Shown: piece by piece, positions 1 through 64,000 of the stretch
How positions within the stretch are numbered: position 1 is the stretch's first letter
Layout: every line of letters begins with the position of its first letter
Assembly (NCBI GenBank): GCA_947034885.2
Contig: OX344756.2
Location: 13,264,098 to 13,328,097, forward strand
Length of the DNA stretch: 64,000 nucleotides
Direction: 5' to 3'
Origin: Thuidium tamariscinum
Lineage: Eukaryota; Streptophyta; Bryopsida; Hypnales; Thuidiaceae
Notes under the pieces: generated by a model
What the model saw: only the letters and a program-made list of their open reading frames with translations
What the model was told of the DNA's origin: nothing
Databases searched by the model: none
Position numbers and translations under genes: made by a program

Positions 1-275
1 TAAGTTACTTTCATTGTTATAACTAACATCTTGATGGTACATTTGATGTCATTGTTAATATAAAAATAGGTGGACATCACAAAAAATGAGTAGAAAATCC
101 CCAAATTTCTTATTATATGCACACTTGTTCCACTACCATTACCTATATGCACACTCACATGAGATGGCTCACATTCAAACTATATGACTTTCTTTCTTCG
201 AAACAACAATGAAGAAGAGATTTCAAAGTTATCTTGAAGCAATTCAAAGTTTCAAGAATGAGCATTGCATGTATA
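1..275. other. AT-rich flank, no gene seen
   Basis: AT-rich sequence with no open frame of note and no recognised repeat boundary. Confidence 0.5.
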
Positions 276-1338
276 CACTAGAAAAAATTTGATTTTAGAT
301 TATTTTGCATTATATTCAAAGTAGTTCGATGAACACTTAATTACATTGAACTTTGAATGTTAGTTATTTTGGTGTTGGGTAAAGATGAGATGACAACCTC
401 TTTATACAAGTAGGATGATAGGAGGTAGAATAAATCATATGAGAAACATAAATTAAAATGGATAGGAGCTTAATTGCACATAATTAAATGATGACTATGA
501 AATCTGTTATATATAGTTCAATTTCTAACCTCATTTAGGCATAGTAGAATTATTTTTTCTAAAATTTGAGTTCAACAAAGGTAGCTAATCATACTATGTT
601 CCATCTCCAAAAATTCATTTTACATTTGGAATCTCCAAATGAAAGTTATGAATTAATTTAAGAGAGGAAGTTTTAAATTGTCAAAAAAAATATTCCTTCC
701 AACCCTTTTGTGAAATTTGTGTATAACTTTTGATTAAAGAATTGAAATGTCCAATGAATTTTTGGAGATGAAACTTGGTAAGATTTTCCACCTTTTCTTA
801 GCTCAAATTTTTTTTTTAAATTATTCTTCTATGCCTAAATTATATTTGAAATTCTACATATAACATAATTTCTAATTTATGAATAAGTATGAGCAATTGA
901 ACTCTTGCTCATCTTAATTTATGTATCCTATATGATTTGTTCTATGTTCTACCATCCCACTTGTATAAAGAAGTTATCATCTTACTTCTTTTTAACACCA
1001 AAGTAAGTGACATTTAAATTCAATTGACAAATGTACTTTACACCTTATTATATATAGTAATGAATTTTTAAAATTAAAATTAAATTAAATTTTGTAGCCC
1101 TATTCACATGGTAGATCTACCATTATGGCAAGCCTATATATGTGGGAATTTTTGCCTATGTTGTAGTTTGTAGATTTGGAATTTTAAAAGATTGAAAAAT
1201 TTGACCAAATTTTAAAACAAAATCAACAATGCCATGCTGACTTTTTTTTCTAAATCAAGATGTCCTAACCAACAATAATAATCAATACATATCAATTCAT
1301 TTTTATATTGATTTGGACAATATTTTTTCTAGTAGTGA
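276..1338. mobile_element. CACTA-like non-autonomous element with a long internal palindrome
   Basis: The left edge reads CACTAGAAAAAATTTG and the right edge, on the opposite strand, reads CACTACTAGAAAAAATATTG, which resembles CACTA-superfamily termini with a 3-bp deletion on the left. The interior is a large imperfect palindrome centred near 688. The block at 365-690 reappears inverted at about 690-1010; for example 603-620 pairs with 755-772, 537-572 with 802-838, and 400-455 with 915-970. No protein is encoded. I do not see a clean 3-bp target duplication, so the palindrome is certain but the CACTA assignment is tentative. Confidence 0.4.
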
Positions 1339-2224
1339 ATTGAAGGCTACTTTGTTGTGTTATACACAATACACACTAGAATAGGATATAGAGCTTTTGT
1401 CAAAGTTAATAAATTAGCTTAAAAAGGAAGTCAAGAAACACAAAATTGAATACTACAAAATAGGAATAGGAAGTAGATTTTATAGTTATCTGACAACTCT
1501 AGAGTAACTACACAAAATAGTGAAATTAAGTTGCTCAACACTAATTTCTCAACATTTGACATTACATAGACATTTATTTGTTATTAGACAAAAACATACT
1601 CTAATTTTGAATTAAATATGGTTGAAATTGGGACTCATGAACCTTCATGTGTACAAATGGAAGTATTGTAGAAGTCTTTGTTGACTTGGATGGCTCGTAA
1701 ACTAAATTTCTTGGGTAGGCCACCTGATTTCACTCTTTTGCATAGACAACACACCACACTAATTATTATAACATCGTTAGACTAGTTATATTTTTCACTC
1801 GTAGTTAAAAATGTCGGTACATTAGTCTCCGCTGTACTGTACTGTACAGAACGTGTATGCACGAAGTCAACTCTTAACCAAGATCTAAATTTGTGCACAC
1901 GCCATTTTTGTGATTAGCCATACCATATCCGAATTTAATCATCGTGCTCCAGCATTGTCGGTATTTTTTAGAAAGCTAGAAGCCAAAACATAACCCATGA
2001 AAACTGGTACTTCCAATTCCATCATTCACACTCTAATGTTGAATCATTCATCATACTTGCTAATGTTGAATCATTCATCATACCTGGTATGAAACTCAAG
2101 GCAGAATGAATCCTGGAAAATGTATGCAAAAATTCCCTGTCTGACTGATGGATTCAATTCTACCCCAAGATTTTGAACAGAACGAGGTTTCGGGGATGAT
2201 TGCCCCAGATCAACAGCATGTCGC
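1339..2224. other. Gene-free AT-rich spacer with a short tandem duplication
   Basis: No coding signal. A 27-bp unit beginning TAATGTTGAATCATTCATCA is duplicated in tandem at 2034-2087. Otherwise nothing recognisable. Confidence 0.5.
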
Positions 2225-2960
2225 TCTAGGGGTGATTGCAAGAAACACCTGTCCTATTTGTTGCGTTTGGCTGATTTTTTCGGGAGTACTTTAAAATTAG
2301 AAAATTAATTTTTAAGAAAATTTAAAAATATGAATAGTGTACATACCTCTAAGATGAAGGTTTTCACTGAAGGAAATGGATAGGAAAATTCTCTAAGTAG
2401 GACAACTTGAAAAGTGCCAAACCTCCAGAAAATAGCCTACATATCTTCATGTTTTAATTAGGGAAAAATAGTAAAAATAGATATTTTCAAAAAATAAAAA
2501 GTGGCCATTTGCAGCAACTTTATGGAGATGGTCATTCACAAAAAATCCCACCAAAATAATATTTTATATGTTTCAAAATACAAGCAGAAGGGAGTTCACT
2601 TTGTAGACCTCCACACCTCACAAAATTAACTTTTTTGAAAAATCCTTCCCTGGAAAGCTAGAAGTCTATTAGAAGACCATCTCATCCAAATTTCATGTTA
2701 AAATCATTAAAAAAAGGTCTAGCTTAGGTATTGAAAACCCCTAAACTGCCAAGTGTGACATCCAATTGGGGTCTATTTTTGGATAGTAAAATATTTTTAA
2801 AAATTATGATAAAATTATGGAAGGTTTATGATAGTTATGAGTACCTTCCCTACAAATCTTGAGTCAATCGGAGCTAAAACACAAAAGTTATGGCTAAAAA
2901 ACAAATCAGAATGCATTGTGTGACACAAAATAGGACAGGTGTTTCTTGCAATCACCTCTA
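2225..2960 (-). mobile_element. Miniature element, AGGGTGATTGCAAG family, copy A
   Basis: The two ends are inverted repeats of about 36 bp. The left begins CTAGGGGTGATTGCAAG and the right, on the complementary strand, begins CTAGAGGTGATTGCAAG; both continue through AAACACCTGTCCTATTT. The 735-bp interior encodes nothing. The interior matches three other copies (near 7985, 9838 and 58112), including blocks with the sense 'aatttttgtgttttagctc' and 'tttttggtgaa...aaatctc'. Orientation is opposite to those copies. The superfamily is uncertain; the TAGGG start would fit hAT, but no 8-bp target duplication is visible. Confidence 0.65.
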
Positions 2961-3997
2961 GTTTTGTTTGCTCTGTGAGGTTGACGAATCCTGTAGATCA
3001 CGAAAACGACTCTTTGTTAATTTTTTAAAGATTCACAGGAGACTTTTAGCAAGGAATTGGACAAATGTCCTTTGCTTCATAATTTCGTAATTCCATAGGA
3101 CGGTGGACATTTTGGATTTCTCCTGTGACTCCTTCATCAATTTACGCTGTCATGCTTCAAGTTTCAATCGACTGACTGAGGATCTTTCTGTGCTTTGAAC
3201 CTCGCTCATTACAATTCGATACCCATCATCTTTCGTGAAACAAATTACGATATCATTTCATACCCAGCCAGTAAGAGCAATTAAGCCAGTTTCGGAACAA
3301 TTATACATGATTGTTCTATTTTTGAAAAAACTGTAATGTGTAGATTTGGGACTCATTTTCTGGCGCTGGCATGCGCCAACTAACGAATTTGACGATAATT
3401 GCCAGTTACTGGACCTTCCGAACGGTACAACTCCACACAGCTAGCTTAGATTATGATTTCCACGAAGCATAACATCATGAAACCTCCTTACAAATATGAT
3501 CCTCCGGCCAATTCTTTCTTTTAAAACTTCACATATGAATTCAGCTTAGATTATGATTTCCACAAAGCATAACATAATGAAACCTCCTCCAGGTCATTCT
3601 CTAAAAACCTCACACGTGAATCCAGCTTTTGAAATGCCGTGACTGAGGATCTTTCTGCACGCTTTAAACCTAACTCGACACAATGCAATGCTCAGAATCT
3701 TTCGTAAAACAAATTACACAATGTCTTTTCATATCTCGATCTGCAACAAGAGCAATTCACCCAGTTTCGTCCATCTGTAACTTTCCACAGATTATTTATT
3801 ATACCTTTCAAAACGGTACATATCCACACAGCTAGACAAGTAATCATGCTTTCCACGAAGCACATAACAGGGTATGACTCCCACACAAATATCTTATAAC
3901 TGATTCGTCCAGATCTGGACATAAAAATTCCACAAACGAAATCAAAGCTCTTGGAATGGCCATGACGGATCGAGTCCGCTGCATGTTTAATTTGTTT
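2961..3997. repeat. Imperfect tandem duplication in the 3' flank of the Bet v 1-like gene
   Basis: Sequence at about 3172-3500 (GACTGAGGATCTTTCT, then AACGGTACA, CACACAGCTAG and TTTCCACGAAGCA) recurs in the same order at about 3640-3870. A third partial copy, TTAGATTATGATTTCCAC, lies at 3543. The copies are 390-470 bp apart. No coding sequence is evident. This looks like repeated duplication of the sequence downstream of the neighbouring gene. Confidence 0.5.
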
Positions 3998-5008
3998 TCA
4001 CGGCCACTCGGGGTTTGAGTCCACATGGTTCATGAGAGCCTTCATGACCTCCAGATGGATCATCTCCACCTCCTTGGGCGGCGGCGTGGCAGGGTCGACG
4101 GGCTCGTACTCCAACCTCCACGTCATGCGCGAGTCCTCTGGGTCTTCGGTTGACGCCGTCACCTTCATGATGTTCTTCATCTTTTTGAACTTGGGGTCGT
4201 CCAAAACCTCCCACTCGATGTCGCCCGTCGACTCGTCGAACACCAGCGTGTGCTCCTTGATCGTTTTCGATTCCCCGCCCGTGATCGCTGCATATATACA
4301 ATCGTAAAACACAGACCACATCGTCCGTCAATTAGTTTCGTTAATTGGAGCCAAAAGTCATGGCTCGGAGAGCTCCCTGTGTTTACACTTACACACTTCA
4401 GTTGTGAGTGTTAGTACAAGCTTACACGGAAATGATTAAATGAATTCATGATTTTCACCATTGTCGATCACAAATGAGCTAGAATCAAGAATTTCGAGAA
4501 GAGCCGTACGGAGAGGAGTGTAAAACTCAGACACTTTGTAATGTATGTGCTAGAAATACCTTCATCGTGTAAACGTACCTTCTACCTGTAGAGGAGTAGA
4601 ATCTAGCTTCATTTAGTAACACTTTCGCAATTTGAGGCTAGGCCAAATTAAAAGGAGGTAACACTCATCCAGGATGGATTAAAGATGATCGATCAAGGGA
4701 GAGAATTAAAGTTGAGGCCGGGTATGTGTGTATGATCGAATGCTGAGTTTGAGACGGTAGAGATTCAGGCATGCATTGATTCGATCAATCGCTGGAGCTA
4801 GCTCTGTCTGTTCGCATACGTACTTACCAGGGTTGAGGGTGGTGAGTTTAACTGTGCCGACACCGCCATCGCCCACCAGTCGCTCTACTTTCACGAAGAA
4901 CTGCGGCAGCAAGCTGGCGATCACCGTGTCCGACACCTTGCCCACCTTCATGCACCGCTGCACGTCGCACTTCTTCTGAAGCCACTCGTGCTCGAAAACC
5001 CCCGCCAT
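3998..5008 (-). CDS. Bet v 1 / PR-10 / MLP-like protein, two exons
   Basis: Exon 1 runs 5008 to 4828 and exon 2 runs 4287 to 3998, joined across a 540-bp intron with a GTAAGTA donor and a TGCAG acceptor. The split falls inside the codon for residue 61. The product is 156 residues, the normal length for this family of small cytosolic ligand-binding proteins. The family glycine-rich loop is present as GDGGVGTVK (residues 46-54), followed by TTLNP. A single intron at about codon 60 is the conserved position in plant PR-10 genes. I chose ATG 5008 because it gives the family-typical start MAGVFEHEW. The frame is intact, unlike most coding sequence in the window. The ligand, or any enzymatic role such as that of norcoclaurine synthase, cannot be told from the sequence. 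Confidence 0.85.
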
Positions 5009-5670
5009 GATTACTGACAATCCCGTTTATCTGCAAAATCTCCCCTGCAAAACCAAACCTCACATTTGAATTTCAGAGTAGTACCAAACTAGCTACAGAA
5101 GACGTTCAGATTGCACCGAAAATTAGAATTAATTCGATCAGCACACTTGCTCGATCAAATAAATCGTTAGGTACCCAACTCAAACCTCGGACAGTGCACG
5201 CAAAAACAAATTCATGATCTGAGGTTCCGCGTATGATATGACACTAGTCTTCCAAACCACTCAAAGTATTCCCATTTCAAGTTGAGAACAAAACTGAAAT
5301 GACGCCAGTGCAGCAACTTCAATATAACCATCCTGTATATAGTCGTCACCACACCTATTAATTTATCCATCTACACCTATCACTTATCCAAACCTCGGGA
5401 TTCAACCTCTCAAAGTAATCCATTCCGACACATTCAAAATCGAGTAATCGAATACAATCTAGCTGTTTCAGCAACACGTACCTGCAAATGCAAGCTCCAA
5501 TTCAAACAAACTGCATGCACATTCTTCTCACGACAGCAAGTTAATAAGTTCTGAAACTGCTCTTCCTAGATCGCATATCACTGACCAGGACTGACAGAAA
5601 AAATAGAGAGACTTGAACTCACCACTTCACCAGCTGATCGGGAGCTAAGTTGTGAGGACGATGTGTACGT
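5009..5670 (-). other. Probable 5' UTR with an intron for the Bet v 1-like gene
   Basis: Between the TATA box and the start codon there is a candidate donor (GTG|GTGAGTTC on the minus strand, near 5623) and a candidate acceptor (TTTTGCAG, near 5050, with a second TTTTGCAG near 5030). This suggests that a 5' UTR intron is removed. No upstream coding frame fits. Inferred from splice-site sequence only. Confidence 0.35.
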
Positions 5671-5700
5671 GACTTGATTACCGAGTGAGGAGCAGAGGCC

Positions 5701-5708
5701 TATTTATA
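5701..5708 (-). promoter_or_regulatory. TATA box of the Bet v 1-like gene
   Basis: TATAAATA on the minus strand, about 690 bp upstream of the start codon. That distance is long unless the 5' UTR contains an intron, which the splice-like sites downstream support. Confidence 0.5.
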
Positions 5709-6057
5709 TGTCCAACCACACACGGAGTGGACATCTACTGACGAGGTCATCCATTCCGGTAATCTTGCAGACCGCATGTGCAACTAAGAGATGAGTTGAC
5801 TTTGGGGTGCTTGTTGCTTGAGTTTTTCCAGATTCTGGATTGTTTGTTTTTGGGTTGGATGCCTGGCATATTCGTCGCTCGCCATGAGGAACTGTTTCAG
5901 ACGGAATCCAGGTATGGCGGCCCGTTCACACCGCTGGAGTTTCTTTTGTGGGAAATGCTTGTTCACACAGCAATTAAACTTATTCGGTGTGTTCACACGG
6001 CATGGTTGAGCACTTGAGCTGCAATTAGCATAATCACTTTTGTCGGAACATGGATAG
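5709..6057. other. Upstream region, no gene assigned
   Basis: Overlapping open frames of about 80-100 codons exist on both strands, but none has a recognisable domain. Nothing further can be supported. Confidence 0.4.
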
Positions 6058-6334
6058 TAAGGTAGGTACACCCAAAAGCGCCACTTATTCATACTGAGCC
6101 TAGTTCCTGCTATTAATTAGTTCAAATTTTTATGTAGTCTTGTTGGCAAGTGAAAGCATGTTCCAATGCACCAAAGAATGGAGGATTTGGATACTGTATG
6201 CAAAAGTTATTTATAGTCAAAGTCTGTTTCTGAAAGCACCATCTACAGTCTGTGAACATGACTCATTTCGAAAATGTATGTGCACTGTAGATGGCACTTT
6301 TAGGAACAGGGCGCTTTTAGGTGTACCTACCTTA
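6058..6334. mobile_element. Miniature inverted-repeat element (277 bp)
   Basis: The left end is TAAGGTAGGTACACCCAAAA and the right end, on the complementary strand, is TAAGGTAGGTACACCTAAAA, both continuing GCGCC: 24 of 25 bases match. A second nested inverted repeat at about 6227-6253 and 6283-6308 (CATCTACAGT paired with ACTGTAGATG) makes much of the interior fold back. No protein is encoded. If TAA/TTA is the target duplication this would be PIF/Harbinger (Tourist) type; that classification is inferred. Confidence 0.65.
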
Positions 6335-7984
6335 AATGCAAGAATTTCCAGTGTTTAACCCTAGAGCATCTGGAATCATGTCCAAAATTGATGATTTGGG
6401 AAAAATCATTATTAAGTACTACTTGCAAGAATATTTTGGGATTGTGATACAAACAAATGTAGGAAATTTTGAGTTTTAGATTCCATCCTTATAGTTAGAT
6501 TCCCCAATGCTTTCACCAATATTTTTCTATAAATTTTGAAAGGAAAATTTTTAAATTCCTTCAAATTTAATTACAAGCAAAATATTGTCATTTTTCAAGT
6601 AAAACTTGTTGGAGTGGGTTTGAACTTTGAAATGAGGTTCTCTTCATATAATGATTTTTTGAAATTTTCTGTTCTTTAATTCTGTGACCTCATTTTTGCA
6701 AATTTGGTTTTGAACTACAATCACAAGCCAACCACTTGACATACTTCTACATTTGTAATTTTAGAAAATTATGTACTCTAGTAATACCAAATCCAACTCT
6801 TAAATAGAACAAAAAATTTATAAAGAATTTTTTTAAATTATGATGACTTCCATCCAAATAGCAACAAGACAAAAGTAATTTTGAATTTGTTCATTGTCCA
6901 AAAATTGGACGACAACACGCTCCACAATTAACCTTGATCAGGAAAGTAATTCCCCATTGAAATAGTAATCCGTATTGTTTTAGTGTTTATGCGATACAAT
7001 ATTGAAAGTATATTGTTACAACACAAAAGCAATGATGCATTTGCATTATTTCAATGGAAACATAATGTTTTCATTGAAACAAATCTATTCTAGTACTACT
7101 TTTGTATTGCAATAGTATACTTTTAGTACAAAGTACTATATTGCATAAATATTGTCAAAGTAGTATTGCAACAATAGAAAGGCTATAGGGGAGTTACTTC
7201 CTAATGGCTTAATGGCCTTAAGGGACAGAGTGGTGATTGTGGAAATCATCGATTTTGATACTATGGAAATCATTGGTTTAAAAAATTCCAAAGCAGTCAT
7301 TGGAAGTCAAACTATTGTAGAAGATCATTTCTTCTTTTCACACAAAATTTTAAAGATGAGTAGTTGCAATTCTTTGTCATCCATCAAGCACAAAACATTG
7401 GCATCAACATTTCAAGATTAATTTTTGAAGGACAAGCTAATCATTGTAGAAATATAGAGACTAGCATTTTTGATACCTTGTGAATAATTTTCTTAACCCT
7501 TAAATAACTTTGAGGTTGAAAGGTGGCTAATGGATGAGTATATTGTTCACTTTAGAAACAAAGAATGAACCTATTGGTTCTATAATTTAATAGATTTGGT
7601 AACTACATTGGTCATGGGAGGCGACATCCTTTAACCTTGTATGTCACTATAGAGTATAAATACTAGGTACTTGATGGATGATATAGAATTCTTCTATATA
7701 AGTCAAAAATGAAAATGTCAGTCCTTAAAATTTTGTTTGAAAAAGAGAGATCTTGTGCACAACAATTTGACTTCTAATGAAATATATTAGTTATTTTTTA
7801 AGCAAATGATTTATAATTTCACATTGTACCAAAAATAGTGATTTCTATGATGACCAATCCAGTGTTCCTAAGTTAACAATAAAAAATCCCAAAGTGTTTA
7901 TTAGAGGTCAAACTATTGTATATGACCTTTCCTTTTGACACAAGATTCCATGGATGAACATTTGCACTTCTACATAGGAGGATT
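6335..7984. other. Gene-free AT-rich spacer
   Basis: No coding gene seen. A diverged direct repeat is present: a segment at about 7270-7370 (GTCAAACTATTGTA and following) recurs at about 7870-7965. Confidence 0.4.
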
Positions 7985-8500
7985 TCTTAAGGGTGATTGC
8001 AAGAAACACTTGTACTATTTGTTGCATTTTGTCACAACTTAGTTTCTGATTTGTTTTTTGGCCATAATTTTTGTGTTTTAGCTCTCAATTACTCAAAATT
8101 TATAGAAAAGCTACTCATAACCATTATATAGCTTTTCTAATTTTTGAGGATTTTTCAAAAAAAACTTACTACTTTCAAATAGCCCCAATAATTTCTCACA
8201 ATGGATGATTTAGGATTTTTAGCACCATTTGAATCTAAAAAAACAAATTTTCAGCTGAAATTTTGAGAGATTGGTCTCTTGGTAGACTCATAGCTGCTAT
8301 CCAAAGGAATTTTTAAAATATTTATTTTCATGTGGTGTAGAAATCTACAAAGAGAGCTTCTTTCTACATTTTTTTCCCAAAGGTATGAAACATTATTTTG
8401 GTGAGTTTTTTTTGGTTAAATCTCATCACCAAACATTCTTCTCAAATGAAAAACTTGTCTTCAAACTTCTATTACTACCAAATTATTCAATTGTTTTATT
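7985..8500 (+). mobile_element. AGGGTGATTGCAAG family, copy B, 3'-truncated
   Basis: Starts AAGGGTGATTGCAAGAAACA and follows the interior of copies A, C and D in order through the segment around 8390-8460. The matching inverted right end is not found, so the copy looks truncated or strongly diverged. The right boundary is approximate. Confidence 0.5.
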
Positions 8501-9837
8501 ACATTTTGTAAAATCTCTTTGTATATATATTTCCATTTTATTCTTGGTAATTGACAAGAATAAAGAATTTCAAGTATTTTGATTTGCCATAATACTCTCT
8601 TTGCAAACAAGTGTACATTGTTATAATTCTATTTAAATACAAGAATTATATACTTGCTAAATATCCTAATTTGAATTAGGATTACAAAATCCTAATTTAA
8701 ATGCTTAATGAGATGGATCTAAAAAAATCCATACATATGATGTAGGTATTGTAGGTTTATTGCCAACTATTTAGGATTTTTTGAAGTAATATAGGATTTC
8801 CTAAAATTACATTTCGAAGTGCAACAACTTCTTTTTAGATTCTAATTACACATTTAATTGAGAATTTTGTCAAATTTTCATTTCAAATACAATATAATGC
8901 ACAATTAAAGAAAAAAAGAATTGTGAGCATATTTTGTATTTGATATGAATTTTTTTTTTACTTTTTATTTTAAAGCTCACACAAGATAATTTCAATTTTT
9001 TTCAAAAAAATCTGTAACAATTATGATTTCTAGAAGACATGAAAATACATCTACAGAAAATTAAAAAATTAAAATTTTTCAGATTTAGTTCCAAAATACA
9101 AGCATGCAATGAAAAGAAGTTTGAAGTTTGATAAAGAAAAAGGCATAAGCCAACCCTTTGGGAGTGAAGGCTTGAACTATTTTATACTTTTGTATATATT
9201 TGTTAATATCTTTGTATAAATATATTATTTATATCATTTTCATTTATTAATCTTAAAAAAGAAGGTTGCCTTTTAAAAATTGAAATATTACTTTGGATGA
9301 ATGAGAATTTACTTGTATGAATGGTTGGTCCAAAGTACTCATATTCATCATCCTACGTATGGATTGTGCAGTGCTTAAGGATAATCACTGATAGCATCCT
9401 TAATTGAAGTCTCAACATTCATCTTTCATATTATAGGCTTATCATTCCTTCAAATTCAAGGTATTGAATTCCACTTTTTCTATATGTTTGGTAAATAGTT
9501 TGTAGACTAGTCTCATATTATCTTAATTTGAATGTAAGACAAAATTTTATCACAAGTTACAATTTGATACAAAAATCTATGTAAATGTAGTTTTGAGGGT
9601 GATTTGAAGAATTTGCTATACTCTTTGAGTGTAGAATGTGAAGTCCATTCATTGCAAAATAGACTATTTCAAGTTAATTTACATTAAATTTATTAGATTG
9701 TAGACAATTATCTATTTTGGAATAAAGATGTTTTTATCTCTAAAATGAACACCTTATTATTCAATGGATCCATTTTGACATGAATGGATGTTAATGAAAA
9801 ATTAATGGAAGATGGGAAAATTTACCCTCTTTGTGTT
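8501..9837. other. Gene-free AT-rich spacer
   Basis: Very AT-rich. No open frame, RNA gene or repeat boundary that I can support. Confidence 0.4.
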
Positions 9838-10420
9838 AAGTTGGATGATTGCAAGAAACACTTAAAGCCTTTTGTCATACCCTAGTTTTTGATTTTTTTT
9901 TAGTCATAAATTTTGTGTTTTAGCTCCAAATGACTCAAAATTTGTACAAAATCTACTCATAGCTATTACATATCTATAATAAAATTTGAAGATATTTCAA
10001 GAATAATTTATTATTTTAAAATATCCCCAAAAATTTCTCACAATACTTGATCTAGGGGTTTTTAGCACCATTTATCTCCAAAAAATTGAATTTTGACCTA
10101 AAATTTGAAGATGATGGTCTCTTAGTAGACTTATAGCTACTTTCCAAATTGATTCTAAAAATATTTATTTTTATATGTTGTAGAAGTCGACAAAGAGAGC
10201 TTCATTCTGCATTTTTTTCCAAAGGTATAAAACATTATTTTGGTGAATTTTTTGGTCAAATCTCATTAAAAAAAAGTTTTTTCAAATTTCATATTTTTAT
10301 GTTTTTTTTATAAAGAAAATCCTATTTTTACAAATTAAAATGTCACAAGTTGTATTTTCTTGAATTCTACAAGAATTCTATAAATCATCCATGACCACTC
10401 ATAATTTTTTCATAACAATC
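9838..10420 (+). mobile_element. AGGGTGATTGCAAG family, copy C, 3'-truncated
   Basis: Begins GGATGATTGCAAGAAACACT and then runs parallel to copy B for more than 500 bp, including GAGAGCTTC, CCAAAGGTAT and ACATTATTTTGGTGA. The first bases of the terminus are altered and no right terminus is found. The right boundary is approximate. Confidence 0.5.
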
Positions 10421-10748
10421 GAAAATGAATTGTTTAGGATCAACATGTAGATAAGCTCATTCAATTTAACAACTTACTTATTAAAAAAAGCTTGTTTGGG
10501 GACAAAATGAATTGGTTGTGATTAGATGCAATCAAGCAAAAGACTAGATTTCTATTAGTGATGGGTTGCCAAGTACAACATTTAGACTACAAAATACAAG
10601 CACTATCATATTTATTATTCAATACTCACTTTTATTATTTTACATATGATAGTTGCACAAACTTTGGACAAGCAACAAGATGCATACTCTTCTTCAAGAA
10701 GTTTTTTTTATTCCTCTTTGGATTGCCTTTGAAGCAAGTGAATGATGT

Positions 10749-11735
10749 TTAACCCCTAAAGGCCCAAGGCATTTTTGGGTTCAAAAACATCATTCCTTTT
10801 GAAGCCTTATAGATCTAAATGTCTCAAAGCTATACAAATCTCAATTGTATAGTCTTCTAGAGTACATGTAGATGATATGTACAAAATTTAAAGTCATTTG
10901 GCTACATAGATTGCAAGATCATAATGTTTTAGTGTTGAAAATGAATGTTGATGTTTTCCTAAAAACACATTTGGACGTGAAATTTGATTTCTAAACCTAC
11001 TCAAAATCTCAAATGAAAAAACTTTACACTACGAAATGATTCAAAAATAGTATAAAAACACAATGGTGAATTTTTTTTTCAATTAATTGACTCATTGTGT
11101 CGACAAAACCGTTTTGAAATGTCAAAAAAATAGCAAGAAAAGTTGAAAAAAATACATCTAAGGCTAAACCTCCTACTAAAATGCTTCTTAGTCACTCATT
11201 TCTTCTTGGATTGATATGAAATTTTAGCTACACATACTAAACTAGTATGCACAACTTTTCCACAAAAAAATTTTAAAAACGAATTTTGTATGAAGAAGAT
11301 ATAAGTGGCTGAAGTTCACTATAGTTCAAAAATGCCAAGATGTTGAACTTTGAATTGTATACAAACCTTCAAAACAACTTAGATTGACATGAAAATTTTA
11401 CTATAATATTTAGACTTTAAGGGAAACAAAACCCAACTAGTTTTATTGAAAAAAAACATTAGAAGAAGGAGATAAAAGCCCCTAAAGTTGCAGCCTAATA
11501 TACAATTTGGTTAACTCAAATTGAGCTGTGAACTTCAATTGGCCTCCAAAATTTTTGTACATCTTGAATTGATTTGAAAATTTTACCACACAAACTAAAA
11601 AAGATTGAAAAACTTTTTTAATAAGTTTTATTGAATTTGGACCTTGGATGCAAAAGTTATAGCACTTTGAACTGGACTTGAAACTATATGAGGATACTTT
11701 TGGAGTTTTGGTCCTCTTGGGGGTTTAGGGGCCAC
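10749..11735. mobile_element. Diverged TTAA-bounded element (tentative)
   Basis: The left edge is TTAACCCCTAAAGGCCCAAG, the family terminus. A probable right edge, CTTGGGGGTTTAGGGG near 11717-11732, has lost its TTAA. The interior is diverged, with short matches to the family only (for example TAGATTGCAAGAT near 10909). Lower confidence than the copies below. Confidence 0.35.
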
Positions 11736-14059
11736 AACATGGCAATTAAAGACTATTGAACTTCAACATGGCTATTATTCCATTTAGTACTTGTTTTAAA
11801 GAATCCACTATGTGCTAAGAAAATTGAATTTTTCAAAAATGTTTTAATTTTCTTAGAATTCATGTAAACCTAAAGCTAATAAATCTTTAACTAAAATTGT
11901 TAAAGTCAAATTTTCACATGTGGAAAAATTTGTACATTAATCAAATGAATGTAGATTTATATGTTTGATCTACAAGTGTATATGCTAATTGTAAGAAGTT
12001 TTAGTATTTTAAATCCCTAAAGCTTTTTTTGTTATTGCAAGCCAAAAAGTGGATGAAATAGAATCTTCTAAATTAAATATTCTTTTTTAGTACATATTTG
12101 GTAGATTTAAGTAATCAAACTATAGGATCTTTTGGCTAATTTGTAAGTGGTTTCATATCCAAAGTTTCTCAAAGTAATAATAAAATCTCTAAAAGATGAA
12201 GGTCTTTTTTGGTCAAAAAACATCCAAAACTATCGTTTCTATTACAAAGCACAAAACTATAAGACTTTGGGATTTTTTGCATATCCAAACAAAGGATCTT
12301 ATACTAAACTAACATGAAATTGTACTAAAGAAATTTCAAAAACTTTGACTATGTAGATAGTAAGATCTTTGCATTTCAAGTATAGAAAACATTTTTTCTT
12401 ACACCTACTTGACTAGATTTTTTGACTTTAAACCTTCTTCACTAAATTTTGCAAAAGGAATGTTGAACTCTGAATTTTTTATATTGAATTTTTCTAATTG
12501 CAAGTCTAAGAAAAAAATTAAAAACATAGACACTTGATTTCCATTAATATATAACTTATTAAAATAGAAGCAAGTACAAGATAGAAGGGAAAACCAAGAT
12601 GGAAGTGGAAAAAAATTCTAATAGTAGATAGTTCTAGCAAGCAAATTAATCCACTGAGAATTTATTTTTAAATTGAAGAAATTGAGTTAAAAGTTAATCT
12701 TGTAAGTAATTTCTTAAGGAAGATGTTTGAATTTTTTTTTAAATTCTCCATGATTTTTTCATTTTTTGTTTAGATTGAATGAATCAAATGTTTTAGTAAA
12801 ACTTATTTTCTACAAATACCAAAATTTTAAAATTATTTTGGATTTTAATGATTCTTTTTGTGCCACCTAAGAACGTCCATGCTCAAATTAGGATGATATA
12901 GCTTTTACTCTCATGCACCAATTGAAATAAATCTATACTCACATAAAGCTAATTTGTCTTTTATCTTCAAACTAACCAAAAATTGAGGTACATGTTAGCT
13001 TCTATGGCCTAGACAAGCACACACAACTAGAATGTGAAATGGTTGAAAGATACAAACTATGAAACCAAATCCTACTCAAGTGAGACTTAGGTTATAAGGT
13101 TTCATCTAAATTGTGTAAACATGTGTAACCTATCTTTTTAGTGGGTAGTGAGGCATGATGCCTTACTACCCACCCAAAAGAATTTTAAATTAAAAAAATA
13201 AATTATTATCTCAACACCCCACCCCTACACACACCTTCCAAACAATTTTAAAATTTAAAATTTGCATTACTACCCCCCACCCTTGACATCTTATAATTCT
13301 CAGAAGCCAATGTGATTGACAATGAATATGGGATTTTATTTGTATCCTTATTTCGTATATGTATTCAATAGTGTATACATATTTAGTACTATATCCATAT
13401 TTGTATCCAATATTTCAATATTATATCCATACTCAGTATTCATTTTTCTATTTGTATCCATATTTTGTATATGTATTCATATCCTTGTTTGGATGGCTCA
13501 AATTAAATCTCACGAGATCAATAGATTGTGATTTTTTGAAAAATCAACGGTGATTTTGAAGGTTTCCATTTTTTTTAAACTATCAATGACTTAAATTTTT
13601 AGACAGGGGGAGAAGGGAAGAGGGGAAAATGCAAACAAAGGTGCCTGCATTTTTTGAGAGGATAGTTAAAAGATTTAATTTTAATTGTGATTTTTTTCAT
13701 TGACATTTTGATGTGTAATTGTAATTGTGCCAACAATGTCACCTTATGGATCCATTTTTCAATTAATTATTATCTATTTTTCAATTAAAATTTTGATTTT
13801 ATTTATTTTTCAATATTTTTATCCCTAAAGCTCTCCAAATTTAGCCCCAAGGGTGTTTTTTGAACTTCTTGAAATTTGCTATGAACTAAACAAAAAGTCA
13901 AGGTTTAATAAGTTTATCAATTTTAAAAAAATTGTAATTGCACAAATTTTGAATTAGACATGTTTGAGATCATGTAGAAAAAGAAAACACAACGATATTG
14001 CTTATAGATTGAGAGATTATGGTGTTTGATAATGAGGGTGTTAAAACTTTGAAAGTGAC
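11736..14059. other. Gene-free AT-rich spacer with a palindrome and a repeat relic
   Basis: No coding gene. Sequence near 12183-12370 resembles an inverted, truncated TTAA-family copy (CTCTAAAAGATGAAG, CCAAAACTATCGTTTCTA, GATCTTATACTAAACTA). A near-perfect palindrome lies at 13141-13173. At 13330-13490 there is a low-complexity tract built on TATCCATATTTGTATCC. Confidence 0.4.
13141..13173. repeat. Near-perfect 33-bp palindrome
   Basis: GTGGGTAGTGAGGCAT and ATGCCTTACTACCCAC are inverted copies with 15 of 16 bases matching and a one-base centre. It may be the fused ends of a deleted inverted-repeat element. Confidence 0.6.
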
Positions 14060-15000
14060 TTAACCCCTAAACCCCCGAACAGCATTTTTTGAGATTATAG
14101 ATTTTTTGGGCAGCTCACTACGGATGGAGTTTTTATTTTTTTTCTTTGAAATTTTGATACAATGTGTGTCCGAGGTGTAGCTTTAAGGCCCAACAATTTT
14201 CATAACTTTTGACTTTGTGGATAAAAAGTTATGGCATGATATGTTACTTTGTTTGCTCGGCGGGCAGCCCGGGCAGCTGAAAAAACTTTTTTTTGAAAAG
14301 TGAAATTTCAAATCGGTTCTTAAGGTTTATACAGACATGTGAAGCTTTGAATCAATCCATTCCGATCAATGAGTCAAAAGTTATGAAGATTTTAAGTTTG
14401 GGGTAGTTTGCAGCCAGTTACAGAATCTGCACAGCACAAAAAAAGTTTGAAATTCTTCATTTAATTCAATTTTTCATATTTTTGAAAAAAAATAAAAACA
14501 AAAAGTGTAGATTGTTTATTTCAACATTTTAACCATTGGGATTGAAAATTTTCAATTCCATGAATAAAATGTTCACAATTTAGTATTTTGGCTCATTTTT
14601 TACTTCTTTCTACTTACTTATTTTTTCCTATATGTTGTACAATTCCAAATGGTTTGAAATTTTTTGAGAATGTAGCCAACTTACATTGAAGTAAGAATTC
14701 AAAGAGTAACCACCATTTTGAAATTTTTTTCACACAAATGTGACCTTGTGAAGTGCAGCTGCCCGGATTTTCGCAGGGATAAAAAAACAGTTTTTGTCAA
14801 TTCAAATGCTTATATCTTGCAATCTACATGGTGGAAATTTCTGAAATTTTTTCCACATGTTTACAAACCACCTTAATACAAGATCCTACGGTTACATGAG
14901 TCAAAAATGTGTTTTAAAAAAAAAATTGCTCTTGTATTAGAAATGGCAGTTTTGGAGCATTTTTTTTGGTGAAAACGCTGTCCGGGGGTTTAGGGGTTAA
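14060..15000 (+). mobile_element. TTAA-bounded non-autonomous element, copy 1 (941 bp, reference copy)
   Basis: Both ends carry the inverted repeat TTAACCCCTAAACCCCCG followed by (A/G)ACAGC, with one mismatch in 24. The outermost four bases are TTAA on each side. The interior has family landmarks: GGGCAGCTCACTACG near the left end, then GTGCAGCTGCCCGGATTTTCG, CTTGCAATCTACA, GATCCTACGGTTACA, and a right end ending TAGGGGTTAA. No protein is encoded, so movement would depend on a transposase supplied elsewhere. Confidence 0.8.
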
Positions 15001-15825
15001 AATCTTTTAATCCCCTTTTAACATGTCAAATCTTATATTGAAGTCTCAAAAAAAAATATGAGGTTAAAGGATTGTGAACTCCCAATTTGTCACCTAGGAC
15101 TCATTGCTATTTTTTTGTGATGTCTTATATAATTAAATAGAAAAATCTTGCAAAAAAATCTTTAAAAGAATGTAGAATCAAAATAGGCATGCTACATGCC
15201 AATATAGTATTTCATCTAGATTAAAGTATTGTATGTAGAACCAACCTAGATTCACTTCTATATAAGTAAATAACCAAGAATTAGTCAAAGATTATAATAT
15301 TTGAGTGATTAGCTCCGCATTTGACTAGATCTAGCTAAATTGTTCTAAGAAAGTCCTAGCTAGATCATTAGAATAGGGCTCCGAAGAGGGGTTTGAGTTT
15401 TCCTATAGCATCAATAAAATAGCAAATTTCCAAATATAGTCATGTAGGTGTTACCAGCCCAAGATAAATTGATAGAAGGAATCTAATGACCAAAAATGGC
15501 AATCCAAGGTTAGTGTTGAGTTAGAAACCTAGTAGTGGGATCGATTCCCAAAGATTATCACTAGTAGGAAAAAATTCTCAATAATTGATGCCATTTGAGG
15601 GCATCAAAATTTTATTAATTGTTTCTAAAAGTGTAAGACAATGACATGAGCCTACACCTATTTTTTGGGATTCTATAAGAGGTTTTACAAGAAGTCTCGG
15701 AGTTTTCTGGTAGTCAAAGAATGTCTTTCTAGGTAGTCAATTGCAAAAACCTTTAGTAAGAGATTTCTAAAAATTCTCCAAGATGTGATAAAATCTCACT
15801 AAAAATTAGACTAGCTTCTTTTATA
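15001..15825. other. Gene-free spacer
   Basis: No coding gene or clear element boundary. A CACTAGTAGGAAAAAATT string near 15558 resembles a CACTA terminus, but no partner end was found. Confidence 0.4.
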
Positions 15826-16769
15826 TGAACTCCTAAAAGATTTTTACTTATGTTTTCACCAAAAATCCTCCAAAACTATGATTTTTTATACAAGTGCAAA
15901 ATTTTAGAAAAAAAACATTTTTTGATACATGTAACTGTAGGATCTTGTAGTAAGGTGGTTTGAAAAGATGTAGAAAAAACCTCAAAATTTTTGACCGAGT
16001 ATATTACAAGATGTTAATATTTGAACTAACAAAAATATTTCTTTTATCCCTGCAAAAATCCAGGCAACTACACTTTACAAGGTCACATTTGCATGATAAA
16101 ATGCTCAAAATTGTGGTAACCCTTTGGATTCATTCTTCAATGCAAGTTGGTTATATGTTCAAAAAATTTCAAATCATTTGGAATTGTGTAACATATAGGA
16201 AAAAATAATAAGTAGAAAGAAGTAGAAAAAACTTTGAAATACTAAATTGTGAATAATTTATTTATAGAAATAAAAAAATGCCAATCCCAGTGATTGTAAT
16301 ATTTTAATAAATAATTTTCATCTAATATTTAAAATTTTTTTAAATTTAAATTTACTTTAGAATTTCAAACTTTTTTGTAGATCAAAGATTCTATAACTAG
16401 CTGCAAACTACTTCAAACTAAAACTCCTCATAACTTTTTACTCATTTATCAAAATATAATGATTCAAAGATTTTCACTTAGAAAAAAATCTAATAAATAA
16501 AACTCATCCTTTTATTTCTTCAAAAAGTATTTTTTAAAGAAGTTTTTTTGAGTTGCCTAGATTGCCCAAAGATCAAAGAAAATCACATTTTATGCAATAA
16601 CTTTTAAACCATGCAATCAAAAGTTATGAAAATTTTTGGGCCTTAAAGCCACTCTTTGGATATATATTTTATGAAAAATTCAAAGAAAAAAAATAAAAAC
16701 TCCATTCAAATGGAATTGCCCAAAATTTCTATATTGCTAAAAAATGCAGTTTAGTCCTTGAGGGGTTAA
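15826..16769 (-). mobile_element. TTAA-bounded element, copy 2 (inverted)
   Basis: Read on the minus strand it starts TTAACCCCTCAAGGACTAAA at 16769 and runs through the same landmarks as copy 1 in order. The other end has decayed from TTAACTCC to TGAACTCC at 15826. Length is 944 bp. No coding capacity. Confidence 0.7.
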
Positions 16770-18409
16770 TAAGATGCTCCAACAAGTTTCAACATGTTGT
16801 GAAGTTCTTTGACAACTGACACATTCATAAGCTGCGACAAGATTGACTAGAATGCCAAGGGCATAGAGAATTAGAATGAAGTTGATGACAAGTCTTTTCT
16901 TACTCCACCACATGTACTTGAGAGCTTTGGCAAGTTATTTTTTGCAAAAAAGTTGAACTCTAAAAGTTGGATTTTCAACCATTTTAGTTTTTAAACTTAC
17001 AATAGGTTTTGATGAAATTTTGGATTTAGAAAAAAGATTGAAGACCTCACTCCACACACCCTTCTCCTTCCCCCCTCCAAATGCTCTTTTAAAGCCAATA
17101 GCACAATCCATTTGCGATTTGGAGCTAATTTTTAAAAATTAGCATGTAGATCCAACATAAGATGTAGAAATATGGTTATAGGGGTCCTTAGTTTGAATTT
17201 GGATGGAAACCCATGGATTGAAATTTAGGAAGAAATCTCAGATTTTTAAATAGAAAAAATATGGGTAGAAATCTAAGATTTCTAACTAAATTTAGGTAGA
17301 TTTTGGTAGAAATCTAACATTTCTATGTAGAAAAAAGAAGGGTGTTCTAGGCAAGTATAGAAAGGTGTTCTTCTTCCTTTCAAACTCTTTTTTTTTATCC
17401 TCACTTTCATGTGTGAGACCATTGAGTCTAATTAACATTTTGATGGTATTTTTAAGGCCTTTATTGTTGTTTTAACCACTTGTGTAAGGTGTTGGAGACT
17501 TTTCAGTGTTGTTACTAACCTTGTTGATTCATTTGGAGTCTTGAGTCAATTTCTATTGATGTCCCTCTTTTGTTTGGTATTGTTTATCAATCTTGTTGAA
17601 TTACTTTGAGTCACAATCCTATTGAGGTGTTATTTTGTAGGTGTCATTGAACCTTGAGGATCTAAGTGGTTGAGGTTTCTATCTTTTGTTTTAATCCAAG
17701 GGTCATTGTACATTTGTCTTGGCAATGCCACTTTGAAGAGCCCTTACTTGAACTTTGATGTATTTTGCTAACCATCCCATCTTTGATCCTATCTAGGTGT
17801 CCTTTGGACTTTATCTTGTCCTAAGCCTTGTCCTAGATGTGTGAGTGGTGGATCCTATCATGACGGCAAAGCTTGAACCCCTAGGGTTCAAAATCTAAGT
17901 AGTGTATCAAAATTAGAACCTATGGTGAAGCTTTGAACCCCCTAGGGATGTAATTTTTTTAGTTGAGTGTCAAACTAAAGCCTATGGCAAAATATTGACC
18001 CCTTGTAGTTGTTTCATCCAAAGTTTAGTTTCCAAAACTTTTGAAAACTATCTAGAATTTAGCCTCTAAAAGTAGAATGTCATTGTAAAGAAGTAGGTGG
18101 AAATTAGTAAAAAGCAACCAATCAAAGAAAATACTACCTTCTTTAAAATAGAATTTGAATAGTTAGAAAAACCAAAATCCAAAAGCCATGAGACAATCAA
18201 CCCAACACTAGCAACCAACATAAGAAACCAATATTAACAACCAACACTAGTACCAACTTTGTACCGGCCCAACGCCATCAGCCAGTATCCCATAAGATAT
18301 CTAAACAACCTAGTGTGCGGGAATTGAAGCTTGGTATTGTAGGTACGAAGAGAGCTTGACATGTGGTATTGGAAATATAGTATAGGTATTAGAGGATTCA
18401 ACATGGGTA

Positions 18410-19335
18410 TTAACTCCTAAAGGACCAACGTGCAAAATTTGGCAACTTAGTGATTTTGGGCAGGTATGTGTGAGTGGAGATTTTCATTATTTGGGCCCAA
18501 AATTTAATTGAAGGTGGGGACAAAGAATATTTTCAATGTGTACTAAAAATCATGACATTTGGAAATACAAGTCAAAAGTTATGGCCTAATATTTTTTTTT
18601 TCTTAACTAGGCAATTTGGGTAGATTGGAAAAAATCACTTTTTTCAAAAACAAAAATTTGAAATTGGTTTCCATCACTTATATATGTATGGGAAGCTTTG
18701 AATCATTCCATTTTGATCAATGAGTCAAAAGTTATGAGGTTTTTTCTGTTTGTGGGGAATTATGGATTCTCCATTCTAAAATAAACTTTGGAGTACTTTA
18801 TTTCACTCAATTTCAATATTTTAAAAATAAAAAATCCTAAGATATGGATTTCTTCTTACAACATTGCAACCATTGGGATTGGCATTTTTTAATTTTGTAA
18901 ATAAATTCTTAACAATTTTGTATATTGAATCGTGTACTTCTTTTTACTTACTATTTTCTTCCTATATGTTCTACAATTCTAAACAATTTGAAATTTTTTT
19001 AGGCAAGTACCTTACTTGGCCTCAAGAATGAATACGAAGAGGAACAAAACATTTTGGACCATTTTTCATATAATTTTTGCCTTCTGAAGTGCAGCTGCAC
19101 TGTTTTCTGTAGGGTGAAAAAAATGATTTTTGAGCATTAAAACGCAAATATCTTGCAATGTACAAAGTAAAAAACTCTGAAATTTTTTGCACATGTTCAC
19201 AAACCAATTTACTACAAAATCTAACAGTTACAAATCTCAAAAAATGTTTTTTAGAAAAAAATTGATATTGGTACTAAAAATGGCAATTTTTGACCAATTT
19301 TGGAGTAAATATAGTCAAGGAACTTAAGGGGTTAA
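18410..19335 (+). mobile_element. TTAA-bounded element, copy 3
   Basis: Starts TTAACTCCTAAAGGACCAA and ends TTAAGGGGTTAA. Interior landmarks match copy 1 (GGGCAGGTATG, GTGCAGCTGCAC, ATCTTGCAATGTACA). It lies inside the LTR-like repeat and shares its last four bases with the first four of the next element. Confidence 0.75.
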
Positions 19336-20269
19336 CCCCTGAAAAGCCCATTGCCCCTTTAGGGGACAATTTGGGGTTTAGGAAGGTTCCAAACTTCCAA
19401 TGACCTCAATTTTTTGTGAATTTTTTTGAAACTTTCTCATAAGATAAGAAAATTGATTAGCTTTGTAGAAATATAATTTTTATTTCAATTGGTGACCAAG
19501 AGAAAAAGTTATACTACAAAAAGCCAAAATTGAAACTCGGCAAGTAGAAAAATAAATCCACAAAAACTTGAAATTAAAATTAAATTTTTTTTAATCTTCT
19601 AGGTTATATTTTTGTCTATGTGTGAAGCTTTGATTAATTCCATTTGGATTAGTTGTATGAAAGTTATGAACAATCTTGTTTTTCGGGTAGTTTGAACATT
19701 TTCTTGAAAAAATAATGTATAGGATTCATTTCTGAATTCAATTTTCACAATTTTTCAAAAAGAATTGCTTGACGAGGTTAAAGTTGCTTGCTAAAACAAT
19801 CTCACTATTCGGATTATTGTGTTCTGATCCCATCTTAGAGTTGTTAATAATTTAATTTTTCTTTCAATCTTGGACCTACCTCTACTAAATAATTTTTTAA
19901 AGAATGAATATCAAGCATTTTTTTTGAAATTTCTATCCTAGATTAACAACTCAATTCTTAAGCACAAAATTTTTTTAATTCAAAGTTAATAGTGCAAAAA
20001 ATTTCAACAAATGGCAATCAAAGTCATCTGAAATTGCACGACAATGTTCAAAAAAACTCTTTTTTCCAACTTTGAATGCTCATATCTTCCAATCTATAGG
20101 GTCAAACTTCATGAAAACTTTACCACATGATCTCAAGCAAACAAAGTACAAGATCCTATGGTTAGATTCTATAAAAATACTATTCTTTGTTCTTTTGGAT
20201 GAATACAACAAAAATGGCAGTTTTGAGTGGATTTTGACAGAAAAATGGCCTTGGGCCTTTAGGGGTTAA
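19332..20269 (+). mobile_element. TTAA-bounded element, copy 4 (second subfamily)
   Basis: Starts TTAACCCCTGAAAAGCCCA and ends GGGCCTTTAGGGGTTAA. The interior is a divergent subfamily shared with the copy at 38557-39222: AACAATCTCACTATT and TCTTTCAATCTTGGAC in the middle third. It abuts copy 3 at a single shared TTAA (19332-19335), as expected if one element inserted into the target site of the other. Confidence 0.75.
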
Positions 20270-21059
20270 GGCTAGTTTGGGGGCCAATTTGGATGTCCAA
20301 GTGGGGGGAAAATGAAACAAAAACCAAGAGACAAACAAAGCCATCTCCAACTAAAGATTGACATCCTACATTAGGAGGTTAGAGCCTTTAAATCTTTGTC
20401 AAGTGGGAGAGTAGAGGTAGGAAGTAGGAATAGAGTGGAGAAGGTGAGAAATAGAACTACAAAAGGGTAATTAAAAGCTCTCTTTTGTAAAGTAGAAATT
20501 AAGTCAAAGAGTGACAAAAGAGAGTTGAGGCAAGCATTTAATTGCCTTGTGGGAATAGGGCTAGGAGCCTCAAGAGTCAATCTCAACCTTTAGATTTGCA
20601 AGATGGTAGAATTAGATAGTCCAATTAGCTATAAAGTACTTGTCATAGGCTTTTAGAAGGTTGAAGTACTTAGAAATTGCCAAATAGATATATTCCTCAC
20701 ACATAGAAATTGTGTCATAAGAATCATATCTCACCTAAAAAATTGTAGTGTAAGAAAACTCGGCTAGAGAACTACCTCAGTCAGTGGTATAGGAAGAAAT
20801 TCAAGGGAAGAGAAAGAAATGAAAAAGAAAAGATGACGGCCAATAGTGGATGAAGGATGAATAATTGTACCCAAAAAACGGATTAAATCAAGCTATGGAT
20901 GGTGTACAAAGGAAAAAACCTTAAGGCCTTACGTAGTGACATCCAAATCTAAAGACTTCCAACAATGACATCAAAGAGTTAGAAGGGGAAACTATGGCTA
21001 TAGTAATAGTAGAGGTATGCCTATAATCTCCTCTCTTATTTATGGTCTCATTTTGGAAG

Positions 21060-21600
21060 GGTAGATTTGAAGTTGGATTTGAAACTAGAGTAGAAAATTA
21101 ATATAGAATATCATTAGAATAGGGTATCAAATTAGGAATAGAATTAGAATATAAAATCAAAATATAAGTAGAATTAAAATATAAATTATCAAATTAAAAA
21201 TAGAATTAAAATCAAAAACCAAATTTATGATAGAAAATCAAATTAGAAATAGAATTTAAAGAGAAAATCAATTTAGGAATATAATTAGAATAGAAATTAT
21301 AATAGAATAGAATAAAAAATCAAGTTGGAATAGAAAATTGGAAAAAATCAATCAAGAATGAAGTAGAAATAGAATTGGAATAGAAAGTCAAAATAGAAAA
21401 GAACATTGAAATAGATTAGAGAATCAAAATAAAATTGGAGAATAAAATCTAATTTGAAGTAGAATAGAGAAATTAAAGTAGAGATTAGAATTGAAATATA
21501 AGATAGAAATAGAATAGAAAATGAAATAGAGTTGGAATAGAAAGTTAAAAGATAAGGATTAAACCATACTTTGAAATTAAAGAACTCAAATAGAAAAGTA
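21060..21600. repeat. Strand-asymmetric purine-rich tract
   Basis: For about 540 bases the plus strand is almost entirely A, G and T with very few C, built from degenerate units like ATAGAATTAGAATAGAAAAT. It belongs to the tail of LTR-like copy 1. Long frames on the minus strand here are F/Y/L-rich composition artefacts. Confidence 0.5.
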
Positions 21601-21891
21601 GTTAAAAGCAATTAGGAAACTTGAAAATTCAACAAAAATATAATTGAAATTAGGATAGGTAGGGAAGATCCATTGCTAGGAAGGCACAATGAATTGATGC
21701 TTAGACATCCATAGGCTAGAACAAACATAGAACCTAATTTTGTTTGTTCGATTTCAAGAGTGGGAATTAAATACCCACAAGGATCTAACATGCATAACTC
21801 CAATCAATATTCAACTTTTCAAAACCTTTTCTATATACTTTTTTAAATCGATTTCTAATGAAATTTTTTCTATAAGATCTAGTGTATTTGG

Positions 21892-21906
21892 CAAGGCTAT
21901 GCGGAC
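21892..21906 (+). repeat. Left terminal inverted repeat of the giant hAT
   Basis: CAAGGCTATGCGGAC, preceded directly by GTATTTGG. It ends in GCGGAC, the same motif that fills the adjoining island. Confidence 0.6.
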
Positions 21907-22190
21907 GTCCGGGCGTCCGCGTCTGGACGTCCAGCGTCCGGCACCCCGCGGACGTCCTGTGACATTTGAATTTCCTGTATTTAGTGCGCCCGGTAAAAAA
22001 ACAGAGGCGGATGGCCGCCCCGGCCGCCGGCGTTGGAGGTCCCGTCCGCTGCGCCTGTCTCAGCGTCCGCCCCGACCGCCAGTGTCTGCCATGACCGTGA
22101 TCCCCTCCGCCACGACTGCATCTCGCCGTCCGCTTCGACCGACCGCGTCCGCCACGCGTCCGTGATGGCGTCCGCATCGACCCTGATGAG
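21892..22190. promoter_or_regulatory. GTCCGC island 1 (left subterminal)
   Basis: An abrupt GC-rich block in AT-rich DNA, packed with GTCCGC/GCGGAC and the palindromic form GGACGTCC (four times in the first 65 bases). It lies immediately inside the left terminus, where hAT elements carry subterminal transposase-binding repeats. Open frames through it on both strands are composition artefacts. Confidence 0.65.
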
Positions 22191-22512
22191 AATGTCTGGA
22201 AAAAAAATTAAAACTTTTCACCGTATAAGGTAACTAGTCAATTTAAAAGCTGAAACTGAATTTTGGGGAGGGGAAACGTCTTAAAATATTTTCCAGTAAA
22301 TTGCCTTTGAAAGACAAGTGGAATTGACATCTAACCGAAATTGTTTTATAATTTTTGAAGTTTTGTGGAATTAGTTATGAATTTTTGAAGTTGAAAGGGC
22401 ATAGGGCTTTGAAAACGCCCACCCCTGCAATGTACACCCTTTGTACATTGCTGAAGGCTACAAAAAGCAACATGTACAAGTAGTGAAAGTAGGCGGTTTT
22501 AGGCGCATTGAA

Positions 22513-22658
22513 CTTGCAATTGGTGGGGAAATTCATAATTAATTTTTGGAACAATGTACTTGATTACTTGAACAAGTTAACAAGAAGATCAACAAGTTGG
22601 TTTTCAAAAAAATAAATTAATGATGAAGATTTTGATTTTATAATTCCTTTAGGCGTTA
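22513..22658 (+). repeat. Direct repeat, left copy
   Basis: A ~145-bp segment beginning AATTGGTGGGGAAATTCA that recurs at 23892-24037. Shared landmarks include GAACAATG, ATTACTTGAACAAGTTAACA and GACAAGTTGGTTTTC. Confidence 0.65.
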
Positions 22659-23891
22659 ATAGTCAGTAGTCATCAATGATGGCAAATGACCCTATTAAAC
22701 TGATACTAAAAAAATTAATAATTTTGTTTCTAAATTCAAGAAATTTAAATTTTACTGGTAAAAACATTGAATATTAAATAGTATCAAAATAATTTTAAAA
22801 TAATGATGAAAATAATAAAATAATAATAATCTTGAAAACAACATCTTTATGTGGTTACATTGATTCCACATTAACCCCTAAAATTTAGGTATAAAAAAAG
22901 TGGATGTGCCTTGTTCAACTTTAATTCTAACTTTCAATATAGCCATTTTGGTATTTGACTTAAAATAAGAAAATGAAGCTTGAAAACTTTTCTTTTTATT
23001 TCAACTTAAAATTTTGAAAAATTCCAAGAATTGAAAAATTTATTGCAATTGCAAGTTCTATGTGTTGAAATCCGTCAAACACAATACATTGTCTTTTTCA
23101 TTCATATTTATTCGTTTTAAGATCAATCTTTAATTTCAATTGCAATATTCAGTTTTCCATTTAACATTCATTAATGGTGAAAATTTCAAACTATTCCAAT
23201 ATATAGTATAATTGATATAATTTTCTTAACTTTTTACTTTAAAATTATTACAATAATATGTAGTTTTCATCAAGCAATTTGTAGAAAAATAGAATATGTA
23301 GAAAGTAGAATTTTACAATAGAATTTCTCTTGATAATGTATAAAATCAAAAATTTAATTTTCTTTAATAGCCAAATTTGACTTTGAGGTCTTTGTTATTG
23401 TAGTTTTTGGTTCAAAATTTTTTAAAGGCAAATTGAAAATTTTATATAGTGATCTCCATTTATACTTGTACCTTTGGAAGAAATTGAAAGTATTTCAGAT
23501 TTTTTCTGCTAGTTTTCCTATATTTATTTTTAATTTTTGTAAGAAAATGATAACGATTAGAATTTTTCTCAAAATCAATTGCTCCCATTTTTGGTTCAAT
23601 TGATAATCAACTATTGTTTCAATCAAATTTTTGTTTCAATTGATTTTGTTATTTTTGTTTCAATTAAATATCTTCACAAAATCAATTGAAACCAAAATAT
23701 AAATTTTATATCGATAAAATTCATAGTTTCTATTCCATTTGGTCAAATATCATCCTTAAGCTAAAATAAGCATATCTTATTTTGTTCAAACATCAATCTT
23801 ATATTTTTATTACTTGAAACTATGAATTTTATATCACTATGAGGAAATTCAAATGATTTTGAGAGAAATTTTAGCCATCTTTTTAGTTGCA

Positions 23892-24037
23892 AATATTAAT
23901 TGGTGGGGAAATTCACAATAAAATTTTGGAACAATGCACCCTATTACTTGAACAAGTTAACAAAAAGATCGACAAGTTGGTTTTCTTAAAAAAAATTTAA
24001 TCATGAAGATTTTGATTTTTGACATTCCTTTCGGGAC
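23892..24037 (+). repeat. Direct repeat, right copy
   Basis: Second copy of the 145-bp segment, 1.38 kb downstream and in the same orientation. The intervening DNA is AT-rich and non-coding. Confidence 0.65.
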
Positions 24038-26177
24038 AAGTTTTTAGTATTTTGAAGTGCATTTGGGGCACGAGTCCTTTTGGGGTTAATGGCATTTTCG
24101 AATTTTGAATCATGATCTGTCCATGTCACGATTTTATTTAAAATTGCCATAAATTTCTCAGAGCTCCGCAAAAAGAATTTTGTCATTTGAATTTCATTTG
24201 TGAAACGTTTGTACACCTCTGAAAAATATATAACTCTCTTGAAGTTCACCCTAACATACTCAGATTGCAAGTCAGGGCGCTAATAGGTACTTCTACCTTA
24301 CTTACTACTTAGACCTTATACATCATGCAAATTGTTACACAACCTTATCAAGTATCTATGTGCACAACAACATCTACCAACAATAAATACTATTGATCTC
24401 ATTCCCCCCCCCATGAATACGTTTGCCTATCAAGTATCAAAGATCATAAACATTAATAGCTGAAATTTTCAAATGCTTTCAGTAATTCAAAAAATATAAT
24501 AGATTTCATTTGGGTTGCCATACATTGGTGCTCCGTATATATACTACGTATTATATATGCCGCACGTGTACATTCTCTCTATAACATAGACTATATATCA
24601 TTCTATACTTACGTATGCTATTATACTATGCCGATCTATTCATACGAACGCCGAAAGTGTTCATTGGGAGTAGGCCAGTTGAAAATACTAGTCCAACGAT
24701 TGATGATGCGTGCCAAACCGCCCGCATTCTCCGAGCCGTCTTTGCAAGGGCGCTCCAAGTACGCACGAAATGACATTGCCAAGTGTGAGTCCCCGATTCG
24801 TCACTGGGGACTCACGGGTTCTTTTTTCGCAATTCCTCCATAAACTAAGGCGTATTTGGGCTTATAAAACCCACAAAAGGGCATTAAACCGGTATTGGCA
24901 TTACACATACCAATGTGCCATTTAGTCATTAGGTGGGATTTAGGATAGTTTGCATCCAAAATGCCCTTATCGTAGCCAATTAGATGCCAAATTGATAGAG
25001 ACATGCAGGATTAGGGTAAGAAGCCTAAAAAGGCCCTGCCTAGGCTAGGGAGTCCTCATAGGGGGATCTAGGAGGAATCCCCCACTCCCCATAGCATCGA
25101 AGAGAATACGGACGAAATACTAACCTTGAAATGCAAGTACCAGGCGATTTCCTAATTCTTGGAGCACGCAGTGGGGATGCAGATTTGCATCCAAGTGGGG
25201 AGATCTCATGGGTGGTTCCCTCTGAAGTTTGGGAATTTTCCGACATTGTTTGGATATTTTCCCAGACGGTCAACCGCGGTGGATTTTGGGTGGGAATTCA
25301 AAAGAATATCCCAAAGTGCGGTAAAATCCCACTAAAAATCCGGCGAGGCGGTCTCACACCAACGGAGCGCTTTCCCAAGTTTCAAGACAAAACGATAGTC
25401 AGAAGATCCCGAATCGGCGACATTCCTCCCCAACTGACAAATTCAATGGCGGAAGCTGTAGTTGACCGGCGTACCGGGGCCATACGACATCGGAACAGAG
25501 CCTATCTTGGGTCTATTCTTACCCCCTTCCATCTACTTGGAAGATTGGTGAAGGTTTGGGGTCCAAAATTGCTAAACTCCAAAAGTTAGGAATTTATCCC
25601 AACTTTGATCCCAGCTTACACTAAGATTCCTCAAGAATTTGGACATAGTTTAAGGGGTGAAGGGTTTCCTTTAATCTAATTATGGCCTTCCGGAGCCAAT
25701 GGCGCAATCCGTTTGCCATTTGGAGCTAAACTCCAAAAGTTAGCCTTTTGGGGACAGCACATGGAGAAGAAATGGGGGTTTTAAGCCCCAATGCATTTTT
25801 GGGGAGTTTGGGCCCCATTAGCCGTGGGGAACGCGTAGGGAACGTATGGGGAACTTCGGGCACATGTGGGAGCAAGTACCACCTCAAAAAGTTAGTGGAG
25901 GTGGCTCATGTGCTTTGGTGTAAGTAATTTCAAATTAAGTAGGTGGGAACATATGGGAACTTCTCCCATGTGAGAACTTGTAGATTTTGGGGAAGGTAAA
26001 TTAGATGGTTTGCAAGTTCTTGTAAGGTTAGGTAAGATTTGAATTTCTCAATTCAAATTGTGTAGATTTTAGGTGGATAATTAGATTTGGGATGGGTAAA
26101 TATGTACGGACCTCCTAAATTCCCTCATCTAGTTATTCTTAGTAGATTAAGGGGGGGGGGTGTTGCTCCCTTTTGGG

Positions 26178-26185
26178 TATAAAAG
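26178..26185 (+). promoter_or_regulatory. TATA box in the LTR-like repeat
   Basis: TATAAAAG, 18 bases after a run of ten G. It is followed by a pyrimidine-rich CTCTCT stretch at 26200-26220, as in an LTR U3/R junction. Confidence 0.45.
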
Positions 26186-27136
26186 GGGCGGCATTCTCCT
26201 CTCATTCTCTCTCTCTCAACTCCTACCCATTTAAGGGAGGAGCACTATTGGGCCCGGGTTATGCCGGATTTCCTTTGGCTTTTGATGCCAAAGGAGCCTT
26301 TGATAGTTTTGGGGTTGTTGCACCCTTGGCTCTTGTGGTTTATAGTTGGGGACTTGAGACCCCCCCAAGTCTTGTGGGAACTTTTGTTAATTGATGGTGA
26401 TCCACCTTTTGTATTGTGAAACAAGTGAAAGTTGTTGTGGGAGAGACTAGTGAGGAACCGAGGGGTGACTTGGGAGGTGACTTAGAGAGTATGCTTGCAA
26501 TTTGTACCTACCTCCTTCCTCCCTCTTCTTGTGCATAAGGCTAATCTAGTCCCATGAGGGACGGCGGAGCCTTGACCTTCCTCTAAACACTTAGCATTTG
26601 TGAATAGGAAGTCCCTCTTTTCTCCCCCTTCTCTTGTCCACGGGAATAGATTGGTCCCATGAGGGACGGCGGAGCTATGGCCCCCCCAAGTCTCTAGGCA
26701 ATTAGAAGTCTTAGTCAAGTGTCAAAAATACATTCTCACGGCGAAGCTTTGAACCCCCTAAGTCTTAGCGGGGTGTCAAATGCAAGTCCCTTCACAATAG
26801 CAACAACGTTTAGTTTCCAACACCTTGGAAATTAACCCAACGTTTAGCTTCCAACAACTTAGTAAGCAAGTCCTCACATAGTTTAGGAGCAACTAGTGCC
26901 CACCCAACCACTTAGAATACACTTTAACATTATATTAGGAATTAAAAACCAGGGTCCAGCCCAAGTCCAGAGCCAGCCACATTTCGGAGCCAACCCCAGA
27001 CTAGAGCCAGCCCCGAGAGCCAGCCTCGCAGAGCCAGCCCCGTCGGAGCAAGCCCCGCAGAGCAGCCCGCAGAGCCGCTCCGGAGGGGGTCTGCGTGGGT
27101 ATTGGGGGCCGGGTATTGGAGGGAGGGCCGCAGCAG

Positions 27137-27310
27137 TTGGGAAATATGGTAATTGGGTAGTTTAGGGGAAAATATGGTAATTGGGTGGTTTAGGGGAAAA
27201 TATAGAAATTAGGTAGTTTAGGGGAAAACATAGAAATTAGGCAGTGTAGGGGAAAATATAGAAATTAGGTAGTGTGGGGAAAATATAGAAATTGGGTAGT
27301 TAAGGGGATA
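27137..27310 (+). repeat. 28-bp tandem repeat
   Basis: GGGGAAAATATAGAAATTAG-type units start at 27165, 27193, 27221, 27249 and 27276, giving a period of 27-28 bases and about six units. Confidence 0.75.
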
Positions 27311-27639
27311 GAATAGGAATTAGTGGAGCTAGGAGCTATTGCAAAAAAGACTTAATTGTAAGAAGCACCCGGAGAGGGATAATTAAAAGAGCCGGGGCCA
27401 AGACATGGCAATGATGGACGTGGCGTGGAGTGAAGAGGACCGGATCCACGGAACGGAGGTGGGCCTCTAGACCTTCCTTTGATTTAATTTGTTAAATGCA
27501 AGTAGGGGTTAATTAGTAGGAAAAGGTCAACATCCCAAGTGGGATTAAGGTCCGGCAATTAGCAAAGACAAATAGGAAGATAACCACAACTAGAATAGAA
27601 AGAAGAAGAAGGAATACCAATACATAGAGTGGAATGAAG

Positions 27640-27860
27640 TGAAGACAAATACGTAGAATAGAGGGGTACTCAATTAAAATACGTAAGTAGAAGTAGAACA
27701 ATACCAATACGTAGAGTAGAGGGGTACTCAATTAAAATACGTAAAATAGAAGTAGAACAATACCAATACGTAGAGTAGAGGTACTCAATTAAAATACGTA
27801 GACTAAAACCAAGACGAATACGTAGAGTAGGGCAAAAGAACACAAATACGTAGAATAGAT
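27640..27860 (+). repeat. 58-bp tandem repeat rich in TACGT
   Basis: GGGTACTCAATTAAAATACG recurs at 27664 and 27722, and with a 2-base deletion near 27780. AATACGTAGAGTAG continues beyond the array to about 27860. Confidence 0.7.
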
Positions 27861-28163
27861 TAAAACCAAGACAAATACATAGAATAGGATAATAGTACGA
27901 AGATGTAGAGATGGGGTAGGAAATACCATAAGTAAAGTGGGCTAAACAAACCCAAACACGTAGAAGTAGGATAAACGAGAACAAAGCATAAAAGTAGGAC
28001 AAGAGAACGAAACACATAGAGTAAGCGACAATTAAAAGTAGGACAAGGGAACGAAACAAACCCTAGGTAGGATAGTAAAAAAGATCCATTGCTTGGAAGG
28101 CACAATGGATTGACGCTTAGACACCCGTAGGTAGTAGAATTGTTAGAGCCTAGTTGTGATCGC

Positions 28164-29555
28164 TTAATTCCAAGGGTGGGAATGAAGCGCCCACACCAAG
28201 GCTTGGTGATCAAATTTGCTCATGCTTGCTGTTTCCATGTTCAACTTGTGGTACTCCTCTGACATGCAATCCCTGTTAATTGCCATGGCTATTTTGCACA
28301 CCGCGTACTCCTCCGTTGCAATGGATAAACTTGAAATTACTTGCACATTTTTGTCTTTTTCGTGCAAATATGCAATCTTGGAGGTCACCCACCAACGATT
28401 TTGCAAAGCAGCGTCCATCTCTTGTTTGGATGTGAACACGTACAATGACTTCGGTGGTTCTGTAACGTATAAAGTCATGCCCCAATCGCACACTCCAATG
28501 TACACGCGCGACTCGTCCGCGGGAAAGTGCAACATAATGTTGTCCAATGAGATATCATTGTGCAAATATCCTGCATCGTGCACCGCATGCATGATATGCA
28601 ACAACGCCCATGCTAGCTCCGTACGTTTCTTCCGAAATCATGCAAGATGGTCCGCGGCAATGACATCCGCATCCGTTGGCGAGCTATATTGCAAGTGCAT
28701 ACGTATATTGTCTGGATAAGTTCTATCCAAATGCATCATCTTCCGCAAGGTCCCGCCATTCCACCAATATGCATATCCTTCATTCATCGTTGCATGAACT
28801 GCAGAAAACCGTATCACTCCGGGATGGCCAATCCGCACCGCCATGGACTCGTTTTGGTGTTCCGCCTTTGCAAGATGAGGTAGTGTCTGTTGTACATTAG
28901 ATAGCTTTGCTGCAAACTCCCAATACTCAGGTATTTCACGGCATCCCCAAATTTGCACCTTCCGAATTGTTGCGTACCCGCCTTTGGTCACGACATTATC
29001 ACAATAAATCACGGTCGCCGTGTCTGGAAGCGCTATTAGATGCTTCCTGCCTTCCGTCAATTCAACCATTCCATCACTGATTTTCCACCAACCCATAGAT
29101 CCTCGTCTGTTCCTGGCAGACGTGAATGGAGCATATCGGTCGACAAACAATTCAGCCCTTAGAATGACTTGCTCAAATGTGGCATCATGTTCACGGTGAT
29201 GCTTCCCATACTTCGTTAAGATGGCCTTTGCATTCCACAACGCGTCATGCACCTTGTTTTTCAATAACTGCTCAAAGCCACTCTTATTCATCTCACTATG
29301 CCATTGTGGAACAGAAACCGCATCCATAAACCGTCGCCATATGTCATCCTTGAATTTTTTAGGACAGTCCTCATTGTAGCGAACATACTTCATCTGCAAG
29401 GACATCGTGTTCTCCGATTCGTAGAAGTCCACGATCACTTTAATCATTATATTATTCAATGCTTCAGAGGGCTTGTTTGCTTTTGCCTCCTCTTTAGATG
29501 GACTTGCCACTTCCTCCAGTTTCCTTTTACCCGCCTTCTTTGTTCGTCCCATCAT
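28164..29555 (-). pseudogene. Protein-kinase-like cargo gene with one in-frame stop and a replaced 3' end
   Basis: One continuous frame starts at ATG 29555 (a second ATG follows at 29552) and is interrupted only by TGA at 28638-28640 (codon 306). Kinase hallmarks span both sides of the stop: a glycine-rich loop GGYATIRKV (about residues 192-200), a lysine in EFAAKL (about 217), a hinge-like YWWNGGTLRKMM, then the catalytic loop HNDISLDN (about 332-339) and CDWG in place of DFG. Catalytic Asp and Asn are kept. The first 190 residues are a basic, helical region I do not recognise. The last codons (from about 28213) come from the LTR-like repeat, so the original C-terminus is lost. Island 2 lies 160 bp upstream. 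Replacing the stop with a CGA codon would need one C-to-T change. Confidence 0.7.
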
Positions 29556-29714
29556 GATAAAAATCACGTCAAAACTTCAAAAAAAAGCAACAAGGGGGCC
29601 CCAATAATGTCACCCTTGCTTTCCCTAGGAGGGGAACCAATGGAGACTTAAGAACTTAAGCCACCAAGCTTTCCACTCCACGCTTGCAAAATGCAAGGGA
29701 GAAAACAAGAGTGA

Positions 29715-29980
29715 GGGCGGACGGCTTAAACCACCCCTCTTATACCCTAGCGGATGCCCTAAACCTGTGCGGACGACCCGACGAGGCGCTGTCCGCCGTC
29801 CGATCGATCGGACAGGCGCGAACGGGCAGACAGATATGCGTCCGCCTCGTCGGACGGCAGTAGTCCGTCCGCCGACGCAATGCACATTGGAAACGCGTCC
29901 GCCCGATCGGGCGGACGAGAAGTCCGCCGTCCGATCGATCCGACGGACGACCATGATCAAGCGGGTGCCGTCCGCCTAAT
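29715..29980. promoter_or_regulatory. GTCCGC island 2, upstream of the kinase-like gene
   Basis: A dense GTCCGC/GCGGAC block with operator-like palindromes: GTCCGATCGATCGGAC (29798-29813) and GTCCGCCCGATCGGGCGGAC (29897-29916) are perfect, and GTCCGATCGATCCGAC (29929-29944) is one base off. A TATA-like TATAAGAG (29737-29744, minus strand) lies at its gene-side edge, so it sits where a promoter should be. Confidence 0.65.
29737..29744 (-). promoter_or_regulatory. TATA box of the kinase-like gene
   Basis: TATAAGAG on the minus strand, about 180 bp upstream of the start codon and on the gene side of the palindromic motifs. Confidence 0.45.
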
Positions 29981-29986
29981 CCAATG

Positions 29987-32900
29987 GTCTACTTTGTAGA
30001 AGGCCTTCATTTGAAATTTCACGTAAAGAGGGGCCAAAAAAATATGGAGAGGTTGAAATTTCTTAGAACATTTGTGTTCTATGACAAATTCCCATTTGGA
30101 AATTGAAATTGCCTACTTTTCGTGAGATTCCCAAAAATAGGCTACATTGCAATATTTGGAGTTTTTTGCTAAGTGCCCTATTCATTTGAAATTTCACATG
30201 AAAAGGGGCCGACAAAAATATAGAGAAGTTGGAATGTCATAGGACATTTATTTTCTATGATTAATTTCCATGCCACATTTGAAATTATCTAGTTTTGATT
30301 TTATTTCAAAAAATACGCCATGTAGCCATTTTTAGCTCTACTTTGTAAATGGCCTATTCATTTGAAATTTCACGTGAAGAGTGAAGATGGGCCGACAAAA
30401 ATATGGAGAAGTTGGAATGTCATAGGACATTTATGTTCTTTGACTAATTTCCATTCCACATTTGAAATTGTCTAGTTTTGATTTTATTTCAAAAAATACG
30501 CCACGTAGCCATTTTTGGGTCTACTTTGTGAATGGCCTATTCATTTGAAATTTCACGTGAAAAGGCGCCGACAAAAATATGGAGAAGTTGGAATGTCATA
30601 GGACATTTATGTTCTATGACAAATCTCCATTTGGAAATTGAAATTGCCTATTTTTTGTGAGATTCCCAAAAATAGGCTATATTGCAATATTTGGAGTTTT
30701 TTGCTAAGTGCCCTATTCATTTGAAATTTCACGTGAAAAGGGGCCAACAAAAATATGGAGAAGTTGGAATGTCATAGGACATTTATTTTCTATGATTAAT
30801 TTCCATGCCACATTTGAAATTATCTAGTTTTGATTTTATTTCAAAAAATACGCCATGTAGCCATTTTTAGCTCTACTTTGTAAATGGCCTATTCATTTCA
30901 AATTTCACGTGAAGAGTGAAGATGGGCCGACAAAAATATGGAGAAGTTGGAATGTCATAGGACATTTATGTTCTTTGACTAATTTCCATTCCACATTTGA
31001 AATTGTCTAGTTTTGATTTTATTTCAAAACATACGCCACGTAGTCATTTTTGGGTCTACTTTGTAAATAGCCTATTCATTTGAAATTTCACATGAAAAGG
31101 GGCCGACAAAAATATGGAGAAGTTGGAATGTCATAGGACATTTATGTTCTATGACGAATTTCCATTCCACATTTGAAATTGTCTTGTTTTGATTTTATTT
31201 GAAAAATTACGCCACGTAGCCATTTTGGGGTCTACTTTGTAAATGGCCTATTCATTTGAAACTTCACATGAAAAGGGGCCGAGAAAAATGTGGAGAAGTT
31301 GGAATGTCATAGTACATTTATTTTCTATGATTAATTTCCATTCCACATTTGAATTTGTCTAGTTTTGATTTTATTTCAAAAAATACGCCACGTAGCCATT
31401 TTTGGGTCTACTTTGTGAATGGCCTATTCATTTGAAATTTCACGTGAAAAGGCGCCGACAAAAATATGGAGAAGTTGGAATGTCATAGGACATTTATGTT
31501 CTATGACAAATCTCCATTTGGAAATTGAAATTGCCTATTTTTTGTGAGATTCCCAAAAATAGGCTATATTGCAATATTTGGAGTTTTTTGCTAAGTGCCC
31601 TATTCATTTGAAATTTCACGTGAAAAGGGGCCAACAAAAATATGGAGAAGTTGGAATGTCATAGGACATTTATTTTCTATGATTAATTTCCATGCCACAT
31701 TTGAATTTGTCTAGTTTGGATTTTATTTCAAAAAATACGCCACGTAGCCATTTTTGGGTCTACTTTGTGAATGGCCTATTCATTTGAAATTTCATGTGAA
31801 AAGGCGCCGACAAAAATATGGAGAAGTTGGGATGTCATAGGACATTTATGTTCTATGACAAATCTCCATTTGGAAATTGAAATTGCCTATTTTTTGTGAG
31901 ATTCCCAAAAATAGACTATATTGCGATATTTGGAGTTTTTTGCTAAGTGCCCTATTCATTTGAAATTTCACGTGAAAAGGGGCCGACAAAAATGTGGAGA
32001 AGTTGGAATGTCATAGGACATTTATGTTCTATGACGAATTTTCATTCCACATTTGAAATTGTCTAGTTTTGATTTTATTTGAAAAATTACGCCACGTAGC
32101 CATTTTGGGGTCTACTTTGTAAATGGCCTATTCATTTGAAATTTCACATGAAAAGGGGCCGATGAAAATGTGGAGAAGTTGGAATGTCATAGTACATTTA
32201 TTTCCTATGACTAATTTCCATTCCACATTTCAAATTGTCTAGTTTTGATTTTATTTCAAAATTTACGCCACGTAGCCATTTTTGGGTCTACTTTGTAAAT
32301 GGCGTATTCATTTCAAATTTCACGTGAAGAGTGAAGACGGGCCGACAAAAATATGGAGAAGTTGGAATGTAATAGGACATTTGTGTTCTATGACAAACTT
32401 CCATTTGGAAATTGAAATTGCCTATTTTTTGTGAGATTCCCCAAAATAGGCTACATTGCAATATTTGGAGTTTTTTGCTAAGTGCCCTATTCATTTGAAA
32501 TTTCACGTAAAAAGGGGCCGACAAAAATATGGAGAAGTTGGAATGTCATAGGACATTTATGTTCTATGACAAATTTCCATTTGGAAATTGAAATTGCCTA
32601 CTTTTTGTGAAATTCCCAAAAATAGGCTACATTGCAATATTTGGAGTTTTTTGCTAAGTGCCCTATTCATTTGAAATTTCACATGAAAAGGGGCCAACAA
32701 AAATATGGAGAAGTTGGAATGTCATAGGACATTTATGTTCTATGACAAATCTCCATTTGGAAATTGAAATTGCCTATTTTTTGTGAGATTCCCAAAAATA
32801 GGCTATATTGCGATATTTGGAGTTTTTTGCTAAGTGCCCTATTCATTTGAAATTTCACGTGAAAAGGGGCCAACAAAAATATGGAGAAGTTGGAATGTCA

Positions 32901-35732
32901 TAGGACATTTATGTTCTATGACAAATCTCCATTTGGAAATTGAAATTGCCTATTTTTTGTGAGATTCCCAAAAATAGGCTATATTGCGATATTTGGAGTT
33001 TTTTGCTAAGTGCCCTATTCATTTGAAATTTCACGTGAAAAGGGGCCGACAAAAATATGGAGAAGTTGGAATGTCATAGGACATTTATTTTCTATGATTA
33101 ATTTCCATGCCACATTTGAATTTGTCTAGTTTTGATTTTATTTCAAAAAATACGCCACGTAGCCATTTTTGGGTCTACTTTGTAAATAGCCTATTCATTT
33201 GAAATTTCACATGAAAAGGGGCCGACAAAAATATGGAGAAGTTGGAATGTTATAGGATATTTATTTTCTATGACGAATTCCCATTCCACATTTGAAATTG
33301 TCTAGTTTTGATTTTATTTCAAAAAATATGCCACGTAGCCATTTTTGGGTCTACTTTGTAAATGGCCTATTCATTTGAAATTTCACGTGAAAAGGGGCTG
33401 ACAAAAGTATAGAGAAGTTGGAATGTCATAGGACATTTATGTTCTATGACAAATTTCCATTTGGAAATTGAAGTTGCCTACTTTTTGTGAGATTCCCAAA
33501 AATAGGCTACATTGTGATATTTGGAGTTTTTTGCTAAGTGCCCTATTCATTTGAAATTTCATGTGAAAAGGGGCCGCCAAAAATATGGAGAAGTTGGAAT
33601 GTCATAGGACATTTATGTTCTATGACAAATCTCCATTTGGAAATTGAAATTGCCTATTTTTTGTGAGATTCCCCAAAATAGGCTACATTGCGATATTTGG
33701 AGTTTTTTGCTAAGTGCCCTATTCATTTGAAATTTTACGTGAAAAGGGGCCGCCAAAAATATTGAGAAGTTGGTATGTCATAGGACAGTTATTTTCTATG
33801 ATTTATTTCCATGCCACATTTGAAATTGTCTAGTTTTGATTTTATTTGAAAAATTACGCCACGTAGCTATTTTGGGGTCTACTTTGTAAATGGCCTAATC
33901 ATTTCAAATTTCACAAGAAAAGGGGCCAACAAAAATATGGAGAGTTTGGAATCTCATAGGACATCATTGTTCTATGACAAATTTTCATTCCACATTTCAA
34001 ATTGTCTAGTTTTGATTTTATTTCAAAAAATACGCCACGTAGCCATTTTTGGGTCTACTTTGTAAATGGCGTATTCATTTCAAATTTCACGTGAAGAGTG
34101 AAGACGGGCCGTCAAAAATATGGAGAAGTTGGAATGTCATTGGACATTTGTGTTCTATGACAAATTTCCATTTGGAAATTGAAATTGCCTATTTTTTGTG
34201 AGATTCCCAAAAATAGGCTACATTGTGATATTTGGAGTCTTTTGCTAAGTGCCCTATTCATTTGAAATTTCACATGAAAAGGGGCGATAAAAATATGGAG
34301 AAGTTGGAATGTCATAGGACATTTATTTTCTATGATTTATTTCCATGCCACATTTGAAATTGTCTAGTTTTGATTTTATTTCAAAAAATGTGCCACGTAG
34401 CCATTTTTGGGTCTACTTGGTAAATGGCCTATTCATTTGAAATTTCACATGAAAAGGGGCCGACAAAAATATGGAGAAGTTGGAATGTCATAGGACATCA
34501 TTGATCTATGACAAATTTTCATTCCACATTTTAAATTGTCTAGTTTTGATTTTATTTCAAAAAATTCGCCACGTAGCCATTTTTGGGTCTACTTTGTAAA
34601 TGGCGTATTCATTTCAAATTTCACGTGAAGAGTGAAGACGGGCCGTCAAAAATATGGAGAAGTTGGAATGTCATTGGACATTTGTGTTCTATGATAAATT
34701 TCCATTTGGAAATTGAAATTGCCTATTTTTTGTGAGATTCCCCAAAATAGGCTACATTGCGATATTTGGAGTTTTTTGCTAAGTGCCCTATTCATTTGAA
34801 ATTTCACGTGAAAAGGGGCCGACAAAAATATGGAGAAGTTGGAATGTCATAGGACAGTTATTTTCTATGATTTATTTCCATTCCACATTTGAAATTGTCT
34901 AGTTTTGATTTTATTTCAAAAAATATGCCACGTAGCCATTTTTTGGTCTACTTTGTAAATGGCGTATTCATTTCAAATTTCACGTGAAGAGTGAAGACGG
35001 GCCGACAAAAATATGGAGAAGTTGGAATGTAATAGGACATTTGTGTTCTATGACAAACTTCCATTTGGAAATTGAAATTGCCTATTTTTTGTGAGATTCC
35101 CCAAAATAGGCTACATTGCAATATTTGGAGTTTTTTGCTAAGTGCCCTATTCATTTGAAATTTCACGTAAAAAGGGGCCGACAAAAATATGGAGAAGTTG
35201 GAATGTCATAGGATATTTATATTCTATGACAAATCCCCATTTGGAAATTGGAATTGCCTACTTTTTGTGAGATTCCCAAAAATAGGCTACATTGCGATAT
35301 TTGGAGTTTTTTACTAAGTGCCCTATTCATTTGAAATTTCACGTGAAAAGGGGCCGCCAAAAATATGGAGAAGTTGGAATGTCATAGGACATTTATGTTC
35401 TATGACAAATCTCCATTTGGAAATTGAAATTGCCTACTTTTTGTGAGATTCCCAAAAATAGGCTACATTGCGATATTTGGAGTTTTTTGCTAAGTGCCCT
35501 ATTCATTTGAAATTTCACGTGAAAAGGGGCCGACAAAAATATGGAGAAGTTGGAATGTCATAGGACATTTATTTTCTATGACTAATTTCCATTCCACATT
35601 TGAATTTGTCTAGTTTTGATTTTATTTCAAAAAATACGCCACGTAGCCATTTTTGGGTCTACTTTGTAAATGGCCTATTCATTTCAAATTTCACATGAAG
35701 AGGGGCCAAAAGACTATGGAGAGGTTGGAATG
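29987..35732 (+). repeat. 176-bp satellite array, about 33 units
   Basis: The core TTCATTTGAAATTTCACGTG recurs about 34 times from 30008 to 35680. Spacing is almost always 175-177, and 183-184 where a short insertion (gaagagtgaagacggg) is present. Each unit has a constant half (core, GGGGCCGACAAAAATATGG, AGAAGTTGGAATGTCATAGG) and one of two alternative halves: type A (GTCTAGTTTTGATTTTATTT and ACGCCACGTAGCCA) or type B (GAAATTGCCTATTTTTTGTG and TTGGAGTTTTTTGCTAAG). A 237-bp segment at 32288 is repeated identically at 34948, 2660 bp away. Short open frames in the array are by-products of the repeat. Confidence 0.95.
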
Positions 35733-36456
35733 TCAGAAACAATTGGGGAAATTGGAATGTCATTGAATTTCGACTACGGATGAGGAATTAGGGCCTCTCT
35801 TATTTTATTCTCATACAAATTCTAAATAGTCATGCTAGAGATCAAATAGGGAAAAAAAAACACGTGAAAGTTTCATTCAACATCTTTGGACTACGGATGA
35901 GGAATTAGGGCCTCTCTTATTTTATTCTCATAAACTTAAATAAACTAACATGTAAGTCTTCTATTTCTTTTAACCCCAAAATGACCAAGTACTGCCTTGA
36001 CAAATTTCACAATTTTCAAAATGGGTCATCAAAATAATATTAGGTTCAAAGGTATAACAAGCATAACCCCAATCAAGTTTTTAGCTTATTAAATTCTACT
36101 TCACAATTCTAAGTTGTTTAAACTATGTTTCAAATATAAGTTCGAGGAGGCATTGTACCGGAGTACTAGAAAATAGGGGAAAACATTCTGATGCAATATT
36201 CATATTTAAATAATAACAATAGCTACACATTGGTTAATTTTAATACTACAGGTCAAAGGTCCCATCCATAGATCCAATATTGTACTCACGCATTTCAAAA
36301 ATTTGTATTTTCATAAATACTTATAGGTTCGTGAGTACCCCTCACCAACATTACAATACCATGCTTGCCACCACCTACGGTACATGGTAGTGGATTACAA
36401 TCATTACACCGTAGTGCGGACTAGCCACTACAAGAGTGTAGTCTTTTTGTTGTACT
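35733..36456. other. Spacer after the satellite, with a perfect 44-bp direct repeat
   Basis: No gene. A 44-bp segment starting GACTACGGATGAGGAATTAG is repeated exactly at 35772-35815 and 35889-35932 (117-bp spacing). This is the expected 3' side of the YVKM-domain gene. Confidence 0.6.
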
Positions 36457-37530
36457 TCACTCGGAATCTGAGTCGGTATCATCTCTCTGACTATGGCCTA
36501 CAGAACTAGATCCATACACCCCCATATATGGTCCTCCACCGTACACGTCTCCTGCTCCGCTTCCCGCTCCTCCTTGTCCATAGTTCCCGTAATGAGGCCC
36601 TCCAAAGGTTGGAGGAGGAACTGAATCTCCATAGTAGGAGCCTCCTTCATTTGAACGGCCATGGTAAGACCCTCCATGATGCCCATAATTTCCATATGAA
36701 CCACCTCCACTAGACCTCGAATGGTATTGGGAGCCTTCTTGGGTAGAAGGAGCATTGTGCGCGGTTCCGGGGCTTTCTCCTACGATTTGAGAACGACTTT
36801 GCCCACCTCGTGGGTCATGTGTACCACGTTCACGTCCATAGTACCCATCGTAACCATATTGTGGACCACGATCTTCTATGCTTCTCCGCATTGCCTCACG
36901 CATTTCATGCTCGTATTGAATGTCCTCTCGAGCTTTTCTACGTTCATGCCTCTCTCCATCGACCACGGGTGCAGTAGCCTCTTCAACATCATCATCATCA
37001 TCTGGGACGGGCTCGTCTACATCCGGCATCACTGTTGCAGGAAATCCAAATTGGCCTCGATTGAACCATTCGGGCATGCAATCGCTTGCATTAGTCTAGC
37101 TCATATAAATGACTGCTTCGTTGCGATTGAGAGTCGCCACATCTTTTCTATATATTGTGCGCCAATCAACATCTTTGTGCAGTACAATCTTTGCCCAGAC
37201 CATGGCCATGTTCGTATAATTCATGACATTTGGTTTGGAGTCACGTATACCAGCATTACGCGTCACTTCATCGTATCGATGAACAAAGTGCCTACTGAGA
37301 CACGTGGATGTTTGCCCTTCCCAACGGCGAACTTGTTGCGCTGCACGGTCCGATGTCCACAATTTGGCAATGTGCGTCATTTTCACGTACTTCTTGTACG
37401 TAGTGGCGGTCTAAACTTTCTTTGGTTCACTCTCCCATCCGGGTTCACCAACACACATTGGATCATTCCAATCATCCCAATTTATGCTTTGGGATTTCCC
37501 CTTGTTTTTCTTGTTTTCATCACGAGGCAT
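36457..37530 (-). pseudogene. YVKM-domain cargo gene with a glycine/tyrosine-rich tail, two in-frame stops
   Basis: One frame from ATG 37530 (MPRDENKKNKGK) to the stop at 36457, 357 codons, is broken by TAG at 37411-37413 (codon 40) and TAG at 37096-37098 (codon 145), with no shift of frame. The N-terminal ~140 residues align with the start of the RING gene at 41509: GWES/GWEN, KKYVKM/KQYVKM, HIAKLW/HINKLW, HFVHR, MAMVWA/LASMVYA and DVDW/KVDW. The C-terminal half has an acidic DDDDD run, a charged helical stretch near REDIQYEHEMREAMRRS, and a G/Y/S/H-rich disordered tail ending DDTDSDSE. I do not recognise the family and assign no function. Island 3 lies about 260 bp upstream. Confidence 0.6.
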
Positions 37531-37789
37531 GGTGGCGTTGACTAAAATGAGAGCAACTGATGACTTCGTTCACACAAATTCCAGCAATAAGAAATCGAAA
37601 TGCTTCAAAGTTACAGTGCGATGCAGTTTAGATGAAGTTGTAGTCCCTCAGAGCCTGATCATTACTTCAACTAAAGTTTGTGAAGCATTTTAGTGATGAT
37701 TAATGAAGCACAACCGTTTGCACACAATATCGGAAGGGGCGCGCAGAGCCACAGATTAAAATCGGGCACTGGATCGTCCACTCCGGAGG

Positions 37790-38085
37790 GAAACGGTTGT
37801 GGCCAAATGAGCCGTCCGCCCCGCTTCTTATGCTGAGCCGACGGCCGGACCGAGGCGGACGGCCAGATGCTCATCCGACGGCAGAGAGGCAGACGCCAGA
37901 ATCCAGCGGATAGAAATCGGCGTCTGTTGGATCGCACGGACATCGGGTGGACTCACCGAGGGACGGACGACGCGGACGGCGCCCGTCGAGGGCGGGCGCA
38001 GGGACGGATGGGCGGACAGGCGGACGGGGGCACTGAGGGGCGGACGGGGCACCGACGAAAGAGCGGACGGACGGGCGGGGGGTTT
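37790..38085. promoter_or_regulatory. GTCCGC island 3, upstream of the YVKM-domain gene
   Basis: A GC-rich block filled with GCGGACGG, GGACGGAC and GTCCGC on both strands. It begins about 260 bp before the minus-strand start codon at 37530. Open frames on both strands here are artefacts of the repeated motif. Confidence 0.6.
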
Positions 38086-38556
38086 GAAACCCTCAAAGAC
38101 CTACATCGATACTTGAATTCTTGAAATTCATTGAGTAAGCAGTTTACACTGGTTTAGGTTCTAAAACCAGCCAAGTTGATGTTGAATCTTCTCGAAAATC
38201 AGAAATAAATGCTAGATTCTCTTTGCAATTTGCATGCATTTTGGGGAATTTGAACACTTCATGGAATAACTATGACTTTAGGTTTCAATGTTCAAATTAT
38301 ATATATCCAAAATTCACCTTAGGACCTGATAGAGAGGAATGATTTATATTATCGTAGTACATTTTCAATTTCAACAAAAATTAATTTCTTTTGGAAGAAT
38401 TTGTAATTCTAGGAAATTATAATGATACTAGTCTTAAATATTGGAAATTGTCAATATCATTTGTTGAAATTCAGGTGATTCAAATTGTTCCAAACATAGT
38501 AACACACCTTCTATGATAAAGGAATATTCAAATTTAATGAAATTCCAATTGAAAGT
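38086..38556. other. Spacer, no gene seen
   Basis: AT-rich, with no feature I can support. Confidence 0.4.
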
Positions 38557-39222
38557 TGGAATCCTAAAGGATCATTCACTTTTGGCCCTTGTGGGGAAAC
38601 ATGGGATTTGTGGTAGTACCTGCGGGCTGAAATTTCAAATTCGATCGTCGTTTTTAGTTTTTAAAAACTTCTTCAGAAGATGAAAAAATTGATTAACTTC
38701 CATGGAATGTAATTTTTTTCACAATTGATTCCCAATAACAACATTTATGATCCAATGAACTCAAAATATTGAAAATAAGGGACAGGGGGTTGAAAAAAAC
38801 TAGAACAATCTCACCATTGAGATTATTGTGTTTCAATCCCATGTTAGAGCTATTAATGATTTAGTTTTTCTTTCAATCTTGGACTTACTTGTACTTAACA
38901 ATTTTTTGAATAATGAAAATCAAGCCTATTTTTCTTGAAATTTTTGTCTTAGACTTTCAAATCCCATCCAAGTTCTTCAAATTCCTTCAAAAATTTTAAT
39001 TCAAGGTCCATACTTCGTACTCCATAGTTCCAAAAACTTCCACGAATAGCGATCAAAGTCATCTGATATTTTTGCCACTTTTTCCTAGATAAGTAAAGTA
39101 CAAGATCCTAAGGTTAGATCCAAAGAGAAGTATTTTCTTGGTTTTCTTATAGTGAACGCAGCAGAAATGACAGTTCTGAGTGGTTTGTAACAAAAAAATG
39201 GCCTTGGTCCTTTAAGGGTTAA
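38557..39222 (+). mobile_element. TTAA-bounded element, copy 5 (second subfamily, shortened)
   Basis: The right end GGTCCTTTAAGGGTTAA is clear; the left end is decayed near ATCCTAAAGGATCA. The interior matches copy 4 (CAATCTCACCATTGAGATTA, TCTTTCAATCTTGGACTTAC, GGTTAGATCC). At about 666 bp it is internally deleted. Confidence 0.55.
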
Positions 39223-39906
39223 CAATAAAGGGAGAGATTTATATTTTATAACCATATTTTATTGCAAGACATTCTCAACTCTCAAGTTGTAACTTGTAAG
39301 GGCCTAATATAACAATTTCTAGACAAATTAGAAAAATGTATCACCATACTTTCTACAATTCTACAATTGGAAGATGGTGACATTCATGATTGCATTAGAG
39401 GATGAGTGAAATTTGAAAATGATGCAATTATACTTGAAAAAAGATTTCAAAATGTGAAAAATTATAGAATCCTTCATTTGAATGTAAGTGAATGTAAATA
39501 TGAAGGAGTGTACTTCACATGATTTTACCCCTTACTGCCTTACTGGTTTGCATTTAAAAATATGTAAAGAGTATATGTTTTCTCTATTAAAGTAGGGTGC
39601 ATACATTTTTTAAATTAATAATGTGTTGGATCCTTGAATCATTCATCAATTTATTTTCACTATTTATTATTTTATATGACACCCATATTCCCATAATGCC
39701 AAAATGATGAAGAAGCAAGGGTTTAGGTTCTAGGGTTTAAGGTTTAGGGTTTGGGCTTATCTACACTCTACAAAAGTGGAAGTCGATGCTATTCGGATAG
39801 GGTGTGGGGTTGAGGATTTACTTTCTTTAAAAATTTTAATGTGCAGAATGAAACTCAATTTCACACATACATTGAACATTGGATGCTTTTTCCAACCCTT
39901 CCCATT
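39223..39906. other. Spacer with a degenerate telomere-like patch
   Basis: No gene. At 39719-39758 there are four imperfect TTTAGGG-type units (GGGTTTAGG, TAGGGTTTAAGG, TTTAGGGTTTGGG). Confidence 0.5.
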
Positions 39907-40908
39907 TTTACCCCTAAAAGCCCGCACTTTTTTTTGGGGATGTATAAATTTTTTTGGTAGGTACCTACTACTTATGAGCAGGGATATCCAGATTTGAGGC
40001 TAAAATTTGAATGGAATTGAGTCAATTGACCAATGTGGGGGCGAGGAAGATCTGTCATATGCACCAAATTTTCATGGCATTTGAAAATACCGGTCAGAAG
40101 TTATAGCCTAATATGTTACTTTTTTTTGTAACAGGGCATTTCATGCAAATAAGAGAAAATCACTTATTTCATAAACAAGAATTCCACAAATTCATTTTCT
40201 AGAGTTCTAGATACGCGTGAAGTTTTGAATCATTCCATTTTGATGAATGAGTCAAAAGTGATGTGGATTTTCTGTTTTCGGGTAATTTTGGATTTCCTAC
40301 TCTAAAATAAACTTTGAAATCCTTTATCTTACCCAACTTCCAATATTTTTGGACAAAAATAAAATCGTAGGATGTAGATACATTATTACAACATTTCAAA
40401 TTTGCGACCATTGGAAATTTGGGATTGGGAATTTTCAATTCCATATTTCAACTGTAAATAATGTAGTGTGTTTTATCATTCTCTACTACTATGTATTTAC
40501 TATTTTTTTCCTATATGTTGTACTATTCCAAATGATTTGAAAATTTTTAAGCATGTGCCCAACTTCTATAGGAAAACAAATCCAAAGAAGCACGACCATT
40601 TAGGTCATTTTTTCATAGAAATGTGAGCTTGGGAAGTGCAGCTGCCTTGCTTTTCGGCTTTCGCAGGGTAAAAAAAATGATTTCAGTTAATTTGAATGCT
40701 TATATCTTGTAATCCACTCGGTGGAAATGTTTGAAATTTTTACCACATGCTTTTGATACTATACAATACAATATCCTACGATCAGATATGTCAAAAAAAG
40801 TTTTTTTCCAAAGATTTTGGTACTTGTACTAGAAATGGCAGTTTTGTTTTTTTGGAGGCAATTGGAGTGCTTTTGGTGAAAGTATATTGACGGTCCTTTA
40901 AGGGTTCA
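39907..40908 (+). mobile_element. TTAA-bounded element, copy 6
   Basis: Left end TTTACCCCTAAAAGCCCG and right end GGTCCTTTAAGGGTTCAA; both TTAA marks are decayed by one change. Family landmarks are present (GTGCAGCTGCC, CTTATATCTTGTAATCCA, ATCCTACGATCAGA). It lies between islands 3 and 4. Confidence 0.65.
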
Positions 40909-40921
40909 AGCTTTAAATATG

Positions 40922-41036
40922 ACTTCTGGAGAACCCAATGTTCACTTTGGACTTGTGGAATCCAATGTTGACTTTTCACTTCTGGAATCCAATGTTGACT
41001 TTTCACTTCTGGAATCCAATGTTTAGTTTGGACTTG
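40922..41036 (+). repeat. 27-bp tandem repeat next to island 4
   Basis: CTTCTGGAATCCAATGTTGA-type units; GGAATCC starts at 40957, 40984 and 41011, with a diverged unit before. The units sit directly outside the island that precedes the RING gene. Confidence 0.75.
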
Positions 41037-41039
41037 AAA

Positions 41040-41280
41040 TCTGAGCGGTCGGCAGAGCGGACGCCTTTGTCGGACGCCCAGTCGGTCGTCAAGGCGGACG
41101 GGCAGGGCCGAAGGGCGGACGCTGGGCGGTCGGATGGCCGGCGGGGCGGTCGGACGACAGGTCCGCCGGACGGGCCTGTCGTCGGACGACCTGTCCGGCG
41201 ACGGTCCGCACTGGCCGTCCGCCGGTCCGGTGCCGGACCTGTCTAGGTCTGGCGGCGGACGAGTATATGGTCGGACGGCC
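41040..41280. promoter_or_regulatory. GTCCGC island 4, upstream of the RING gene
   Basis: Dense GCGGACG, GTCGGACG and GTCCGCC motifs, with an inverted pair GACGACAGGTCCG (41153-41165) and CGGGCCTGTCGTC (41170-41182). Weak TATA-like TATATGG at 41265 at the gene-side edge. It ends about 230 bp before the start codon at 41509. Confidence 0.6.
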
Positions 41281-41508
41281 CCTTCATTTTCCCTCACTTC
41301 TTCTCTCCTCACGAAGTGCCCCAAGTCGGATGTGTTGCTTATTGCCATGTGTGAGTGCGTGGTGCTAGTTGCGCCTACTTGGCGGAGAGAAGGGGTCATT
41401 ACTTTTTCACGTCGAAGCTTTGACCGATTGTATTACGAAGACACGTTTCATACCCTCCGGTTCACAGAATTTTGATTTGCAAGGGCTTGTAAATTCGGAT
41501 TCTCTATC

Positions 41509-44500
41509 ATGGCTACAGACAGCGGTGCAGGTACTGATGGGATGAATTCAGGAGGTGACCAGAAAAAGCGAAATAAAGTGAAGGGGACTACACATGGACT
41601 ACACTATGAAATTTTGGATGATCCGAACATCATAGCAGAGAGTGGTTGGGAAAATGAGACCGTAGATTATTGGACTTCCAAACTATGTAAGCAGTACGTT
41701 AAAATGTACCACATCAACAAGTTGTGGCCTCGGGATGCACACGCACGCCAGACTACGGATTTCAACTGTAAACCACACAGTTGCATTGACCCGCACTTTG
41801 TCCATCGAGTGACAGAGGTGTGGGGGGCCATGTTTGGCCCTAAACCAATGTCTAAAGGGTACATCAACTACAACTTGGCGTCCATGGTGTATGCAGAACT
41901 GAGATTGAAACGCAAGGTGGATTGGAGCACGTTCCAAACAACAAAGAAGAATCCTCTACTGCTGCAGTAAAATCAAAAGGATATTCCTGATTCCTGGCCG
42001 CAGACGGCGCAGAGGGTACAACCAATCTTACAAAATCCAGCAACGCCTACAACGATGGCCTCAGCAAGCGCATGTGCGAAACCGCAATTGGATTCGAGGG
42101 AGCCGACATCGAAAGTTATGAACGTTTCTGCGGTTCATGTGAATGACCAAAACAAATCTCCCAACCGGGAAGAGCTCGTCAACAAAAATGGTGTCCCGTC
42201 TTCTCTGAAGACGGACCCTACGGACGAAGAGGTTGCAGGGGCCAATGTCACAATTGGACATTATGCAGATAGTGGTGTTTTAGATAGTTTGGGATATGCA
42301 ACTCCAAATCCACAGTTGCCAACATCGGAGAGCCCATTGTGTACTCCAATCACTCAAGAGGACCTGTCAAGAACGAATGTGCAACAACCCAATGCTGCAA
42401 AGACGAATGTGACAGTGGATACATATGAGTTTATAAAGAAGTATCCACATTTGTCAAGTTTAGACTCGACTAGCTTCAAGAATCTTGTTGCAATGCCACA
42501 GATTCCGCATTTGGAAGGCTTGCTTGACCTTAGTATGAAGTGGAAGACAGTTGAAGAACGTTTGTTTCCATTTGAGCAACGGACTCAGCAGAACGAGCCG
42601 GAAAGCAATACTCCACCGAAGAAAGCATATAAACCCGCTGACTTTCCACATGCCGCTCTGGCATTGACAAGAACTGCCACATGGATAGATGAATTGGCTC
42701 CAAGGGTTGGTGTGTTTGCCGATGAATTAGCGTCCCTAGCTCCTACACTATTGAGCGGTGCGACGGCTTTCCTGCACTTCACTGATCAAATGTTACCAAT
42801 TCTCACGTCCGCGATTCATTGTGAAGAAAGTCACGTTGAATTGAGGGAGCAGCTAAAAGAAAGTGCAAGAGAAATTATATGGTGGAAGACTGAGCTCAAC
42901 AAGGAACGACAAATACCCAAAAACAAGGAAAAGATTCAAAGGATGGCTGAATCATTGAAATGTATTGAGCCAAGTCAAGGGACTCAAGGTAGCGATCAAC
43001 TCTCTCTTCCAATGGACAAGGGCAAAGCTCATGTCGAGCCAGACCAACAAACTTTGCCGATTGGCCGTAAAAGTTGGCTTGACTTGCAAAAAGAATTGGA
43101 CCAGTCCAATGCCAAAAAAGCCCTTCTTCAGTCCAAGTTGGATCAAATGATACGAGTGCAGGCCATGGATGAATATTTGCCTAGGAGCGGATCGGAGTCT
43201 CGTTGGTTGGGATGGGTACAAAAACTTTAAGACCCACCCTTATTAGCAGCTCGAGAAATGAACAAGCTTTGTACGATTGCATTGAAGAATAACGATGAAT
43301 GCAATGCCGTCAAGAAACATTTGAAGAAGTTCAAGAGCGAGGTGGATCGCCATCCAATTGAGAGTGCTTCAATCACATGTTGGGGAAACACAGATGCTAT
43401 GATGGAGTGCTTGAACCACACAAAGAAAACGGAGGGTGGAAATATCAATTGGGCCTTGGAAGTAGAGGAAGGATGGGTCCCTTACCAAACGCTTTCAGCA
43501 CACATCAACAACAAGGAGAAGCGTGTTATGCATAATTTTGATGCACGTCATAAAATGTTGGATGGTATTTGTACAGTTTGCCAATACGCTTTTGGACCTG
43601 AAGGAGCCATAACCTTGGGCCATTGTGGCCACACTTTTCACGTGCGGTGCATCATTCAAGCATCAATGTTTAGCTCGGTTTGTGCCGAATGTCGTTCTCC
43701 TTTGAGTCCAAGGTTTTATGAATTGTTTGGACTCTTGGATGTTATGCCCCTCAGCCAGGAATACAACAGGTGGACCCTTCCATTGGACCAAGGGCCATAC
43801 GAATTTGTGAATTATAAGCATTGGGGAAAACCTTTACAATGGAACCCAACAGAACGGAAGCATGCATTGTACGATGAAGTTGATGGTCCAGTGGATGCTT
43901 TCAATTGGATGACCCAAACGAACGAGGTGGAAATACGTACCCATTCAATTGACGATGATGAGGGTCGTGAATTGTTTTGTCGCAATATGGGGGGGCATTG
44001 GAGCGTGCAACGTAATAAGTTCTTCCGGTTTCCAGAGAAGCATGTGGAGAAAATGGAAGGTGGAGAATGGGTTGCCGTGGAGGATTCAGAAGAATTCAAG
44101 GAACAATATGCGGCATACAACCACGGTTTGATAGGTCGGGCCTTGTTGTTGTCAAAGTTGGAAGAAGCTGCCGAATATCGTGCTTCCGTGGACATAGATG
44201 CGGAATGGAACACAAGCGAACCAATGGTGGAGGTGGTGGAGGCGTTTGACCGGCGGGTTGGGGAAATCATAAAGCAGTGGAGGACACTTCTATTCGAAGG
44301 ATGTACAACCGAAAAATCATTGAATGAATTCTCATTTGAAGTGGCCAACAAAGTGGTAGACGAGGTCTTACTTCGATTGCAGTTTACTTTGTCAGCCTTG
44401 AAGTTGAGGTCTGTGGATTTGACTCCCAAAAGAGAGAAGAAACGGAAGTTGGAAGATGATGATGATTATATAGTGGACACGGCAGAAGCATTCAAAGTAG

Positions 44501-44649
44501 TTGAGCGGACTAACAAATCCGCACGACTAGCTGGCTCTGAAAGCCCTGAGGCCCAAGCTCGTCGAGAAAGTCTAAGAAGTGCAGCTCGACGCACTAAAGA
44601 TGAATCGTCTCGTGGTTCGGGAGAGGGTAGTAGTAGTAAAACAAAGTAG
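41509..44649 (+). pseudogene. YVKM-domain plus RING-H2 cargo gene, two in-frame stops
   Basis: One frame of 1046 codons from ATG 41509 to the stop at 44647 is interrupted by TAA at 41968-41970 (codon 154) and TAA at 43228-43230 (codon 574), with no frameshift. Residues ~32-145 form the YVKM domain shared with the gene at 36457-37530. A central region (~480-580) is charged and likely coiled. A RING-H2 zinc-binding domain follows: Cys688, Cys691, Cys706, His708, His711, Cys714, Cys725 and Cys728 (C-x2-C-x14-C-x-H-x2-H-x2-C-x10-C-x2-C), all eight ligands intact. This suggests an E3 ubiquitin ligase. The C-terminus is basic then acidic (KREKKRKLEDDDD), a likely nuclear signal. It could be an intact gene read through its stops, but decay is more likely. 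Confidence 0.65.
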
Positions 44650-45654
44650 ACATGGACCTATACGTCTTATATGAGTTTTTATTTGAACCATCGTATTGTA
44701 TGGACTATGGATGGTTAGATGGTGATGTGGATTTTAAAAGGATAGAGCAATACTAGGTAAACGTACACGGAATATGCTTTGACTTATTATCGGGTTTTTT
44801 AATATGAACATATATATGGAATTATTTATCTATCTATTCATTTATCTATCTATTTATGTATGTATCAATTAGTCAATGTACATATTCACTATGCACAATA
44901 CTTTTTGATGTGGAATGTATGCTATTAGAGGCATGGTATTGGATGTAAGAAATTATGATTGAATATTATAATCTTTGAATTCTTAATTGATTTTGATTTG
45001 TTTTGTTCTTGTATATGATCTCTAATATGCCTAGTTTCAATTGGCACGGTTACCATGCAGAAAAAAAAATATACAACTTATAAAAATGTTTGTTGTTTGT
45101 TCAATTTGAACAAATTCGTCGAAGCTCAAAATAGGCCTTGGACATTTATGGGTAAACACTAGAGGTGTTTTCAATAAAATATTATTTTCAATAAACATGT
45201 ATAGTTGTGAAATAATTTCTAAGAACTACTTCCGTCGGTAGATTTGAAGTTGCTTTCTATGAGCAAATCCTTAGAACCTGAAATTTGGCATACATATTAT
45301 CAACATAGACTCATAGAGATGATCTCATGCCAAGAATTTCATGGCCAAATTTTAATTTCTCAATCTCTGCTTCTTTGGGAGGGTGTCAAAGTTGGTAGCA
45401 TTGGAATTTTAGTCACAACCACACATGTACGTAGATTTTGAAATATCTTTTTCTGGGCAAATCTTTTGGCCTTGAAATTTGACGCATGTGTTATTAACAT
45501 AGAGACGATCTTGTGCAGAAAATTAAATGTAAAAATAACAATTTTTGAGCCCTAGGGAGGGCGTCAAAGATGGCAACAGTAGGGGATTTTTTTTTCTATG
45601 TGACAGCAAGAATTCGTAAATGAAGTAGACCTTACTGTATATGTTTTACACACG
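44650..45654. other. Spacer between the RING and transposase genes
   Basis: No gene. It contains a TATC/TATT microsatellite (44824-44866) and a diverged tandem duplication of about 190 bp: 45237-45425 and 45426-45600 share GTAGATTT, GGCAAATC, CAACATAGAGA, CCAAATTTTAATTTC and GAGGG(T/C)GTCAAAG-type landmarks in order. Confidence 0.5.
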
Positions 45655-45800
45655 GCCAGTCCACCTGGACCGAACTAGCCGTCCGCCCCCGACCGAACTA
45701 GCTGTCCGCCTCCGACCGAACTGGCCGTCCGCCCCGACCGATTTTGCTGTCCGCTTCGATTCAGCAACTGTTGCAATGGGTATTTGACTGTCCGCCCCAA
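45655..45800. promoter_or_regulatory. GTCCGC island 5, upstream of the hAT transposase gene
   Basis: Four tandem units of CCGACCGAACTAGCCGTCCG (about 26-bp period) followed by a further TGTCCGCCCC. A TATAAGTA follows at 45823 and the start codon is at 46057. Confidence 0.65.
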
Positions 45801-45822
45801 CGGTTAGCTGCGCTCAGTTTAC

Positions 45823-45830
45823 TATAAGTA
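45823..45830 (+). promoter_or_regulatory. TATA box of the hAT transposase gene
   Basis: TATAAGTA, just downstream of the island and about 230 bp before the start codon. Confidence 0.45.
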
Positions 45831-46056
45831 GACTGAGAGAAGTCATTTGTAAGCATTCCTGATGAACTGAACACTAAGATTTCCAAGGGCTAGGCGCTGC
45901 AAATTTATTTGTGTCCCTTGCTTGGTAATGTATAGTTTGGTGGAAGGGGGGGCTTTTATTTTGAAGGCTTTTTGCACTCAATGCTTATTTGATTGTGGAC
46001 TTTTACAACACAGTGCTAATGTTACCAATTACAATTGAAGGGAAAAAGAATTCAAT

Positions 46057-49000
46057 ATGAGCAAAGACTTCACCACTTGGTACACGATCTCAGAAACAAA
46101 CAAAATACAATGCAAGGCTTGCAAGTGTGTGTTCGCCCGAAAAACTAGCCGTATGTTGAGCCACTTGGGATACGAAGGCCCTACGGGACAGCGTGATAGG
46201 GGCATCGGCTTGTGCTTGCAGTTGACATCCAGAACAAAATCCTTATTTGTTAATTGCAAAGGGCTGTTTCCCAAAAGACCTGTTGCGGACGGAACGGATG
46301 GCAACGACATGCCAATGTCCACAAGCAATCTTTTGAATGATAGGGGCACGTCGTATTCTACGCAAGAAGATTCATGCACCGCACCGGAAGAAGTGGTTGC
46401 TGTGGGTTCGCAAATAACTCCAAATACGGAATCAGGTGGTAATCGGCATACTTCGAGGGCATCAAGCAGTAGGCCTGCAATGCAGAGTAGGCTAATAGAT
46501 GGATTTGATGAAGTCAACAGACGCAAATTACATGGAACATGGGCTCATTTCTTTTATTCAGCGAATATACCATTTTCAGTAGCTCGAAATCCAGCCTTCC
46601 GGGAAGCGGTGAAGTTGACGGCTGAGTTTAAAAAGTCCTACACTCCTCCATCATACAATGATCTGCGACATAAATTGCTTGAGCAAGCGAAGTCAGATAT
46701 TCAAACGAAGTTGCTTCTGAGGACTAAAGACAGTGTGAGGAAGTTCGGAGCAACACTGTCTTTTGATGGATGGAGCTCGGTGACGAACTGTCCATTAATA
46801 AATGCAATGCTCATATCTTCAGCAGGTGAACAATTCCTTGGATCGGTGGATACGAGTGGACAAAAGAAGACAGCACCGTATGTGGCTTCTATCTTGGAAG
46901 AATTCATAGAGCAAGTGGGCCCCAAGAATGTAGTGCAAGTGACTGCGGATAATACCAATACAAACCTCACAACATGGAATTTGGTGTCCCATAAATATCC
47001 ACACATATATTTTCAAGGATGTGTGGTGCATGCCTTGAACTTGTTGCTTAAGGATTGGGCGAAGCAGCCATGGATCAAAGATTACGTGAAGGCTGCCGAG
47101 GTCGTTGTCAAATTCTTCAGGAAGAGGCACATGCCACTTGCCATATTTCAGAAGTAAGAGACGAGGTTCAGTTTGTTGAAGCCGTTGGAAACAAGGTTTG
47201 CTTTTTATTTCATGATGATTGACCGCTTGTTGGAAGTGAAGGATGCGTTGAATCAGAGTGTGATGGATCCACAATGGGTGGAGTACGTGAACACCTTGGA
47301 TGATAGAGACAAAGGCAAATCACGATCGCAGTCCAGGAACGTGTACAATATAGTTGTGGATGAGCATTTCTGGGACAGGTTGACCAATGTGCGGGAACTG
47401 ACAGCCCCAGTTGTATTTGGTCTACGTGATTTGGATGCAAAGACGCCGTGCATGGGGAAGGTATTGCATATTATGCGGAATTTAGAAAAACATGTGTTTG
47501 GTCTACGAAGAGCACCTTTTTGTTTGGACCTTGACTGAGCAATACCACTGGAGGAGTCCTTCGTAAAACGACAAAAGATGGGGGAGACAGACCTCCATTA
47601 TGCAGGCGCTCTTTTGAACCCGTATCTTCTCCACGACAAAGAACTAGCCGACGATCAAAATGCAACAGAGAGATGCAAGAAGGTTCTAACGAAGATATGT
47701 TCTAGCGAAGAGTGCGCGAAGGTGGTGAAGGAATTTGTAGCCTTCCGCTATAGGGAACCTCCATTCGATACCATGTTGGAGCCACAAGAACAAATGTTGT
47801 CGGCCCATGCTTGGTGGGATTTTGAAGGTGCATGTGGGAAGCTAATTGCTCCCATTGCCAAGAGGATTTTGGCCCAACCGGTGTCATCATCTGCATGCGA
47901 ACGAAATTGGAGTAGCTACTCTTATGTTCACAACAAATCTCAGAACAAATTGGCAACAACCCGGGCAGCGGACTTGGTGTATGTGTACACCAATTCAAAA
48001 GTTGTGGGCGCATCGAAGAACAAGGATGAGAAGAAATGGTACAGAGACAATGTGGACTACGAGTCTTCCGATGCGGGAAGCGATGCGGAAGACATTGATG
48101 ATGGACCTCATCCACTTGACCAACGGGATGAAGATGACGGGGACAATGACATGGACAATTTGTATGACAAAACGTACCATAGTCCTAATCCAACGAATGG
48201 TGGGTGGAGAGGCAATAATACAAGCATCTATGACTTTCAATCCGATGAGGAGAATGATGGGTACGGTGAAGATGAACCTCGTATAGCAAGATTCGTGGAT
48301 GGATCCGGGTTTTTGAATAGCGAATCTATTCTATCGCAGAAGGAGGACGCTTTTGGAGAGATAGCGGAGGCGGATGGGACAACACTTCCCGATGGTGGGG
48401 ATGGTGGCACGGATGAAGGCATTCGTATTTGTCAATCTCCATCTATAGGAGGGGTTCAAGAAAAGGATAATGATGAAGAAAATGATGGAGAAAGGGGTTG
48501 TACGGACAATGAAGAGGTCCCAATCAATACAATTTCAGTAAAGGAAAATGGTACTGAACGTGTAGAAGAGGTCGAGAGTCCAAGCTTTGGCAATACACTC
48601 AAACGTAGAGAAGAGCTCATGCAAGATTCTCCAAAACCACCTCGGAGCGGTGCACCGGGTGCCATATTTGGAACTAGTAGCGAAAATCCGGACGGTTCAA
48701 GGAGCTTAGGGCTTGGACATCGGCTTGTTAATGTTGGCAAGGCAAAGCAGCCTTGCATCGAATTTACTGCCACTGTATTATCATCCACCGATGATGATGG
48801 AGATGTGACATTGGCACAGATGAAACGTAATTTAGCTTTGCACATCGCACCGCCACGATGCAATCTGAAATCAGCAGCCTCTCCACCACAATCTTCGAGG
48901 GCCACAAACATAATCGTTCATGGATGTCCCCAGGCAATGAAATTAGAGGTCAAAGTAGGCAATGAAGGTAATAAAAAAAGACCTATGCAGCCTTTCGCGG

Positions 49001-49317
49001 TTTCACCAGTGAAGACATTGAATGCAGGTAGAACCCCCCTTCATGCATGCCTACCTGTTGCAAAGAGGAAAATGAAACCGGTCGCGTGTCTAAATTCTAG
49101 GGAAGAAATTAGCAAAGCCATATTGACAGTAAAAGAGGAATACAAGAATCCAATCAAACGAAGGAAAGCAAAGAGAAGTAAGCAAGTAGATGGTGTAGAA
49201 TCTTCATCAGATGGTATGGAGAACACATCGAGCAATGAAGACGTAGGATACAGACGAGGATGCGGGAGTAGTGGGGCAGAGGTGAAAGGAGATGATGATT
49301 ATTGTCCTTCTAATTGA
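46057..49317 (+). pseudogene. BED-finger hAT transposase (DUF659 type), two in-frame stops
   Basis: One frame of 1086 codons carries TAA at 47155-47157 (codon 367) and TGA at 47536-47538 (codon 494), with no frameshift. Domains in order: a BED-like zinc finger (CKAC at 19-22, His36), a serine-rich linker, a DUF659/RNase-H-fold core with Asp237 (SFDGWSS), Asp298 (TADN) and CVVH (322-325), then the hAT C-terminal dimerisation region with PVSSSACERNWSSYS containing Glu615. All three expected catalytic acids and the conserved Trp after ERN are present. About 400 residues after the dimerisation region are acidic and disordered, an unusually long tail for a hAT protein. It is the only transposase between the giant element's ends, so it is the likely source of its mobility. 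Confidence 0.85.
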
Positions 49318-49535
49318 AGGGATGTAAGCTTAGGGCTTTAGATGCTCATATATACCAAGAGTAGGTGATTACCATATGTTGTTGAGGAAGACTTTAATAA
49401 ACAAGGTTTGTTTTTGTCTTTCATGAATGGTACAACATCTTTGCTAAATCGGAGTATTGGACATCAAATGCAATATGAATGTTTAAATGTGTGCCTAAGG
49501 GATTGTAGTTTAATGAATGGGAATCAAAGAAAACC
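49318..49535. other. 3' side of the transposase gene
   Basis: Non-coding. A phrase around ATGTGTGCCTAAGGGATTGT and ATGAATGGGAA here is echoed at about 50205-50250 and, weakly, at 51222-51250, on either side of the two TTAA elements. Confidence 0.4.
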
Positions 49536-50127
49536 TAAACCCCTAAAGTTCCATGACTATGTATTCACCAAAAACGCTCGAAAACTACCATTTCTAGTAC
49601 AACTACCAATTTCCTTGATAAAAACATTTTTTGATACATGTAACCATAGGATCTTGTAGTATAATGTTTACAAAACATGTGGTAAAAATTTCATAAAATT
49701 CCACCATGTGGATCAAAAGATATAAGCATTCAAATTCCCCTAAACCATTTTTTCAATCCTGCAAAGAATTGGGCAGCTACACTTCACAAGCTCACTTCTC
49801 AAGGAAAAAATGTTGAAAATGGTGGTGCCTCTTTGAATTCAGTTTCCTAAACAAGATGGAGATATGCTCAAAAAATTTCATGTCATTTGGAATTGTACAA
49901 CATATAGGAAAAAAATAGTAAGTAAAAAGAAGTAGAGAATGATTCATAATAGGCCATAACTTTTGAGTCATATCTCCAAATGTCATGAAATTTGATACAC
50001 ATGAAGATATTCCTCGCCCCCACCTTCTATTAAAATTTCAGCCCAAAATATTCAAATTTCTAATCACACGTACCTGCCCAAAATTTCTATACAGCCCCTA
50101 AACGCATGTTGGTCCTTTAGGGGTTAA
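49536..50127 (-). mobile_element. TTAA-bounded element, copy 7 (inverted, shortened)
   Basis: The plus-strand right end is GGTCCTTTAGGGGTTAA and the left end is decayed (CTAAACCCCTAAAG). Landmarks run in reverse order (GGGCAGCTACACTTC). At about 590 bp it is internally deleted. Confidence 0.6.
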
Positions 50128-50264
50128 AATGTTAAAATATTTGCCTAAAACCTAAGGGGTTGTAGGTTCACAAATCCTAATTCAATTTCAATATTGAAAT
50201 GTTTAAATGTGTGGTTAAGGGGTTGTAGGTTCATGAATGGGAACCTAAAGAAACATTGAAATGT

Positions 50265-51215
50265 TTAACCCTTAAACGCCCAAACTGCGTTTTTTGGCAA
50301 CATAGCAATTTTGGGCAGCTCACTACGAATGGAGTTTTTATTTTTCTTTCTTTGAAATTCTCATACAACGTGTGTTCGAGGAGTAGCTTTAAGGCCCAAC
50401 AATTTTCATAACTTTTGACAACATGAATAAAAATTTATTGCATGATATGTGATTTCTTTTGCTCGGCGGGCAGCCCGGGCAGCTGAAAACTTCTTCAAAA
50501 ATCACTTTTTCTAAAATTTGAAATTTGAAATTCATTATTTAGATTTTTATCTACTTGGAAAGCTTTTAATTATTCCATTTTGATTTGTGAAATGAAAGTT
50601 ATGGGAGTTTTAGTTTGAAGGTAGTTTGTGGGAAGTTATGGAATCTCTACTCCAAAATAAACTTTGAAGTCCATTATTTTACTCAATTTTTAATATTTTT
50701 GAAAAAAAATAAACACATTAGGTGAAGATTGTCTATTACAACATTACAACCATTGGGATTGGAAATTTTCAATTTCAAAAATTAATTATTACTATTTTAA
50801 TATTTTGATTCATTTTCTACCTCTTTCTACTTACTAATTGTTTTCTACATGTTGTAGAACTCCAAATGATTTGAAATTTTTTAGGCATGTAGCTTACTTG
50901 ACTAAAAGAATGAATCGAAAGAGTAACAACCATTTTAGACTTTTTTTCATACAAAAGTGAACTATTGAAGTGCAGCTGCCCGGATTTTCGCAACAACAAA
51001 AAAAGCATTTTTGACAATTCAAACACTATTATCTTGCAATCTATACGGTGGAAATTTCTGAAATTTTTTCCACATATTCTCTAACTAGTTTACTATAAGA
51101 TCCTACGGTTACATTTGTCTTAAAATGTTTTTAAAAAAAGATTTTGCTGTTGTACTAGAAGTGGCAGTTTTGAAGTGTTTTTGGCAAAACATAGTCAAAT
51201 ACATTTAGGGGTTAA
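50265..51215 (+). mobile_element. TTAA-bounded element, copy 8
   Basis: Starts TTAACCCTTAAACGCCCAA and ends ATTTAGGGGTTAA. Very close to copy 1 internally (GGGCAGCTCACTACGAATGG, GCTCGGCGGGCAGCCCGGGC, GTGCAGCTGCCCGGATTTTC). Length is 951 bp. Confidence 0.8.
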
Positions 51216-51324
51216 ATATTCCCTTAGGACGTTGTAGGTACAAGAACCTGAATCCCAATAAATATGTGAATGTTAAAGAACACTATGAACCCCCCTAAGA
51301 CCCGAGGTCGAGGATTGAAAAATA

Positions 51325-51716
51325 AAAAGGGGGCCGTCTAAAGCCGTCCGCCATCTGCCCATTCCGCCACCCCGTCCGCCAAAGGCCCGCCCGTCCGCCG
51401 TCCCGTCCGCCACTCCGTCCTCCCGTCCGCCATCGCGTCCGCCTGTCGGTCCTCCCGTCCGCCGTGCCGTCCGCCAAAATTCCCGCTGTCCGCCACAATA
51501 CACACCGTCCGCCCGCCGTCCGCGCAAATTCAACGGCCCCCCGACCGTCCCGCTTCCCCGTACTCGACGTCCAACAGCCCGTCCGCCGGGAAAAACGCCG
51601 TCCGCCATGCTAATTTGGCCGTTCGCTGTTTACCCAACGTCCGCTGCGCCCGCTGCGTCCGGACGTCCGGATTTTGGGCGTAATTTCCCAAAAGACGTAG
51701 AGTCCGCACAACCCTA
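51325..51716. promoter_or_regulatory. GTCCGC island 6 (right subterminal)
   Basis: About 25 copies of CCGTCCGCC-type motifs at roughly 20-bp spacing, then GTCCGGACGTCCGG near the end. It closes with the right terminal inverted repeat. Unlike the internal islands it has no gene downstream, consistent with its being the 3' subterminal region. Confidence 0.65.
51702..51716 (-). repeat. Right terminal inverted repeat of the giant hAT
   Basis: TAGGGTTGTGCGGAC on the minus strand, followed on the plus strand by GTATTTGG at 51717-51724, identical to the 8 bases before the left end. Confidence 0.6.
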
Positions 51717-51724
51717 GTATTTGG

Positions 51725-54419
51725 GACTCATTTTTATAAACCTTGAAGATTAGAAAATTAAGATTTGCAATGGACATGCTTGCACAAAATCTTGAATAGA
51801 AAAATCATAATCATTTATTTCAAATTTGGTTTTTAGATGCTAGATAGTAGATAGAACTTCAAAAATATTTCAAAAATATTAACAACTTGTTTAGATTTTA
51901 TTTTTAACTTCAAACTTCAATGTACTCCTAATACTAGAATTTGGTGCCTTAGGCATTTAGGGGTTAGTTAAATTTCTTTAGAGCAAGACCTTGGATTTTC
52001 AAGCGAGGATAAGTTTGTCAATTTGACTACATAATATATTATTTTGTAAAACTATTTTTGATTTTCATCTAAAGAATAAAAATAATGTACAATCAAATGT
52101 ATGAACCTATGAGCTTCATGAGCTATTAGTATAAATCCAAATTCCATTGATCTTGGCAATATATTATATTTATCAAGATTACATTAGTTGTAATCTATTA
52201 TACTAGTATAGATTGAAAAATTACTATACTTGTATGAAATTTAAGAACAAATATAATTTTGCATATGAAATCAATCTTGCACTTTCACTATAGAATAAAT
52301 CATCATTTTGTTTTCCTAATTTCACGAAACTAGACTTAGAAGTTTTATTTCTTTTGTTTATTTGAAAGCATAAAATATCATTACTTGATCTTGATTTTTA
52401 CTTCTATTTTTATATCCTAAATCTTTTAGTTCATATTTTCATGACTACTTGTACCTTCAAGTTTTCTTCCTATGGAAGAATTTTAGTAAAAATTTTCTTG
52501 GCTATATCAAGTGCACTTTTAACTACTAAATTTTAGAGTTCACTTGGCTAACAACTACAAGTGCTCTAATATTTGATATATATCAAAATTAAAAGTTTAG
52601 AGATTTAAAAAAAATAAAAGTAAAAAGAACATCTTTCTTTTATTTGAGGGATTTGAGGCCTTTGGAGGGCCTTTTAGGGATTGTTCCCGAAACCGTTCTT
52701 GTGACTATTGGTTGCTCTTAGGCCAACAATTTAAAATTTTAAAAAAGAATTGGGATTTTAAAATGTGAAAAAAAGTCCAAAATTAAATTTGAAAATTAAA
52801 TTAATTAATAACATGGCACTCTCTCAACCACATAGGATTCTTGCAATTTGGGGGGCAATTTTGCTTTCCTATGGCGGTTTTTGCGTTTTCAGATTGTTGG
52901 AACTTATAGTCTTCTAAAGGCCTCAAATCTCCTCTAATGTGATTTATTTGCTAGACAATCATAATAAATTTTCCTTTTTGATGTCTTTACTATAATAAAT
53001 TTTTTTCATTTGGTTTTATTAAAAAAATCCTTTTGATTCAATTTAAGTATTATATAATACCAGTTGGTCATATAATAATAATATGAGAGCTAAAAAACTA
53101 TCTTCAATTGCTATTTTTTTATTTTTTCTTAATCCTATATGTGTATCAAAATACTAATCATTGTGTGCTCTTTAAGCCATGCACATAATGCTTTCAATTA
53201 CTAGACACTGATTTTTAAAATGGGAATACCTTTAAATACAGTAGTAATATTTTTCTACATATAGATTTACTTCCAACTACTATGTATTTATGTACAACAT
53301 AGACATAGTGACCAACTCATTTATACTTACATGGTACAAAATGTTTTTACTTTTTATTTTTTTACTTTTTAAATAAATAAAGTTTAATAAATTTAACTTT
53401 ATATTTTTATAATATACATGATATGTATATATGTGTGTAAAATTTATTCATATAATTTATTTACCTGTTTGATAGTTAGTAAAATAATACACTTTTTTTC
53501 CAATAATAAAAATAAGTATACTATCTCACTCTTTAATTATTTTTAATGATTTATTTATATTTGATTATTTATAAAATTTTATTTGAAGAAATTCAAACCA
53601 ATTAATTGCATATATAACAATTCAAGCTTTACAACATCCAACTCACTAACAACAAATATTTAAAAATAAGATTAATAGGAATCTTACGTAATATCTTTGA
53701 TACAATTTTCCTATCAAAAAATTTATAATTGAAGCTAATTGATCACTAATCAATTTAACAAGGTACTATTTACTTTACAAAATATATATTTTTTAAAACA
53801 TTTATAAGATATGATTTTTTTAATTTTTTTTTATCAATATAGCTGTTTGTCAATATTTATGTTTGTATGTTTAGTAAAGTATTTATAGGTTTGTACATCT
53901 AAGTATATGTTGGAGTTTGTATGCTTGCATATCAACAACTTTATGCATTCATTCCTTATTGGTTTGTGTTTCCATATTAGTGAAGTTGTGCAACTATATA
54001 TCTTATAGAGAGAGAAATTTATATTAAATGATTTGTTTTGATGATTATATGTAAAATTCAACATGTTTGAGTACATGCTTATGACTTACTTAGTGAGACT
54101 GCATCTTTGAAGTTGAATATTTTGTCCATATGTGTTTTAAGTTTGTCTCTTTCTTTGCAAATTTAAAAGTTTGTCATTTCTACTTAATGTTTAGAATGTT
54201 GTCTTTTTGATAGCATATTGATAAGTATGTTATTATGGTTTTATATTTGAAGTTTTATTTGTCTCTAAATGCAAAAGTTTATTTCTATTGTTTTAAAAAT
54301 ACACCTACTACTCTTTGCTCCATAAAACCAAACATTATAATTAGAAAGATTCATGGTTGTAACTTTGAGAGTAATGAGAGTGTAAAATTTGTCCCACTTT
54401 TGTTCTTGAGTGATATATT
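51725..54419. other. Gene-free AT-rich spacer
   Basis: Strongly AT-rich, with only short chance frames. A lone terminus-like TTTAGGGGTTA at 51955 may be a TTAA-family relic. Nothing else supported. Confidence 0.4.
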
Positions 54420-54561
54420 CACTACAAAAAAAACAAGGAAATAAATGACTTATCCACCGAGTCATTGTAGACAGCAGTGACTCCAAAATGATTGTTCTAT
54501 AACTATTGTTGTCTACAATGACTCTATGGACAAGTCATTTATACCCTTGTTTTTTGTAGTG
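54420..54561. mobile_element. CACTA-type miniature element (142 bp)
   Basis: The left end CACTACAAAAAAAACAAGG and the right end, on the complementary strand, CACTACAAAAAACAAGGG are near-perfect inverted repeats. The pairing continues inward through AAATGACTTRTCCA and GAGTCATTGTAGACA, so the whole element folds back on itself. The flanking triplets are ATT and TTT, one mismatch from a 3-bp target duplication. Confidence 0.8.
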
Positions 54562-54891
54562 TTTTTTGCCTTCTACATAAGCTATTTCAATTAGTTTGTG
54601 TAATAGTAATTGTTATGAATTGCATTTCTCTATAAGAATGATTTTTCTTTCTTCTTTTCTATTTTGTGAAGCCAAAAGAATTAAGATGTATGTATCTTTC
54701 TTGCCTTGAAATGACTGAAATAAAAATAAATTCCTGATTGAAAAATGCAATATAAGAGAATCTAATTAGTTTATCTCACATACAGTCAAGTAATTTTCTT
54801 AGAATATACATTTCTCTTGAATCAATAGCAGATGAAAATGAAAATACTAAATTAGTGTCTTCTTCATTAGAAGTTGCAGGAATTTCCAATC

Positions 54892-55617
54892 ATGGCAATA
54901 AGGCATCAGTTGTGGACCGATCGAGAGGTTGATATTCTCGTAGAAGCTTATGCTAATGCACATCAGCGGAATCAATCTTCGAGGTCGTTCTTCACAAGCA
55001 AGGATTGGTCTTGGATTCTTAAAAAGGTGAATGAGTGCAAACATGTCCCAAATTGCAATAAAAAAGACATCAAGCAAATCAAAAACAAAATTGACACCTT
55101 GATCAAAACCCATAAAAGGGAACAAGCAAAGCAAAAGAATTATGGGATGCCATCCAACTGGATCTATTTTAGTACCATGGAAGAAATCCAACTTTTAAAA
55201 GATAAAAACTATCATTTGTACCTAACTAGTGCTGCATGTGATAAAAAAATGGCGTGTCATTTCAATTTGTATTCACTTATGGATATCAATCAAAAGGATG
55301 GACAAAATGATGAAGGAAAATTGGACAATAATAATTATGAGTGCTGCTGGAATGAGCAATTTGATTCATGTTCATATGAAAATTCACAAAATTCAGCTTT
55401 GGATTCTGATCCACAATGTGATGGACAAGAAGGATTGGATACAATGAAGGAGTTTGGAGAGCAACAATTGTTGCGTGATTCGCAACGCAATTTGATATTC
55501 TTAGAAACCATCAAATTATCACCGAATAGTGATGAATTTATAGAAGAAGTGGAAAGAATGTTTGTGGAGCCTACTAGTGATGTAGCCATACTCCAATCTT
55601 TTTTTTCACATATTTGA
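54892..55617 (+). CDS. Trihelix (Myb/SANT-like) DNA-binding protein, intact
   Basis: A 241-residue open frame from ATG 54892 (MAIRHQLWTDREVD). The N-terminal ~75 residues have the three-helix pattern of plant trihelix/Myb_DNA-bind_4 domains: Trp8, a helix EVDILVEAYANAH, KDWSWILKKVNE, and a third helix KQIKNKIDTLIKTHKREQ. The rest is low-complexity D/N/S-rich with a C-terminal acidic helix (SDEFIEEVERMF). The role is probably as a nuclear transcription factor or as the Myb-like accessory protein that PIF/Harbinger elements encode; no nuclease gene lies nearby to decide. A splice-like GTTGCAG precedes the start, so an upstream exon is possible. It has no in-frame stop, in contrast to the genes in the giant element. 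Confidence 0.6.
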   Translation: MAIRHQLWTDREVDILVEAYANAHQRNQSSRSFFTSKDWSWILKKVNECKHVPNCNKKDIKQIKNKIDTLIKTHKREQAKQKNYGMPSNWIYFSTMEEIQLLKDKNYHLYLTSAACDKKMACHFNLYSLMDINQKDGQNDEGKLDNNNYECCWNEQFDSCSYENSQNSALDSDPQCDGQEGLDTMKEFGEQQLLRDSQRNLIFLETIKLSPNSDEFIEEVERMFVEPTSDVAILQSFFSHI

Positions 55618-56178
55618 ATTTGATTATTGTACAGTGCTAGCATGTTTGATATAAAATAATTCTATAAATAAATCATACCAAAATTGTAGGGGAATTTATT
55701 AGTTTTCAAAAATTATTTGTTATGTATTGAAAGCATTTGTAAGAATCTTCACACAAAGGAATACTCACCTATTTCTAAGTTTTGCAAATGAGATTCAATT
55801 TTAGACATGAATGTTGGGTCTACTAGCATTTTATGGTAGTAGAAATGATTGAAATCTGCATATAATGACTAACACTGAAACTAAGTACAAATTTGAGTTG
55901 TTTTCATTCAAACAACCTTTATCATGGGCATCAATGGACAAAGTTTAAAAGTATGTATACAAAAATTATAGTGTACAACATATTCTACAAAAGAAATGAA
56001 AGTTTGAAGAAAAAATTAATTGTAATTTGAAAGAAAATTAATTTCAAAGTTAGCCATGTCTAAAACTCAATTTTGTTGACTATGAATTTGAATTATTTTA
56101 TTTTTTGTTAATTTTTTCTCAAAACTCCCAAAAATGTTTTTTGTACCTTGGCATATTGCTATACATAATTTTAGATTG
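55618..56178. other. 3' flank of the trihelix gene
   Basis: AT-rich and non-coding; AATAAATC near 55666 is a possible polyadenylation signal. Confidence 0.35.
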
Positions 56179-57135
56179 TTAATCCCTAAAGGACCAAACA
56201 GCATTTTTTGGCAACATAGAGATTTGGGGCAGCTCATTACAAATGGAGTTTTTGGTTTTCTTCTTTGAAATTTTTACACAACATGTGCCCAAGGAGTAGT
56301 TTTAAGGCCCAACAATTTTCATAACTTTTGACTACATAGTGAAAAAGTTATTGGCTGATATGTAATTTCTCTACTCGGTTGGCAGCCCAAGCAGCAAAAA
56401 AAAACTTCTTCAAAAATTATTTTTTTAAGAAATTAAAATTTGAAATTGGTTTCTTTGATTTTTATCTTAGTGAAAATCTTTGAATCATTCCATTTTGATT
56501 AATGAGTCAAAAGTTATGAGGATTTTTTGTTTGAAGTAGTTTCGGCTAGTTATAAAATCTCTACACTACAAAAAAAGCTTGAAATTCTTTATTTAATTCA
56601 ATTTTTAATATTTTTGAAAAAAAATAAAAACATTGGGTGTATATTGTTTAACACAACATTACAACAATTGTGATTGTCTTCTTTTAACTCTATAAATAAA
56701 TTGTTAATAATTTAGTATTTTGGCTCATTTTTTACTTCTTTCTACTTACTATTTTTTTCCTATATTTTGTACAATTTCAAATGATCTGAAAAATTTCAAC
56801 CATATAACCAACTTCACTTGAAAAATGAATTTAAAGAGTTACAATCATTTTGGACATTTTTCCACACAAATATGGTCTTCTGAAGTGCAGCTGCCTGGAT
56901 TTCCGCAGTGGTAAAAAAATGATTTTCGTCACTTCAAACCGGCACTAATATCTTGCAATCTACACGGCGGAAATTCCTGAAATTTTTTCCACATATTCTT
57001 AAACATGTGCTCTAAAAGATCCTATGATTACTTTTGTCAAAAAATGTTTTTTTCTAAAAATTTGATAGTTGTCTAAAAAATGACAGTTTTGAAGCGGTTT
57101 TGGTGAAAACATAGTCAAAAACCTTTAGGGGTTAA
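56179..57135 (+). mobile_element. TTAA-bounded element, copy 9
   Basis: Starts TTAATCCCTAAAGGACCAAA and ends AACCTTTAGGGGTTAA. Landmarks as in copies 1 and 8 (GGGCAGCTCATTAC, GTGCAGCTGCCTGGATTTCC, CTTGCAATCTACACGG). Length is 957 bp. Confidence 0.8.
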
Positions 57136-57780
57136 ACACAAAAATTGAAGGAATTTTTCATTTTATAATATTAAGAGTATCGACAATTTGACAAACATAC
57201 AAATGATGTTGGTTCTCACAATATTTGAGATTTTTTGGGAAATGAGAGCATGCTATTGCATGAGCCATTGTATAGTGACTATAAATTGTAATACAAACTA
57301 CTATTCAATTTTAATGCCTTTGAATTTGAATATATGTTAAATGAGATGATGTATTCCATTTATATTTTCTAGTTACATATTGCATTTTTAGGGACAATTT
57401 TCTTATGTGAATTCATGAATTTTGGATGCACATTTTTGTAAAAAAAATTCAAAAAGAATTACTTATCATTGGTGATATCATCAAAAAACTATCAACTTGG
57501 CCAAAACTATACTAACCTTCATCCATTAGAAGAGATTTGGAGAAATAGAAGGTGTTTTCAAACCAGTTTCCTATGTTGTTCCCAAAGCAGTGAGGGAACA
57601 ACTCATTGTTGTTAGCCACCGTAAATACTAAAAGTTTTAAAAAGAATTGAAATTGAAAAAAAGTTGATTTTTTTCTTTTCTTAAAATTAAAAATCTGATG
57701 TGGTCATCTCTCCACCGCATCAAATTCTGTAGTGGCACAATTCCCAAAGTTTCCACTATGTAAGAAACCCTACTAATTCA
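57136..57780. other. Gene-free spacer
   Basis: AT-rich, no feature supported. Confidence 0.35.
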
Positions 57781-58935
57781 AATTCATATATTCCACATAG
57801 GTTGGGACACCTCCCTCCACCCCATGTGGATATAGTGAGCCTTACCCAATTGAAAACTCATATCATACTACATCTACATAGAGTGGATGGTGGAAACTCA
57901 TCCTAAGTAGGGAGTTTGAAATATAGCTATTTAAAAAAAAATTCAAATTGCCCATTTGGGATGAATTTCCTCCATCCACTCCATATAGATGTAGTGTAAT
58001 GAGAGTTTCCAAGTGTGAAGTGGAGTTCACTACATCCTTCTCGTGTAGATAAGGTGTTGTAATCCATATGGAATAAATAAGAGTATGAACTTGAAAAAGC
58101 TCTCTGAGGTTCAGGGTGATTGCAAGAAAGACCGGTATTATTTTGCGTCACACTTTGAATGTCGGAGTTGTTATTGATTATAAATTTTAAAGTATGAATC
58201 ATATTAACTTGAAATTTTGACAAAAGATTTTTGATATGACAACAATCAAATTCCTTATTTTTCAAAAAAATTCAAAAATCATTTTATAATTAAATTTCAA
58301 TTAAGCTAATTTGTCACACTTTGCGGTTTAGGGTTTTTTAGTACTGAGGAGCATCCAAAATTAATGATCTAAAGCTGAAATTTCTGTGGCTTATTCCCAT
58401 ACTAGGTAGGCATGTTTCTACCAAAGGAAATCTCAAAAATCATTATTCTCTTTCCTCTACATATGCGCGAACAGGCCTCCCTTGCGCGCATACTTTTGAA
58501 CATTTAAGATGGTTTTGAGACCATTCTTTTGGTGAAATCTCTTCATCATAAAGTTCTCCCAAATCTCCAATTTTTAGTTTTCTTAAAAATTCTTTTTCCT
58601 ATTTTTTACAAATTAAAATGTCAAAGTACCTATTTTCATGAAAATTTGCACTTTTCTAGTTCTCCTACTTAGAGAAATTTTCTACACTTTTCCTTCCTAG
58701 GGTACCTTCTTCTTAGAGGTATATACATAAAACATATTTTTTACATTTTTTAAAAATTGTTTTTCTAATTATACAGTACTCCCGAAAATTTCAGCAGTAT
58801 TGTGGAAAACACTACATAAATCGGTTGGTCTTTCTTGCAATGACCCTTCATACTCTTATTTATCCCACATGGGTTGGAACACCTTCTTCAATCTACACCA
58901 AGTGGATATAGTGAGCTCCACTTCACATTTGAAAA
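57781..58935. mobile_element. Fold-back element with three arms, interrupted by another element
   Basis: An arm at about 57781-57900 (CATCTACATAGAGTGGATGG) is inverted at about 57955-58095 (CCATCCACTCCATATAGATG). Part of that second arm is inverted again at 58848-58932 (TTCATACTCTTATTTATCCC). The AGGGTGATTGCAAG element (58112-58850) sits between the second and third arms, as if it had entered the loop of an existing palindrome. No coding sequence. Confidence 0.55.
58112..58850 (+). mobile_element. AGGGTGATTGCAAG family, copy D, both ends present
   Basis: Left end CAGGGTGATTGCAAGAAAGA and right end, complementary strand, AAGGGTCATTGCAAGAAAGA. The interior matches copies A-C (GCGGTTTAGGGTTTTTTAGT, CCAAAGGAAATCTC, TTTTGGTGAAATCTC, TTTTTACAAATTAAAATGTC). 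About 738 bp, no coding capacity. Confidence 0.65.
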
Positions 58936-59110
58936 TTCAAACCAAGATGAAATTGATTTTTCTTCTTTATTTTTGAGATAAATAAAGTCTTTTTTTCTAT
59001 AAATAAAATTGCCACTAAGCATTTTGTTTTAAAAAATAATAATACTTGGAAGGTTAGATGGAGGTTTGTAGTTTTGTAGTCCAAAGTACAATCAACTCCC
59101 TTACTAAGCT

Positions 59111-59308
59111 ATGGCAAAGGCCTTGTATTTAATTGTTTGTTTACTACATTTGGCAACAGCCAGCTTCTTTCTGGTCTTGGTTGCAGGGCTTCTTTTTTCA
59201 AATTTTGGAATTGAAAGAAAAGGCGATATTCATTGTGTGGTAGCAGTTGTAGTGGCGAATTGTATAGTCGGTCAGAGGTTTACATGTGGCGACTTCAAGA
59301 TTTGGTAG
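59111..59308 (+). CDS. Small hydrophobic open frame (hypothetical)
   Basis: A 65-codon frame starting in good plant context (GCTATGGCA) encodes a protein with a long hydrophobic N-terminus (MAKALYLIVCLLHLATAS, then FFLVLVAGLLF). It resembles a signal peptide or first membrane span, for instance the first exon of a small membrane protein. No donor site or second exon was identified, so it may be chance. Confidence 0.2.
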   Translation: MAKALYLIVCLLHLATASFFLVLVAGLLFSNFGIERKGDIHCVVAVVVANCIVGQRFTCGDFKIW

Positions 59309-60930
59309 CAGTAGTATTAGGCGAAACTTTTACTAGTCCTCAATTTATTTCGGCGAACTAAATGGCATGGCAAATGCAACTTTGGCGAAATCAACCAATT
59401 TGTGTATAGAGCCTTGGCGAAATGGCATGGAACATGGAGGTTTACTGGGCGACAAAAAGGTAACGAGGCATTAGATCGATGCAGTCTGCAAATGATAGAT
59501 TTGAAGAAAGCAGTCTCAAACTCTAAATAAAAATCATTGAGGAAACTCACAAAACATGCCGTGATCTAAACTTGCACCCACCCCAAACCCCCTCCGATGC
59601 TTAAGTCAGGAAATTTCGAATGGCACTTCAGTTTTGAGTACACAATCCAGTTTTTCAACTGCTGCTCAAGCAGAGCGTGGAAAATTCGTGAAACGAGCTT
59701 TTGCTCTGGTGCGGACTGATCGAGTGTGGCCAATTTCATATAAGAAGATACCAAAACTTCATCTTTCTATTTTCATTCAATCCGTGGCATGTGCAGTGTT
59801 GTAGGCTGATTGAAACTTGTCCAAGTTGATTGATTACTAGGAGATTGAATCAGCTAGCAAGAATCACAAATTAAAGACAGAAACGTCGATACTTCACGAT
59901 GGAAACGAATACAGTCATGACGCCTTGGATTCTTCGTCGTATTGCTCTGAGCTCAGACACGCCGCAAAAACAAAAACCAACCTGTCATAAGAACGCTACC
60001 TCACAAACAGAACCTCCATAGCCAGAGAGTCAAGCTTGACATCGCATTGCTTGAAACTCCTCATAAACCCTCCATTTCATATACGCTTGCACCTATAAAA
60101 AAAACTCCAAAAACTCTCATCACTCTACCCCAAGTCCGCAACCCATGACAACAGTCTATCAAAGCACATTGCAAATGCACCACGGCCAGTCTCTTGTGCC
60201 CAACCATCCAAAAACTAACTTGCGCAGAACCAGAGCCGCTAATACGCAGGTACGATTCCGCACCGACCATTTCCTGTAGTGCATGGCTTCCTGCAGTGCA
60301 TGGCTGCATAAACTGCCTTTGCAAGTGTAGTTTAGGAACTTACAGTCAATTTGAGGATTACGGGGGGGCTGAATCACATTTGCAACATCCGTAAACATCT
60401 TCTATCAGAGGAAAGCTACGTTATCTGCATACAACATGAAACTAGTTCCACATTCACCTGCACCCCCCCAAAAAACCCTCCGATGCTACAGTAAGAAACC
60501 TAGTCGGATGAAGATATAAACATGAGAAAAGACACATATGGAAGAAAAACAACTTATATAGATGTGGAGTGTTACCTTCACAAATGCAACATACAAACAC
60601 ATAAGCCCTTGCAACTTCTAAAACTTACAGATGACATTACACAACACATATTCCAACAGAGAACCTTGCATTGCCATGCACTTGTATAGAAGATACTTCA
60701 AGTGATATGTAAACAATACTTTGAAAAAAGCTGTGAACTTGAGTCACAGAAAGGGAAAGACATATGTGTGCTGGAATGAAGTTAAAATTCACCAGCCTTA
60801 ATATCCTAGAAAAAAAAACTAGTACTAGCCAAGACGTAGCTACCAGCTAAAACCTCCAACTACCTGTTGCCTGTGCACAAGATCTAAACTATAACATGAT
60901 TGCTACAGTCATCACATTGCTTTAGTGTAA
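59309..60930. other. Less AT-rich non-coding region downstream of the hAT gene
   Basis: Only short, unsupported frames. A ~30-bp phrase ending CCCTCCGATGCT occurs at about 59573-59600 and again at 60458-60487, and CTG(T/C)AGTGCATGGCTTCCTG-type units repeat at 60275-60307. This may be the 3' terminal part of the hAT element to its right. Confidence 0.35.
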
Positions 60931-63900
60931 CTAAACACTCGACAAATACCTGCCGCGAGCTCCAGCAACAAACCAATCGTCGAACACCTTTTGATAAGGA
61001 AAGTTTTCAAGCGTGAAAACTCGTTGAGAGAACATTCCGACCACTACCTGCAAATTCTCCTCTAGGTTGTTACGGAGCTTGGATTTAAGAAATCCAACAC
61101 TTGAAAACAGTCTCTCGTCTTCTACAGACCCCAAGACGTGTACTACGGCCATCTCCGCAAGCTTTAGATACTCACCGAAATTTTGTGTCAAAGCATTGTT
61201 GCTATTGAGGACACGCCAAATCTTGGTCAAGGGATTAACATCATATGGTGGCAACATTGCTGCACGAGAGTTAGATTTCATGCAAGTTTTGAAGAGAGCA
61301 CGTTGGGAAATTAGCTTTTCACGGTCGATGAGCGGGGTAACCAGGAGCTTCTTCTCTCCCTCCCTTAATATTTTGCCGTTCCCATATGTATCCATGAGAG
61401 TTCGCAAGTGATTGTCAAATGCCTCTTCTGCATTCAATTGACACCAATACTGAGGATAGAATATGCCAAATGCATTCATGACATGGTGATCTGGGAATCG
61501 AGCATCCAACTCTGCTATGAGTGTCTTTGCAGCACCTGTAGTGACCAATAGGGCTGATTAACATTGACGGTACTGCAAATCCATGTTGATTTACACGAGG
61601 TAGCAAGTGATCTTAGAAAGAGATGAATCATCAAGCAAATCATACCTGAGTAATAGACACTTAATCAAACTAATGAGAACTCAAATATTTTCAAACATCA
61701 GCAATAACATCAACCAATACAGTGACCAATTACAAGAATGACTGTAGCAACAAAGTCATGAGAGAGAACAAATACCAGATGAAAACAAGCAATGGAATTG
61801 CACTTACTCAGGCATTCAGACTTCACTTTCGCCAGCAAATTTTCCCAGATGTTGCGATCCACTGGAGCTCCTCGGTGTTCAGCATGTATCTGTTCACTGT
61901 GGCAAACGAAGGTCAACAATGCAGAGCTGCCAATATTCAAGTCACAAAACCACTTTATGTGAATTTGTTGATGGCTACAATCAAGGAGATCGTTGAAGCT
62001 CCAAAACTCATCAGTACTAAATGACGTCCCTTTATCTTCATACATCCAATACAGGGAGGCTTGACAAACTTTGACCGCAGCAACAAAGTCACAGATATAT
62101 ACATCCCTTTTCTAGGCAAAGGTTACGAGTGTGTCAATCGCTTCCAAGAGCGGGAGGAGAGCACACATCCCCAACATCAAATAAGGATCCAGAAGTAGTT
62201 GCAAACAAGCCTACACACATCCACATAAAACCATTAGGAAACAATCAAGCCACAACGTTGCTCAACATCAAAGACTGGACATCCTAATAAGATCAGAGGC
62301 CATGAATTCTAAAATGTCACATGAATCTTTAGAATAGAAATACAAGTAAGCTAAAGAAATGAAATGATTCATGAGAGCTAACCTCTGCTTTGTTGTTGTC
62401 ATGCAGATCAGCTGTCATCTTGTAAATAAGTGTTCGATATTCTGATAGAAGACGTCGAAGGGGTTCAATCAAACTAACCCAACGAGTCTGAACGTTTCGA
62501 AGCATCTTCAGTCCCTTGGTTTCAGTCAGCTCAGCCAACTGCTTGAACTCAGAAAACCTTTTTGGACTCTTACAAAAGTAACTGTAAGTAACATTGAGAA
62601 GTTTCTCAATGTCTGCAAAAATACCCAAATTAGACAAGGCTTTGAAGGCAAGGTTGCAGCGGTGGGCCACGCAATGCACGCCAATGAGGAACGGGGCATG
62701 TTTATCTTTCACCTATTTCGTGACACCTGATCGTACTCCTTGTAGTGTGGCAGCCCCATCTGCTCCAAAACTAATGAGTTTGCTAGCCACAGATTGGGAA
62801 TCAAGCCCCCCTCCGCTAACAATTGCCCCGACAATTAACTCCGTGAGATTTTCAGCATTCGGGGTACATTCTACCCGCTGTAGTGAAATGAGTAGTGGAA
62901 TGCGGATCCAATCTTGGACGATATAAGCATGGACTGATAAAACGCTACTATTATCAACAGCTGTTACTTCATCAACAGTAACAGCTACAAACCTAGCAGA
63001 TGCAATCAAGCGTCGAGTCTCTTCAAGTACTACCTTATACATGTATCCCGCCATATTCCAACCAGAGCTATCGCACCAGTGAGCAGAAGGAAGATCAAGG
63101 ACCCCAAGTAATCTATACAAACATAAACGGGACTGAAACTCTAACATAGGACGACCATCAGCAAGCAACTGGAACAAAGTGGCGAATTGAACCCTTTTTT
63201 TTCGGGTCTCCAAAGTTGTACAGTGATTTATCTGCTCCAAGACTGTTGTTGCTGGCTTCGCTGCATACAACTTCATATTCTTGCGATGTTTGCAATGCGT
63301 CGCTACGTATTGTTCTCCCGCCTTAACCTTGTACTGTGGCAAGTCTTTTTTTGCAGTCCGTTTGCCGTCATGCTTAAACAACGTATCGGACTTCGGCGCC
63401 ATCACGTACGGCTTCCGATCTATGATACTACATACTTTGCACTTCACCATGTGTAAAATTCCATCTGTTGCCATGATCCCCTCCGCCCATGGCAACTTTG
63501 TGGCCCATACAGTTTGAAACTTCCAATGCCTGTCGTAATGTGTCTGAGCCCTTGATCGTGAATTGCCCGATTTGCTTGATTTGCTATGATTGCCAGCCCC
63601 TCTCTTCGATGGTGGAGACTGGAAATCAGAATCTTCATCAGAGCCCTCTGAGTCAATTGGCACTTCAACAAACTTCGCATTGTCTGGTTCTTCAGACTCC
63701 TCGGAAACAGTTATCAGTGGTGACTTCGTGCTAAAGACAAGTGTATCGCCCGAACCTGAGGAAGAACCGGGAGTTCTTGCAGTATCGACAGACACTGATG
63801 TACTTCGGCACCTCGCACTAATCGGACCTCCGTCATAGTCGTCGCTAGGGTACTCTTCACCAGAAGCTGGCTCCGCCCCTGGAACCTCGGACATTAATCC

Positions 63901-64000
63901 ATCGAAAACAAGAGAAAGTGGCTGACCCACTCCCGAACCCCTGGAAGACTGAAAATATGAAGCCACAGTCTTCTTGCGCGATTCTTTCCTCCGCGACTCA
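60931..64000 (-). pseudogene. Second hAT transposase gene, spliced, 5'-partial, two in-frame stops
   Basis: The frame is open to the window edge, so the start lies outside. Inferred exons: 64000-62383, 62210-61808 and 61535-60931, with donors GTTAGC and GTAAGTG and acceptors GTGTAG and CTACAG; phases join correctly. In-frame stops: TAG at 62713-62715 and TAG at 62112-62114. Domains: an acidic/serine-rich N-terminus, a BED-like finger (KCKVC ... HCKHRKNMKLY), an RNase-H-like core (VTVDEVTAVDNSS; FGADGAATLQG followed by CVAHRCNLAF), and a C-terminal hAT dimerisation motif (MAVVHVLGSVEDERLFSSVG) with the catalytic Glu. It differs from the transposase at 46057 in both sequence and exon structure, so it is a separate hAT lineage. 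Confidence 0.75.

Follow-up and report, generated by a model that had tools for sequence, protein, structure and literature searches.

The window, that is, the whole stretch of 64,000 nucleotides of Thuidium tamariscinum DNA analysed here, carries four genes, a satellite array and a nested solo LTR between two identical copies of the 8-mer GTATTTGG, the left (21884-21891) and right (51717-51724) target-site duplications, which have equivalents in other copies. Directly inside lie 15-bp terminal inverted repeats, CAAGGCTATGCGGAC on the + strand (21892-21906) and TAGGGTTGTGCGGAC on the reverse strand (51702-51716), which differ at four positions, all of them transitions, exactly as an earlier note on this DNA had described. 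The ends in the window are mutated, since the genome copies of the family (hereafter family A) terminate in CAGGGCTGTGCGGAC on the left and mostly in CAGGGTTGTGCGGAC on the right. Judged on the window sequence by itself the end pairing is weak: GTATTTGG occurs four times on the + strand of the window, twice within the span itself, and identical 8-mer pairs whose inner 15-mers agree as inverted repeats at exactly 11 of 15 positions number about 17 per shuffled window and 172, many of them satellite-derived, in the real one. The proof comes from outside the window.

When the window's own genome of 363 Mb was searched with the left end, 20 of the 57 match rows at the 40 places scored began exactly at query base 9 (position 21892), and 27 of the 57 began at bases 5-12. 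With the right end, 36 of 42 rows stopped at query bases 514-519, 29 of them exactly at base 516, which adjoins the right terminus at base 517 (position 51716). The 40 left-end places comprised the window, 20 pairs that were tested with it, and 19 left ends with no partner among the 40 right ends scored; as only the best-scoring candidates were considered, all copy totals are lower bounds. Thirteen of the 20 family A pairs had a target duplication matching at 8 of 8 bases and a further four at 7 of 8, with the ends of these 17 pairs 7.5-185 kb apart, four pairs lying within 22.3-23.1 kb. The remaining three pairs failed: in two the ends lay 248 and 945 kb apart, and in the third the left terminus could not be located. 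The family A duplications have T at position 2 in 13 of 18 cases and A at position 7 in 8 of 18, which fits nTnnnnAn, the target-site preference of hAT elements. Thus, the claim of the earlier note that the span is a single mobile hAT-type unit was supported by ends that recur at exact bases between duplications with at most one mismatch, and the loci it proposed to look for, with these ends 15-40 kb apart between matching 8-mers, were found together with shorter and longer spans. The internal copies of GTATTTGG and the shuffled-window pairs might suggest two separate smaller hAT insertions whose flanking 8-mers agree by chance, yet such chance pairing is refuted, and its probability negligible, given that the same two ends are paired in 17 of the 20 tested pairs, each with its own, different duplication, and that copies of 22.6 and 26.3 kb, extra blocks excepted, match the window element over its whole length (matches beginning inside 29901-35799 were left out of this comparison).

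The span of about 29.8 kb given by the earlier note exceeds the native size, since a solo LTR of 3.4 kb and a satellite expansion together add about 8 kb to an element of about 22 kb. The solo LTR (24784-28195, + strand, 3412 bp, TG..CA ends) has inserted into the kinase-like gene close to its 3' end, is flanked by 5-bp duplications CCAAG (24779-24783 and 28196-28200), and is missing from two other copies, those of 22.6 and 26.3 kb. The 176-bp satellite array (29992-35735) has about 32 units, and a 17-base marker of it is present 22 times in this array as against twice each in the copies of 22.6 and 26.3 kb and five times in that of 42.4 kb. Later nested insertions have lengthened some of the family A copies. 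At the other extreme, seven small copies have duplications, and the four whose gene content was compared with the window (7.5-8.4 kb, duplications at 8/8 or 7/8) have similar interiors and no match to the transposase region, from which we infer that the element proteins probably act in trans.

For each of the four genes, at least one copy preserves a single open frame. The kinase-like gene (28196-29576, - strand) is interrupted by the LTR and has one in-frame stop, at 28640; its protein is 518 aa long in an intact copy. The YVKM gene (36457-37530, - strand) encodes a stand-alone protein of 370 aa in intact copies, and the YVKM-RING gene (41476-44649, + strand) combines the same domain with a RING-H2 in a frame of 1058 aa that 3 of the 67 copies scored keep open. 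The hAT transposase gene (46039-49317, + strand), whose frame of 1092-1096 aa has stayed open in 8 of the 74 copies scored, contains BED, DUF659 and hATC domains; in the window the last three genes have two in-frame stops each. In the Pfam scans hATC (PF05699) was over the cut-off in the window transposase and in an intact copy, DUF659 (PF04937) was found in the window with an E value of 1.8e-34, and BED (PF02892) scored 21.1 bits in the window, over its cut-off of 20.6, and 18.6 bits, under it, in an intact copy. Alignment showed that the motifs DGW, (A/T)DN and (C/Y)ERNW have acidic residues common to families A, B and C, which we take to be the catalytic triad D, D, E. The kinase score was under the Pfam cut-off in families A and C and over it in B. 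The YVKM domain, found alone or within the RING protein, has conserved Trp, Cys and His residues; its relatives in public protein sets, mostly metagenomic, comprise 50 proteins at 36-71% identity over the aligned parts where given, and those of YVKM-RING 12 proteins at 37-58%. Introns were rejected as the cause of the in-frame stops, given the single open frames elsewhere and the copy-specific codons of most stops; shared stops were seen at transposase codon 500 (the window and copy C5) and at YVKM-RING codon 969 (copies C2 and C5). Pooled dN/dS over six copies was 0.52 for the transposase, 0.64 for YVKM-RING and 0.38 for the kinase, figures that are not far under 1 and come from mostly decaying copies.

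The gene set also has a fixed order, as 53 of 67 family A RING genes have a kinase gene on the - strand within 80 kb upstream and a transposase gene on the + strand within 70 kb downstream, whereas four control counts, each asking for one gene on the incorrect strand or side, gave 5, 0, 2 and 1. This count used 74 of 84 transposase rows (10 second gene pieces were dropped), all 90 RING rows (67 + 23) and 126 of 127 kinase rows (70 + 56; C11:14345417 was dropped). The YVKM gene sits between these fixed-order genes. By sequence comparison, then, the span is very probably one decayed copy of a multicopy, four-gene hAT transposon of about 22 kb.

Two sister families were found in the same genome, both with CAGGG-type ends; the termini of all three families are of the YARNG type, with CAGGG on the left and CAGGG or TAGGG on the right. 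Family C, at 40-56% identity, contains all four genes, open together at one locus, with duplications AGGTCCAC and ATTAAGGC at two other loci. Two of the four family C copies read have clean 8/8 duplications, and the other two have two extra bases between the duplication and the left end, one of them at 7/8. A kinase gene lies upstream of 17 of 23 family C RING genes (controls 0 and 0). Family B, at 25-39% identity, has three of the four genes in a different order, namely diverged transposase, kinase and YVKM-RING genes in an element of 16.7 kb with the duplication CCTATGGG (seen in the single copy examined). The solo LTR of the window is an unoccupied relative of the family B target, as the two B flanks, when joined, match across it, with the target present once. 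Gene order varies between the families, which counts against the favoured reading: the transposase of B lies on the opposite side of the kinase from that of A, and the YVKM gene is left of the kinase in C and right of it in A. A separate YVKM gene was shown in A and C, not in B.

The earlier note had called the kinase-like, YVKM and YVKM-RING genes cargo, a description that was not supported: they are constant family parts that recur wholly or partly in B and C. It is very improbable that they are host genes captured by chance in a normal-sized hAT, as in a Pack-TE. Kinase and RING are indeed common host domains, and additional genes are frequent in giant transposons of other superfamilies according to the part of PMC12477816 available. 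However, instead of host fragments that vary by copy, we found the ordered set at most family A loci and kinase, YVKM-RING and transposase together in three families at only 25-56% protein identity, two of which also have a stand-alone YVKM gene; the single open frames argue in the same direction, and the mostly metagenomic relatives may do so. That the accessory genes entered an ancestral hAT through a single fusion with a virus-like element or another transposon, comparable to Teratorn, appears less far-fetched but still improbable. It could account for a multi-gene set that includes an unusual domain, the YVKM model having no significant match in the PDB or a viral structure library, but Pfam found neither a polymerase nor an integrase, capsid or recombinase domain in 19 frames from the window and its copies, and the presence of kinase and YVKM-RING in all three families would make any merger old.

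GTCC-rich islands lie at both ends and upstream of all four genes. The left (21892-22200, + strand) and right (51340-51716) subterminal islands bear out the earlier note's GTCCGC islands inside both ends, and further ones precede the kinase-like gene (29751-29990), the YVKM gene (37751-38090), the YVKM-RING gene (41041-41290) and the transposase gene (45669-45795); in the part of the window outside the element, GTCCGC was seen 3 times in either orientation. As ends and gene starts share these motif islands, a single protein of the element may bind at both, which might couple expression to mobility. The transposase presumably cuts and pastes the element as hAT transposases commonly do, through the terminal repeats and GTCC-rich arrays, while, less certainly, the kinase, a putative RING ubiquitin ligase and a DNA- or protein-binding YVKM domain might form a regulatory or anti-silencing set acting on host chromatin or proteins. 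That the accessory proteins instead serve the transposition reaction itself, by bridging the ends of a long element, is possible, if doubtful: the retention of kinase and YVKM-RING in all three families and the Trp, Cys and His of the YVKM domain, alone or in a RING protein, would suit such a role, but sequence does not separate it from counter-silencing, and the small transposase-less copies with duplications point to proteins that probably act in trans. We lean modestly towards an old, previously undescribed plant lineage of giant hATs that kept kinase, YVKM-RING and usually a separate YVKM gene as its own control or anti-silencing apparatus, acting via shared islands at ends and promoters; this reading is held more weakly because family B, with its other gene order, has no separate YVKM gene shown.

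Few DNA transposons have been studied as well as the hAT elements, of which Ac, Tam3, hobo and Hermes are types, and these are regarded as small. Family A shares with them the BED-DUF659-hATC transposase, short inverted repeats starting with CAGGG and 8-bp duplications, and differs in its core of about 22 kb, its three accessory genes, none of them a known transposition gene, its GTCC-rich islands at ends and gene starts, and the long C-terminal tail of its transposase of about 1090 aa. The giants of Ectocarpus, in the part of PMC12477816 available, belong to KDZ, EnSpm and Sola-1, are generally larger than 10 kb and some larger than 30 kb, and many have additional genes, nested insertions and pseudogenised transposases; they are thus likewise DNA transposons with extra genes, nesting and decayed transposases, from other transposase superfamilies, and hAT, at 0.05% of that genome, is not named among its giants there. 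ToxhAT/ToxTA of wheat-pathogenic fungi, a 14 kb cargo transposon formerly called hAT, was reclassified by its authors as Tc1/Mariner-like from its TA duplication and, unlike family A, is single-copy and likely non-autonomous (PMC12506042, in part). Teratorn, a piggyBac-herpesvirus fusion, and Polintons, with polymerase/integrase machinery (PMC6431247, a review whose available text has 0 occurrences of the word hAT), are, like Starships with their tyrosine-recombinase machinery (PMC12506042, in part), giant cargo- or multi-gene DNA elements, as is family A. A Starship was rejected, as the DUF3435 tyrosine recombinase captain is absent from the 19 scanned frames and the element has inverted-repeat ends and 8-bp duplications instead; a Polinton/Maverick was rejected on the absence of PolB, retroviral-like integrase and capsid from the same frames. 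Searches of open-licence PubMed Central papers brought up no giant hAT, in agreement with the earlier note, and one with accessory genes may be new, giants having already been published for other superfamilies.

Together, these findings indicate that the hAT superfamily can also build multi-gene giants, here a numerous element of 22 kb with three conserved accessory genes. With open copies remaining and two diverged giant families beside it in this genome, the element offers a tractable system for asking how accessory genes benefit transposons of this size and by what means a hAT transposase joins ends that lie tens of kb apart.

Both copies of GTATTTGG and both 15-bp inverted repeats of the hAT-like transposon at 21884..51724 (ends proper at 21892 and 51716) lie where an earlier note had placed them, and all four mismatches between the repeats are transitions. 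By itself, this pairing would prove little, because each shuffled window yields about 17 pairs that match at exactly 11 of 15 positions. Across the genome (363 Mb in 19 contigs, with the window at C8:13264098-13328097), scoring of the left end covered 40 places, and 20 of 57 rows have an exact start at 21892; for the right end, 36 of the 42 rows stop a few bases or less from 51716. The ends of the element are real. When ends of family A, the element's own family, were paired by contig, orientation and distance and the flanks then read, 13 of the 20 pairs had identical 8-bp flanks and another 4 matched at seven of eight bases; the chance of 17/20 with random flanks is below 1e-49, before correction for the choice of pairs. 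The proposal of a single mobile unit is thus borne out, since paired ends with 8-bp flanking duplications recur in other copies.

Ten pairs, read at their ends only, gave exact spans of 22,266, 22,348, 22,604, 23,065, 26,298, 42,435, 61,379, 68,663, 68,761 and 184,966 bp, and the remaining seven duplication-bearing pairs span about 7.5-10.2 kb. The pairs that failed (3/20) were one of 248 kb, which has two separate family A transposase copies between its ends, one of 945 kb, and a copy in which no left terminus was located. At the 248 kb pair (C2:8308298 / C2:8555530; retrieved stretches L041 and L042), which has no duplication, the reverse complement of the left-flank 8-mer lies in the right flank, six bases from the end. 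The 185 kb span at C7:21594610-21779575 has family A ends and the perfect duplication GGTACCTC, and its interior, known from gene matches alone, contains family A kinase and transposase matches.

The window element spans about 29.8 kb, but the native element is about 22 kb, and the window copy is that size plus later additions. The copies of 22.6 and 26.3 kb match it at 92-96% identity over 21892-24782, 28196-31143 and 38102-51715; the alignment of the 22.6 kb copy begins at 21925, not 21892, and this copy additionally matches 37318-37998 at 90%. The block 24784-28195, found in the window only, compared with these two copies, starts with TG, ends with CA and has CCAAG on each side; it is a solo LTR that sits inside the kinase-like gene, in its 3' part. 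The window contains 22 occurrences of a satellite marker, against 2, 2 and 5 in three other copies, and within the YVKM-RING gene the 26.3 kb copy has 3.9 kb extra and the 42.4 kb copy a 20 kb insert. From the solo LTR, the satellite counts and these inserts, the excess length of copies above 23 kb whose interior was read is later insertion, in the window also satellite growth; the copies of 61-185 kb are known from ends and gene matches. Four small copies (7.5-8.4 kb) have the family A ends and some of its non-coding interior, and the transposase region had no match among those listed when they were aligned to the window element. Outside the element, a fragment at 21651-21779 matches the solo LTR's 3' end at 77% identity, so that a relative of this LTR adjoins the left end. 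Further out lie two coding pieces of likely host genes, Bet v 1-like (3998-4327, minus strand) and Myb/SANT-like (54871-55617, plus strand), and open frames at 60931-61557 and 62329-62712 (minus strand) that by eye resemble a different, decayed hAT transposase, with no Pfam match at E 0.01. The Bet v 1-like piece is in keeping with a land plant, and the low GC and the sizes of the chromosomes would point to a bryophyte.

The earlier note had read the internal genes as cargo; a conserved gene set replaces that reading. Each gene is an open single frame in some family A copy, namely a transposase of 1092 aa (Pfam BED, DUF659 and hATC), a kinase-like protein of 518 aa (sub-threshold Pfam protein kinase domain; HND..N and DWG motifs in family A and the diverged sister families B and C), a YVKM protein of 370 aa and a YVKM-RING protein of 1058 aa (Pfam RING-H2). 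In-frame stops interrupt all four in the window copy; the transposase frame is open (1092-1096 aa) in 8 of 74 loci scored, and the YVKM-RING frame over 1058 aa in 3 of 67 family A loci. Of these 67 loci, 62 have a same-strand transposase downstream within 70 kb, 56 have an opposite-strand kinase upstream within 80 kb, and 53 have both genes, with wrong-strand or wrong-side controls giving 5, 0, 2 and 1. Pooled dN/dS over six copies was 0.52 for the transposase, 0.64 for YVKM-RING and 0.38 for the kinase. Three transposase copies at C11:14408852, 14462910 and 14516973 suggest, by their 54 kb spacing and nearly equal scores, a tandem segmental duplication containing an element.

Family C showed up as a second group of matches (YVKM-RING at 50-51%, kinase at 57-60%). 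Its YVKM-RING gene was scored at 23 loci, 12 of them open over 1194 aa, its kinase was scored at 56, and at 17 of the 23 an opposite-strand kinase lies 7-8 kb upstream. The element at C3:10121695-10143925, whose left end recurs at the identical base elsewhere, has four open genes (YVKM 377 aa, kinase 503, YVKM-RING 1194, transposase 1118) at 40-56% identity to those of the window, with YVKM left of the kinase. In two more copies, 22,518 and 22,439 bp long, the duplications are AGGTCCAC and ATTAAGGC, each 8/8. In two of four family C copies (L070 1184-1196; L073, L079), two extra bases separate the target duplication from the left terminus, the duplication being otherwise 8/8 in one and 7/8 in the other. 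The 20 kb insert of the 42.4 kb family A copy is an LTR with the duplication CCCAC, of the same LTR family as the window's solo LTR, which is an unoccupied relative of this target; nested in it is a family B element of 16,692 bp with the duplication CCTATGGG and ends CAGGGTTG and TAGGGTTG. It has a 933 aa transposase frame (39% identity), a kinase in two pieces split by a stop (29%) and YVKM-RING (25-26%); a separate YVKM gene was not found in it, the YVKM protein match falling inside the YVKM-RING gene. Its transposase lies left of the kinase; that of family A lies right of YVKM-RING.

GTCCGC islands are present at both ends as noted earlier, and further islands precede all four genes, so that family A has six GTCC-rich islands; GTCCGC is nearly absent outside the window element (3 occurrences). 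Family C peaks at both ends, before the kinase and YVKM-RING and, more weakly, before the transposase, and family B has islands at both ends and before the kinase and YVKM-RING. A protein of the element probably binds to these islands. The YVKM domain has 50 relatives among public proteins, in whose alignment Trp, Cys, His and Tyr positions are conserved; the predicted structure of one relative is confident over about residues 11-150, and neither PDB nor BFVD gave a significant match to it.

In Ectocarpus, where hAT elements are minor, the published giant DNA transposons that carry extra genes belong to KDZ, EnSpm and Sola-1 (PMC12477816). The word hAT occurs 0 times in a 2019 giant-transposon review (PMC6431247), and ToxhAT has been reclassified as Tc1/Mariner-like (PMC12506042). 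A literature search of open-licence PubMed Central papers, mostly by title and abstract opening, found no giant hAT.

The copies themselves record insertion with 8-bp duplication, multicopy spread, nested insertions, the decay of many copies and open transposase frames. We infer that the element would move by hAT cut-and-paste, and deleted copies may be mobilised in trans. Accessory proteins are also known from other plant DNA transposons, and by analogy with these, the accessory proteins of the Thuidium tamariscinum elements may have a regulatory or anti-silencing role. Alternatively, they might aid synapsis of the distant ends.
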